Positions 1 through 64,000 of a stretch of DNA of 64,000 bases are shown here, in pieces. Source of the stretch: Physcia stellaris (lineage: Eukaryota; Ascomycota; Lecanoromycetes; Caliciales; Physciaceae); NCBI GenBank assembly GCA_018902385.1, contig JABSSW010000061.1, forward strand, positions 186,001 to 250,000, written 5' to 3'. Each line of letters starts with the position of its first letter. Positions within the stretch are counted from its first letter, which is position 1. The notes beneath the pieces were generated by a model. The model saw only the letters and a program-made list of their open reading frames with translations. It searched no databases and was not told the DNA's origin. Made by a program: the position numbers and the translations under genes.

Positions 1-507
1 TTTTAGCGTTGACTTATTGATAGGGCGGTGTGGTAAGACTCTGATTTTTCTGGAACACCCCATCAATACCTTTGGAGAAGATGGTCCGCCGCTGAAGTTT
101 TGGTTATTGTAAAATTTGGCGGGAATTAGAGAGATGTGGAAGATAGGTATGCGTTTTGGAGCAAAGAAGGTGATCTGAATGATTGAATGGTGTAAAAAGT
201 ATCTGGCGTAGACAGTAGAAATCTGAAGACCAGGTTTATGATCAGCGAGTTTATCAAGGCTCAAGACTGAATTCAGAAAATGCAGAGGCTTGGGCTGGCA
301 CTAGCTAGCAAAAACCACTGCTGTCCACTCCGGCAGTCATCGTGGCATACTAGTCGTCATCATACACGTCTTCCGCTACCGCAAGAACTTCTATAAGAGT
401 CAGATCATCCCGCAATAAACCTCTCGTTAGTGTATCACAATCCTACCATCCACATAAGGCTAACTTCCGCGAAGGTCGGCGATAATTGCCATTCAAGTCG
501 TTCCCAA
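1..507. other. No gene recognised
   Basis: No coding frame with recognisable content is seen on either strand. It may hold the promoter of the small gene that follows, but I see no clear TATA box or repeat. Confidence 0.4.
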
Positions 508-1001
508 ATGACATCTTTCGCCCACATCCTCCGCGACCTTTCCACGCTCAGCAGCATCCGCTCATCTCTCCCCTCAAGCTCCAACCTCATGGGTCCCTAC
601 ACCGATCTCATCACTGCAAAACTGAACTCCCTCCTCCAACACCGAGGACACAAAAAGGTCATCAAAGGATTTCACTCGATGAAGCGCATGACCTCTTGTC
701 CCTCCGCCAAAATCTCGAAACCCTGAATATCGATACCAAATCAACGCTCGATGTGATCTTGAGGGATTACGAAGGCCTTCTGCAGAAGGAATATGGGAAG
801 AGAACTGAATTTGAGGTTGATGATCTGTGGGAGCTGGCGGGTTTCAGGAGATTGCTGAGTCGGCAGAGTCCGGTTATGGGTCCTGGTTGGGATACGCTGG
901 CTTCTATTGAGGAGAAGGGTGTGCTTTCGGTATTGGGGCATGTGAAGAGCGTGGATAAGAAGCAGGAGATGAGTATTGAGAGACCCATGCGTCCTGAGTG
1001 A
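508..1001 (+). pseudogene. Hypothetical protein, single-base frameshift
   Basis: I do not recognise the family. An ATG at 508 opens a frame beginning MTSFAHILRDLSTLSS that runs cleanly to about base 668. The reading then continues convincingly one base out of phase (ISLDEAHDLLSLRQNLETL onward) to a stop at 1001. The second part is helical and charged (DDLWELAGFRRLLSRQ). Read across one missing base near 665-670, the product would be about 160 residues. There is no signal peptide or membrane segment. No intron with good splice sites explains the shift, so I favour a small deletion or a sequencing error. The start was chosen because the frame before it has no similar composition. Confidence 0.4.
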
Positions 1002-1982
1002 GGAGTCAAGAAGCATTTGGAATTTTAGAGATAGATATTGATTGTGGATAAGACGACAATGAAAGCAGAGAACCCTTCAAGAAGCAGAAAAATTTGATAA
1101 AGCCGTCCATCCTCTTTCGTCTTGGAGTTAGATCTCTATGAGCAACGCTGGTGACATTAGAGCTTTTTGCATACTCTTGACTTGGCCACATGTTCGTCAC
1201 AAGTCTTTTATTGAAGACACCCGTAGAATTGCCCGAATGTGAGGACCGTCCATTTACATTCCGGGATTCGCAATTGGGTTTCTGTCCCTTCTTTTCCAAA
1301 GTGAGTTAAGACTCAGATATAAGCCATCATAGACGAAGCCAATGATCAAGTATTTTTGTAAACATATCCGATCCCTCTTGAACTTTTGGTGGGCATTCAG
1401 AGCCTCCTGTTTTAGAGTCGGCAAAATTACCTGAGACCTTGGAAGCTCGTGACGTCCGAGTGAGCAGATCGATAGGGGTAGGCATTTAGGAAAGTGGAGG
1501 AATACGAAGGTGACAGGTTGGAACGAGCATGGGTAACTAAGTCCTTAGTAGGTTTGCACTGGATACAAAATGAGATGCCGACGCTTGTGATTACAGATCG
1601 TGTTGCTGTGGACTCCACAGTGGATAGCTTAACATGGTGCATTAAGGTGACTGTCTTTGTCATGAAATGAGATCCCCCAATATCCAGTGCCTAGAGCGAC
1701 GACTATTGTGCAAATTCGTTCTGTAGGAATTTACCCTCCATTGTCTATATTTTTTCAAAAACATAACATAACAGACTTGCAGATATTTGTGAAAGCAGCC
1801 TTTATGCTAAGCGGTGTTCTTCCTCCCGTGCTTTTGGAGGGATTGGATCGCGTATCAAATAGCTACCCTGGAGGGATTGGATCGCGTATCAAATAGCTAC
1901 CCGCCAGGCGCATGATGGCATTGCGGTCCTCAGCCATGAACTTTTGATCCCAGGTTGATACAATGGCAAGTCTCTCTGTAGG
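1002..1982. other. Intergenic, one tandem duplication
   Basis: No supported gene. Apart from the 34-bp duplication listed separately, nothing structured was seen. Confidence 0.4.
1835..1902. repeat. Perfect 34-bp tandem duplication
   Basis: Bases 1835-1868 are repeated exactly at 1869-1902 (unit starts TGGAGGGATTGG and ends AGCTACCC). The copies are identical and adjacent, so the duplication is recent or maintained. It lies about 80 bases upstream of the secreted-protein gene at 1983 and could sit in its promoter. Confidence 0.95.
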
Positions 1983-2732
1983 ATGATAGCAATGGCCGGG
2001 CTTTGGCTTGTTGTACTGTGTGCTTTTCTACAGACCACCTCAGCAGCATCCCCTCCAGCGTTTCCTCATCCATTTACATCTAGCGGTTCTCTTTATAACA
2101 GCACAGTTCCACCAATCTCCTGGCGCCGCTCCAATACATCACCTCTCGCAGCTCTAAAGTCAGCTAGAACATGGGGCCTGTGACATTGGGAAGTAAGACT
2201 AACTGCCGAGGCTTTAGTACAAACCTGCCTCCAGATCCATACTTCTATCACCCTCCGTCTGGTGGCGAAACAGACATAGTCATAAAGTTCTATCATTTCG
2301 GTTTAAGGAGACCCCACCCAATCGACGTTTTCGTTGTCCTACGCAAAGCTTTAGAGGAAGTGAGTAAGCATTACGATGAGAAGTATGAGGCGTTAGGAAC
2401 CAAAAAGTTGCACTTTGAGAATCGAGAAACCTTCTTACTGCTGCAACCCGGAAATTGTAGGTCCACCAAGACATTGGATTCCTTTCTTGAAGTATTGCTG
2501 TTCCCTAGGTTGTTACCTACAATGAACGAAGAGTCTTTCCCCATTTCTGGAGTGTTTTTCACGGGCTTGAGCACTGCTAACACGACGTATAGTCATGGAC
2601 TGGGAGGACCTTGGTATTATGATCAGAGGACTTTTGCATTTTGCAAATAGTTACGAGAGCGTCGAATACTACTATGAAGTTATTGCAGAGGGAGATGGAG
2701 TGCTTGGGACAGGCGCGCTCTCGAGCTGGTAG
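1983..2732 (+). CDS. Secreted hypothetical protein, multi-exon
   Basis: The N-terminus from 1983 (MIAMAGLWLVVLCAFLQTTSA) is a good signal peptide. The middle part is read in another frame from about 2171 to 2456 (FYHFGLRRPHPIDVF, then LEEVSKHYDEKYEALG). An intron 2457-2592 starts GTAGGT and ends with GCTAAC followed by TATAG. It joins in phase to a last exon 2593-2732 reading MDWEDLGIMIRGLLHFANSY and ending GVLGTGALSSW. That tail pattern (W..L...I.GLL.F, then GxGxL near the end) resembles small secreted fungal proteins of unknown function. The join between signal peptide and middle part (about 2150-2185) is not resolved: either a short intron or a frameshift. Function unknown. Confidence 0.5.
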
Positions 2733-3243
2733 TTAATGCCCTTCAGACGAGGTCTCCAAATCAGGTGTCTTTGCACTGTGGGATCAGTCTGGCCCTCGGA
2801 CTTTGACAAAGTGGAGCGACTCAATGTACTTGGATCCACGAGTTTTGATCTGGCCTAAATTCAAGATAAGAAGTCAGCAGCATTACAACCCACTCTCGCT
2901 GCTCCACATTTCTGGAGAAGCTGATTATCGGATGAGGTACTGTCCCATTGCACACAAGTTCATTGTTGTCGAATCATGGCGAGTGTTGCTCGTGTCTTTG
3001 TATAAAACTTGAACAATGGAACTATCTAGCCTTGTTATCTGTTTCATTGTTGTCGGTGTGAGTAGCCAGACACCTATTTGAGCGGAGTAGCGTTCCATGT
3101 TCAGTTAGTTCGTCTTCTCACCGAAACCTCCAGTCTTGACTCCAGTCTATCGGGAGTTTCGAACCTGCTGAAAAATTTCAACAAGCATTCGAAAAGTCAG
3201 AGAAGCTAGAAACCGAAACCTACCAATACTGAGCACAAGCATC
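2733..3243. other. Intergenic, no gene recognised
   Basis: No coding frame with recognisable content. Probably the 3' flank of the secreted-protein gene and the 5' flank of the E2 gene. Confidence 0.4.
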
Positions 3244-3791
<548 letters not shown>

Positions 3792-5246
3792 TCAATGGTA
3801 GGTTTAGCACAAATTATCTCTTGATTCCTTCGATACGGTCGAGGACAGATAGTACATATTGTCGTAACCAATGATATTTTATTCTCATATGTACCCATTT
3901 GACAGGTGTGGATCTTCGTAGAAAGGCCGTTGACATGTACAGATGATTGTGTAGTTTGCCCAACCTGACCTGAAAGTATTCCGTGGACAAGAGGCGAAAC
4001 AGGTGCCACCTCATGCTTGTCGAAGGATATCAAGCAGAACGCGACTTCAGGATGGTAGACTCTGACCAAAACTTCTCTAGCAGGAAGGAATCTTCGACAG
4101 GTCATGTCTTAGCTGCCATTATCTTCTTATTCTCAATAGCTGGTGATGAAGACTCAAGACTGAAAACAAGCGGCGATTCGGACTAGGTAATTTAAGGATA
4201 AGCGCAAATGCGGTGAGTCTTGGCAAGAAGTCTTGGCGCTCAAGGGTCCCGCTTGACCACTTTGATCTGAATTCTTTTCTTTTCCTTCACCCTGAAAGAT
4301 GAAACACTTCAAAATCGAGACAACTACGTCGATCTGTCTCTCGGAGAATCGAGAATACGGCACCTCGCATTCAGCTGCATCCTTCAGGCACAAAATTCTC
4401 CGAACAATGTGGGGGTGGTGCGGCAAATCATCCACACAATTTTCGTTCTCTATATGCGCGCCAATCAGCTGATCTATCAGGCCCGCAGTTTGCCGCAAGT
4501 CCCATCACTGACCACGCGGACTGCTGCAGGTACGGCAGATAGAGGATCCAGCTGCGTAACCGACGCTCTCCATTCTTTAAACATTGGACGACATCGACCC
4601 TCATCCAGGCCGTTCGCCATACTGTTCAGTGCGGACCTCGTCATGAAGTATTCTTACAAACGGATTTATTACCTCACAGATCTCCATTCAAAGACTTATG
4701 CGATGATGACAGCGTAATGGCAGCGAAAAAGAAATATAAAAGGCTGATAATCAAGCAGTGTTGGCTACGGTGCATCAGATGATACATGCGCTGCATCTAC
4801 GGTCCGATCCATGGGCCTGCACTCTACCTATAGCCAGATCATCATAGAATGGCGCACTGGGAGTGTAGGATGGCTTAGAAAGCCGTGTCCGTGTGACCCT
4901 CGGGGCCTCTACTGCTCTACCATGGTCCAAAATAGCTAACGGCAGCGTTCACCCTCCTCTAGTAGTTAGTCTGGCCAATCAGCGTTTGCTCCGTGCTGGG
5001 TCTTATGCCGTGGTAAACTAATGCACAGCGATTGCTGGTTGGTCTGTGTCATCACCGGGGAAGGAACATCAGCAGATGACGGTTGGTCCCCTGCTTGCAT
5101 TCAGGAGCTGATCAAACTTATCTACATCTCTACCCCTCCATCGCATATCAGAATGCCTCAAAACTGTTCATTTTCTCTTAATCTGTCATTTCGTTTCCAC
5201 GGTTCCCTCGAATTGTTGTGGTGATCAGAAAGTCGATTCTTCAAAG
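3792..5246. other. Intergenic, no gene recognised
   Basis: Several short open frames exist on both strands, but none has domain content, splice support or coding-like composition. The last 200 bases are likely the promoter of the Pth11-like gene. Confidence 0.4.
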
Positions 5247-6561
5247 ATGAAGCAATACCAGTTCTCTCAACCACCTGATGGCGATAGATCTCAAGGATGG
5301 GCACTCTTGGCTGTCTGTTGGGCTTTTGTGACCGCTGCTCTCATCACGACGGTCCTACGCGTGTGGGTTCGTACGCGCCTGACTCGCAATCTAGGCTGGG
5401 ACGACTACCATATGATCATTGCTATGGTGAGCAAATCGATCGATGACTTTCTGAAGTTTACTGACGTATTACTAGGTAACGACCATCATTGGTGCAGGCC
5501 TGATCACTGCCGAGGTTATTGTTGGTGGTCTCGGCCGACACAGTTATTATCTTCAGCCTTCACAACGGCGTCTTTTCACTGCTCTAGGCTGGGCTGATTG
5601 GATCCAAACATTTATTACATTGATGTTCATCAAAATCAGCATCTGTCTGTTCTTGCTACGAATCGTGGATACCAAGAGGGTACGCATCGCCATGAACGTA
5701 CTCATAGGGTGTCTTGTACTCTTCACTGCAACTTTTGCCTTTTTCTTCTTGGGAATTTGTCGGCCATTGAAGGCGCATTGGAATATCGGAGTTGATGATG
5801 TATGCTTGAGCGATAACGTGATCGAGAACATAGTAATTGCTCAAGGCGGTATGTCGTCGTGTTCAAGGTTCGCAGCTGCATCAACTAATGCCCTCAGTCC
5901 TCTCCGCTGTTACCGATCTGATCTGCGCTGCATTCCCAGTATTTTTCCTCAAGGATCTCCAGGTCAAGTTTAGGGTCAAATTAGCCCTTTGCGTTCTGAT
6001 GGGGCTAGGTGTGATGTAAGCTTTCTATCTAACCACCCAGTATTTCCCACTTATGATTACTAATATCGGATGAAAGCACTGCCGGTTGTTGCATAACACG
6101 CACTGCACTCTCAGGCGCCGTCAAAGACCCGGACGTCACCTGGACGATTTCAGCAAACGTTGGCTGGCGGCTACCCGAAGTCAATATTGGTATAGTGTGC
6201 GCCAATGCTCCTGTACTTCGGCCTCTATATCTTTTCTATCGAGGAAGGCTCGCATCTCAGATATCTGCATCCAATACTGGAGATCTGAAGGATAAGATGC
6301 TGCCAAGGGGCGTGACCAGGGTACGTAATCCGAAAAGAAAAAGGAAGTAAAAACAAGTATTTCCATGACAGTGACGCTGATTGTTACTCCTCTCCGCAGG
6401 TGGGCGATAACAACTCGAAAGGCGACTTTGGCAACAGCTGGCAAGGCTGGAGCACCAGTGACGGCACTACTGACACCGCTGTATCCCTAGAGATGGGTCT
6501 TGCTGGCCTTGGCAAGAACCGGGTGAACGATGAAAGACCGTCATATACAGTCATGAGTTGA
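5247..6561 (+). CDS. Pth11-like / fungal rhodopsin-domain membrane protein
   Basis: Predicted seven-helix plasma-membrane protein of the fungal rhodopsin-domain (Pth11-like) family. Family members act in surface or nutrient sensing; ligands are mostly unknown. I assemble five exons: 5247-5426, 5476-5848, 5898-6015, 6077-6320 and 6400-6561. Introns are 49, 49, 61 and 79 bases, all GT..AG, and give 358 residues in frame. Hallmarks are an N-terminal helix followed by LTRNLGWDDYHMIIAM, then IKISICLFLLRI, CRPLKAHW, VLSAVTDLICAAFPV and VTWTISANVGW..PEVNIGIVCANAPVLRPL. The C-terminal tail is Gly/Ser/Asn-rich and hydrophilic, as usual for the cytosolic end. It lacks the N-terminal cysteine-rich CFEM domain of canonical Pth11. 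The start was chosen at the first ATG in frame, with about 20 residues before the first helix. Confidence 0.9.
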
Positions 6562-7451
6562 TGCTCACTGAGTCTAAGGCATTGGAATTCTCGCCGATTA
6601 TATGAATTTGAGTACACGATATATCTGTCTTCGGTTTTCTCCACTACGATAACCCCTCCATGGTACGTAGAATACCCTACAGCTACATTCAAGGTTTCCA
6701 TTCTGTCGACTAGTCATTTATCATGACCGTTCCAACCATGTGCTTCCTATTAGAATGGGTTATCTCTTTCTCTCTCATACGGATCGAATTCATCTTCAGT
6801 GGCGCTTTTGGGGAAGAACTGTATGAACATCCCTTGACCGGGAAACACAGCTTTTCCTACATTCTCTGCCAGGCATAATTTGGATAATCAAGAGAAGAAT
6901 CTCGGAAGGCGTTACGATGATGTTGCCCACGTCAAAGATCATCTCCTACATATCTAGCATTCTGGTATTATCTGAGTGTTACCCTGTTTCTCGAGGAAAT
7001 AACTAGGAAAGACTCCTGACGCACACGCCATACCGAGAATATCACGCAAAAAACAAGAGCCGGAATGAATCGGGACCACTCAGCCATCAGCCGTCTCTTT
7101 TTGATAAAGTTTGCTGTGTGATGGCTTGTTTCTTTGTTCGTATAGTATCACTATCTTGTTGTCGGAGCGATTCAGTGCACCATGCCTTTCACCAAAGTTC
7201 CTTTATCAGAACAATACCATTGTCTACTCGTTCCTAGTAAGCCATATAAAATCCTGCTCTACATCTCAACCCTCACGCATTCGCCGGTATCACTCTGACC
7301 ACCGTGGCTTTACCAACCTGCGTACTAGAACAGCTAGTCTGACGCAGAACCTCATACACGAAATTCTCAATCAAACCACGAACATTTTAACAGAAATTCC
7401 GATTGCGTCGTCGCTCCCCAACAAACTACTCTCACCAACACCTCAAACACC
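6562..7451. other. Intergenic, probable promoter of the coiled-coil gene
   Basis: No recognised gene. A stop-free stretch at 7111-7455 overlaps the next ATG by four bases but looks like pyrimidine-rich 5' leader, not protein. Confidence 0.4.
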
Positions 7452-7862
7452 ATGACTGGCGAAACCACCATCTCTACTCTTTACGACGAGCTCATGACCC
7501 TCTCTCCAAGCGACCGCGAAGCATTCCTCCAACGTTGTTGCACCGACGTCAACGCCGTCCACGAGCAAGAGAAGCCTGATCTCCACAAACGCCTCAACGA
7601 TCTCGAACTCGCCCTGAAAGCCAGTGAGGCGCAGTCAAAGAAGTTGAAAGAAGACAACGAGGATCTCACGTTGAAGGCCCAGAAGCAGGAATCCTTGCTG
7701 CGAGCGTATGAAAAGGAATTCAAGAACCTGTGGAAGAAGAATGAGAAGTTGAGGGAGGAGAATGAGGATTTGGAGGCTGCTATCGAGGACAGTGCGAGGA
7801 ATAGGAATGCGGTTTATGATGTTGAGGAGATGGGAAGGGGAGCTGGGAGGAGTTTGTGGTGA
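7452..7862 (+). CDS. Small coiled-coil hypothetical protein
   Basis: Single-exon gene of 136 residues. The ATG has a good context (CACC before it). Residues about 38-112 are a long, charged heptad-like helix (LNDLELALKASEAQSKKLK, NEKLREENEDLEAAI) typical of a coiled coil. The N-terminus (TLYDELMTLSPSDREAFLQ) is a short helical segment. No signal peptide, membrane span or known domain. Likely intracellular and oligomeric; function unknown. Confidence 0.7.
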   Translation: MTGETTISTLYDELMTLSPSDREAFLQRCCTDVNAVHEQEKPDLHKRLNDLELALKASEAQSKKLKEDNEDLTLKAQKQESLLRAYEKEFKNLWKKNEKLREENEDLEAAIEDSARNRNAVYDVEEMGRGAGRSLW

Positions 7863-8380
7863 GGTGCTGGGTTGAGAAGAATAGATTACGCTTAATAGTG
7901 TACGATGGAGCCTCTTGGGGCTTGATGACGGGGGTTTGGCGTGCGTTGTAAGCTACTATTCTGTTTTGTCTTTGAGGATTATCCAATAATATTCCATTTC
8001 CTAAGAGTTATAAGTCTAGATTCTTGCTGGGTGTTCTTCGATATCGTGATTCTAGGCCCCCTTCGTCTTGTCAATTACGTAGTACAAAGAAAATAACGAG
8101 TAAACTGAAGGGGACAAATCACAAAGGTCTCAATGCCCCATTCTACCGTACAATGGCATTCAATATGTATCTCCACCTTTGTTCGCTTTGTAGCTCGAAT
8201 CGGATCGAGCGCTCAATAAATAAACCGCTATATACCCATCACTGACCACCCCAGAACAATTTTTAACTCCAACACAGCCATCTGTTACACCTATCCCACT
8301 AACCACCACTTCAAAAGCAAAGCAAAGAAACAGTCAGCAAACCCGAACATCTCAGCAAAGCCTCGCTCCACAACAGCACA
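7863..8380. other. Intergenic, no feature recognised
   Basis: Short region between two same-strand genes. A pyrimidine-rich leader just before 8381 is likely the 5' UTR of the following gene. Confidence 0.4.
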
Positions 8381-9295
8381 ATGGAATACGTAAACAGAAG
8401 CGTCCTCGAACGCCAACACCAAGAACACATGTCCGGGCACGGGGCGAGCAGATCCTTTTCGCAACACCGCGCAGCCTCCAGTAAGATCCCCACAGACAAC
8501 TTCCCCCCCGCTCAACCTCTCCGAGCCCCAAGTCACCGCGCCACCGAGAACAGACCCATCGAGTACCTACCAAGCAGACCCCTTTCCCCCCGCCGATACG
8601 CCTTAAACAAAGCCCCCACGGCTCAAGACGTGCCTGCTCAGCCTCGAATAGCCCCCAACGAGACCGTTAGGCAGTATAGGTTCTCCAACGCCGTCTCCGA
8701 CAAAGAAGCAAACAACAACCTCGCGAGCTGGAAAGCCCCAGTTCGCTCCCAACTCCGACAGGCACCATTAAATGAGCACGTCGCCAGTAGAGAAATCTCC
8801 CTCCACCGCCAAGCCTCCCTCAAAATCCCCTCCGACAACGCCCTTCCCCCACCCGCCTCAACTCCCCGCGCCCCAGAGAAACAGTACGCCCCTGCCTCGC
8901 CCCACAGATCTAGAAGCCACAGCCACCGCCACCGCCACCGCTCCTCGAAGTCTCGAGAACAAGCTCGGCCCGATGAAGCCGCTGGCAAGAAGAAGGAAAG
9001 CCAGCGCCTGGAAGACCACGAGCGCGTCCCGGGTCTAGTCTGGTTTTTCGCAGGGGGCACGGGGATGCCGCCGACGGGGAAGCAGCTGAGGGATAGGAAG
9101 GCGGCGGAGGAGGGGTATGTTGCGCGTCAGAGGGGGGAGGTGGTGGAGAGGAGGCCGAGGAGGGAGAGGAGGGGGGTGCCTGAGGAGGTTGATGGGAGGG
9201 ATACGAGGTTGGAGAGGAGGCGATTGGAGGATTATGAGAAGGAGAAGATGCAGAGGATTGTGGAGAGGAAGTTGACGCCCTCTGGGGATTGGTAG
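8381..9295 (+). CDS. Disordered, basic hypothetical protein
   Basis: Single-exon gene of 304 residues, rich in Arg, Pro, Ser and Glu and predicted mostly disordered. It contains an internal repeat: SRSFSQHRAASSKIPTDNF (about residue 23) is echoed by SREISLHRQASLKIPSDNA (about residue 136). A His/Arg/Ser run follows (SRSHSHRHRHRSSKSR). The only ordered-looking part is VPGLVWFFAGGTGMPPTGKQ near residue 218, followed by a long charged helix (RRLEDYEKEKMQRIVERKL). Codon third positions change from C-rich to G-rich in the last 300 bases. Family not recognised; an RNA- or nucleic-acid-binding role is only a guess from the charge. Confidence 0.7.
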   Translation: MEYVNRSVLERQHQEHMSGHGASRSFSQHRAASSKIPTDNFPPAQPLRAPSHRATENRPIEYLPSRPLSPRRYALNKAPTAQDVPAQPRIAPNETVRQYRFSNAVSDKEANNNLASWKAPVRSQLRQAPLNEHVASREISLHRQASLKIPSDNALPPPASTPRAPEKQYAPASPHRSRSHSHRHRHRSSKSREQARPDEAAGKKKESQRLEDHERVPGLVWFFAGGTGMPPTGKQLRDRKAAEEGYVARQRGEVVERRPRRERRGVPEEVDGRDTRLERRRLEDYEKEKMQRIVERKLTPSGDW

Positions 9296-9774
9296 ATGGT
9301 CGAAACTTGATAGATGCGATAGTAATTGAAATAATCGGAGAACTGAGTGCAATTAAATAAAAATGCTACAGCGTGAGACGTGGAGTCGTGATATGAAATC
9401 GACAGAAGGGAAGAATGTTTAGCGCTTGTTCATACTGTTGTGGGTGTGATAGTCGCCTCAGCTGGCCGTATTTACTTGTGTTTACGCTGCCGGGATAGTT
9501 AGCTATACAATCGATCGAACTCATCTATGGGAGGAGTTATATTAGATTAAACCTTGATTACACCTATGAACAACCGTGCTAGGGAAGAATCCAAGTCACT
9601 TAAGTAGCAAGAGCTACAACACAGGTCCCCAGAATTACAACCACGGCAATTTATGCGCATCCAATGAAGTTGAGAAAACCTACACAGGAATAAATGAGCT
9701 GACAAGCTTGGGATCAAGCAAAGATTAAGACAGCAAAACTTCCTCCACTCAAAACCCTCTTCTACTCTACAGTA
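9296..9774. other. Intergenic between convergent genes
   Basis: No coding content. It holds the 3' ends of the genes on both sides. Confidence 0.45.
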
Positions 9775-10229
9775 TTAGTCGAAGTAGGCGCCAAACGCTT
9801 TAACGCTCTTGATCTGCCCCTTGCTAATGGTCGCCTGCTTCTTGACACTGAAGCAAGTATTCGCCCCCTTATTGCTGTGGATGGTTGGGTTGTTGTAGTT
9901 TCCAGGTGGTGTGTCAACCCTAGGGCCGGCCGACACCTTACAGTTGTCATCGCTGAAGATGTCGAGGCCGGCGAATGAGAGCGGCCAAGTGCCCCAGTTG
10001 ATGCCTACATTGTCGCTCACAGGCGAAAACTTGAGGCAGTCGGCGTAGATTTTTGGCCGGGAGGGCTTGTAGTAGAAGCCCTTGCAAGTGGTATCCTCGG
10101 GGGCGTAGGAGGAGAGCCAGCCGTAAGTTGCGCGCTTGGTAAGGGGAAGGGAGTTGAAGCGTTGGTTGATGGGGCCGCCAGGGCCGCTGCTGAGAGTGCC
10201 AGGGGAAGAAGGATCGTGGAGAGATGCAT
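9775..10229 (-). CDS. Small secreted cysteine protein with Kex2 site, apparent frameshift
   Basis: The start at 10229 gives a clear signal peptide (MHLSTILLPLALSAAALAAP). The mature part is read one base out of phase: INQRFNSLPLTKR, then ATYGWLSSYAPEDTTCKGF to a stop at 9775. LTKR before ATYGW is a classic Kex2 processing site, so a pre-pro-protein with about 120 mature residues is likely. The mature chain has four cysteines (DTTCKG, YADCLK, DDNCKV, NTCFSV), enough for two disulfides. The phase change falls near 10165-10185, in a run of GGC/CCC, and no intron fits. It is either a real one-base indel or an error. It resembles an effector-like or antimicrobial secreted protein; function not recognised. 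Confidence 0.6.
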
Positions 10230-10960
10230 GATTGTCTGCGGTAGGTAAGTGCTTTGATTTTCGAGCTGGTGATATGTTTAAAGTTGTTTTGGATGCCGAG
10301 TCTTGATTAAAGATTGTAGAAATCATGGGGTCACTTAGTGGAAGGGTCTGCCACATTTTCTTTGTGATCTGTGATGACCTTTGTCTTGAAAGACACCCGC
10401 TTATTGTGCTGCTACAATGAGACAATTTCGAAGATATGGGTTTCGACGGCTTGACAAAGAAAAAGGGTCCAAGACAAAGAGGCTTGACAATAAGGAGACG
10501 TTAGAGGAAAATTATCTCATACTGGTGGAGGGTGGGACTTCGACTAAGGGCGCCTGGCAGCGGAGTGCTCTAGGGACATTTCCGGGGCTCGCTCCGATTA
10601 GTCCCCAGTTATGAGCTTCCCAGAACCGAAGTGCTATGTGTCGACTTTGGCTGAGGGTGTCATTGCCTTGTCAGCCACTCAGGTGGACTGACGTGGTCAT
10701 TGCCCTACACCAATCGTCCCGTTTTCGTAGATCGAGTTCTTTTCGCGTTCTACCAAGGCCATACCCGTCGTTTCTTGACAAATTAGTATCCCTTTTAGTG
10801 ATACTTCGTTTGAATTATGTAGCAAATCAGATGATTCACAGACGCTTATTGACCTAAAGACTCCGATTTCGACTCGTTCGTAGATTTCATTATTGTATGT
10901 GAACCGAGCTGGAAATCGAGGGAATTGATTTCATTCACGAGAATCGATAGTCTTGGCAGA
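10230..10960. other. Intergenic before the inverted-repeat transposon
   Basis: No supported gene. It probably contains the promoter of the small secreted protein. Confidence 0.4.
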
Positions 10961-10987
10961 AGATAAGATAAGATAAAATAAGATAAG
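10961..10987. repeat. AGATA microsatellite
   Basis: Imperfect run of the pentamer AGATA (one unit altered to AAATA) immediately outside the left end of the inverted-repeat element. Confidence 0.85.
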
Positions 10988-13460
10988 CTCAATTACCTAA
11001 GCTCGCTCGGGATAAGCAGAAAAAGTGAAACGCTAACCACATCTGGCCGAGCCCCGCATCTGACTTCTCAATTTCATCTCATTTTATTTTTCATTCTTCA
11101 TTCTATTAGACAACAATATCGAGTCATGTCGTCGTCTAGTTCACATGTGTTTGAAACTCACTGACATACATTTCAAAAAAAGCGCGTTCAAACTTTGCAT
11201 GACGACGCAAACATGTTTTATGATCGCATTGCTCAAAGAACGCAAATATTCAAAATCACGATTTGAAAATTAAATCAAAATATCATTGCACGACGTATTG
11301 CGAACGAGCGACAAAAAACACGAAATCGCAAACGAAAAATGACTCGTGAAAACGTTGTTCGTTGCGATCAATTGTTTGAATCGACTGATTTTGAAAACAA
11401 GAATTTGAATTGAGAATCGTTTGTTCACGAATGCAATTTGAACGTTTCTGCATGAATTTTGCAACGAGAAATGTAACAATTGAATTGACATAAATGCGTG
11501 ATTTGCAAAAAGAATTGATGTAACTCAAATCATGCAACAAAACGTGTGAATTGAGTCGAAAAAATCTTGTTTTTGCGCTTCAAATCAAAGAATTGAATCA
11601 GTATCTTCTGAAATTTCAGAGACAAAACTAACAAATCAACAAAATAACGTGCGTTTTAGTGACGAGTTTCATGCAAAACACGAAAACGTAAATCGTGTTT
11701 ACGTTATTCGCAAATCAAACATGCGAGTTTGTCTTTTTTGCATACAACATACTGTTTCAGAACTCAAAGAGAAACGAAATCAAAAAAGAAAACATTGATG
11801 AGTCGCTGTAAATTACGATTTCAAGTCAAATATCACGTTTTACACTGTGTCTGACAATAAGAATGACAAAATGAGTTTGCAGATGTATAGAGATTGCATA
11901 TTGAAATCAATAGTCAAGTCATGACTAGAACAAATCAAACGAGACGACTACATATTTACACTCGAAAAAGACGACGATTCTGAACACGACACAGACAAAA
12001 ACAACATAGTTCGAACGTGAAAAAAGCAAAACGATCTGAATTATTATTTCAATTGTTCAGAATTTTCGAATTTGACTTCTATTGAAAATTGCTGACAAAA
12101 TTCAAAACAATGATTCAAACGAATTTCTCATTGAAACGACGAAATCATCGAGTCACTAATTGCAAAAGATTGAAAACATCATTGTTTACAACGCTTTATT
12201 AGGCCCAGACGCAGGGCCCCAGTCCTGCCTCCGAAGTGCCCAGCTGTGATGCTGACTTTTGAAGGGTTACAATCGGGTTGGTTTTTTTGAGATAGACGTA
12301 CAGTAGGTAATCGGCAGCCCGTCAATACAGCTTCACAACGCCGCTCGATTCGCAATTTCAATAGAGACCGACACTGTTGTGCGAATCGAGCGGCGTTGTG
12401 AAGCTGTATTGACGGGCTGCCGATTACCTACTGTACGTCTATCTCAAAAAAACCAACCCGATTGTTGGTCAAAGGATTCCACCACCACCACAGCATCATT
12501 TCAGAAAAGCTCAACGAGAGGATCAAGAATAGCAATTTTAGAAAATCGTGAACGTGGCCGATTTCATTTCACTGTTGTGAATCAATTGGTTACTCGAAAA
12601 AAGCAATTGCAAAACATTGAAGTTCGAAAATCGAGCAAGCTAAAGCTGAGAATAGCTAGTCAATTGCCTGAAAAAGCTAACTTCCGTACTGAATCGTCTA
12701 CATGATTGGACAGAAGTTGATTAGTCAGAACCTTGTGTCGACATTTTGCGAAAGAACTCAACCCCTGGAGCCGCTGCGCTGGGCAATTAATGAGCACATG
12801 CGCAACATGTCTAGACGTTTAAAGAACGTTATAGAGCTAGAAAATCAAATGATTGATTGATAGATACACTAGACAACAATTTACAAAACTAAAAAACGTT
12901 TACACGATTTTCGATGTAGTTGTTGCTTTGATATTGATACGTACGAATGATCGAATTGATTACATTACGTATTGATATGATTTGAATCATGCGATTGATG
13001 ATTTGTACGATTTGATTTCGACGAATTCATTTCAAAAAAATTGTTTCATTCATGAAAGTCATTTCATCGTTTTGTTGCAACGTATTGCTGACTCGTGATA
13101 TAAATTCTAGTGTATCGTCTGTCTGAGATCGCCTATGATTCGTGAAAAAGTTATTTGAATTGTCTGAGAAAATGTTAGTTTGCTGAAACGAGAAGAGAAA
13201 AAGAAGTTCGAATTTGACGCAATTCTAAAACATTTACACACAAAATCGATCGTAAATTGCACGAGTACGTTGATCATGACGTAAATCTAACTGTATAAAA
13301 GATAATAGAGCAGGTAATTATGTGATGATGATGCAATCGAATTAATAGGTGATTTCGTTGAAGATTTTTGATAATTTTGGTGGAGCGGGGCCCGGCCAGA
13401 TGTGGCTAGCGTTCCACTTTTTCTGCTTACCCCGAGGCTCGCTAAGATGTAATCTTATCA
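10981..13460. mobile_element. Decayed TIR transposon-like element (2.4 kb)
   Basis: Matching inverted repeats bound the segment. A 50-base core at 11008-11057 is the reverse complement of 13385-13434 with 4 mismatches. Similarity continues weakly outward to GATAAG on both sides, so the outer ends are only approximate. The interior is AT-rich, full of stops and shows no recognisable transposase. All four core mismatches are A in the left arm against G in the right arm, each after A or G, which matches the RpG-to-RpA footprint seen throughout the right half of the window. No clear target-site duplication was identified. The superfamily cannot be assigned from what I see. Confidence 0.7.
12270..12464. 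repeat. Perfect 85-bp hairpin, unmutated
   Basis: Arms 12270-12354 and 12380-12464 are exact reverse complements over 85 bases with a 25-base loop. The arms start CAATCGGGTTGG and contain GG, CC, CT and AG freely, in contrast to the mutated DNA around them. GC-rich DNA also extends leftward to about 12195. This suggests a later insertion (fold-back element or two terminal repeats head-to-head). No protein is implied; mirror-image reading frames simply reflect the palindrome. Confidence 0.95.
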
Positions 13461-13583
13461 CCCACACTCGAAACGGTGCAACGGATGGAACGGTCCAGCC
13501 ATCCCACCTTGAAGCTCATAATACATTGCACTCGTCGTGTCTATACCGTTTTCCGTGCTCTTCATGAGTCATAACCTCAACCT

Positions 13584-15284
13584 CTACCAGGTGAACGCCT
13601 CTTCCCAGAAATCTACCTTGCCTCTATTCATGACCGCTCGCGCCGCTTTCCTCACATCGTCCGCCAAAACTCCCGGTCCGCAAACTCCAATACTCATAGC
13701 GCCTATTCGCTCCTCAAAGTGGTATTCGACAAGCTTGTCGACATTTGCTCTGCCTGGGCAGATCTCCATTTCTTGCGATTTAATGGACTCATCCACACTG
13801 CGCAGCTGTGTTACATGCGTTACAATCTCTAGCTCCCGTTCGTTCCTGTCCAGTCGACTGAGCTCTTCCAACCACGGGCGCGCCCACTGCAATTGATCGA
13901 GTGAGCGTACGGACCAAACAAGTATGAGCTTTTGAGTTGCATTCGTGCTTGCGGCCCATCCTTGGATGATGTGGCGCATATGCGAGATTTGATTCGTAAT
14001 GCCGACTCCACCGGCAAACAACATGACTGTCCCGTATGAGTCGAGCGGGTCCGTGGCACCATAGGGACCTTCAATGAAAGCTCGGCATCTATATACGCCG
14101 TCTGGGCTGGACCTTGCCTTGTTGTAGAGTTTTAACGTCATCCCCGTTCGCGCGGCCATGATGCAAGAGACAGAGTACCTCGGTTCCGCTTCAGCATGCT
14201 TCGAAATCTTCTCGACGCCATTGAGGATCGATGGAGACGGCGACGGCCCAGGCGTATATTCAAGCAAAGGTTTCTTGTTACTGACCATAGCGACGCTGAA
14301 AGGATGCGACATCCAGAATGAAATACTCGGTATGTAAGCGAAGATGTGGCGACCGGGTACTGTGACGAATGGCCTGCGGATATCAAACGTCACTCTGCAC
14401 GCGCCGCCTTTGAGGGCTTCGACGCGGACTTTTGTCATGCCTCGATATGAGACGTTGTAGTAAACCATCCGCAAGATCCGCAAAGTCCGCTCAGAGGCCC
14501 AGATGCCGATAATCGTGTAGATGATTGGTTTTTGGGGTAAGTTCTCAAGCTTGATGTGAGCAGCTGTGGCCCCTAGTACCACCACCGCAAGCAATTGATG
14601 TGTAACCAGGAAGACCTCGTAGAAGGCGTGTCGTATAGCTCCAGGACTTTGGACCAAAATGACCAGCAAGGCAGTCGCCGAAGCAAGGCCACACTGTACA
14701 AAGGCGTCGGTCATCAAAACATCCATGATACCATGGTAGCCGATCGCACGCTCGTTGTTGACGAACCAAGCGATCATGTGCACAATAGATTCGAGAACAA
14801 TGATACGTCCAATCCACCTGTGGAAAAGATTAAAGGTATCAAAGGATACGGACAGGATGGGAATCAATGGATTGTTCCTGGCCGCGAACAGTATGAGTAT
14901 CAACATATTTATCACGGCCAGGTGGCCAGAGCGCCCACGTAGCTCTGCGATGAGTGCTGCTCTTGACTGCCCATGATAATCCAGTAAGACGCAGTAAATT
15001 ACGTTACTGATCAGAAGCGTGCCTAGGAGCAAAGAGTGTAACCTGGAAGGCAGAGTTCCGACGCTTATCGCTGACGAAAGTTGTATCTCTTTGTTGTGGC
15101 GCCGGTGCAACAAAGGAGCTTGAAGTAGATTTTTCTTGATCCTTGACGAGAAAGAGGAATCTCGGGCCCAATATTGGTGCTGCTTCTTGGTCAAAGGGAT
15201 CGTTACGATGAGTCTGAAACGTCTATATAGAGACTGTGCCAGTCGTACAATCAGGATGATGGCGGCCAGGCCAGCGACTGACAA
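13584..15284 (-). CDS. Ferric/cupric reductase-like transmembrane protein (FRE family)
   Basis: FRE proteins move electrons from cytosolic NADPH through FAD and two hemes to reduce extracellular Fe(III) or Cu(II) at the plasma membrane. The 566 visible residues hold the N-terminal helices, the heme region (FHRWIGRIIVLESIVHMIAW near residue 154 and HQLLAVVVLGATAAHIKL further on), the FAD motif HPFSVAM near 320, the NAD(P) motif FAGGVGITNQISHMR near 430, CGPGVLADDVR and the terminal FWEEAFTW. All expected parts are intact and uninterrupted. The 5' end is incomplete: no ATG opens this frame at the visible start. A plausible upstream exon around 15345-15400 encodes SWADWCQPEGQRYHN before a GTAGGA donor, but I could not make the junction phase fit, so the true start is upstream of 15284. 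Confidence 0.88.
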   Translation of the reverse strand: MSVAGLAAIILIVRLAQSLYRRFRLIVTIPLTKKQHQYWARDSSFSSRIKKNLLQAPLLHRRHNKEIQLSSAISVGTLPSRLHSLLLGTLLISNVIYCVLLDYHGQSRAALIAELRGRSGHLAVINMLILILFAARNNPLIPILSVSFDTFNLFHRWIGRIIVLESIVHMIAWFVNNERAIGYHGIMDVLMTDAFVQCGLASATALLVILVQSPGAIRHAFYEVFLVTHQLLAVVVLGATAAHIKLENLPQKPIIYTIIGIWASERTLRILRMVYYNVSYRGMTKVRVEALKGGACRVTFDIRRPFVTVPGRHIFAYIPSISFWMSHPFSVAMVSNKKPLLEYTPGPSPSPSILNGVEKISKHAEAEPRYSVSCIMAARTGMTLKLYNKARSSPDGVYRCRAFIEGPYGATDPLDSYGTVMLFAGGVGITNQISHMRHIIQGWAASTNATQKLILVWSVRSLDQLQWARPWLEELSRLDRNERELEIVTHVTQLRSVDESIKSQEMEICPGRANVDKLVEYHFEERIGAMSIGVCGPGVLADDVRKAARAVMNRGKVDFWEEAFTW

Positions 15285-15942
15285 CCACAGACCTTGACTT
15301 GAGAGATGATTAGCGTCATCAGCGGTGGGAGATAGAGCTTTCCTACGTTGTGATATCGTTGACCCTCAGGTTGACACCAGTCAGCCCATGAGTATAAGGT
15401 AGTATGCTGGTTCTTGATGAGGGCGCTGTTTGATTCAATGCCGTATCATACGGCGACCTTGACGCTGTTGGAGGCATTTCTGAATTGAGTTGCTGAAGGA
15501 GCGGGTTCCCAAGATCTGCTGAGAGGGGTTAATGTTAGGATTCCGCTCAAACCGGGCAGCCTTATAATCTGATATACCTCATCGTCATCGGTACCACCAA
15601 GCTCTCGATGCCACGATCAGAGGTTACCATCGTACTTCGACCCTTGGGTGGCCAAGGAGGTCGCTTCGACATCGTGAATAGGTAATCTTGGCTCCCACAT
15701 GCTCGGTTCTTGCCGCGAAGGTCTGAGTGGACTGCTACCGGGACTGCCGATCTCTGTTGATAGGCCATGACGGGCAGGTTTCATCAAAGCAGCTATGGAA
15801 CAAGCCTACAATCAGCTTCAGCTCGGATTCTGAATGGGAGGATGGAGTGGTGTGGTAGGAGGTGGGTCCCTGGATGCAGGTCGAAAGTTGAGCTGACTGG
15901 ATCTTGGAAACGAGCTGCGGCGCTGCTACCTAGATGAAAATG

Positions 15943-16014
15943 GATAGTGGAACCCTTCGCGATAGTGGATCCCTTCGCGATAGTGGAATCACTCGCGATA
16001 GTGGAACCATTCGC
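15943..16014. repeat. Four tandem 18-bp units with TCGCGA
   Basis: Four consecutive units of 18 bases (consensus GATAGTGGAACCCTTCGC) at 15943, 15961, 15979 and 15997, differing at 1-3 positions. Each junction forms the palindrome TCGCGA. The array lies upstream of the ferric reductase, so it may be a cluster of regulatory sites. Confidence 0.9.
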
Positions 16015-16142
16015 GATACGCAGTCCCTCTGTGAGTCAAATGCAGTCATACCCGGCGAGGCGCAAGGTTGACAACTGCTCTCATCAGAATGATGTTGCCT
16101 CGTAAGAAAAAATAGAGTTGAAGAACCTTAGACAACCTAATT

Positions 16143-16198
16143 TGATCGCTTGGGACCAGAGATACGAATCTGATCGCTTGGGACCAATAACACGAATG
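16143..16198. repeat. Two tandem 28-bp units
   Basis: Units 16143-16170 and 16171-16198 share TGATCGCTTGGGACCA and a similar end (ACACGAAT or ATACGAAT). Direct tandem duplication with a few differences. Confidence 0.85.
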
Positions 16199-18230
16199 CG
16201 ATGACACCTTATGTAGGAACGGCCGCTATTGACGCCGACAACAAGAACCCCAACTCACATGGAAAGCCTCTGCATAGGGCTGCACATCTAGTTTCGTCTT
16301 ATCTACGGGAGCACTACTCCTCGTGTGGGTACCTTGCATGATGATGGACTTGATGATCCCACCGGGTTTTTCTTTGATAAACAGCTACACTAGAGTTGGT
16401 GGGAGGGGGCGTTGAAAATCGCCGCTACGATCGCTGGTACCAAATACTGCCTTTCGGGGCTTAGTTAAGGGCAACGCTGCTTGAGGATGGTGGTACAATG
16501 ACATCAATAGGACTTTTACAGCAAATAGTTTTGGACGCCTCAAGAAAATGACTCGCAGACTCGAGGGCCAGACCTTGAGGACTGCTGAGAGTGAGACGAC
16601 AACGAAGGCCTTTTCCCGCCAAGGGATGGTTGCTCTAGCCAAAGCAAGTTAGTACTGATCGCTCTTTTCTGCACGTCGGAGTTGTTCTCGACTTCTCGTG
16701 TATTCCTTCTAAGATCATGCAACGCAATATGCAGGTGCCTGTTAGCCGAGCCATTCGTCAGCGCTGTAACGGCTAGGAAGAATTCATGCAGTGAGATGGT
16801 TCCATACCATTGCTGGAAGGGTGCCATTGCAGCCGACCCAGCTCATCGTAACGCTTACTTCTCACTGCGTCGAATACTCTTGTCAGGAGAACCCGCCACC
16901 ACGGGCCAACATGATTGAGCAGGGTCCCATCGCACATTGCAGTCAAATCTAAAAATAGGGAATGGGTCGAAGGTGGAAGATTGGTGGGTGTAGGTGTTCA
17001 GTCGATAAGGCTCGGAGGCCGACTCTCTATTGGGCCGAGCTAAGTCACGTGCTGCAGCCCGTATATAATAGGATTTCTCAGCCGAATCCTCCATTACCCT
17101 GTTCATTACGCAGCATACTCTACATCATGCTGGAAATCATGCTGTATCATTGAAAATCTCATGATCGAAGATGTTCTGTGATGAAGAACAAAAGGCTAAG
17201 CGCTCTGCTGATATGTTGTTGCAACGCTTTCAGGCTTACTTGGATTGCAGCTGCCAACATTCTTCTCTTATTGGCCGGTGGGCGTAGCCATTAGCCGAAA
17301 TTTACGGCGTTGAGCCCTTGGCACACCGCCAATGGTGTGACCACGGAATAGCCAAGTCTGACTGTGTCCTAAAGGAGAATTTGAAATCTGACATCCTGAT
17401 CCGAGGCTGAGCTTCAGTGAATCCTGGATACGGCTGTGTTTCGAAATGCATCGTCCAAATTCCAATGGTGGGATTCATTGGGTTTGCATCCATCCTTCCA
17501 AGCCAGTCCCTGATAATCGTCTCAGTTGAAGATCTCTCGGAGTCTTTAAGCAGCGACAATGATCCTCATCATGTGTGAGGTTACGACCGGTCAAGGCCTC
17601 GTCACGCTTTGAGTAGAAGCTGACATGCTTCAAGCGTCCTGGTGTCTGCCTCCTGACAGCCGCTTGAAGCAAAAACCTGGGCAGGAGCAGTGGACACGAG
17701 CATGGAGGCCTCCGCAGGCGTCCGACATGAGACGAAGTCGGCGTCCCCTCTTCTAATGGCAGCCTCTCGAGCCATCGTTCTTCTCCTTGCTTACCCAATC
17801 ACCGTCATCATTGCTACACCCATAAAAATACTTACAGTCAGTCTCAATGACACATTCCAGCTTCAAGTAATTTCTGCCTCAAGGCTGATTTCCTCACCTG
17901 ACTCATTCGGTTTCTGTGAAGTCATCCTTCCTCTCATCCGTGCCGCGTCAGCAATCCTGGTTACACCGTGGCTGGACATCAAGAGTTTTCAGCTGATCCG
18001 GTGGCGTCTCAATGGGGAGACGCAGAGCGAAAGGGGTGCCCGCTCCGACCCAAGCAGTACTTAAGGATGGAGGAAAAGGGACAAAGTACAAGGCAGAAGG
18101 AGGTACGACATTGATTTCGAGGGATCAGTACAGCCTCAATTTTGAGCTCTGACAATCGCGTGACCCACCCATGTCCCCAGCCAGTAGTGATCCCTCTCCG
18201 GCTGGACATAAAAATGTGTAGCCTTGAGTG

Positions 18231-18238
18231 TATATAAA
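18231..18238 (+). promoter_or_regulatory. TATA box of the haloperoxidase gene
   Basis: TATATAAA lies about 190 bases before the chosen ATG at 18429, followed by a pyrimidine-rich leader. Its position and sequence fit a core promoter. Confidence 0.55.
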
Positions 18239-18428
18239 TGACACCAATTCCGGCATTTTGCTTTCATCTTACCTCTATTTGACGGATACATCTGAAAAGT
18301 ACTGCAATACTAATTAGCACATTCCAAAAATTGTTTCTCTTGGCTATATTCCTTATTCTTACTGACGACGGCGATTGAGTCTGAACTTTGCATTTCACAG
18401 CATCCTATTCAAGAAGAAGCGTGACACG

Positions 18429-20453
18429 ATGGTCCTATTACCACCAACGGAAGAGCCGGCTGTGTACAACACGAACTATATTCTCTATTGGAATAGTGTC
18501 GCCCTTGACCTCATCCGACTTGACTCATCTCTTGCTGGTCCACAAGGAGGACCGGCTCTTGGTGCGCGCGTTCTTGGTATCCTCCATATTGCGATTAATG
18601 ATGCGTACTTCGCTATCAAACCTGATAAGAGCGGAGTAGCGACGACCTATCTCACCAAGAACGCAGCAGACGCTACTTACCGTCTTCCCGACACTCGTGG
18701 TTCCACAGATGCGTCGAACGCAGTAGCAGGTGCGGCGATCACTGTCCTCGAACAACTTTACACACAGGCAAACCCTGGGGTTGCCGTTGCCTCTGGGATC
18801 ACCTCAAGCCCCGGTATTGCCACGAGCACCACGTTCCAACTCAACAGCTTCCTCAGACAGCAGATTGGAGCATTCCCTAATATCAACACCATTGGGGTGA
18901 GTTACCAATTCGGAATGGCTGTGGGCCGAGCCATTCTCAATATTCTAGCCATCAAGCCTGGTGAGCCCGGGGTCAGTGCAGGTGACTACCGCCCTAAGCC
19001 CGGGATTTACAAGTTCAACGACGACCCCACAAACCCAGTACGAATTGTCCCGGTCGATCCTAACAATCCTAATGGACCCCAGCAAGCTATCCGTCCCTAC
19101 TATGGGCCTTTCTACGGGCAGACTGCCAAACGAGCCGCAGTACAGTTCAAGGTCAACGGTCAGGCCACAGAGCATATCATTGCCGATCCACCTGTTGGAT
19201 TTGGCGTCAATAACATCGACCAATACAATAACTCTGTGAGAGACACCATTGCCGAAGGAGGAGCGCCTACCTTGAACTCGACTCGCCGTAGCGTGGACCA
19301 TACGGCAGGAGCACTCTTCTGGGCCTACGATGGCTCCAACCTTGTCGGTACTCCACCACGATTCTATAACCAGATCCTACGAAAAATTGCCTGGGACAGA
19401 CGCCCTAAAGGCACAGACCCGGAAGCTGTCAACGCCGACTTTGCGCGGCTATTTGCGCTATGTAATGCCGCCCTCGCCGACGCCGGAGTGTTTGCTTGGC
19501 TCCAGAAGTACACCTTTGAATTCTGGCGCCCTCTTCCCGGAGTCCGCAATGACAACGGTCCATTCCGCGATCCATTCTGGCTCGAGTTTGGTGCCCCAGA
19601 CACCAACTCCAACCGTATCTCGTTCAAGCCACCGTTCCCAGCATACCCGTCCGGGCACGCCGTTTTCGGCGGCGCGCTTTTCCAGGCAGCCCGTCTGTAC
19701 TACAAACGCCGTGACAATCTCCCCTTCAAAGACGACGAGCCAGATAACATCAGCTTCAGCATGGTCTCGGACGAGCTGAACGGCGTCAACCGGGATTTGC
19801 GCCAACCATATGACCCAACACAGCCAATCACTGAGCAGGTCGGAACGGTGCGAACTCGCGTCGTGCGCAACTACCCCAGCATCTGGGCCGCGATCTTCGA
19901 GAACGGCATCAGCCGCATCTGGCTCGGCGTGCACTGGCAATTCGACGCCTTTGCGCAAGAAGACGTCGTTCAGACCGAGATCGGCCCCGATGGCGTCAGC
20001 ATCTACAAGAATCCCACAGACATCCGCTACAGATCCATGGGCACCCGTTTCGACCGCCCGAAGACTCAGCTCTTCCCCAAGGGCGGAGTGCCCCTGGGTA
20101 TCAGCATCGCCAATGATATTTTCCAGAGCAATCTGAAACCTACGCCTCCGGAGCTCCAGCCAAATCCTTATGTCCTGATCCAGGCGGATAATGTACCTGG
20201 GAGTCAGCCGGGCGGTGGACAGCCCGGCGGTGGACAACCAGGGGGCGGCCAACCAGGCCAACCCGGCGGTGGACAACCAGGCCAACCAGGCGGCGGGCAA
20301 CCAGGCCAACCAGGCGGTGGACTGCCCGGCGGCGGAAACCAAGGCGGCGGGCAACCCAACCAGGGCGGTGGCGTACCGAATCAGGGCGGCGCGGTACCAC
20401 CACAGATCCCACCCCAGGGTAACGTGCAAAAGACCCTCGTGACTGGCTTGTAG
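18429..20453 (+). CDS. Vanadium-dependent haloperoxidase (chloroperoxidase type)
   Basis: Catalyses H2O2-dependent oxidation of chloride or bromide to hypohalous acid using bound vanadate. Single exon, 674 residues from the ATG at 18429, which matches the family N-terminus (YNTNYILYWN follows). The active-site pattern is complete: K360 and R367 in QKYTFEFWRP, S408-G409-H410 in AYPSGHAVFGG, and R496 with H502 in RIWLGVHWQFDA. These correspond to K353, R360, S402-G403-H404, R490 and H496 of the Curvularia enzyme. Residues about 590-670 form an unusual low-complexity tail of GGGQPGQP-type repeats that is not part of the catalytic domain. No signal peptide is visible, although the characterised fungal enzyme is exported. 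Its role may be lignin or plant-tissue attack or defence. Confidence 0.93.
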   Translation: MVLLPPTEEPAVYNTNYILYWNSVALDLIRLDSSLAGPQGGPALGARVLGILHIAINDAYFAIKPDKSGVATTYLTKNAADATYRLPDTRGSTDASNAVAGAAITVLEQLYTQANPGVAVASGITSSPGIATSTTFQLNSFLRQQIGAFPNINTIGVSYQFGMAVGRAILNILAIKPGEPGVSAGDYRPKPGIYKFNDDPTNPVRIVPVDPNNPNGPQQAIRPYYGPFYGQTAKRAAVQFKVNGQATEHIIADPPVGFGVNNIDQYNNSVRDTIAEGGAPTLNSTRRSVDHTAGALFWAYDGSNLVGTPPRFYNQILRKIAWDRRPKGTDPEAVNADFARLFALCNAALADAGVFAWLQKYTFEFWRPLPGVRNDNGPFRDPFWLEFGAPDTNSNRISFKPPFPAYPSGHAVFGGALFQAARLYYKRRDNLPFKDDEPDNISFSMVSDELNGVNRDLRQPYDPTQPITEQVGTVRTRVVRNYPSIWAAIFENGISRIWLGVHWQFDAFAQEDVVQTEIGPDGVSIYKNPTDIRYRSMGTRFDRPKTQLFPKGGVPLGISIANDIFQSNLKPTPPELQPNPYVLIQADNVPGSQPGGGQPGGGQPGGGQPGQPGGGQPGQPGGGQPGQPGGGLPGGGNQGGGQPNQGGGVPNQGGAVPPQIPPQGNVQKTLVTGL

Positions 20454-22301
20454 TCTTTTTTTCTGATTTTTATAGGCGGCAAAGGCTACGGTGTCTGAGT
20501 TTTCCTCTTAAGCAATGTCTGGATAATCAGTGTATTAGTACTGTGTTTGGATTAGTGTGGTTTTTTGGGGGGCCTTGTTTTTTCGCCATGGGTCTTTAGG
20601 GGGATTTTAGGTGGACTGGGTGGAGGCGATGGAGGACACGTATAGTTGGCATCTAATTCGGTCGCGAGTGTCTTATGTTTCTCTTTTTGCCTGGTTTGTC
20701 ATTTTGGTACCGGAGGAACTTGCTTGGGCTGGGCGGAGGCGATGGAGGACATGTATAGGTAGCATCTAATTCGGTAGCGAGTCTTTTACATAGCTGTATC
20801 TTATGCATTTTTTTCATTGAATACGTCCCGTGCTCTCTTGTGCAGATTCTAGACTTGTATGTTTAGAAACCCCTTCTCTTAGGTTTAGACCGCCGGAGAT
20901 TCAGGTCGACTATCCCTAAACATGTTCAAGTAAGGAAGAGAGCTTCTTCAGTCATCAAGACATCGTAATAATATTTACCGCCTGTCTTCATAATCTAGAT
21001 CAGTCCTGTTAGTGGTAGCAAATCATAATTGTCCACGATGGAGAGAGGGAGCCTGAGACACAAATGTTTTCTCCTCAGCGAATCACGCAGAGCGATGTCC
21101 GTCATATTTTTTCTTGAATATTGTCCTTGAAATCCTGGGCCTCCGGATTTCACTTGAGGGCATCTCTAAGCACTACGGTCTATGCTGCTAGCCTGGACAT
21201 TATCATCCTGAAACGAGCTGACTGTGGCTTAGCTCAAATCTCCCGTCCAGCTGTCTTACTCCCTGACCGCGAACATCTCGGGTCACATACCCATCAACTC
21301 CCAACAGTCAACCAAAAAAAATATAAGAGACAACGAACGGGTGCGTAGAGAGCATCCCAACTCCCTATCCAAGTCTTCAAACTATAACGAAAAAGCAAAG
21401 TACGGACCTTACTTCATCTCGACATTCGTCGCGTGATACTTTCCCACAAGCGTCATCCCAATACATGGACTCATGGACAAAGATGAGATCTCCCACTTCT
21501 GTACCACCGCAGTGCTGTCACACACGCCTACTGTACTGGGTGCACATCGTGCTACGAGGACGTCACAACAAGGTTCTCGGTGTAGCGCTGCTCGAGGTAT
21601 CCGTGACCGAGGGTTTCCGGTTGCATCTTCGTCGGCTGTATGTAGCTATCGCTATGTGTTTTGGGGTGATGCTGGTTTCGCTATATGCCAGCTTTTAATG
21701 GCCTCGCGGTCGGTTTCGGAACCTTGAAAGAAGTTTTGTCATTATAGAATAGACTAATAGGGGTGTCTATTAGGCCACAGCAGTGATGAGGCCGGGAACG
21801 GGCTCGTAGCTTTCCTCGGTTGTAGGGGGGCAATGGTTGGCGGTTGTGCCGCAATACTGCCATAGTATCGTTGAGAATGACTCCAGACTCGAATTACTTC
21901 CTGCCATTTGCGTAGCCTACGTATAGACCGTGTTTTGATAAGTCTGCGCTCTCTAGATGAATTCTAATTGCATATGTTGTTTGAAGGGCGTTGGAGCGAA
22001 AAGGGCGTGAAGCGGTTTTGATAACCTTTCGGGGTGATTGAGCGTGAGGAAAGTCTTTGGAGGCTGCTATGGTAAGCATTAACCATAAAAGACTCTCTGA
22101 TTTACACAAACCTGTGGTGCAGTGAAGCTAGCTAATCACATGGTGAAAAGCCAGCTAGGATACTAGGTGCGGTTGCATACCTGTCCACAGCACGGCCTTG
22201 AACAAAAGTTAATGACGTTGCGATGGTTTGCACCCGGATCGATACGAAAAAGGAAAACGCAGAGAACATTCGAAGTCTACAGAGACCGCGCTATACTCCC
22301 C
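20454..22301. other. Intergenic, one diverged direct repeat
   Basis: No gene recognised. It is the 3' flank of both neighbouring genes. A diverged direct repeat at 20616-20790 is listed separately. Confidence 0.4.
20616..20790. repeat. Diverged direct repeat of about 55 bp
   Basis: A block starting CTGGGTGGAGGCGATGGAGG at about 20616 recurs at about 20729 as CTGGGCGGAGGCGATGGAGG. Both are followed by near-identical GCATCTAATTCGGT and GCGAGT stretches. The period is about 113 bases. Confidence 0.85.
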
Positions 22302-23463
22302 CTATATCCAATCCAGTAGCCAGCCCCACGAAGCACCCAACTCATGTCTAATCACCGGCCCTCTTTCCCGCGCTGCAGTATGATCTTGGATCTCATACCG
22401 CTGGTCCCCATCCAGTTCCGCATCTCCTTGTATTCTCGCACCGGACACATCCCTCCTCCCCTCCGCCAGCGAGTCCCCTCCACCCCCAGCCTCACCATTC
22501 GGCATCTCGGAGTATTTCTTCCCCTCGTAGCTTATTGTACCACCTGCGCGCCTCGCTCTCCTTCTCTTTCTCAACAAAAAGAACGCACCTATTCCCACTG
22601 CGGCCAGCACAACCAGCACCGCAACCACGACGACTGCGATGACTCCCGTATTCTCTTTCTTCCCTGGGATAGGTGAGGGGGTCACCGTGACGCTTGCAAC
22701 GACTGGCGGCAGGGTCTTTGATGCGGTCTCAGAGCTGGAAGCGGAAGCATGAGAGCTCGCGGCGGAGGGATCCGTGCGCACAGCGTTGCCGGCCTTGTCG
22801 ATGAAGAGACCATTGTTCCTGTCGCAGCAATTGGCGGCCTTGGTGCCGTTGCCGCAGCAGTAGGAGCCGTCGCCGCAGGGGGTGACGGTGACGGAGGTGT
22901 CGGCGCGTTGGAGGGGGTTGTTGGCGTAGGATCTTGCCACTATAGTTTTCCCCCCTTCGCATCAGCTTCCTTGATGCCTTCTTTGTTGCCAGGCGTGATT
23001 GGTAGGGTAGGGAGGGGAAGGACGTACTGGTGCCGGTAACGCATAATTTGATGCAGGCGCGGTCTTGCCATGTCTTGTCTGTGCAAAAGTCGCGCCATAT
23101 GTTGTTGTCGAACCAGGTACTGAGGCAGAGGCCGTCGGAGCGGCATTCGTCGCCGATGTGGCAGCACATGCTGACTGGGTCGCCGGCATTGCAGGGTCGG
23201 TATTGGGGATTGGAGGGGTTGAGACGGTTGGCTGTTGGGGGGCACACATTTAGTGCTTCCTGTCTAATGGAAACGAGCACAGAATGCGTAGGCCCATTCA
23301 AGGATGCAAGATTTAATCGAGTGATTTATGGGCAGAGTGAGGTAAGAGACAGTTCGAGAAACGTACCATCAGTGCCATTTGGGAAATAGCAGCTTTGTGC
23401 ATTAACAGTGAGAAGGAGGGCTGTTAGGAGAGCGATAAATGAGGTGAAGAGCGTAGAAGCCAT
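22302..23463 (-). CDS. Cysteine-rich single-pass surface protein
   Basis: I assemble three exons on the minus strand: 23463-23367, 23255-23028 and 22939-22302. Introns start GTACGT and GTACGT and end AG; the spliced frame gives 320 residues. A signal peptide (MASTLFTSFIALLTALLLTV) is followed by an extracellular cysteine-rich region. It begins SCYFPNGTD and includes CNAGDPVSMCCHIGDECRS and PCGDGSYCCGNGTKAANCC. A Ser/Thr/Ala linker comes next. One membrane span (GVIAVVVVAVLVVLAAVGIG) precedes a basic stop-transfer RKRRRARR and a short cytosolic tail with YSEMPNGEAGGGG. The architecture resembles fungal wall sensors of the Mid2/WSC style, but the cysteine domain belongs to a common fungal family without known function. 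Likely a plasma-membrane surface protein. Confidence 0.82.
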
Positions 23464-24034
23464 GACCGGCAATGGCACCGCAAATTCAGTGTGTTGTCGG
23501 ATTGAGAAAGAGGGTGTCCTTGTCAGGGAAGATTTGGGACGAATCTTTCACCCTGGCGAGCCCGGACTCCGCCGTTCTTTGCCATTGTACCTGCATTGCT
23601 GGCATTGTTAGCCCAGCCTCATACGCTGCGTATGCTCTTCAGCAGTGCAGTATGGCCTATGGTGACTGAGGATGAGGCGTGGGGTGTCGCGTATTTGTTT
23701 GGTTGAGATGGAATGAAGTTGGTCTTCAATGGGATTGGTCCAGAGCCAAGCGAACTAATCGGTCGATTAGCTGCATGGTTTGGGGGAAGGATCCCGAGCC
23801 TGAAGTTTTTGGTGTTTCAGGTTGATGTTGATCAATCAGCCTTACGACTCGTATGACCAAAGCTCCTCTTCCCCGCAATGAATGGCAACTGTTGTAAGAG
23901 ATCAGTTGGCGAATCAACCGCCCTTGGGAGCGCAGGTAGTTGTAGCCTATGCCCGCGCTGTCGTGAGAAGTCCGCATACATACATGCTATGTTCGCCACG
24001 AGACCTTGCACCACCTATTACCACGTCTCGCAGG
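23464..24034. other. Intergenic, promoter side of the surface-protein gene
   Basis: No coding content recognised. It contains the upstream region of the cysteine-rich surface protein and runs up to the MITE. Confidence 0.4.
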
Positions 24035-24180
24035 TACAGTCCCCTTTCACAGCGGGTGAATAGCGTGAAATGCTTGATTTAACCTCAAGAAGTTAGCCTC
24101 ACCAAAATCATCCCTGCTAGACAGGGATAAAATCCCTGACCCTAATCCGCGCTATTCACCCGCTGTGGTAGGGGACTGTA
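24035..24180. mobile_element. 146-bp MITE with 31-bp inverted repeats and TA target
   Basis: Bases 24035-24065 and 24150-24180 are inverted repeats with about two mismatches. The ends read TACAGTCCCC and GGGGACTGTA, so the element can be read as TA-CAGTCCCC...GGGGACTG-TA. TA target duplications and CAGT ends are typical of Tc1/mariner-pogo elements. The interior of about 84 bases has no coding capacity, so this is a non-autonomous miniature copy. It carries GG, CC and CT freely and is not hypermutated. Confidence 0.88.
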
Positions 24181-24626
24181 CACGAGGATAGAGACCCTAC
24201 AGAAAGAAGGAAAAAGAGTACAAATATGGACTGTAATGACTAGCGACTGGACCGGGAAATACGTACCCGTAGAACCTCGCATGAAGAAGCTTCAAGGCCC
24301 AAGCACCGGGTTCTTTGCGATTCCACGGCTATGCATTAGGATGCACAAAGTCACGCAAAGAAACAGGCAATCGACAGACATCGACACCTTTGATCTAATG
24401 ATGTGTGCTTACTCTCTAAATGGCTTCACCATGTTTTTGCAGAGCGCCTGCATGCACGAACAAAGATGCTCGATCTCTAGACATTCCCTTGCCATGTTCC
24501 CCTCGTCAACACTCCCACGTTGAAGATCTTGATGGTATTGACATATGTGTAGGGTAGACTACTGTTCCAAGGCTCAGTAATGGTAATGGTACATAAAAGA
24601 AGGGTTTACTAAGTGAGCGAACCTGT
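24181..24626. other. Intergenic, no feature recognised
   Basis: No coding content or repeats noticed between the MITE and the 3' end of the Nudix gene. Confidence 0.4.
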
Positions 24627-25193
24627 TCATCCAATAATGTTTTTCTTAATCCACATAAAACCTTCCTCGACTACGGCACGCATCTGGTCCGTAATGTCCA
24701 TCTCAGCTACGTCCGAGCGCCTCACGAATCTGCCTTCTGAATGCTCGTGTGGATCGACTGCGAAATCCGAACTTGTCACTTCGCAAATGAAGTTGAGTTG
24801 TAGCGAAGTCTTTGAAGTCGAAATCTCGGCCCCATCAGCACCCGTGATCTTCTTCTCCATAGAGTACACAAATGGTTCCACCGCTCCGATAATCTTCGAA
24901 ACGTTCATAGCTGTCTCTTCCAACACTTCGCGCATGACTGCATCGGCCATGCTACGATCGGAATCTTCAACGTTACCGCCCGGGATTTCGAAAATGTTGG
25001 GAAAGTATATTTCGTGGGCTGCGCGCTTCAAAACTAAGATCGTTCGCTCTTCGCCAGGAGTTTGATGCGGTATGATAGCCCCAGTAACGAGTTCGTCAAA
25101 AGGTTTGCCGTCCCCTTGGAGGTAAGTCCCTTGAACCTCTGATTTACCCAAAGGTAGTGCATTCATTGCGTTTGTGGCATTTACAGCATCCAT
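24627..25193 (-). CDS. Nudix hydrolase
   Basis: Nudix enzymes split nucleoside diphosphates linked to other groups, using a metal bound by the Nudix box. The box here reads GGNVEDSDRSMADAVMREVLEE, shown as GGNVE (19-base spacing conserved) and REVLEETAMNV, with the catalytic REVLEE intact. One acidic position is Asp rather than Glu. From the ATG at 25193 (ACC before ATG) the product is 188 residues, normal for a single-domain Nudix protein. No signal peptide or membrane span, so cytosolic. It is divergent from the 790-residue aminosugar-type fusion gene, with 774 bases between, so the two may share a promoter. The substrate cannot be told from the sequence. Confidence 0.88.
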   Translation of the reverse strand: MDAVNATNAMNALPLGKSEVQGTYLQGDGKPFDELVTGAIIPHQTPGEERTILVLKRAAHEIYFPNIFEIPGGNVEDSDRSMADAVMREVLEETAMNVSKIIGAVEPFVYSMEKKITGADGAEISTSKTSLQLNFICEVTSSDFAVDPHEHSEGRFVRRSDVAEMDITDQMRAVVEEGFMWIKKNIIG

Positions 25194-25392
25194 GGTGTTC
25201 GTGATAGGTGATGTAGACGTGTCTTTGAACTTCGATGAAAGCAATGAAAGTCGCTATGGACAAAGTTTGTTTGTCAGCAATTCGGAGACAATCGAGCAGG
25301 ATCCCCACCTAAGTTAGTCAACACGCAACAAAAAGTTCCCACAAGAACTGTCAAAAGTGCCCGCAATCAGTTACTAAAGATCTATGACAGTG

Positions 25393-25418
25393 TTCACGGA
25401 AATCTTACATTCCGTGAA
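25393..25418. promoter_or_regulatory. Dyad TTCACGGAA-N8-TTCCGTGAA
   Basis: Perfect inverted repeat with 9-base arms (25393-25401 and 25410-25418) in the intergenic region between the divergent Nudix and fusion genes. This is the form expected of a dimeric transcription-factor site; the factor is not identified. Confidence 0.5.
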
Positions 25419-25517
25419 TATCTTCGATGACAGTGTCTGTACGTCTAGTCCTGAGCGCCTTCACTTGGTCAGCCCACGCCAAACATTCACGTGGAGAGCC
25501 GCGATAAAAGCGACCAA

Positions 25518-25540
25518 GGTGAATGATCTGTACATTCACC
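25518..25540. promoter_or_regulatory. Dyad GGTGAATG-N7-CATTCACC
   Basis: Perfect inverted repeat with 8-base arms, about 100 bases from the first dyad. Both share the half-site TTCAC/GTGAA, suggesting related regulators, though chance similarity is possible. Confidence 0.45.
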
Positions 25541-25967
25541 TCTCCAAATCCCTAGCGACATAAACTGGCCCTAAGAGATAGATGGGGTCCGTGGATCCTG
25601 CTCTGAAGTCGGAATCTGGAAGCCCTCTGAGGTGGCTCTATCATCCCCCAAAGATAGTCCGCCAAAAGGGTGAATAGTGATGACAACTAGGCATCACTGT
25701 ACATTCCTTGCAAGAGAATATCAGTCAGATGAATGTACTCTCTCACCATGGCACTGGATCACTGCCTGCAAGGCATGAATATTGGGACGATGACTGAGGC
25801 CGGCTTTGTCACCGGCTTCAAATATTTGTTCGAAGTATTAATTGGGCACCATTATCATAGACATACATCTTTATTGAACGGATATCACTCAAGCTTCAGC
25901 GTTAGAGGCAATTGCATATCTGTTCTCAAAAAATTTTTTTATTGTTTGGAAACCTGCAGGGTTAACC

Positions 25968-28340
25968 ATGGCACCTATCGGAATAGCAATCGTCGGACTT
26001 GGTGGACGAACCATGACGAAGACACTCGACGCTATCATTAGCAGACCCGAATACTGGAAGCTTTCAGCAGCCGTTGATCCTGTCGAGACATGCCGTGCAA
26101 GATTCAAAGATCGTTTCCCCACTGTACCTGTATTCCAGACGATTGAAGACCTGCTGGAGTGGAACGACTGCGATCCCCCACGCCCAGTTACATCGGTTTA
26201 TGTTGCCATTCCACATCATGTTTACAGCCATGTTATGCCGGGCCTTCTAACAGCACATTTGCACGTGCTTAAAGAGAAGCCTGCCGCCACAACCGAAAAA
26301 GAGCTCGTAGCCTTCCAAGATCTGGCACAGAAAAACTCTGTCGCACTAAGTACCGCTAGCCAACGACGTTACGGCCATGCCCTCGCCCGGATGAAGGAGT
26401 GGATTCACTTGGTCGGTGAACTGCACACTATCGAGGCGAAACGTAAGTTTTGCGTCTCAGACCTCGCTGAAGGATGGCGAGCAAGAGCTGCGCTAGCAGG
26501 AGGTGGGGCCATGTGCGATATTGGATGGCACCTACTGGACATGGTCATTGGGCTGTTGGGCATCCCTTCACAATGCACACCAAGAGTTGTCTACTCCAGG
26601 CTGTCCTACGTGCGCGACTCTCAAGAGCACGACTGCGAAGACAGTGCTGAAATATCTTTGGAGTTTCCCTCGAGCTATGATAAATTGAGCGCATACCTAT
26701 CCGTATCTAGGATTGGACATAAGAAGTTAGAAGAAATCGTTGTGACTGGTACTAAGGGCGTTTTAACTTTTGATGGGAACGACGTATGTGTACATTTTGA
26801 ACCTGCGGCTCGCAAACAGGACTTAGTTTACAACACGGTTCAAGACAAGGCCTCGCAGACCGACATCGAGGCAATGTTTCAGATGTTCTACTATCAAGTG
26901 CACAACGCACAACATGGGGTCTTGCCAGCCACAGATAATCTCTTCAGTCTGCATCGTGCTCAAGACTTAATTGTGACTCGGACTCTTCAAGCGATCTATC
27001 AGCATGCCAAGTTCCAAAAAAGCAGGCAGAAACAAAATCCTTCCCCGCAGCCTTCAACAGAAAAGACCGCAGGCTCTCAGCGACCTCCTCTACAGTTGAG
27101 GATGGAGTGGCCCAATATTAACGAGGAGGTTGAGGACGCTGTGTCAGCTCAGCTTCATGAGGACATCTCAATCTATGGATCTGGAGGGGTCATTGGGCAA
27201 TTTGAGAAGATGTTCAAAGACTATCATGGCCTTGAGGCCTCACATGCGTTGCTACACAACTCAGGTACTAACGCGTTGTATGCGTTGTATTTTGCAGCTG
27301 GCTTGATGCCAGGAGATGAGGTTATTTTTCCTGTCTACAATTTTCACGCTACATGCTCGCCAGCCATGCACTTCGGCATCACACCAGTATTCTGTGATGC
27401 CGCTGAGGATGGAAACATCTCAGCCTCCGCAATCGCAAGCGCGATAACTCTGAAGACAAAGGCAGTGGTTGTGACACACATGTGGGGGGTACCCTGCGAC
27501 ATGTTTACTATCTGCTCGGTACTGAAGAAGTGGCCGAGAGTTCTACTCCTCGAGGATTGCTCTCATGCTCATGGAGCTAGATTCAACGGACAATTAGTCG
27601 GTACTTTTGGAGATGGGGCTGCATGGTCTTTACAGGGTCAAAAGATCATCACTGGAGGTGAGGGCGGTATAAATTTGACTAAACACGCAGATTTTCATTA
27701 CCGTCAGTTAATCTTCGGTCACTACAACAAGCGTTGCAGGTCGGAAATCCCCTCGGATCATCACCTCTACGAGTTCAGCTTGACTGGCGCCGGTTTAAAG
27801 AACCGAGCTCACCCCTTAGCGGTCGCTTTGGCCCTCAACCAGCTTCGCCAACTCCCAAACTTTTTGGCTTGGAAGACTAAGTATGCCAGACAGCTAACCA
27901 CACAGCTCTCAACTATCCCCTTTCTGGAGATGCCTGCGACAGACACGGGATTGACTGAGCCCGCTTGGTACGCATTTACCATGCGTTTCAAGGGCGCCAA
28001 GGCTCCTAATGGGCTAACACGGGAGTTGTTCGTTGACAAATTGATAGCCAGAGGTCTTCATGATGTAGACATACCTCGTTCGACAGGGCTGTTGTACCGA
28101 GAGCCGCTCTACACCAATCCCCAGAAGCTACTTCCTTATCTTTACACTCGGGAGCATTTCAAAGGACCCACGAATCAGACATTCGATAATGCGCAGGCGT
28201 TTTACAATGAAGCTATTAAAATTCCTGTCTACGCAACTGCGGAAGGGCAGAAAGCGACAAATTACTACATTGAGATCTTCCTGGACGTCGCTGCTACCAC
28301 CACCGAGTGGCTTACTCAAGATATTAGTTCAAGCACTTAA
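25968..28340 (+). CDS. Fusion: Gfo/Idh/MocA oxidoreductase + DegT/DnrJ/EryC1 aminotransferase
   Basis: One uninterrupted exon of 790 residues (ATG in good context after CC). Residues 1-355 form an NAD(P)-dependent sugar/cyclitol dehydrogenase: the Rossmann start IGIAIVGLGGR, EKP with K104, and GGGAMCDIGWHLLDM with H188. A linker with Pro/Gln/Ser follows (about 356-375). Residues 378-790 form a PLP-dependent sugar aminotransferase: SGTNALYALYFAAGLMPGDE, EDCSHAHGA and the PLP lysine K559 in SLQGQKIITGGEGG. Together they would oxidise a hydroxyl to a ketone and aminate it in one chain. This is the chemistry of bacterial pairs such as NtdC/NtdA (kanosamine) or inositol dehydrogenase with StsC-type enzymes. 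The lack of introns and the bacterial-type families suggest transfer from bacteria. Substrate unknown. Confidence 0.92.
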   Translation: MAPIGIAIVGLGGRTMTKTLDAIISRPEYWKLSAAVDPVETCRARFKDRFPTVPVFQTIEDLLEWNDCDPPRPVTSVYVAIPHHVYSHVMPGLLTAHLHVLKEKPAATTEKELVAFQDLAQKNSVALSTASQRRYGHALARMKEWIHLVGELHTIEAKRKFCVSDLAEGWRARAALAGGGAMCDIGWHLLDMVIGLLGIPSQCTPRVVYSRLSYVRDSQEHDCEDSAEISLEFPSSYDKLSAYLSVSRIGHKKLEEIVVTGTKGVLTFDGNDVCVHFEPAARKQDLVYNTVQDKASQTDIEAMFQMFYYQVHNAQHGVLPATDNLFSLHRAQDLIVTRTLQAIYQHAKFQKSRQKQNPSPQPSTEKTAGSQRPPLQLRMEWPNINEEVEDAVSAQLHEDISIYGSGGVIGQFEKMFKDYHGLEASHALLHNSGTNALYALYFAAGLMPGDEVIFPVYNFHATCSPAMHFGITPVFCDAAEDGNISASAIASAITLKTKAVVVTHMWGVPCDMFTICSVLKKWPRVLLLEDCSHAHGARFNGQLVGTFGDGAAWSLQGQKIITGGEGGINLTKHADFHYRQLIFGHYNKRCRSEIPSDHHLYEFSLTGAGLKNRAHPLAVALALNQLRQLPNFLAWKTKYARQLTTQLSTIPFLEMPATDTGLTEPAWYAFTMRFKGAKAPNGLTRELFVDKLIARGLHDVDIPRSTGLLYREPLYTNPQKLLPYLYTREHFKGPTNQTFDNAQAFYNEAIKIPVYATAEGQKATNYYIEIFLDVAATTTEWLTQDISSST

Positions 28341-28773
28341 TTGTGTGGAGGTATTACTACCTGGAGATTGGTTTCATAGTTCCAATATCACGATTTCGAG
28401 ATTAGACAAAGAGGCAGTATCATGGCGTCCATGTATGTGTCTGTAGATTCGGTGCGAAGAGGCCGCATGCAGAAAGAAAGGGGTGAGATAGACTTGATGT
28501 AATTGATAGGTAATGAATGACACTACTATTCGACGCATGAAGATGCTTGGTACACCAACCTCAATCACGTGGAAACACACACTTACTCATCTTGCTTGTG
28601 ACATGCCGGGGGATGCTCAACCCCTTTTGACGGCATTCAGATGAATTAGCCAGCTAACGGTCTATTGGAGGAGTATTAGTGCTGAAAACTGCTCGCTGTC
28701 CCTAATGTCACATATTTCCCTCCTTTTAACTTATCGACTGTTGGCCCGGCTCCTAGCTCTCTGATCGACGTAT
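28341..28773. other. Intergenic between convergent genes
   Basis: No coding content recognised. It contains the 3' flanks of the fusion gene and of the next minus-strand gene. Confidence 0.45.
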
Positions 28774-29203
28774 TCAGGATTCGTGTGCTTTACTCGGGGC
28801 TTCCTTGGATGTCGAAGTTTCAGCGCCAGTAGTTGGGGAAGCAGGATATACAGCATCAATGATATCCTCATGCATACCACGGTTGGTACAGAAATTGTGC
28901 ATCTTTACAGTAGACGCTGCCCCGTGCCAAATCTTGATGCCATTTCATATGCTTAGTCTTTACAATCAGCGACAAGTCTCCATCTCGCGGATAGAATAAT
29001 TTCTTTGTATTCCAAGCCGACACAGCGCAGTCAGCGGTGGTAGGTGGAGGGGACTGCCTAGGCTGCGACGCCTTGAACGAAGATGTAGAAGCAGTGTTTG
29101 ATTTCACCGCACTTGAAAGACCTGAAGTCTGATTAACGTTCGCGGTCCCCACATTTGCAGAGCTAGTAGGCGCCGTGTTATTGGTTGGATTTTGCGTAGA
29201 CAT
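28774..29203 (-). CDS. Small hypothetical protein, possible frameshift
   Basis: The ATG at 29203 opens a Thr/Ser/Asn/Pro-rich, probably disordered N-terminus of about 65 residues, followed by LFYPRDGDLSLIVKTKHMKW. After that the reading appears to shift by one base: in the next phase it continues IKIWHGAASTVKMHNFCTN, then RGMHEDIIDAVYPASP, to a TGA at 28774-28776. The first phase instead ends after QFLYQPWYA. No good intron explains the shift, though a short one near TGTAAAGACTAAG cannot be excluded. The conserved-looking segment contains two aromatic/His motifs and one Cys. Family not recognised, no signal peptide. Confidence 0.5.
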
Positions 29204-30438
29204 CTTTTCGCGCGCAACGAGGGTCTTGTCCGGTATTATGTGGAGAGGTCGTGACTGTTTAGCCGTCGGGATTTTCAGGTCGAGGGGGGATTGAAGTTGA
29301 AGTTTAATGGCTCGTCGAAGATATCTTGGCTAAGAAGTCTTCACGAGTTTTACGATTTTTGGAGACTATTTGAGAGTGAGAGATTGGAACGTCAAGTACG
29401 CTTATACACTGGCTGAACTGAGGAGTGACGCGATCCCTTGTTCACCCCATCACAATGCCACAGTGTTATCGCTACCGCAGTGTTGTCAGTGTTGCCGTTT
29501 GCCCGCTTTGTATTGCTCGCACATCTTTTACTTTGTCATCGACAGCATTCTAGTGAAAAAGGTAGGCATGAAAATAAAGATTATGCAGAAGAGATTGTTA
29601 TGTATAGGGGTTATAAGGAGTCACGTAAGGAGGAAAATTGTGCTGATAAGATAAACAAGGTGAGGAGAGGCTTATTTTACCTAGCTCTAGAGAAAAAGGA
29701 AGCAACCAGACATGCAAGCAAACTAGCTAAAACTGGAAAGCAAACTTCCGAAAAGTAAAATTGTGCAGCCTTGCCTGAGTTGAAAAAAAAAATTCTCAAG
29801 TTAGTCACTTATATGAGTCCTGCGACAAGAGCCACATCGAGGGTATTTCGGATTTTGCTGCAGCATGGCTGACCGGTATTCTGGCTAAGAACCTTTAGCC
29901 ATTCGATCATGGATGAGTCTTGAGAGAAATAATGACCAAGTAAGTTCTTTTGTCTCTGGCATATTGTGAAACCCGCCGTTTCATTTGAAAAGTTGATCTA
30001 CTCTTTTCAAATCGTGGACAGAGTATGCGTTGGATGATGACACATGCTTTCTGAGAGCGATAGCCGCTGATTCATTTCCTATTCAAAATATGCACCATCG
30101 TCAATATTGACGTCGGAGGCTTCCAATAAAAGCGGTGTTTCTTGAGTCTTTGTCTGGCCGTATCTTGCTCCCCTTTATGAGCTAAGCCCACAGCAGAGAC
30201 ATTGTTTCACAATAGGATTGTTCTGTCCAACTTTCTTTGTAGCGCAATGCTTTGTAGCAATCAGAAGCTCAATTCGTTGGGACTATTAAATGCTTCAAGC
30301 CCGGTTTAATAACTCATCATCCACAAATCATCCCAGCAAATCTCTCAATCTCGGTCGCTCAATCTCAGCCAAACTCGCATACCACAGACCGACAGAACAA
30401 AAACAATTCCAAAACTCAAGGCTATCAAGTAAGTCACG
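29204..30438. other. Intergenic, no gene recognised
   Basis: A purine-rich stretch at about 29,560-29,760 keeps a frame open without domain content. Nothing else was noticed; the last part includes the leader of the next gene. Confidence 0.4.
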
Positions 30439-31032
30439 ATGTGCAAACGCTGCCATGCTTTCCAGCTAGAAGCTCTAATCGTCTCTCCTGACCCAAGCGC
30501 CTGTCCAAGCGCAGAACGCATTCACCAGATGTGTCCCCTCGAGCTCGAGAAGGTTTTCAAAGCTTTAAAAATATCTTGGACCGCAGCTCCCCGGTTCTTG
30601 GCCATCATCAATCTCAAAAACCCAGCGCCCTTCCGCTGCATGCCAGGCAAAGCGCTGGCGAGCGAGAATCGCTATCGGCCAACAATTGAGTCTCTCAGTG
30701 ATTCGAGCAGTTCGGCTTCATCTCGTGTCAGCTCTCCTCGTTCAGTGAAGAGTCAAGCAACAACTGCAAGCTCGGCTGAAGATGGAGGTCTGCACGGTCC
30801 GTGTCGCGCGGATGCTTTGCTTGCTGCTGTGCGGGATTTGCGGAAAGATATGATTAATTTCAGGATGCCAGAAAGCTCTAGTGCTAGGATAGAGAAGCTC
30901 ATGCTTACAGGTATCTACACTGCAAGTCAAACTCCACGTCGTGTCGTTCTTGCCATCTCACGCCTGATCCAGAATCCATTCCTTTTCGACGATGAGGAGA
31001 TCATCATCGATTATCTGCGATCGGATGTCTGA
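30439..31032 (+). CDS. Hypothetical protein, 197 residues
   Basis: Single-exon reading frame. The N-terminal 75 residues are compact (CPLELEKVFKALKISW, then APRFLAIINLKNPAPFRC). They are followed by a Ser-rich linker (SLSDSSSSASSRVSSPRSVK) and a helical C-terminus (ADALLAAVRDLRKDMINFR and FDDEEIIIDYLRSDV). There is no signal peptide or membrane span. Oddly, a perfect GTAAGT donor sits 11 bases before the ATG, so the ATG could lie inside an intron and the gene model could be wrong at its 5' end. Function unknown. Confidence 0.55.
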   Translation: MCKRCHAFQLEALIVSPDPSACPSAERIHQMCPLELEKVFKALKISWTAAPRFLAIINLKNPAPFRCMPGKALASENRYRPTIESLSDSSSSASSRVSSPRSVKSQATTASSAEDGGLHGPCRADALLAAVRDLRKDMINFRMPESSSARIEKLMLTGIYTASQTPRRVVLAISRLIQNPFLFDDEEIIIDYLRSDV

Positions 31033-31642
31033 GAACCTTATATTAAATATCAAGGTAGACATAATAGCCACCTGGCAATTAGTGCAATGGCTAGCTAGAA
31101 ATAAACCCTTACAAAGTCACTTCGGTTCTCTCACTGCTGGAATTCTTATGTATCTCTGTCAGAACGCTCAGAGCGATAGGAAATCGAAAACTTTCAATCT
31201 CTATGATGATGTCGCAACGTGCGGAATACATCGTGCTTCAGGTATTTGTTACCAATGATATAATTCTACCGCGATGTCAACCTTCCATGTGTATTTGGTG
31301 CTGTGTTCTTGTAATTTTCCAAACTACTTTATCAGCAGTCTCTATATACGTATAGTCAGTTCCCGTCTAATACAGAACCTTCAGTGGCGAAAGTGCCTTC
31401 CTGACTTGCAGAAGACCTTCTGATTGTTGAGATACTGAAGAAATCTCAATGCAATCCTCGATCGTCTATTTTCACACATATTGCCAGTGCAAGCAACACG
31501 TAGAGGCTAAAACACATCTCTAAGCGGCGATTATAGTTCGCCCATATTTCCCTTCTTGCTCGTCCACTTTCCTAATTCAAATACCACCACATTTCCATGT
31601 CCGCCCCCTCCCAATCTCACAACACCATAAATCACTCAAGGC
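31033..31642. other. Intergenic, no gene recognised
   Basis: No supported features. It lies between convergent genes. Confidence 0.45.
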
Positions 31643-32242
31643 TTACTCCCCCTTCCTCTCAATCATAACTCTTCCACTCTCATCCCCCACCCAAACCCAC
31701 CCCTCGTCATCCGCACTCATCTGAAAAATCCACCAATCCTCCCTCATCCCCTGCTCCCTCACCACCTCCACAGCATCAAACATCCCATGCTGGCCCGCCT
31801 GCCTCATAAGCCTCACAATCTGCAAAATATCACTTGTAAGTGTGTTCCCAAGTCCTATCTCCTCCTGTGGGCGCGGTTGGGGGATATACTGCGGGGAAGC
31901 CCATTGGCCCCATACAGGGGCGGAGGGTCTTGACGCGAGTAAGATGGTAGAATGGTCAGAGCGCTGCGGGGAGGGGTTTCTGAAGAAGAGGCTGAGGTCG
32001 GTGAGGTCGTAGGGAGTGAGAGTGGAGTAGTGCGGGGAGGTGCATTCGATGCGGGTTAGGTATGCGGAGGGGTAGAGGGTGTGGATGTAGTGCACGGCGG
32101 CGGCGATGGTAATGCGAAAACTTAGATCGTTGGGGGAAGTGAGATTTGAGTGGCGATTGCGGGGGAGGGATAGCGCGCTAGATACCGAGAGAGTGGACAG
32201 AAGAAGGAAGGCTGTGATGTAACGCGGGCTAGGCAGGAACAT
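31643..32242 (-). CDS. Secreted hypothetical protein, 199 residues
   Basis: The start at 32242 was preferred over the ATG nine codons upstream because it puts the signal peptide directly at the N-terminus (MFLPSPRYITAFLLLSTLSV, cleavage near SSA). The mature part has a helical FRITIAAAVHYIHTLYPSAY, then TRIECTSPHYSTLTPYDLTD, and a Trp-rich C-terminal strand region (EDWWIFQMSADDEGWVWVGD). Only one or so cysteines are present, so no disulfide-rich effector fold. Single exon. The family is not recognised. Confidence 0.65.
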   Translation of the reverse strand: MFLPSPRYITAFLLLSTLSVSSALSLPRNRHSNLTSPNDLSFRITIAAAVHYIHTLYPSAYLTRIECTSPHYSTLTPYDLTDLSLFFRNPSPQRSDHSTILLASRPSAPVWGQWASPQYIPQPRPQEEIGLGNTLTSDILQIVRLMRQAGQHGMFDAVEVVREQGMREDWWIFQMSADDEGWVWVGDESGRVMIERKGE

Positions 32243-32269
32243 TGTGGTAGGTTTTCGTCGTTGTTCCAC

Positions 32270-33992
32270 TGCGAGATGGGATAGCTGAGATAGTGCGGGC
32301 GAAGTAGAAGCGATAGATCCGGAGAATAAAGCGCTTACAACTTCATGCGAGCGAGCACGGAAGAGCGGATGGTCGTTGAATTTGATTATGCGCTTAAGCG
32401 TGGGATGGACCTCCTTTTAGTTTTATCCCTTATGCCGGTGCTAACTTTGCCGATATTTCTGTTTAATGTCAATGTCTTTGAGCTGTCGAATTTAGGATGG
32501 AAAATGCGAAGGGATCTACTTATCTCACCACGCAGATCATATGTTAGCCCGACGGGCAGATTGATCCGATCTACATGCTGAGATTAGACCGATAGGCGTT
32601 AATGCGAGCAGCAAAAGGTTTAACATGATGCAGTACATCTAGATCTTTAAAAGCTCCATTTGCTGCCGATGAGACGTCTATATTGCCTTGGCATGCACAT
32701 GGACAGCGAGCCATGCCGAACCATGGTATGAATATCAAGATACTAAGATCAAGGTGATGTATTGAGCAGCTAAAGCTGCCATTCTTGAACAATTATTCAC
32801 GTGGAGACTCATTGATGACTTTGTGTCTACACGGACTGTGGGCCCTCCAATGAGCATATGAGGCCAGGGAGAGCAGCTTCTCGAGCCTATTACTTTCCTG
32901 AACTCCGCGGCCGAGCATATGGAGCAGATGAGAGAAGTTTCCGAGGAGTTAAAACCTCTCGAAGTCTATGTGCGAACCTCGAATAAGTGAGTGAGCGAGA
33001 GAAAGAAGAGACACAGGAATGAGAATTCATTAAGTTGGTGCGAAGATCTCTTTTTCACTTGGATGTTGCCATGAACCCAACCAGGCTCATCTCGTCACAC
33101 CTGCATTAATATGCCTGTCTTACATGGGGGATTTGAAATCTTTTTCGAGGGACCTTTTCCGGGCTGCTTCCGGGCCTCCTCCCGATGGACGCTAGGTGTA
33201 TTCTAGCAGGGCATGGGTAGATTAAGTAGCCAAAATCGCTTGAACCATTAGCACCAAGGGTTTCACTTTAAGGCACATCGACATTGGTCTTATATCGAAG
33301 CCAGGTCTGCAATATGAACCATATCCTTTCACAGCGGAACAATTTTCCCAGGTCCACCCCAACATCCTCCCGGTTCTCTCACTGTCAATCAGATAAACTT
33401 GGTTAGAGAAAATACACGGCCCTCTCTTGGTCACTTTGTGATCCATATTATCGCCTCAGCGGTAGTCATTCCGGCATCATCCAGAGAACAACAGTCTACC
33501 ACGGGCTGTTGGTCCCAGCGAGATCGTTCACATATTACTGCGAGGCTATGCAGATTCGCGTAAAGTCTTGATAGCTTCTTCTCTTGAAGGCTAGGGTATC
33601 GGACATCCGAGCCTTGATGGAATTATGTGTGGATTGGAATGGATCCTTATGGTGCCAAGGATCTACCAATTATAATACGTTGCATCCATCAAGGTCGCTA
33701 ATTTTTGCCCCTCTTGGCATGACGGCTAGTATTGTGGCTTGAGTCCAGACACCATTTTAGGAGAGTTGATGAATTTCCCGCTCTGTTTCATGGCACAAAG
33801 ATCATATTGTTTTTCCCTGTCGCCCCAAAGAGGCACCAAACTGGAAGTAGATGCAAAGCTAGCGAAGTTTAACAACGCCCACGGATTTTGCAAGCAGAGT
33901 GCGGAGATGGGGCGAAGATATATAATGGCATCCCTCAAAGAGCGAAAGTGGCAGTCCTTCCTCCATATATTTTTCGAAAACAGTCTACCATC
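32270..33992. other. Intergenic, no gene recognised
   Basis: No coding content with recognisable domains on either strand, and no repeats noticed. The last 300 bases are the probable promoter of the following secreted protein. Confidence 0.4.
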
Positions 33993-34846
33993 ATGATTCC
34001 GATCCGGCTTAACCCTCGACTCGTCGGCATCCTTGCCTTCGTAACAGGTTCGAGCGCAGTCTTGACACCATTGGAGTTTCTTGATAAGCGAGCGGTATGC
34101 AATTCGGATAACTGTCTCCGAGCACTGAAAGCGGAACCCTCACCGGCGAGTGCCTTCTGTTCGACGTATACCACTTCATCTGTCACCGCAACAACCGGTA
34201 TCCCTACCTACATACCGACGACCTGTGCTCCATCCCGAATCTCGAGCGCATGCTCGTGTTTTGCCACCCCAACCGCGTCTCCTACAGCTTGCCCCACGGG
34301 GCAGGTCATCGTCAATCCAGACTTCTATGACTGCGACGCAAACGGCTCGTGTGGCCCAACTTTAGCGCCCTGGACCATCACCCATCTTGCCAGCACTTCC
34401 GGTTGTGACCTGATCACAGGTTGCTATTCATGCGCTTACGATCAAGACCCTAGTTCTGTGTAAGTTATTGCAGAAGACTTTCAAACGGCAGTGTCAATAC
34501 TTACAATTTAATTTTTGGAAGCGGCTGCCAATCTCCTGCCGGCGGAATGCTTGATCATATCAGTCAGTCTCTGACATTGTGTCCCGGCCGCAACTACACC
34601 CTCTCTGTCCATGTCGGGGACACAGATCCATCTCGGACCGACTTTCCTGCTTTCAAGGTCTATCTCGACAACCAGGTTTTGATTTCCAAGCAGCCACCGT
34701 GCTCGAGCCGATATCCCTGTGAAGTGCGCACATCTGGTTACTCTTATTATCGCGAGGTTACAGCCACTGTGACGGGGCCCGCCAGTGGCAAAGGGACTTT
34801 GATCATCGAGGTGTCAGCCACAGGACAGACCGGGGGACAGGGTTGA
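33993..34846 (+). CDS. Secreted surface protein with CNSDNCLRAL motif
   Basis: Two exons, 33993-34459 and 34522-34846, flank a 62-base intron (GTAAGT..AG) and give 263 residues. The signal peptide MIPIRLNPRLVGILAFVTGS is followed by LDKR, a likely Kex2 site. Then comes AVCNSDNCLRALKAEPS, an N-terminal motif common in fungal secreted proteins. A Thr/Ser/Pro/Cys-rich spacer (SACSCFATPTASPTACPTG) leads to a beta-rich domain starting VIVNPDFYDC and continuing into exon 2 (SLTLCPGRNYTLSVHVGD, KVYLDNQVL, GKGTLIIEVSA). This second part resembles carbohydrate-binding-like beta-sandwiches. The likely location is the cell wall or outside the cell. It is the last gene before the AT-rich block. Confidence 0.82.
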
Positions 34847-35490
34847 GGAAGACACTCTTTGATACCATTACATTGATATCTCAGTAAGCTTGATGTGACA
34901 GAAAGTGTGAGGGCCATAATGAAGATCCGGTTGATACGCCGTACGAGTGGATGCCAATAATCCGACCTTGCTTGAGACATATCATCACTGCTAGCAATTA
35001 GCACATTCGACTTCTCGGCATGTTAACAGGGGTGGATGCACTAGATGTCGATGATAGATGGATACTGATCGGTCGCAATTCTACCCCTGGAATCTTTCCA
35101 GGCTGCCAGTACACGCACACCCCATTTCGGTACGCGTACATCTTGTGTCTCAACTCTCAGCACATACATATTTTGATCTTCATATACCAACCGATGTATC
35201 TATTTATTTAAGAGTGTGCCAGTCGACTTTGTAGAATCAAATGAGTGGAATCCAACGACTCGAAAATGCAAGTAATCAGTTCGAAGCGCGTCAAATTATT
35301 GGGATTCAAAATTTTGGCGGTAGCCGGAGGTCAGAGAACATGGAGTTCTTAGTAATACGCAGGGGCGATATAATAGAGCACTCATAACGACTGTAATCTG
35401 GTCAGGATATCGTGATTCTGAGAAGTCATTCTTGTTATTTCGTAGATGTGCTACGGGCGAATTTCTAGTAGTCTACTGTCAAGCAATTGA
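34847..35490. other. Transition zone to AT-rich DNA
   Basis: No gene is seen. Composition is still normal to about 35,470 and changes sharply near 35,500. Confidence 0.5.
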
Positions 35491-36326
35491 GATGCGTCAC
35501 GTGACATCACGCTCATTGATCAATTATCGATTTCTTGTTTCTAATCTCAACAATCAATTGATTTCAATTGATTTTCGATTAATAACGTTTGATTAATTAT
35601 CAATAAATTCGTTCATTCGTTTATTCGATTTGATTACATATTCAACATTGATATAATTTCACATCGTTAAACAATTAAATGAAACGAATTTTTAATTTTG
35701 ATATCGATTTCGATGTTTTTTACATTGAATATTTATGTCATTTTACGAATATAAAATGCAAATTTGTAAAACTAAATGATCAATCAAAAATCGTCAAAAA
35801 TTTAATAATTAATGCGCATTTCAATGACATTAAATGTTAAAAATTATGTAAAATAACATTTCATAAAACAACATGCAAACAATGATTTATTTATTTAGAA
35901 ATTTTACAATTATAAATTCGAATTATGTTTAATTGTTACATTCAATACGTAATTTATTTAATTATCAATATTTTTAACATTTGATTGTTTCGACAAATTA
36001 ACACGAAAAATCAAAACATCGCGAAAACATTTTTTTGTTTACATTTTTTTACAATCAACAACAATCAAAAAATTTTTTTTTTTATTCGTTCGTTCAACAC
36101 GATGACGAATACGAAACGAAAATTCAAATTGAATTTTTTCAAAAATTGAAACGCGTGATTTTCGATCGTACGAATCAAAATCACAAAATATTCGATTTGA
36201 AATTTTATCGATTTATTCAATCATATTAAATCAATAAAAAAAATTCAATTTTTAAAATTCAATTTTGACACACAACAAAGTGCAAATTTTAACGAAAAAC
36301 ATGTTCGATACAAAATAACAACATCG
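35491..36326 (+). mobile_element. Saturated AT-rich host sequence, left of element A
   Basis: Almost every C is followed by A or G. It ends at the CATCG target duplication of element A. It is probably the left part of the same decayed Copia element that continues at 42,760, but only composition supports this link. Confidence 0.45.
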
Positions 36327-36522
36327 TGTGACGAGCGTGCATCGAATTCAACATCTGACAGAACTAACATTTTTATTTTATCACATCGAGTGACAGAGTC
36401 GGAATTCGTTTATGATCAAATCTTCTACATATGTTCTGGCAGATTTACTAGATATTTGCTTTTCATTTCGATATTCTCGTGTAGTTATGTATTAGTATCA
36501 TATCAATGCATGACATTTCACA
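36327..36522 (+). repeat. Left LTR of element A
   Basis: 196 bases, starting TGTGACGAGCG and ending ATTTCACA. It differs from the right copy at 11 positions, all transitions. Confidence 0.92.
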
Positions 36523-38114
36523 TTATATCGAAGTCATTCTAATTTCTTCAAGCTGCTCGAGATACGACAGCTTATTCAATAAACAAAATCTCAAACAAAC
36601 GCGAAGATTTAAGACGTCATCAAATTTTAGACGTGCAGCGAGAACGACGTAATTCTGTTCACGTGAGATCGAAAGTCTAGACGATCTGAGTGAAAACAAC
36701 GAAGCTCTACTTCACTCAGATCATTTCTCAGGAAACAGCGATTTCGAGTGTGAACTTTCACGAAAGAATCATTTCGATATAGCGAGAACGAGATTGTTTT
36801 GCTATTGATCGAAGCGACGATTGTTTGATATTTTCGAGCGTGATACGCATTCATTTAATCGACAGATCATGTAAATGACGTTCGAAGTCACTTGTGACAG
36901 CATAATCATTAAACAATAAATCAAATTTAGATCATCAAATCAACGAATCTCTTTACATCACGAAAACATCATATCAGAAATACTCGATCAGAGATCGGAT
37001 CAGAAATCTCATTATTCGATCAAAAATTTTCGATCGAATCTTCATCTTTTCGGTCGAATTCGAATCATCTATCTTTTTCGAGAATTCTTCAGAATCAGAT
37101 CTATTTTATTAGCAACTCGATCATTCTTTTTTTGCTGCTCGATAGTTTCAATACTCAATTAGAAAGTTTCGAAACACTTCGTCGATCTCTCGACATCGAA
37201 GCTATTCTATTATTTTGAGAGTCAGATCGAAAACATACTCATCGATTTATCAATTCAGTGTCATTCTTCTATTTCGGTGATAGATTTCATATTCAATCAG
37301 AAAAATCAATATCATCTCGAGTTTAAAAACTTTCAATATTCACATTGTTTCAATATCGAGATCATTTATTTCTTTGAAGAACATTGCGAAATTATATTTG
37401 TCTTTCTCAGTGAACGATCACATTCTTTGATTTCGACGATAGTTTCAATATCGATCAGAAAAATTGTTCAAATTTTCATCAACGTTTGATATTGCAATCA
37501 TTCTTTTCACTCGAGAGTCTTTCGATATTCTATTTATTTGTTTAGCAAATCAGCATCTGTCTTCTGTATCGATGTTGAATTTAACATCAGATTTTCAAAA
37601 TTTTGCATTAAAGATTATTGCATTCGAAACATCACGAATTTTCTAGAACGCTCTGTCTCAGCATTCGATATTAATCTCATTCGAGTTGTTTGAAAATATT
37701 CAAGAATCACATTTGTTTGTCTAGCAAATCGGTTTTGATTTTCAGTTTCTGCGATGAAGTCAATATCATTTTCATTCGAAAAACTCATATCATTTCTTCA
37801 GAATTCTTTCACATTTTACACGTCGAAGAATCAGTTCGAAAACGTATCTAATTTTTTAGCAATTGATTTTTTTCTCTTTCGCGTCAACGATGACATCAGA
37901 GTCAACGTGCGAAATCTTCGAAAATTCAACAGTTTCTGTCTTAATTGCTTCATCTACTCCATCTGCTTCACAGAAACAATCGAAACAACAAAAGTTTGAA
38001 AACTCAATTTCAGATCGTTGTCAATGATGTCAATTAGCTTACGAGATTTGAAACTCACATCGTTTTCAATATTCTTCATGTGCTGCTCGAAATCAACAAG
38101 CATACGAATTCGTT

Positions 38115-41105
38115 TTGCAATTTCTTGAAGAACATGCGAACGAAATCATCGAGAAATCAACAATATCTACTTCATTTGCTTCGTCGAAACAACAGAAGCT
38201 GAACATCTCATCTGAGAATCTGAAAATAATCAAGAAAACTAAGACTAATGCTGTCAAGAATGCAAAGCGAGTCAAGTCAAAAACTTTGAAAATTCAAAAA
38301 GTTGCAAAGTCAACATCAAATTTTCAGAATATCGATATTTTCAATTCAACGCTCACATGCGAGAATCGACGATTCAGTGAAATCACGAATTTCTTGCAAC
38401 ATCTTCAACAATGTCAGCATTTGTATCGAAAGTCAAATCTGTTTACGTTGTTGCTCGTTTGTCTTTGGAATTTCGCTTTCGATATCTGATTCGATAGACA
38501 AACAATCATGAAATCAACATCACTAAGTGAGTGAATTGAAATTTTACGAGTCGATTTCGCGAATGCTTCATTCGCAAAGATCAAAACTTCGAAAATGATT
38601 TGCATGCGTTGTGATTCAAATTTCAATTTCAAAGACGAACTTCGCAATCATGTACGCAATCAACATGCGAAAAAGTCGATCAGCAGTTCGAATTTCATGA
38701 TCAATACAGTCAAATCAGCATGCGAGATCGTCGAGAAGTCAACAATCATTTGTTTGCTCGATTCGTTTGCTTTGCAAGAATCGCTTGTTCTTTTCGCAAC
38801 ATCACGAAAACATATATCGAAATCTGAGATAGTTTTCGAAACGATTATCTCATCAACGAGTTCGATTCTCTCGATCGCGACAATCAATAATGCACTACAA
38901 TCGATGAAGAACGAGTTAATTCAATGTTCTTTTGCTTCGTGAATCTTCATTTCAACGCTCGAGTCAAAAGATCAGAAAATTTTTGTTCGAAAGTTTGCAA
39001 CATCTAGTCAAATACTCGAAATTGCATCAATTTTCAAATCAATCATTTCATCAAAGTGTTTGAGTTTCTCGTCTCTTACATTTGAATACATATCAGAATC
39101 AACAAAGAATGCATTTATTCAACGTTTTCGCGATTCGTCGAAGCTGCAAGTTTTTATTGCAACATCAAAGCAAATATTTGAGTCAACATTGATCTTCGAA
39201 ACAATCACTTCATCGAAAATCTCGCATTTTTCATTCAGTGCATCAGAAACTGTATCAGAGTCGATGAAGAACACGTCAATTCAATGTTCATTTACTTCGT
39301 CGAGATCATCATCTTCTCAAACGTTCGAATCGAAATTTCAAGAAATTTCTGTTTGAAAGCTGTCAAAATTCTGCTCATCTCTTTCAATCGATACAGTCAA
39401 GTCAGTATGCGAAACCAAAAAGAAATCAACAGTCATTGAAACGTTCGCTCTGCAAGCTTTCGAAATCGCTTCGTCGAAAAATTCAAATCTTCAAATTGAA
39501 ATACTCAAGATAATATCAAAATCGATGAAGATTGAATCAAATCAATGCTCTTCTGTTTCGATGTTCTCACTTTCTCAAACGTACGATTCAGAACATCAAA
39601 ATATCTGTGTTCAGAAATTTTCAGAATTTTGCTCGTCTTTCACAAGCTTTACATTCAAGTCAGTATGTGAAAGCAAAAAAAATTCAGCTGTTATTTGCTC
39701 GTCTGTTTCGTTTATTTCGCAGAAATCATTTATTTTTCGTTCAGTTTTCAAGAAGAGTTGTTCTATTTGTCGAATCAATGTTTCTTCAATTCAAAAACAT
39801 TATCTCGAATCTTCTTCGTGCCATGAAGCACTACGTTATAGAGTGAAGCAACAATTCGCTCGTCGTGCACATCAACGAGAGCAAAAAATTCAAAAACAAG
39901 TCGAGTTGATCGAGCAAAACGCTCAAAAGCAAACAGAGATTGAAAAAGTCATTGATCAGCTCGTCAAGAACTCTCATCTCTCTATCAATGCAGTCAATTT
40001 CGTATGCAAAATCGAGAGAACAACAGAATCAACGAAGAGATCAGCAACATGTCGACGTTGCAATCAAATATTCAACTTCAATAACAAGTTTCACGAGCAT
40101 ATACGCGAACATCATGCTCGAAAAACTGTCAAAAGTTTGAATTTTCGAATCTCTACATCAGAATTCGCATACAAAATCATTGAAAAATCAGCAAACATTC
40201 GCTCGTCTATTTCGTCTGTTTCGCAGAAATCGTCTACTTTTCTCGCAACACCAAAAAGTCAAAACATTTGATCTTTCATAATTTTCGAATCAGTCATCGC
40301 ATCAACGCGTTCGTGTTTTTCTTTTGCGACACTCGAAATTGCATCAAAGCGAAAAGAGATTGCAACGTTCAAATGTTCGTTTATTTCGTCTACATCTTCT
40401 CAAGAGTCGATTCGAAAACATCAAAGATTTCACATTCAAAAGTTCTATTTGATTGCGAATGATCTGAATCGCATGTTTGTTGAAAAGTCAAAATCATTTG
40501 ATTTGCGACAACATCATAATCGTCGTTCTTCTCAACAGAGTTTCGATATTCGTCAATCTCGCTCGATCAAATTTTATCTCACTATCGATGATCTGATTCG
40601 CATGTTTCGTGAAAAGTCTAAATCATTTGATTTACATTCGTATCAAAAAAACTCTGTTTCTTCGCAACGTTTCGACGATAGTTCATTTCGTCGATCACGC
40701 TTCTTCATGCATCAATCACGAATAATCTTTTACTTCATGTCTGCAGTCAATCAGAGAGCACCGATTAGTCAGAGTCTGAAAAGCTCAAAATCGAAAACTT
40801 CGAAGCAGTACACGTTCGCGAAATCTACTCGCATTGCTTTTGCTTCTGCTTCTGTTTTGTCTGAGAAATCGACTTTTTCGTCATACAAAATGGCAGACAT
40901 CTTTTGCATCAAATCACGATCTACGTTTTCATCGTTTTTTTCATTTTCGATTTCAGATCACGTTTGTTGCATCTGCTTCGATCATTTCAGTTTTCGCAAT
41001 GATCGATTCAACTATCTACGTTTTAGTCAACGATACTCTTCGAATCGCCATTCGATGAGAGAAATGAGAGAGATGAATTTGCTTTGCGAAATGACTAAAC
41101 AATGA
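38115..41105 (+). pseudogene. Element A coding region with degenerate C2H2 motifs and repeated modules
   Basis: Broken plus-strand frames. Zinc-finger-like motifs of the form CxxC...HxxxxH recur: CMRCDSNFNFKDELRNHVRN (about 38,600), CSICRINVSSIQKHYLES (about 39,755) and CRRCNQIFNFNNKFHEHIRE (about 40,050). A Ser/Thr/Phe-rich module of roughly 80 residues (pattern FETI.SS...SMKN..IQCS) repeats near 38.8, 39.1-39.35 and 39.5 kb. DLNRMFVEKSKSFDLRQH and DLIRMFREKSKSFDLHSY form a tandem pair near 40.45-40.64 kb. The similar finger in element B (CRMCKIDFYFNNKLHRHVRI) suggests a shared retrotransposon gag-side origin. Confidence 0.55.
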
Positions 41106-42558
41106 ACTGTATCGTTTACAATCAATCAATAAACGTCGTTTATTCGTTAGATGTTTATCTTCATGACGAGTTTCATTGCTTTTTCGCGATTCTATTTCGA
41201 TATTATCGCTTTCACATTGTTTACAGTCAGAATTTACGGCGCATAGAGAGCTGAATCGTGTCAAAAACATTTTCAGAGACTATCGCTCGATCTTATTGAA
41301 CGTTGAAAAGATAGATGTCATGCAAGATATATGAATAAACAGTTGTTTGAGATCAGAATGCTACATACAAATGAGTCAACAAGATTCTCAACAAGATTCT
41401 CAATTGTTTACTAATGATCAACGGAGTTATCTATGAGACTCGCAAAAACTATCTATTTTTCAAAAGATTTATTGCATACACGTTCTATTGAATGAATTGT
41501 ACACATCGACTATCGCATGCGCTCAAATATCGATGCGTTAATCGATGTTACGCGAGTTCTATTAATACAGTGAAATTGCTCGTCTCATTGTATAATCGAT
41601 TTGATGTTGCAAAAATTCAACGTCTACATTAATGTGAAACGTCTACATTAATGTTTTCATTACATACAAAAGTTCGAGTCTTCGATTCTTTACACTCTAA
41701 ACTATCTATTAGACTTTGAAGAAGCAAACTCTCGATCGTCTGTTTACTTCATCATTTACGTCATCGTTTGCATCTTTTGCGAGTCAAATTGCTGCGAGTT
41801 GACTGTAAATCAATCTTTTTATCAATTGCAATGATTTTGATTTCAAATATCTCGCATAGATTTGCATCTGCTATCAAAATACAGATATCTTTACTCACAT
41901 CGAAAGTTTGATAGAAGCGAATCGCTATCTTGATCAGAAACTCAGAGCGTTGAGCAATCTCTTCGTCTCGATCAGTCTGCTTCAAAATTTTCGAATTTCA
42001 AATACTTTCAAATGATCTATTTTATCACTTACTCGCAGATATCATGATTCATGTCTCGCAATCAGATTTCGAATTGAAATTCGAGAACGTTTTCATCTTT
42101 TTTACTCTGTATTTGTACTATCTATTAATGAATTTCGCATGCATGTTCAAAGATCTGTCAGAGAAAACGTCTTTTCATCATACGAAATGACGCGATATTT
42201 TCGCATATTTCATGTTTTAATAATTCTTTCACATCGCGATTCAGACGCAAACTTTCTGAAAAATCTACATGCTCAAAGAAAACGATCGTTTCATCATACT
42301 ATTTGCGAAATTTCTCTGACATTCAACGATTTTCGCAAATACAAAGTCAAATAGTTTGCAAAAGTCTTTTTCGTCGTTTTCGTCGTTTTCGCCGATTTCA
42401 TTCCAAATCTCTGTACGTTTTCACGACTGTCGCATTCGTTATGAACTGTACATTTCTAGAAATCAAATCATCAAAATCACGTATTTTGTCGATCGATGAA
42501 AGAAGAAAAAGCAATGAATTATCGCTTCGAAACGAAACTGAGAAAAAACGAAAAATAA

Positions 42559-42754
42559 TGTGACGAGCGTGCATCGAATTCAACATCTAACAAAATTAAC
42601 ATTCTTATTTTATCACATCGGATGACAGAATCGAAATTCGTTTATAATCAAATTTTCTACATATGTTCTGGCAGATTTACTAGATATTTGCTTCTCATTT
42701 CGATATTCTCGTGTAGTTATGTATTAGTATCATATCAATGCATGACATTTCACA
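42559..42754 (+). repeat. Right LTR of element A
   Basis: 196 bases matching the left LTR, followed by the CATCG target copy. Confidence 0.92.
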
Positions 42755-42759
42755 CATCG

Positions 42760-43084
42760 AAATACAAAAAAAAAATTCAAAATTGAAAAAAACAAAAAAA
42801 TTCATAAAAAAAACAATCAATTATATTTACGATACAACAATGATTACAAATTTCAATTTTATTCAAATCGTTGAAATTCATTTATAAATCGTTTTTCGCG
42901 TTTTCAAAACACGTTTTGTATTCATCGATTTCGTCAAAAATTTGAAATTGAAACAACAATACAATCGCATGATCAAAAATTCATTCAATCGTCAAAATAT
43001 CGACGTTTGAATAAACGAATATTGAAAAATGTTAATTTTCGTTAAACAAACGAAAATTGTTGAAATTATCGATAATAAACGTGT
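42760..43084 (+). mobile_element. Copia gag fragment between elements A and B
   Basis: Saturated AT-rich DNA. Its last frame, KIVEIIDNKRV at the edge of element B, continues on the other side of B at 52,910 as YRDFLNVIDKIAFIF when one CGTGT copy is dropped. The pattern resembles Ty1/Copia gag. Confidence 0.6.
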
Positions 43085-43217
43085 TGCTAAAAATAGTCAA
43101 CTACTAAAAATCAATATCAATGAGTGATAAATGAATTGAATTGCTAGCTAAAATGAAAACTTTTCTTAAATACAATTAGTCAGTTTAGCGCGAGTTAACA
43201 ATCATGTGTTCGTATCA
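43085..43217 (-). repeat. 3' LTR of element B (left)
   Basis: 133 bases, plus-strand ends TGCTA and GTATCA. It differs from the other LTR at 13 positions, all C/T before a pyrimidine or G/A after a purine. Confidence 0.95.
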
Positions 43218-43453
43218 ACATTTCGCAACGAGAAAAGTTCAGCGCTCACGTTGATTTCATGTTCATTTTGTTTGTGTTTCATATTCAGCGTCTTTATTCA
43301 ACGTTTTAATTCTTCGTGATCATCTGATTAACGATCGCTTGTCTGTGTTCTCTATTCAGCGTTTTAACTTTTCGTGATCATTTTGCTAACGAGTTTGTAG
43401 TTTTCGTTGATGTATAAATTTCAGCGTCAGCGTTTTGCTCATTCATATTTTAC

Positions 43454-44512
43454 TCAATATTTTTTGAAGACATCGTATTCGATGTTAGTGTTCGATCGAA
43501 AACGCTTTTTGCGAACGACGACGTAATAAACGTTTAGAAAATTGCGATCAACATCTTTGACGATTGAATCGATATGTTGAATTATCAGTTTGATTAAATC
43601 AAAACGTTTGTTGATCAATGTGATTTTCATTTTCGTTTTTTGATTTCGACAGATTCGATACGTTTCGATAAACTCGTCGATTGCGACTTTTTCAGTCGTT
43701 GACATTTGACATTCATCGAAATTTGTCAAAAGAGTCTCGATGCGTTGAAATAACTCAAAAATCTGATTGTCGAAATTTCGTGCGAAATTCAAAAGAATTT
43801 CGACATTTTTTAGTTTTTCGTTGAGCAAAAAGTCATGATATCGAAATTTGCTCAACTGAATATCAATGAGCAATTCGTCGTCATTTTCATCTTTTTTCGA
43901 TTTAAACGTTTTGATGAAATCAATTTTGATACTTTTGTCAATTGCTTTGTCAATGTCGATTGATTTCATGTTTTTTTCGAATATTATTTTTTTGTTGATT
44001 TGCGCGTTATCAGCGTTCTCGTCGTTGTTCAACTTTTTCGATTTTTTCGATTTTTTTTGATTGTTTGTCGATTTTTTTATCAGAATCTCGTTTTCAAAAA
44101 CTTTCTCATTCATCAATTTGTTTTGACGAACTAATAGTTTTGTTTTTTTGCGTCGTTTGATTGCACTGTTTGCAAATTTTTTGATTTTTCTCTTTTTCTG
44201 AATTTTGTTGAGTTTGCTGATTGACATTTCTTCATCGTCGTCGTCGTTTTTGCTAACGACGATTAAGAATATCGATTTTGTTTTGTTGTTATTGACGATT
44301 GAGAATGTTTGCTTTGTTTTGTTGCTACTGACGATAGCAAGAACAATATTGAGATTGACAAAACTGATTGAGTCGAAATCAAAAATGTTATCAAAATTTA
44401 TGATTAATGCATCGTTGAATTCAACAACGATAAAATCATTGTTATTTTGTATTGCGATCGACAATCTTGCTATGATATCACGTTGATTTTTCGATAGATT
44501 ATCATATGTCAT
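43454..44512 (-). CDS. Extra ORF downstream of integrase in element B
   Basis: Uninterrupted 352-codon frame between integrase and the 3' LTR. The N-terminus is MTYDNLSKNQRDIIARLSIA. The middle is strongly basic and Lys/Asn-rich (IQKKRKIKKFANSAIKRRKK). The C-terminal half is helical (KLKNVEILLNFARNFDNQIF, then TTEKVAIDEFIETYRICRNQ) and coiled-coil-like. No known domain. It contains no Gly, Pro or Trp, as expected after RpG-to-RpA change. The survival of the frame is explained by the mutation type and does not imply current function. Accessory 3' ORFs are known in some fungal Gypsy elements; this one is not identified further. Confidence 0.6.
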   Translation of the reverse strand: MTYDNLSKNQRDIIARLSIAIQNNNDFIVVEFNDALIINFDNIFDFDSISFVNLNIVLAIVSSNKTKQTFSIVNNNKTKSIFLIVVSKNDDDDEEMSISKLNKIQKKRKIKKFANSAIKRRKKTKLLVRQNKLMNEKVFENEILIKKSTNNQKKSKKSKKLNNDENADNAQINKKIIFEKNMKSIDIDKAIDKSIKIDFIKTFKSKKDENDDELLIDIQLSKFRYHDFLLNEKLKNVEILLNFARNFDNQIFELFQRIETLLTNFDECQMSTTEKVAIDEFIETYRICRNQKTKMKITLINKRFDLIKLIIQHIDSIVKDVDRNFLNVYYVVVRKKRFRSNTNIEYDVFKKY

Positions 44513-45637
44513 TTCGTTTTCATTTTTTCACAAAATATATGAATCGTCGCTTTGAATAAACGTTTGACGATAATATCACGTTTCTGCGTCGTCATTGTAT
44601 TTGACGATTTTTTCTCTATGCGAACGATTATCATGAATTTCTTCTTTGCTAGCAAAGTCAGTCGAAAAACGTTGTTTTTTGACTTTGTTGAAAATGTCGT
44701 ATCTGTTTTTCACGATTCAAAAAAAATCGTCGAAAAGTACTATTCTTTTTGACAAAAAATTCAATCAGACTGAGTTTTCATTGAATGAGCGCACATTATA
44801 AAAATCGTATTCGAAAAATGTTTGATGTACAAATCGATCGTGAAACATCTTTGCAATTTCGAAAACGACTGACGCGTTTCAATTAAAACTAACTAAGAAA
44901 TGCATTTGACGATGTTGAAAACTGAATGTAATCATGTTGAATAACGATAAATCAATTTTAGCGACGAGCAAAACGAAAATAAAAAATAAAAATGATAATT
45001 CGAAATGAGAATTCAAAATGAAAATTCAAAATGAAAATTTGCGATATTCGACTAACGACGCGACAATGTCTATTAAACGAAACGCTAAAATATTGAGCGA
45101 GACTGTTTAATAATATCTAAATCACGATGATGATAAAATTTACTCGTCGACGAAATCAACGTACGCATTTACTCAAAATGCGTTCATTTTTTTGAATCGA
45201 TCTTTTTTGCGCTTTTGTTGACTTTCGACGACAATTTTGCTGAATTTATCTCGTTTGCGTTTTGAATTTTTCGAAATCGATGATATAAAATCGATAACGC
45301 GAGTCGTGTTTGAAACTGATGTAATTGATTGAAAATTGATTTTTTCGTAATTTTTCATCAAAATCATGAAATTCGCTAAAGCTGACAATGATTTTTATTC
45401 ATCGAATTCAAATTCGTATTCTAATCATCTTATTAAATATTTTATCATTTTTGTTCTTTCGTATTTTCGATTTCTTTTTTTGATTAGCTTTTTCATCTCG
45501 TACGATTTTTCTCAGTCGATATTAGACGTCTTTTTCATTTCGACGACGTCGAGATGACTAGAACGAGATCGATTATAAAGATCGACGTTCTTTGATGTCG
45601 ATTTCAGTTGCATAATGAAAATAACTGAATGAATTTG

Positions 45638-46075
45638 TCATTTTGACGACAAATTCAATTCGTATGCGAGTTTATTTATTCGACGTTTCACTAAAAACGA
45701 TTCGATTTTTTGATTAGAAAGTTTGACATTGATTTGCGACGAGAAAAAGTATTTATGATGAAAACGAAAATATGTCTTTTCGCCGAGATTGAACTTTAGA
45801 GATTGATGTTTTTTGTCGTACAAAATTTTAGATTTCGCGACGACGAATGCGATAACATCGTTTGCTTTTTTTTGAAAAACAAAGCGATTTTTCTCGAATT
45901 TCGATTTTGCAATTGACGTAATCGTGTTCGATGATTTTCGTAAATCAAATGACACGATCACAGCGATCATAATTTCTCTGAATTGAAAATCAATGACGAT
46001 TTGATTTGAAAATTTTTCGATAATTGCATGAACACTGTTGTTCAAACTAAATTGCAAAATTGACAACGCGTTCAT
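45638..46075 (-). pseudogene. Integrase C-terminal region of element B
   Basis: Fragment with KILYDKKHQSLKFNLGEKTY, then FRFHHKYFF and KRRINKLAYEL. This matches the usual Gypsy integrase tail (YD..H..l.l..Gd...lrlh.gY, then L.YeL). Substitutions are mostly at Gly and Pro positions. Confidence 0.8.
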
Positions 46076-46330
46076 TCAACTCATGTCGAAATTGACGATA
46101 ATAAAAAATCGTAGCGCAATTTTCATTGTTTGATTTGTGCGTTTCGACTGATCGTTCGTTTGTGAATGATAAATCGTGCTCATGAATAAATTAGTGTCTA
46201 AACGTTTGAACATGACTCGTCAAAAATCGAAGCAAAATTTTCGATTTCGATCGAAAATGATTTCTGCGAAAATATTTCAATTTGCTAGCAACAATCGATC
46301 GATCAAAGCGTTTGCTCATTCGTCGATTGA

Positions 46331-46948
46331 TCACGTGTTCTTTTTTTGAATCAATAATGTTTTTCGAGCGAATTTGTCGATTACGAACATGAAACAATCG
46401 AATTCATGATTTTGTTTTGATAAAGCAAATACAAAATCAATAAATATTGTATGATAAAACATGTTGAAAATATTTATCGATGACAATTTTTCATAGAGTT
46501 TGTGTCGCTTAGTTTGATTCAACTGACACGAAAAACAATGACGAATGTAATTGATTAGACGTCTGAAAAGTCGTCGTATGTAGACTGTTTTTAATCGATC
46601 GTAAACACGATGATGATCGACATGAAAATTGTCGTCATGCGCTAATTTGAGCACGTCGTGTATACTATTTTCTGATATACATAATCGAAATTGATCGTCT
46701 TTTACATAATAAATGAAATCGTCGATAAATTGAAAATCGATTTCAAAAATCAAATACGTTGAATTCGAAACAGATTTGAAAGTTGTAAATTTCGTCGAAA
46801 TAACGATTTTCGTGATTCTATTCTCGCTAAATGATATCGATGCGAAAATGATCGCGAACGATTTTGCATTTTGCATTTTCTCGAAACTCGTCGATTTTTG
46901 ATTTGATAATCGATTTTTAACGTCGTCGCTGACGAGACGCTTTAGCAA
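46331..46948 (-). pseudogene. Integrase zinc-binding and core start of element B
   Basis: Contains the H-H-C-C zinc-binding pattern (HDDNFHVDHHRVYDRLKT, then YIRHCFSCQLNQTKRHKLYE) and the start of the catalytic core with its first Asp (HTIFIDFVFALSKQNHEFDC). The upstream break at about 46,962 is a TGA in NVN-stop-KIIL, where Gypsy elements have Trp. Confidence 0.85.
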
Positions 46949-46963
46949 ATCGAGAATGATTTT

Positions 46964-47353
46964 TCAATTAACGTTCTTTTGATATTCGATGATGAGTTTC
47001 TTGCGAAAATTCGATGACATTTCGATTAGCGTAACTCGTATCGAGTTTTCGTTGAAATTCGATTCATCGATGTGAAAATGATAGATTTTCAAATCAAAAT
47101 TATCAATTTTTGTATTTGAGTTGAAATGACGTACGATTGAAAGTCGACTCAAAACGTTTGATACGATATTAAACTTTTCAACTTTATGAAAAACTCGAAG
47201 ACGAAATTGAGAAAGATAAATGCTGACTTTTATTAATTTGAAATTCAATTTATTCACACTGTTGAATGTCAATTTAATTTGATTGACGATAGTCGAATTT
47301 ACGACGTGATCGATGTAAATGACAACTGAATGTTGATTGCTCATGATCATCAA
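46964..47353 (-). pseudogene. RNase H C-terminal part of element B
   Basis: NFKLIKVSIYLSQFRLRVFH and KVEKFNIVSNVLSRL match the end of Gypsy RNase H and its linker (…n..aDaLSR). The Asp of the DALSR motif is Asn here. Confidence 0.85.
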
Positions 47354-47404
47354 ACGAAATTTACGAACAAATCATATCAATGACGTCATTTTCAATTCTG
47401 TGAG

Positions 47405-48144
47405 TCAATAACGAGACTCAATTGACGATAGTACTTTGTTTAGAAACATAATGAATTCGACGTTCGTTCGCTTGAACGAAATGTTGATAATCATCATTTT
47501 CTTCTCGTTTTTAAATTTAACGTGATAAATCATAATGTCAAAATCGCGCTTTTTGCTGACGTTCACGTCGATATACAGAACTCTAATTTTGTCGAAATGA
47601 ATCAAAAACGTTGATCGACTAAAGACGCTCTGTAATTGATTAAAAACGTCTATTTCGATCGACGACGAGTCATCTACTGAAATACGTCGACTATGTTGTT
47701 GACGAAATCGTTCTTTGTTAAATGCGTAACGTAACAAACGAATTTTACGTTTCTGTAATGACAAAATTTTTTGAACATAATATGATACGTATTGACGCAA
47801 TCATTCGATTTTGTCTAGATAAATTTTCAGTTGTTTAAAAATCTGAAAAAGATTAAACTAAAAATAGTTTCAAATTTATTCGTCGCTGTAGTCAATTTCA
47901 AACTGTCGACTCGTTGATCGAGCAACGATATGATAAAATAATCAAAAAAAATTTTGCTAGTCTTGAGAACTATGTTCATGCGCTTGAAAAGAACGAAAAT
48001 TTGATTCAAATGTCGTAAATACTTTTTTAACGAATTCGAGAATATTACTATGTCGTTTACATACGCTCTAACAAAATGTCGATATTTTCGTAAAATCGAA
48101 TCGATTTGTCGCTGAACGTAAACAAAAAAATTGCAATAATTCAT
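47405..48144 (-). pseudogene. Reverse transcriptase palm/thumb and RNase H start of element B
   Basis: RT palm motif: AYVNDIVIFSNSLKKYLRHL, with the usual YVDD changed to YVND, then TSKIFFDYFIISLLDQRVDS. The connection and RNase H start follows: FLIHFDKIRVLYIDVNVSKK and LSSIESRY, then a TGA where the family has Trp (YWxTELE). Stops also separate the palm from the upstream RT fingers, which are hard to read. The loss of the catalytic Asp makes it inactive. Confidence 0.87.
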
Positions 48145-48864
48145 GACAATTACGTTTCATTGTTCGTTGTCTCGATGATTGATCACAGTCAATTTGTGTC
48201 TATTCATCATTCGTACTAATCATTGATGAAAGAAATCGACACAATTCATCATCGATATGTACGAGCAATCGATAACTGTTGACAGAATGTTTGATTGTAA
48301 CGACATGAAATAAACATCGAACATCGAAATTTTATTTAATTCACGAATATCTATTACAACGCGATTTTTGCGTTGTTCGTTGATCGTACGTCACATCACG
48401 AAAACTGAGTAATTGTACGAAATAGATTGACTAATTCACGTCATTTTGTTTTTTTTATGTAGTCGATCGAATTTTTTGTCGACTACTTTTTTATTTTTCG
48501 AACTAAACGAATACATTTTATTGATTTTCGACTTAACGTCAAACAAAATAAATATAGACATTCATTGTTTTTCGAGCACATTGATCGTGTCGTCGATATC
48601 ACGTCAAATTTCAAAATAGATTTTCGCTATCGTGAAAAATCGATTGTAAACAGACGAATCGTCAAAAACGATGATTTCGTTTGACATGACGATTTTCAAC
48701 GAAATAGAAAATGACACAGTAGTTTCGAATATCGATACATCAAATATTGAGCTAGTTGACGAGTTGATTTGCATAAAGATAATAATCGAAAAAATGTTAG
48801 ATGTAGTGAAATCAGCGAAGACGTCGACTAGATTCATCATGATCACATTACGTAGCGTTTTCGT

Positions 48865-49907
48865 TCAGTTACGTGACGAGACAGTTGTTAAATGTTTGTC
48901 GTCAAAAAAGACATGATAACAATTTTCTTTCTCGAAATCGCGTAGCATGTCAATCTTTGCATGCTTTGACAAAATTACTGATACATTGATAGCGTTGCGT
49001 ATTTGTACGACGACGAAATGAGCATCGATAATGTGATTGAAAAAATCATTTTCGAATTCGAATTGCTGAAAATTCTGTTTAGATTCGAAATTGTAGTTTC
49101 TATTTGTCGACAAATTTTGATCACGTATTTTGACAAATACAGTTAAACAAATATGCGACGATATAATGATTTTGTTAGCGAATTTTATTGCTCGCACAAT
49201 GCGCTGATCTTTGAAAATCAATTTCATGAAAATTGTCAAATTGCTACAAGCGAAAAAAATGATAATACGTTTGCTCATGTCAAATATTATTTGCTCGAGT
49301 TCTAAAATATCGACATCGAGCAAAACGTGAACTCTCAAATCATTCACTAAATGAATCTCACGACGAAAATGAACTATAATTGATGACTGATTTGATAGCG
49401 TATCGACAACGTAAAAATTCAATTTTGTATACTTTGAGCTGTCATGTAGTTTGTCGTCGATGTCATGTACTCGAATCGACTGCTTTGTCTTGTGAATTGT
49501 GACATCGAATTTAATTTTCAATAAATATTTTCTGTCAATCAAAAACATAATACAGTCGATATTCGCGCAAATCTTGATTAGTTTGTCATTCAAATTGTGA
49601 TTGATTCTAATCTAACATAATGTCATTTACGAAAATTAAAATCGACGTCGAAAATAATGATAACTGTAAATTCGACGATCGATAATATTTTGTCATCGAT
49701 TGAATGTCTGTGAAAAACGTTCATTGATTCAATAATCGACAAATTATTGACACGTTCTTTGCGACAAATACGAACGTGACGATGTAATTTGTTGTTGAAA
49801 TAAAAATCGATTTTGCACATTCGACACGTGTAATCAGAAAAAATTACGTGATTAACGTTTGATTCGTCAACGTCAAATGAGAATTTCGACGCATTCATAG
49901 TCATCAA
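48865..49907 (-). pseudogene. C2H2-like finger and retroviral-type protease region of element B
   Basis: The 5' part has YTCRMCKIDFYFNNKLHRHV, a C2H2-like finger. Then a 242-codon frame shows the aspartic-protease-like pattern (ANIDCIMFLIDRKYLLKIKF, HFRREIHLVNDLRVHVLLDV, DILELEQIIFDMSKRIIIFF). The catalytic D(T/S)G is not preserved, as expected with Gly lost. No Gly, Pro or Trp in 242 residues. Confidence 0.7.
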
Positions 49908-49997
49908 ATTGTAATGAAAGATTGAGTCGTTCAGAAAAACAAATTCAAATTGATTTTGATTTCTCTCGATGACAACAAGACGTTTCGCGATCGTGTG

Positions 49998-51410
49998 TCA
50001 AACGAAAATAGTATCGTTTATTGTTTTGTCATCATAATAAACGTTTTCATCGTTGACGTCAACGTCGTCGACGTTGACGTTATGATACATTGACTGAAAC
50101 GAGCGAGCGTTGACGTTAAAAAATACAAATGATCGACGATTCGAATTTGACGCGTTTTCTCTTTGTTGATTTCGTTGATTTTGATTCGAAAAATCAACGA
50201 TCAATTGTTTGCGTGATAAAAAAACTGACAAAATCGATTGCTGTTGCTGTACGTTTGAAAATTGATTTGTTGATTGCTGTTGTTGCATGTAAACACGATT
50301 TTGATTTCAAATTTAAACATAATTTTGCGAAACATAATTGTTTTGCGATACGAAATTCGAAAATTGAACAGAAATGAAAATTGACTGAATGTCAAATCGA
50401 AAATAGTCGTTTTGAATATATTCATCAATAACATTGTCGTCATATTCGACATCTGATTGATCGCGATCGCGATAATTTATTTTCGACATGTCATGTTGTG
50501 ATTGTTTACTTTCACGTTGCTCGCGAATGTTTCTATTTTTGACATTGATCTCTCGTCGATCAATCTGTTCGAAAAACTGTTTGTTAGTCAATTTTCATCA
50601 TGAGTGTTTTCGATCATTCAAGTCTCGTAAAAAATCATTCAATTTGATGTCATTGATAAACTTATTGACGTGTAATTGAAAATCAACGTCGAGTTCGTTT
50701 CAAATCTGTAATAATTGATTGAATATTGACAATTCAATTGACTTGTTTAATCGAATTATTTTTTGCGCGTATTTTCTAAATTCACGTTCATGTTGTGCAT
50801 TCGTCATATTGTATGATTTTTTGACGAATTCTTTCATCACTTTAGTTGACGATTTTCGAAATTTTTTTACTAAATATTTTTCTCATTGATTTAGACTTTG
50901 ATTTAATAGCAAAAAATTCTTTTTCATGTCGATAAAAAATGACGTATATCAGTTCAAAACGTCATTTTTTAAACATTGAAAAAAATTGCGACGTACGATG
51001 TTTTCGTTTTTGATAACAACGAAATTCTTTGCTCTAATCATGAACAAATGAACGTCACGAAAAACGATGTTCTCGTCAATAAATTTCATAATTGCATCGA
51101 TAGCTACAAATTTGTCGTCATGAAACGAGTCGAAAAAATCTAGATGTTTCGACTGAAATTGACTATTGTCATTGTCATCATTGTCATTTTCAAATGAATC
51201 GAATGAATCGAGTAATTCAATTGATTTTTGTTGATTTCGCTGATTGATTTGTTGCATTTTTTGACGTATTTCTGCTCTAATATTCTCGATAGTTTGAGTA
51301 ACGGCGACACTAACGACAATCGTGATAATTGTTTGAAAAGTTGAATTCATGACGACAATTATTGAATTAAATTTTATGAATTGATCGTATATGATTTTCT
51401 CGACTGACAT
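49998..51410 (-). pseudogene. Gag region of element B
   Basis: The gag core is seen in FIDENIVFRDVHLFMIRAKN and NENIVRRNFFQCLKNDVLN, as in Gypsy gag (YRDVHLF...vv..NL..CL). It is followed by Gln/Asn/Arg-rich linker parts (MQQQQSTNQFSNVQQQQSIL). Frames are broken in several places. Confidence 0.7.
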
Positions 51411-52771
51411 CTCGCGTGTAGTAGTCGAATTGCTATCGATAAACAGATTGTTGTTGACTTGTTGACTATCGATAATAAAGCGATTGTTTGAATCGATAAT
51501 AGATGAATAGTTTGAGACACGAGAAATTTTAACGTGAACTTGATTTCGTTCGATTACGAAAATATCGTTTTCGTATCGAAATCGATTTTCTATACGTGAA
51601 ACGATAATTTGAGATACAACTGTTCTACGATTCGAAATGATTGAAATATCATTAGATGTCGAATTGTCGTTAAATGCTTCGATCTTTTGTCTAAATTGAA
51701 AATTTTGATAGACAGATGTTTGTCTGTACTTTTCGATTTTTTTAAAGAATCGTGAAGCGATCGCTTTAAAAATAGCAATGTTGATAATTCATTCTGACGA
51801 ATATTCTAGAAATTCGATTGACGTTACTTTGATTTCTCGAATTGTTGACGATTTTGTTGATCGAAAATTGATGTTTACAAAAATTATCATTGTTTGAATG
51901 ATTTTTTTTGATAAAGTTTTTGTCAACGAATGATTTGCTAATTCAAATTCATGAAAATGTCACGCAATGACGACGATCTTTTTGCTCATCGATTGAGTTG
52001 AAATACGCGAAATCGAGATATCAAACGAAATCAATTTGATTGTTTAGCTAAAAGTGCTTGTCATGTAATGACAAACTGATATACTACAATGATTTGTCAA
52101 CTAGAGCAAATATTGCGTCAAACGATGACAACAAAATGCAATGAAATGAACGTAGCAAAAATAAATAAACAAAATGAGCGAAAAACTGTTTGAAACAAAT
52201 GACGAAACTTCTCGAAAAAACAGACGTTAAAAAGAACAAACGCTAAAATAAAAATATTCGAGCGACAAGTTCGTTTGACGTGATTCGTCATTTAACAGAT
52301 TCGAAAAAAGTTGACAAAATGAGAAATCGTAGACTAAATAAAGATCGATTGCTGATTTGAAAACGAGATTGTTGATGTAAAACTGTCTGAATTGAAATTT
52401 GCGAAAGACTTTTGAGAGACAATTTTGTTGTTTAAATTGTTTTGTAAAGTCGAAACGACGAAAACTCTTTCTGTTTCAAACTTTTCGACAACGAGATATT
52501 GAAACTGATAGACGCGCACGTTATGATTCGAGCGTTCTGTCAATTCATTCGATTGTGAATGACGTGTCGAATTCATGAATAAATTGATTTTTCACGACAA
52601 TTAAATCGACGATCTAGAATTGACAGTTGACAATGATTTGTCAAATTGATGAAATTGTTGAAACAATGCGTTTGACTGTTGACAAATTCGATTTGATGTA
52701 AAACGACGTATTCGATCGACAATCAATGATGTCAAATACGTAATACAGATCGAATCTATGATGTTATCATT

Positions 52772-52904
52772 TGCTAGAAATAGTCAACTATTAAGAATCA
52801 GTATCAATGAGTGATAAATGAATTGAATTGCTAATTAAAATGAAAATTTTTCTTAAATACAACTAGTCAATTTAGCGCGAACTAGCAATCATGTGCTCGT
52901 ATCA
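52772..52904 (-). repeat. 5' LTR of element B (right)
   Basis: 133 bases with the same ends as the left copy, followed by the second CGTGT target copy. Confidence 0.95.
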
Positions 52905-52909
52905 CGTGT

Positions 52910-55560
52910 GTATCGTGATTTTTTAAACGTAATCGACAAAATTGCATTTATTTTCGTTGAAATACATTTATTTCAATTAAACATTGTAACGAATTATAAA
53001 ACACAACTTTTCATTTTTATTGAAATTTTTTGACATTATATGCGCATAAAAGAAATTCGAAAAAAAAAACGATATTCAATTCGACATTCGCAATTGACGA
53101 AAACAAAAATACAAACAATCGAAATTTTTTTGACATTTCGTCATTTCGAAATCAGAATCAATTTCGAAATTTTTTTTATTGCGAAAAAAAACATTTTTAC
53201 GACGATTGTTTTTACATTCACGAAAACATACGTTCAAATAATTTCAAATTGAAATCAAAAATCGTGACTAAAATAAACGAAACGAAAAAAAATTCAAAGA
53301 AAAAAAAAACAAAAAAAAACATCAAACGAATTGACAAAAAACGTTAAAAAAAACGATAACAAAAATACAAAAATCGAAATAGAATTTTTCGTCGTCATTC
53401 ACGTTAATGTTATAAAATCGTTTACAAACGATTCGTTTTCGTTAAATTATTTTTTTCGTTGATCGTGAATTATGAATTACGATTTCGACATTCACGTGAT
53501 TAACAACACAATGAAACAACGTTTTCAAAAAAACGAAATTGTACAAACGAATCGATGATTATGTTCGATATAAAATAATTTTTTATTTTGACATATAATC
53601 GAATGCGTATCAACGTCAATACATTCACAAAAAAAAATTAATAAAATTTTTAAACGTCAATTACGTATTAAATTTCATGATAAATATCGTTGCGAACAAC
53701 ATTTTTGCAAACAAAAAATTATATTTCGATACAATACATGATTATTTGCATAAAAACGACAAATTAATCGTTTTCGTGTTTAAAATAAATACATATTACG
53801 TTTTCGAAAATAATAAATTTAAAAAAATGAACATATTCGTTGTTATCGTACGACAAAAATCTATTTTAAAATGACATCAATTTTTCGTTTATGCGAATAA
53901 TGACGCAATACAACATTTACAAAAAATCGTTGAAAAAATAAAATTTATTAACAAAAACAAAATGTCGTTGATTAACAAATGCGAAAAATGTACATTTTTC
54001 AAAATACATCGAATCGTATTCAAATTTTTTGAAAAATCAAAAATTTTAAACAAATCGTTTTATCGCATTATTTACAATTTCATTAATATGACAACGACAT
54101 TGAATAAATACAAATGAATATTGCACGTAACATATTTCGAAACAAATTTTCACATAATATATACGCACGAAAACAAAAAACAAATCACGAAAATTTTTAT
54201 TCGAATTATTTACATCATCGAAATCAAATACAACGACAAAATAATATTTGTACGTTTTGACGACGAACGCGTATTAAACATTGTTTGAAATAATTATTGT
54301 GTATTCAAAAACATTATACATAAATTTTCGATCGTTGATATTTCAACACAAAACGATTAAAATGAACAATTAAATGATATATTGTTGATTAAATCACGAA
54401 CAATAAAATTCGAAACAAATTTATTTGTTTATTTATAATCGTGAATTAACGAAATCGTTGATTACATCATGAATCGTACATTTTTCAAAAAACATGAATA
54501 AAAAATATCGTTCGAAATGATTATCGACAAAAAATCGAATTTTGTTCACATCGTTCAATATAAAACAAAAACATATTTTTTGAATAAAAATATTTCGAAA
54601 AAGAAAAAAATGAAAATCAAAACATACATCGATTTTTTTGTAAATTATAACAACATCAATATTTTTTTGATTTGAATTTTTAATCAACGAAAAATTATAC
54701 GTACACGTGATGTCACATTCAACGAAAATTCATGTTATCGTTTTAATGAAATAAATTTAATTCAATTCGTTAACGAATTTTTTTTTGATTAACGATACGT
54801 TTGACATATCGCAAAACGATTTCACGAAAATAATAAACATCGAATCAAACAACGACGAACATTTATGAAAATTAATATTTACAAAATTTATTATCGATCG
54901 CGATGCAAAGAAATTTTACAAACAAATAATTGAAAACGATTTTAAACGAAAATATTCATTTTCATTTGTTTCATTTTCGTCAAAAAATAAAAACATTTCG
55001 AATTCGATTGATTTTTCGTCATTTGTCGTTACAAAAATTTCTCGTCATTCGTCGTTACAAAAACAATAAAAAAACTTTTTTCGTTTGTATCGTCGTTGAA
55101 AAAAAAAATCGAAACATTGAACGAAAACAATTATTGACGAAATTAACATTCAATTTGAAAAAATTATTCGTATTCGTAAATCAAATTCGTTTCGAAATTT
55201 TAATTATTACATTGTTTTGAAAAACGCATTCGCAAAAAAAATACGTTTATTTTACGAATCATTTATGATTTCATTGACGATAAAAAAAAAATCGCATCGT
55301 GACAATTTTTTCGTCAAATCAAAATTTTATTATTAAATGTTCAAACATATTGAAATCGTCGATTTTTTACGAATTATTGACGTGAAAATCAAAACATTAC
55401 AATCAAAACAAATTTGAAATTTTTTTTCATGAAATCATGTCAAACAAACAAAAAAAACTTTTATATTTATTACATGAATATTCAAATACAAATTCGATAA
55501 CGAAAAATATTTAATAAAATACAAAATTCGATTGTGTATTCGAAAAAATTTTCAACAAAT
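52910..55560 (+). mobile_element. Decayed Ty1/Copia element, right part
   Basis: Continues the gag frame broken by element B. Near 53,176-53,225 a zinc-knuckle-like FYCEKKHFYDDCFYIH is visible, with the Gly and one Cys position changed, then basic Lys/Asn-rich sequence. Between about 53.7 and 54.7 kb are Copia protease/integrase-like frames (DYLHKNDKLIVF, NDKIIFVRFDDERVLNIV). Beyond 55.5 kb nothing can be read. Saturated mutation; no LTR could be found. Confidence 0.55.
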
Positions 55561-56247
55561 CGAACAAAATGTTTACGCAATTACATTAATTATTAAAATT
55601 TTTCGAACATTAATAATTATAATTACAATTTTCGATTTGAACATTTGTCAATATAACGTAATCAACGCATTCGCAAATAACGATATTTATTAAAAAAATT
55701 ATGAATGATTATCATTTTATTGTTTTGAATTTCGTTGTTTTGTAACAAGACACACGTTTACAAAATGTAACAACGTTTTATGTTAAAGTTGAAATTATCA
55801 ATTATCACAATTTTCGTCATCATTTTTATTTGATATTATGTTTTGTTATTATCATCACGTTATTGTGCGAAACATATTGACAATTGACGATTATACGTTG
55901 AAACGTTGATGATTTTGCGTTCGAATATACACATAATTACGTTCAAATCGCAAAAATCGAACGTTTCGTTCAAACAATTTTCAGTTGATTTTTGATGAAA
56001 TCAACATTTTTTTATCATATTTTATCATATGAAATTTTTATCATATGAAATAAAATCTTTCTATAATAAAATATTCTGTAAATTCGCTTGACGCGAATGA
56101 TCGATCGAGAAAAATTTTGATCAATTTTGTGTTCGTATTTTTTAAATTCGATAATTTTCATTAATTGAGAATTCAAATTTTCAATGCGATAAATCATCAA
56201 ACTTTTTTTCGTTCAATCATCGAAATTCATTTTGAATACGAAAATTT

Positions 56248-56640
56248 GTACAATTGTTTCGCATTTTGCACATCAATCAACAATCACATATGATTTTCAT
56301 CTATTTAGTCAAAATTGTAAAGCAGAATGAGCGCATTTCAAAATTGCAAAAATAACAAAAATCGATTCATTATCGCAATAGTTTTGAAATTTCGAAAATT
56401 TCATGATTAGATTTGTGTCAAATCGTCAATTGAAATGATTGCGAAATGATTCAATTCAATTTTTCGTCGTTCGTACAATTGTTTCGCAATTTGCACATCA
56501 ATCGTCAATCACATATAATTTTCATCTAATGAATCAAAATTGTAAATCAAAACGAACGCATTTCAACGTTTCAAAAATTATTGAAATTCGTCAATTATCG
56601 CAATAGTTTTGAAATTTCGAAAATTAAATCATTGTTAGAT
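56248..56640. repeat. Diverged direct duplication, period about 225 bp
   Basis: The block around ACAATTGTTTCGCA, then CACATCAATC, TTTTCATCTA and TATCGCAATAGTTTTGAAAT occurs twice, near 56,250-56,405 and 56,475-56,640. Confidence 0.85.
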
Positions 56641-57051
56641 GTTTGTTCGCGAAATGTTTCGTTTCAATTTTTTCGCAATATTTGCAATGCAACGATGCGT
56701 TTTTCATTTTAATTCAATACGCATTCGTTCGATTTTCGATATTTTTGATTATTTGAATAGAGTTCACTTCAAATTTCAAAATGAATCTTTGATTGTAAAT
56801 TTTATTTATTGAATGCAAATATTATTAACGTGCGAAATAAATGAAATCGCGAAAAAATTGCGAAATTCTGATTTGAACGACGAGAATTTCGCAATTTTAT
56901 CAAATTTATTTCTAATTTTGAAACTTTGCACGGAATTTTTTTGAAAAAATTCACGAACAAATTTGTTCATATGAAATTCATATGCATATACTATATACAT
57001 TTATTACAATAATTTTTTTTAATACATTTCATTTTAACGTGTTGTTTAAAT

Positions 57052-57082
57052 CGTCGCATGTCGCATGTCGCATGTCGCATGA
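57052..57082. repeat. TCGCATG heptamer array
   Basis: Four consecutive TCGCATG units. Confidence 0.9.
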
Positions 57083-57450
57083 ATTTTTACAATTTGTCAA
57101 CGTTTTTGACAATTTTCATGTCATTTTTCATATTAATTTGTATTGCAAAGTATTTTCACAATTGTTCAACGACAATATCAACAACAAAAATGCATGATGC
57201 GTTTGCAATAATTTCATGTTTTGACAATTGTTCAAAACATTGTGTCACAAAGTACTGTGTCAAAACATGAAATAATTGTAATTGTCAATGAGAAACATAC
57301 GCAATATTGAGCAATATTTTCGATTCAATTGTTCAATTTGTATGATAAATTGTATGACAATCAGACAATTGATTTGAAAATTCTTTCAAAATTTTCGTCG
57401 TATCTCAAAATTCTTAGATTGAATACGAAATAGATTGTTTCGAAATAAAA

Positions 57451-58900
57451 TTTATTCGAAAGTCGTGCATTTCACGCTAGAAAATAATTCTTGTACTAGA
57501 TTAACATACATGCAAAATGAGAGCACAAAAAATGTGCGAATGTCAAAATATTAGTTTCAACAAAAACGCATTAATTCTTTTTTCGTCAAATTATATCAAT
57601 TGAATTCTGATTGCAACACATTTGCGAAAATTGTATTTTCAACATTTTTTCACAGCAATCGTTTGTGTTTTCTGCTCAATATTTTAACGAATTCAATCTG
57701 AAATTTTCGTGCAAATTTTTTCAACGATGCGTGTTTTGAAATTTTCGTGCAAACTTTTTCAAAGCGACGAATTTTGAAACTTTTTCAACGATGTAAATTT
57801 TGATTTTTTCAACGATGTATTGTTTGAAACTTTCGAGCAAATTTTCCAAATGACGTAAATTTTGTAAAACTAGATTATACATCGATGCGAAGATTGCAGA
57901 AACGAACGAATCGAAATTCGATAATTTATTGACTTCAAATATGACGTAAAATCGATTTGTAAAAATTGCGATCGAATGATTGAAAACGTTTTGAATGTGT
58001 TTTCATGCGATGAAGCATCGATACGAGATTTGATATTTGAATTTGAATTGACGATACATCATGAAACAAGTATTTTGTGTTTGAATAATGCGATATTGAC
58101 GAGAGTGCGAGTCACATCATGATCTGATAACATCATTGTGAATTTCAGAGTTCTCAGATACTTTTTGCGACATCAATGATTCAATATCTATGCAATTTGA
58201 TTGTAGAAAGTTCATAAAATATGTCAAATGATCGAAAAATCGATAAGAAAAACAATGCATCGAATGCGCGACATGCATTGCGAACATACATCGATGCAAA
58301 AAGTACAAAATCGAACTTTTCTGATCTGACTAAGATTTGTCAGAGAATCAAATCGATTAGTATGCGAAAAGATCAGATATCTTCAGTTCTTTTTGATCGA
58401 ATTTTTGTTCTTTTTGATCGAGTTTCTGATTTGCAAGATCGAGTATGTAATAATTGCATAGTACGTTTTCTCGAAACGATACTATGTGATTTCAACGAGT
58501 ATGTAATGACTTCATACAGTACGTTTTCTCGAAGCGATACTATCTGAACGTGAGCATCTTGATCAGTACATTTTCTCGAAGTTGTATTGTTTAGTAGATT
58601 GCTTCTTCTCTTCTAACAATTGTACAGTAAATCAGTAAGTTTTTTCGAGATTGTATTGTCATCACTGTATTTTTCTTTTTCTCGTATTTATCGAGCGACT
58701 GAAGTCTCAAAAATAGTAAAAAAAAAAGACGATTAATCAGTCGTGTTAGATCAAAACGAAACAACAAAGATAAGTTTCTACCAATTTGTGAAACAATAGA
58801 CAAATAAACAAAACATACAACAACTTTTAAGTTTCTTCAGATCGATCAACGATTACTAAAGAGAGCGAGCGAACATAACAAACAGACAACATGTTAATTT
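57451..58900. other. Less mutated AT-rich DNA with dispersed short repeats
   Basis: No recognisable gene. A motif of the type ACGTTTTCTCGAAGCGATA recurs near 58,462, 58,519, 58,563 and 58,633 with variations, and GTTCTTTTTGATCGA repeats at about 58,385-58,420. Confidence 0.5.
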
Positions 58901-59800
58901 TCTCAAAATAATGACTTCAAGAAAATCAATACTCTTTCAAAGTAGAGCGAAAAGAAGCAAAACTTCAATAACGTTGTTTCATGAGTATTTCATTGTTCTC
59001 AACTCTGAAAACATTTGACATGATTCAATCGATAAATCGATAGATGACAGAACGTTTTTGACAATGTCTGCAAACAGAAAATGAACGCGAGAATGTCGAG
59101 AAAGAGAAACGTATCGAAACAAATCGAAAAATAAATCGAAACGTGAAAGATGACGTACGAATCGACTGTTTCATCGAGACGTGTGTTGTTGAAAATGTTT
59201 CGAATTTGATCGATTTGAAAGCAAATAAAATCATCGCATTGAAATATGACGTAATGCGCGTTTGTATGAAATCACATTTGTTTGCGAAATTGCATTTGTC
59301 AGAATCGCGAAAAGAAAACGAGCGCATTTGATGTCGCTGCAAATTAAATGAATTCGACTTTTCAACAAACATGTGATACAAATCGTTCACGATAAGATAA
59401 AGTTTTTGAATGTTTTGATGTTTCGAAATCGAGATTTGAAACGAAATAAACGAAACAGACGAGCAAATGATTGTTGACTTCTTCATGAATTTGCACATCG
59501 ATTTGAATGTCGCAATCGAAAAACGAGAAAACTTGAATGCAACGATTGATCGTGAAACAATTTCTGTTCAAGATATCGATTTTTTTGATGTTGCAATCGA
59601 CAAGAATTCTGATGAAAATTCTGAAAAAAATGTACTTTTTGAACGTTCGCGTACAATTTCTGATGCGAACATCGAGAAAAATATAAATTTCGATGACGAA
59701 AAAGATGTTGCAATTAGCTCATTTAGAATTAAAATTGCAGAAAGCTCGATGAAAATCTCAATTTCAAATTTTGTACATTTAGTATGATCATCGATATAAT
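58901..59800 (-). mobile_element. Fragment related to element A, reverse orientation
   Basis: The minus-strand frame 59025-59498 contains IVNDLYHMFVEKSNSFNLQR, clearly related to DLNRMFVEKSKSFDLRQH of element A, and another frame matches the A region near 40.3 kb (VCFVYFVSNLDFETSKHSKT compared with VYFVYIFSRVDSKTSKISHS). So a related element lies here on the other strand; its ends were not found. Confidence 0.6.
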
Positions 59801-62340
59801 CAATGAACTATTTCTACTTCAACAAATTATGAACTCGAACAATTCGCTTTTTATCAATCAAATATTATTCGTTTCGTTATTTTCATTTTTTTAATAATTT
59901 TTGCATCGTCGTGCGCAATCTTTACGAAATCGAATACATTTTTTGAAAAAAATGAATCAAACGAATTTTTTCGACTTTCAACGTTGAATTTATTGTTTTT
60001 TTATTGATTCATTATTTTGTTGTTTTTATTACATGAATTGATTCGCGTATACATATCGTTTTCTAATTTTTCGACGAATTTCGATGATTCTCGTTGTCAA
60101 ATCAACGATTTACATTTTTTTTATCATTTCAATATCGTGCGCAAAACATTCATTTGATCGATATTATGATTCATTGCGATATTCGAATCATTACAACATT
60201 TTGCTTTATTTACGTGTCATCAAAATATCTCATCATGATGTTTTATGTTTGAATTATTGTTCAAACGATCAATAACATCAATCGTCATTCAAAATTTCGA
60301 TTCGAATTTTACACGCAAATTTTGAACATTTGCGCACATTTTTTTATTAAATTGAATGCGTTATTTGCGTTAAATTTTTCAAATCGAGTTTTCATATTCG
60401 AATCGACGTTATTTTCGATAAAATTTCATTGTTGAAAATTATGTTTTTACATTAAATTTCATTTTCTTTATTAGTTTATTGTTAAATTACATTTGATTCG
60501 AATGTTTGAATATTCGTTTATTTTGCTCGTTCAAACGTTTGATCGTTTGTTGATTTTTTCGTATCGCATAAATGAAAATTTGAACGAGATTTTGAATTCG
60601 AAAATCGTGTCATTGATTCGTTTTTTACAAAACAAATAATTGATCTCGTTACTTTTTTCTTTTTTATCAATTTTTTGTATTTCTCATTGTTCGTTAAATT
60701 ATTTTCAATTTATTCTCGATACACATATCAATACATTTTTTTGTTTATTTTATCTCATTGTCTGTTTCGGAATAAATCATACGATCGTCATTTCGAAAAA
60801 ATCAAACAATTGACGCATTTGTTTTCGTCGTCGCTACACAATTGTTTATAAATTTTGACAATAAAAAAATGCATGAAACGAAACAAACACGATAATCATT
60901 TCATATCATTTTTTTAATAAACGTATTCAAGTCAAAATGAAAAATTATTCGATCAAATTTTTGATTTACATCAAATCATTGTATCGTTTCGAAAATTACT
61001 ATTTTTGAAAATTTGAAATCAAAAATCATTTTCAGTTTTTAAATGTTGAATGAACTATCACGAAATTCATACGAATTCGTTTTATTAAAAATTTCATGAC
61101 AAATGAAATCAAAGCGAAAAATTATACGAACGAACATGTCGTCGTCAAAACGTCTGATTTGAAAATCGTTCAAAATCGTCATGATTTTGAAATCATCAAA
61201 ACACATAATTTTTTATTTAATTTCGTGTATGTTTCACATCGTTTCATTATTTTGAATCAAAACATTTTGTTGAAACGTTGAATCGTTATTGCATTTCAAT
61301 TCAAAAAAAAAAACGTTCGTTTTCGTCATGAATATCATTTTTACATTTCTAAATCTCAATTCAGAATCGAATGACGTTGAATCGTTCGTCGTTGTCGTGA
61401 AATTTATTCAAAATGATTTCATCACTATGAATGTCGAAATTTTCATTATTATATTCGTCATTTGTCAAAACATTTTGTTCGTCAAAATGAAACACGTTCA
61501 TTTTTTTTTCGTTCAATAACAACGCAACAATTGAATCGAATTCAATACAAATGTCAATAAATTTTGTTTCGAATTTCGTCATTATGCAAAAATCGTTCAA
61601 TTTTTCAAATTCGTCGTCATGATCACACAAATTTCGAAATCGTCAAACAAGCGAACACGTACGCACGATGATCAAACGTTCATTTTCACGTCAAAATTTT
61701 TCAAATATGTGAAATCATCGTGATGTTTTTTTTTTAAATGCGTTGAAACAAATCAAATTCATCATGATTTCAAACGATGTTTTTGACAAAATTTCAACAT
61801 TGCATACAAAAATTGACTAAACAAAAACATGTTCGATTACGTTAAAAACGAAACGAATTGAAAATCACAATCGATCGTCAATTGAAAACGTGTTTTATCG
61901 ATTGCTCGAACGATCAACAACATGTTGTGATACGTTAATTCGAAAACAAATATTCACGTTTGCAAAAACAAACATTTTATTCAATCATTTCGTTTTCACG
62001 AATTTATCGTTTTAATCGTCGATAAAATTCGTTTTTCGATTTCAAATCTGAACATGATACAATTTTTTATCGTTTTATCAAATGAAAAAATCATTGAAAT
62101 TTTCATTTTATCGATGTATTACATGCTCGATTCGTTTGTCAATTTTTTTTCGATATTTGTTCTCGAAAAACAAAATATTTATTGAAACACATTCGATCAC
62201 GTGTTTAGAAATCGTGATATTTTTGTTGTTTGAGCGTTTTTGAACGAAAATGATTTTTATGCAATTATGTTGCAAAACAGTCAAATGATTGTTTTGATCA
62301 CTATTTCGTTTATTTCGCTATTTACATAACATAAACGACT
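59801..62340. other. Saturated AT-rich DNA, probably 5' part of a Copia element
   Basis: Very few CpY or RpG dinucleotides. No readable domains, but it precedes Copia integrase on the same strand and probably holds its gag. Confidence 0.4.
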
Positions 62341-64000
62341 GAAACATTTTAATTATTTTGTTTTTCGAATATATTTTAAATTTTTGCAAATCAATTATGT
62401 TGACGACGTTTCGAATAATCATTGCGATATATGCAAACAAATCAAAATTAAACGAAAATTCAATCGAAACGAAAACATCAAACGAATTTCAAAATTTTTT
62501 CACATCATACATATTGATTTTGTATTTATCTCGATATTCGATTACGAGCAAAAAACGTGTTATATCACGTTCATTTGTAATTGATGTCGAAAAATTGATG
62601 TCTATACAATCAAAAACAAAACAGAATGAATAATTCATTTTTCGATTTACATTTTCATAATTGAAAATCAATATAATGTGAAAATCAAAATCGTCAAAAT
62701 TAATTATGATTTCGAATTTCGCAACATCAAATTCGATGCATTTTTGATTTTCAAAAACATTTTATTCGAATTCGATTTTATCGACGTTCAAAACGTAAAT
62801 GAAATCGTTGAAACTCATTAACGTACGATTACAATCATGATTCAAACGACGTTATTTGACGACGACATATTTGATTTTTTGTGATCGAACGTTATTTTGA
62901 TCATGACATATATCAAAAAACGTCGTTTTTCGATTTTCTTTGACGACATGAATTTTATCGAAAAATTTATCGACATTGTTTCAAATTTTTCTAATTTACA
63001 TTCATTTGAAATTATCGTTTACGTCGTCAAAAATTCGAAACACAAAAATCATTTCGAATTTCGCGATGACAAAAACATTTTCATTGAATACGACGACGAC
63101 ACGATTTATCGTGTATAAATTTCATTTTTTAACGACAACGAAATACGCAAAATCAAAAACGTCGATTTTTACGATGTCGCAATTTTCAAACAATACACGA
63201 TTTTTAGCGAAATTATTGCATTTGAACAAAAAAGATATTCTATTATTTCAAACACAATTTCAGACGTTATTGTTTCGAAAATTATCACATTCAAAAATAA
63301 ATCGATCATTTTTCGCAAAATCAAATTCGCATTAGAAATTTCACAAAACATATTTTCAATCATTTTTTATAAATTTATCATCATGCGTTCAAATCGTCAA
63401 ATCAAACAAATCGATTTTTTTATGAATTCATTTGTTTATTTGATTATATCAAACAATACGACAAAAATATTTAACGTTGTTATGACAAAATTATTGACAA
63501 ATTGAAAGCATTTTTTCGACGATCTCGTCGTTTTTTTGAATTGTATCGACGAAAATTTTATTTTCGTCGAACGCATTTTCGAATGATACAATGATTCATG
63601 CGTTGTCAATTCAATTTCATTGTTAATTGATTTTATCGAAATTCAAAACGTCACAAATTTTGAAAATTTCGTTGTTTTCAACAATATGAATGACGACGAA
63701 CTCAACACATAATTACAAATCATAAATAGTTCAGATTCGTCAAACTGAATGAACGTCGTCGAAAACGAAATTCAATTTTTGAACAAAAACAATACATGAA
63801 TTTTGATAAATCGTACATTCGATGATCGAAAATTTTTAAACGATAAATGAATTTTCAAAATCAAACGAAATATCGAAAAAAAAAATAATTCGTTACAAAG
63901 TTCGATGAATTGTTAAAAATTATTTGCAACAATACATTGATTTCGAACAAATTTTTGTTTTCGTGATCAAATCAATGGTTTTTCGAGTTTTGTTCGTCAT
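62341..64000 (+). mobile_element. Second Ty1/Copia element, integrase region, runs off the window
   Basis: The plus-strand frame near 62,384-62,580 reads CDICKQIKIKRKFNR and then IHIDFVFISIFDYEQKTCYI, the Copia integrase zinc-binding end and core start. Near 62,900-63,118 it reads SNLHSFEIIVYVVKNSKHKN and NIFIEYDDDTIYRV, typical of the Copia integrase/RT junction (FG...YV, then GY..D..YRV with Gly changed to Glu). Saturated mutation; the element continues past 64,000. Confidence 0.75.

Follow-up and report, generated by a model that had tools for sequence, protein, structure and literature searches.

RIP-like C-to-T hypermutation that takes CpC ahead of CpT in a probable nest of transposable elements of Physcia stellaris

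The window analysed in this study is a stretch of 64,000 nucleotides from a Physcia stellaris contig, in which ordinary GC-rich DNA is followed by an AT-rich block made up mostly of repeats. Its features are the following.

1-10,800: unremarkable GC-rich DNA, an internal control, with CC and CT at normal odds
11,006-13,436: probable DNA transposon, the core of a second mutated island (about 10,800-13,400)
13,437-35,490: unremarkable GC-rich DNA that carries genes, likewise an internal control; CC and CT are at normal odds, which drop in its final few hundred bases
35,491-64,000: AT-rich block, mostly repeats, reaching the window end; on both strands it is almost devoid of CC/GG and depleted in CT/AG
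36,320-42,754: LTR-type element, less mutated at CpT, with terminal repeats at 36,320-36,522 and 42,552-42,754
43,084-52,904, reverse strand: LTR-type element with terminal repeats at 43,084-43,217 and 52,771-52,904 and an integrase zinc-binding domain at 46,331-46,963
53,200-55,687, forward strand: heavily mutated piece of a Copia-type element
56,050-56,966: a repeat about 0.9 kb long, present many times in the genome
57,502-58,900: a repeat about 1.35 kb long, also present many times in the genome

The block boundary lies at about 35,450-35,500. Within 35,491-64,000, CC and GG were observed 28 times where base composition predicts 1,266, and CT and AG 1,467 times where 2,983 were expected. 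The corresponding odds are 0.02 for CC, 0.49 for CT, 1.22 for CA and 2.65 for CG, compared with 0.96, 1.03, 1.12 and 0.89 in 1-35,490. An earlier note on this DNA had described the block as lacking CC, CT, GG and AG while keeping CA, TG and CG. That description holds for the near loss of CC/GG and the retention of CA and CG, but CT/AG is merely halved and unevenly so, its odds per kilobase running from 0.02 (54-55 kb) up to 0.94 (39-40 kb). CC/GG alone is nearly missing across the whole block, and the longest stretch free of it, starting near 51,303, extends for 5,629 bases. The counts given by that note for 54,001-54,180 were reproduced: all 26 C precede A (17) or G (9), and all 14 G come after C (9) or T (5). 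This stretch holds 0 CpY/RpG steps, whereas 20,000 mononucleotide shuffles gave 19.2 on average and never fewer than 8; the same positions gave no single-strand structure signal (z 0.59).

Placing the mutated DNA in 35,491-64,000, as the earlier note did, is correct for the block but leaves out the second island at about 10,800-13,400. The island core is flanked by 52-base inverted repeats (92%) at 11,006-11,057 and 13,385-13,436. Its CC count is 0 in 11,201-12,200 and in 12,801-13,000. Depletion of the inner part, 12,201-12,800, is only partial (CC 25, 17 and 11 per 200 bases); this part has a match in a repeat elsewhere. The DNA just beyond the inverted repeats, at 10,801-11,005, is also partly depleted.

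Genome relatives of the Copia-type piece at 53,200-55,687 comprise mutated copies and fragments with 82-91% identity and three GC-normal copies with 69%. Taking the three GC-normal copies as reference, we scored C-to-T changes by 3′ base in seven mutated copies and found 1761/1822 CpC, 1611/2003 CpT, 232/2197 CpA and 83/2051 CpG sites changed, with 162 of 8804 A/T sites altered. CpC exceeded CpT, and CpT far exceeded both CpA and CpG, in all seven copies, with per-copy ranges of 91-99% for CpC, 51-93% for CpT and 2.6-27% for CpA; in the copy L071, for example, the changed fractions were 0.91, 0.51, 0.026 and 0.027 for CpC, CpT, CpA and CpG. The earlier note had expected the changes not to lie mostly at CpA, and the alignments agree, with CpC and CpT dominating. 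Its wording of "CpY only" is too strict, however, since CpC precedes CpT and the most diverged copy has 27% of its CpA sites changed. The order of CpA and CpG varies: CpA was ahead in six of the seven Copia-type copies and in seven of ten pairs, and the reverse was seen in rDNA.

The same order, CpC > CpT >> CpA and CpG, was found in two other LTR families, in the LTR pairs of the window and in an rDNA pseudogene. For the family of the element at 36,320-42,754, the lightly mutated pair compared from L058 to L041 gave CpC 80/116, CpT 140/345, CpA 3/423 and CpG 6/313, and that from L054 to L047 gave CpC 82/124, CpT 161/431, CpA 2/549 and CpG 6/435; CpY transitions made up 289 of 314 mismatches in the first pair (2,994 sites, 8 transversions) and 338 of 366 in the second (11 transversions). 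The family of the element at 43,084-52,904 (L011 to L006) gave CpC 28/29, CpT 183/238, CpA 29/583 and CpG 26/696. The rDNA pseudogene, scored against the Rfam consensus, gave CpC 19/23, CpT 13/29, CpA 0/32 and CpG 2/28; the mutated copy was the sole rDNA match listed, with 39 of 2,644 candidates scored. Between the two LTRs of the element at 36,320-42,754, the 196 aligned places include 11 differences (7 CpT, 2 CpC and 2 CpA), and all 13 differences between those of the element at 43,084-52,904 are CpT transitions, which dates the mutation to after insertion. The signature is weaker in some pairs, with 45% of mismatches at CpY in L006/L007 and 20% in L068/L069; few CpY sites remain to differ in the heavily mutated pair. 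The GC-normal control pairs L065/L066 and L066/L067 gave 29% and 39%.

These rates bear on the idea that repeats acquire non-mutagenic methylation at CpC and CpT, from a DIM-2-type or other enzyme, and then lose 5mC by slow, ordinary deamination. The genome does carry a DIM-2-like gene, and the window copy of the Copia-type element has both the highest A/T-site change (54/1283) and the highest CpA change (27%). However, the 80/116 CpC and 140/345 CpT changes between L058 and L041 stand against only 8 transversions among 314 mismatches, and in the Copia-type copy L068 260/262 CpC sites had changed against 18/1272 A/T sites. Spontaneous deamination could account for this by itself only with an enormous excess in rate. 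Across the seven copies A/T-site change is 0.6-4.2% while CpC change is 91-99%, so the latter does not scale with neutral divergence, and we regard slow deamination as unlikely.

A bias of mutation or repair in AT-rich or heterochromatic DNA, or UV dipyrimidine damage, neither of them directed at repeats, would be compatible with the finding that 49 of 51 AT-rich loci off contig C61 (GC <0.35) have CC odds <0.25 and CA odds >1, though all of these were picked as repeat matches. The gene-bearing DNA of the window has normal odds, changes of other kinds are rare, and the Copia-type element also occurs in GC-normal copies. At L082, a GC-normal Copia-type copy adjoins mutated DNA, and GC steps up from about 0.26 to 0.46-0.52 close to where that copy begins. 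Plain mutation bias is unlikely on these observations, and we consider an undirected process of any of these kinds very improbable. UV or dipyrimidine damage in particular was rejected, as it would also deplete TC before purines, yet TC odds in the block are 1.49 and the base at -1 matters little.

The 5′ base had little effect on C-to-T change generally: CpT sites of L071 had changed in 17/33 cases after A, 48/77 after C, 32/70 after G and 37/80 after T. APOBEC-type enzymes read the 5′ base. A DNA cytosine deaminase of the APOBEC/AID kind, or another mutator of repeats that is not a methyltransferase, could account for sharp-context C-to-T change on both strands, and the genome has eight matches to the broad deaminase family PF00383, as housekeeping enzymes would lead one to expect. 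It is nevertheless improbable, because here the 3′ base decides, and 3′-base preferences are a trait of RIP and C5 methyltransferases.

Both strands carry the C-to-T changes. Clear strand tracts were considered and rejected, the clustering tests being mixed and a skew being present for CpT (89/182 vs 51/162 in L058/L041, Fisher p 0.0014) but not for CpC in the same pair (58/81 vs 22/35, p 0.39). Agreement between same-strand neighbours exceeded shuffles on one strand of L058/L041 (157/262; 132.4, sd 7.9) and of L054/L047 (182/317; 158.1, sd 9.0), with no excess on the other strand (101/196; 104.1, sd 6.6, and 123/235; 129.3, sd 6.7, respectively); on one strand of L058/L052 it fell below shuffles (181/261; 191.7, sd 4.2), and L053/L046 was flat.

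Direction, context, occurrence in several repeat families and on both strands, and burst-like speed are established by these observations. Our preferred reading, to which we give a probability of roughly 0.8, is that nested transposable elements make up the block and have undergone RIP-like, repeat-targeted C-to-T hypermutation with a 3′-pyrimidine preference, its specificity probably of the RID/Masc1 class. The earlier note had proposed a deaminase or methyltransferase machinery, or a repair bias, with a different context preference; the changed preference stands, and the machinery is what we infer. That note had also named RID, Dim-2 and other methyltransferases as genes to look for, and the genome contains three intact-looking C5 cytosine methyltransferase genes, two RID/Masc1-like (class I) and one DIM-2-like, with catalytic motifs present and normal composition.

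In the mechanism we propose, a repeat-targeted mutator would convert C to T on both strands where the 3′ base of the target C is in practice a pyrimidine, using CpC ahead of CpT. Specificity may come from the target-recognition part of one of the two RID/Masc1-class enzymes. By analogy with Neurospora, action would fall in the sexual cycle, and deamination of C or 5mC would then be left unrepaired. RID/Masc1 genes have been linked with CpA or CpT signatures in the portion of the source available (PMC4352252). Since RIP-like mutation occurs in Ophiostoma, for which the available portion of the report gives no RID gene as found (PMC4350166), the presence of a class-I gene does not prove a class-I role. 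Judging from sequence, we lean towards a RID/Masc1-class mutator having switched its 3′-base recognition from purine to pyrimidine, giving CpC-first RIP. Every repeat family tested is mutated, but the three GC-normal Copia-type copies are unmutated at 94-96% mutual identity over at least 2.8 kb compared, which counts against an always-active RIP, as this should not spare them. The partly depleted DNA at 10,801-11,005, beyond the inverted repeats of the second island, suggests that the mutation may not be strictly confined to repeats.

Because RIP-like mutation is here almost confined to CC and CT, standard RIP tests would miss it. The usual indices, TpA/ApT ≥ 0.89 and (CpA+TpG)/(ApC+GpT) ≤ 1.03, stand at 0.45 and 1.31 in the block, and the tiles passing them number 0 of 371 with GC <0.35 and 1 of 57 above. 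CpA preference is a common means of detecting RIP, and in surveys based on CpA indices a genome that is heavily mutated can come out as unaffected. The coding damage also has its own character: most of it is missense, and most stops fall at Trp codons. Among nonsense-creating sites in five copies, 70/73 Trp TGG codons had changed and 7/188 CAA/CAG/CGA codons. A genome in which CpC comes first and CpA is nearly spared indicates that RIP preference can be rewired and offers a route to the enzyme feature that sets it. If one class-I gene is responsible, it would be a natural specificity variant for finding the RID residues that choose the target.

Both-strand C-to-T change with few other changes, by which RIP is recognised, is found here; the CpA preference, typical of RIP although not universal, is absent. 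The mutated context in Microbotryum is TpCpG. The published statements that follow hold for the parts of the sources available. Repeats of Tuber and Microbotryum likewise show repeat-directed C-to-T change in a non-CpA (CpG) context (PMC4352252). Here, in contrast, CpG ranks with the contexts that are mutated least (83/2051). In Ascobolus MIP a RID/Masc1-class enzyme works on repeats. That process methylates without mutating (PMC4352252), whereas in P. stellaris the bases themselves are mutated.

Neurospora crassa RIP shares with our case both-strand C-to-T change in repeats and the presence of RID-like and DIM-2-like genes, but its order is CpA>CpT>CpG>CpC (PMC5496416), compared with CpC>CpT>>CpA and CpG here; in alignments of Neurospora Tad1 copies, CpT changes exceeded CpA and CpC was not first (PMC2621366). 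Trichoderma reesei has experimentally demonstrated RIP with a non-Neurospora order, so dinucleotide preference can vary among species, yet CpA and CpG come first and CpC last there (PMC5496416). Transposable elements of Botrytis, Sclerotinia, Magnaporthe and Anisogramma resemble ours in that CpT is targeted, predominantly so in M. oryzae and one B. cinerea strain, and RID/Masc1-class genes are present (A. anomala carries two rid orthologues plus one dim-2 homologue), but CpT is hit alongside CpA and those parts of the sources give no CpC signature. Short rDNA repeats of Stagonospora nodorum show raised CpT without CpA, and its authors doubted RIP. In Monilinia, CpC is among the altered dinucleotides, with CpC-to-TpT double mutations, but the classical CpA-to-TpA was the expected pattern and was found (PMC8959702). 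Our literature search, whose coverage did not extend to Clutterbuck 2011, found no CpC-first report in the parts of the sources seen; in the published cases compared, CpA, sometimes CpT or CpG, comes first, and CpC in none. On this comparison, what sets P. stellaris apart is the CpC-first order within an otherwise RIP-like process.

The AT-rich block at 35,491-64,000 is a nest of repeats. The genome searched comprises 44 Mb in 147 contigs, the window being part of C61, and the repeat search of the block covered the DNA up to 58,900, where the following were found:

Terminal repeats starting at 36,320 and 42,552: LTR-type element, further copies elsewhere in the genome
Terminal repeats starting at 43,084 and 52,771: LTR-type element, further copies elsewhere in the genome
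53,200-55,687: Copia-type piece, further copies elsewhere in the genome
56,050-56,966: further repeat, copies elsewhere in the genome
57,502-58,900: further repeat, copies elsewhere in the genome

The earlier note had described this block as lacking CC, CT, GG and AG while retaining CA, TG and CG. Judged against the counts expected from composition (28 CC+GG observed versus 1,266 expected; 1,467 CT+AG versus 2,983) and the CT odds (observed/expected) per kilobase, which range from 0.02 to 0.94, CC and GG are indeed nearly gone throughout, whereas CT is variable and CT/AG are only about halved. The 180-base example at 54,001-54,180 is exact: all 26 C precede A or G, all 14 G follow C or T, and there are no CpY (CpC or CpT) or RpG steps, compared with a mean of 19.2 and a minimum of 8 in 20,000 shuffles of the same bases. 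Positions 1-35,490 taken together have normal dinucleotides, with the exception of an island at about 10,801-13,400.

The note's proposal that C changes to T on both strands when followed by a pyrimidine was borne out by tabulating C-to-T by 3′ base across aligned Copia-type copies. Three GC-normal copies (GC about 0.49, CC odds 0.89-0.90), one of which was examined for frames and is open over 3 kb with a Pfam RVT_2 match, served as the reference, and positions at which all three agree were scored in seven mutated copies, namely that of the window and six others. C-to-T was found at 1761 of 1822 CpC and 1611 of 2003 CpT sites, compared with 232/2197 at CpA and 83/2051 at CpG; 162 of 8804 A/T sites were altered. 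The copies form a graded series, from the least mutated, L071 (CpC 0.91, CpT 0.51, CpA 0.026, CpG 0.027), through L068 (0.99, 0.93, 0.11 and 0.04) to the window's copy, with CpA up to 0.27. CpC exceeded CpT, and both far exceeded CpA and CpG, in 7/7 copies, and CpA exceeded CpG in 6/7. In five copies, stops arose at 70 of 73 Trp TGG sites and at 7 of 188 CAA/CAG/CGA sites; the window's copy has six more stops, which arose at other codons.

Ten pairs from other families gave CpC > CpT > CpA and CpG in every case, as set out below for four pairs (reference to mutated copy). The pairs of the first family are not all independent, as loci L054/L058 and L041/L047 overlap, and its reference copy is itself lightly mutated.

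C-to-T changes per scored site
Family of 36,320-42,754, L058 to L041: CpC 80/116, CpT 140/345, CpA 3/423, CpG 6/313
Family of 36,320-42,754, L054 to L047: CpC 82/124, CpT 161/431, CpA 2/549, CpG 6/435
Family of 36,320-42,754, L053 to L046: CpC 126/136, CpT 411/470, CpA 30/538, CpG 15/449
Family of 43,084-52,904, L011 to L006: CpC 28/29, CpT 183/238, CpA 29/583, CpG 26/696

In the pair L005 to L006, also of the family of 43,084-52,904, a single CpC remained to be scored. Mutation is fast relative to other divergence: of the 314 mismatches between L058 and L041, CpY transitions account for 289 and transversions for 8. The terminal repeats of one element in the window differ by CpT transitions at 13/13 positions and those of the other by CpY transitions at 9/11, so these changes postdate insertion. 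A displaced rDNA copy on contig C41 (L074:1-3154; the 18S end, 5.8S and 28S start) gave CpC 19/23, CpT 13/29, CpA 0/32 and CpG 2/28, scored at strongly conserved positions in six alignment blocks against the Rfam pan-eukaryote consensus; no normal rDNA copy was among the matches listed (39 of 2,644 candidates scored).

The island at about 10,801-13,400 is likewise mutated at CpC/CpT, and its core is a probable DNA transposon (11,006-13,436) bounded by 52-base terminal inverted repeats. Depletion is only partial at 12,201-12,800 (CC 25, 17 and 11 per 200 bases), a stretch that contains a perfect 86-base inverted repeat (12,269-12,354 / 12,380-12,465) and is perhaps a later insert. When 10,801-12,200 was searched against the genome, a single relative came up on C30 (71-73%), together with two short matches, of which one is the opposite end of this island. 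Elsewhere in the window, a GFO/IDH/MocA oxidoreductase and a DegT/DnrJ sugar aminotransferase share a single open frame at 25,878-28,340, for which the top NCBIfam matches are bacterial sugar aminotransferases below cut-off, and a vanadium chloroperoxidase gene at 18,366-20,453 resembles solved vanadium chloroperoxidase structures.

The GC-normal Copia-type copies (L065 on C7, L066 on C42, L067 on C8) do not sit easily with this pattern: they are unmutated, 94-96% identical, and each about 31-60 kb from one contig end. Among the flanks compared (L078-L082), mutated DNA directly adjoins one copy, and there only upstream. Terminal repeats were compared in two of the copies and differ at 8/147 and 7/130 positions, transversions included, so the copies are not brand new. 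Either the process acts rarely, as with a rare sexual cycle, or these copies came from elsewhere. Loci L055 and L060, at the start of C11, are AT-rich yet depart from the other AT-rich loci in their CC odds (0.59 and 0.75); this DNA is of mixed composition near a contig end.

The 3′ base is decisive for mutation and the 5′ base has little effect; both strands are mutated. C5 methyltransferases read bases 3′ of their target and APOBEC-type deaminases read the 5′ side, which leads us to favour a methyltransferase as the probable mutator. When the genome was examined for the RID- and Dim-2-type genes that the note had named, the PF00145 profile, in a loose first pass that may miss weak or distant members, gave four matches at three genes, all with normal CC/CT odds:

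C3: C5 methyltransferase, DIM-2-like; 1,118-aa open frame; PCQ and ENV motifs
C5 (L072): C5 methyltransferase, class I; 934 aa with inferred introns; PPCQ and EQT
C6 (L001): C5 methyltransferase, class I; 508 aa with inferred introns; PPCQ and EET

The C5 and C6 products share 40% identity over 305 residues, more than the C3 product shares with either (28% and 26%). From their motifs and this relative similarity, we take the C5 and C6 genes to be RID/Masc1-like candidates and the C3 gene to be a DIM-2-like one. A single genome holds two distinct class-I genes, the shorter without the long N-terminal part. The set of methyltransferases suggests an ascomycete-like fungus.

The usual RIP thresholds (TpA/ApT at least 0.89 and (CpA+TpG)/(ApC+GpT) at most 1.03) do not register this pattern. 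The block scores 0.45 and 1.31. When 60 loci, some of which overlap, were cut into 428 tiles of 500 bases, 0/371 with GC below 0.35 and 1/57 with GC above it passed. Surveys based on these indices would score such repeats RIP-free.

CpT as a target is already known. In the portions of the literature compared, CpA and CpT signatures are described for Botrytis, Sclerotinia and Magnaporthe, where every genome that shows them has one or more RID/Masc1 genes and CpT is listed as predominant in two cases, with CpG signatures elsewhere (PMC4352252), and for Anisogramma, with two rid genes (PMC10998396). By alignment, CpT is more numerous than CpA in Neurospora Tad1, and short rDNA repeats of S. nodorum have CpT without CpA, although RIP was doubted there by the authors (PMC2621366); CpT is also given as the dominant form in RIP-capable fungi by alignment (PMC7882544). 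Monilinia has CpC-to-TpT double mutations alongside classical CpA RIP (PMC8959702), a kingdom survey concludes that a CpA preference is common to RIP-like defences (PMC12543289), and Pyricularia 5mC prefers CpA over CpC and CpT (PMC7979813). CpC-first mutation with CpA nearly spared appears in none of the compared portions of these reports, a set exclusive of the broad earlier survey Clutterbuck 2011. The order in the P. stellaris repeats, CpC > CpT >> CpA and CpG, differs from that given for N. crassa RIP, CpA > CpT > CpG > CpC, and in T. reesei CpA and CpG are mutated first and CpC last (PMC5496416), whereas here CpC comes first.
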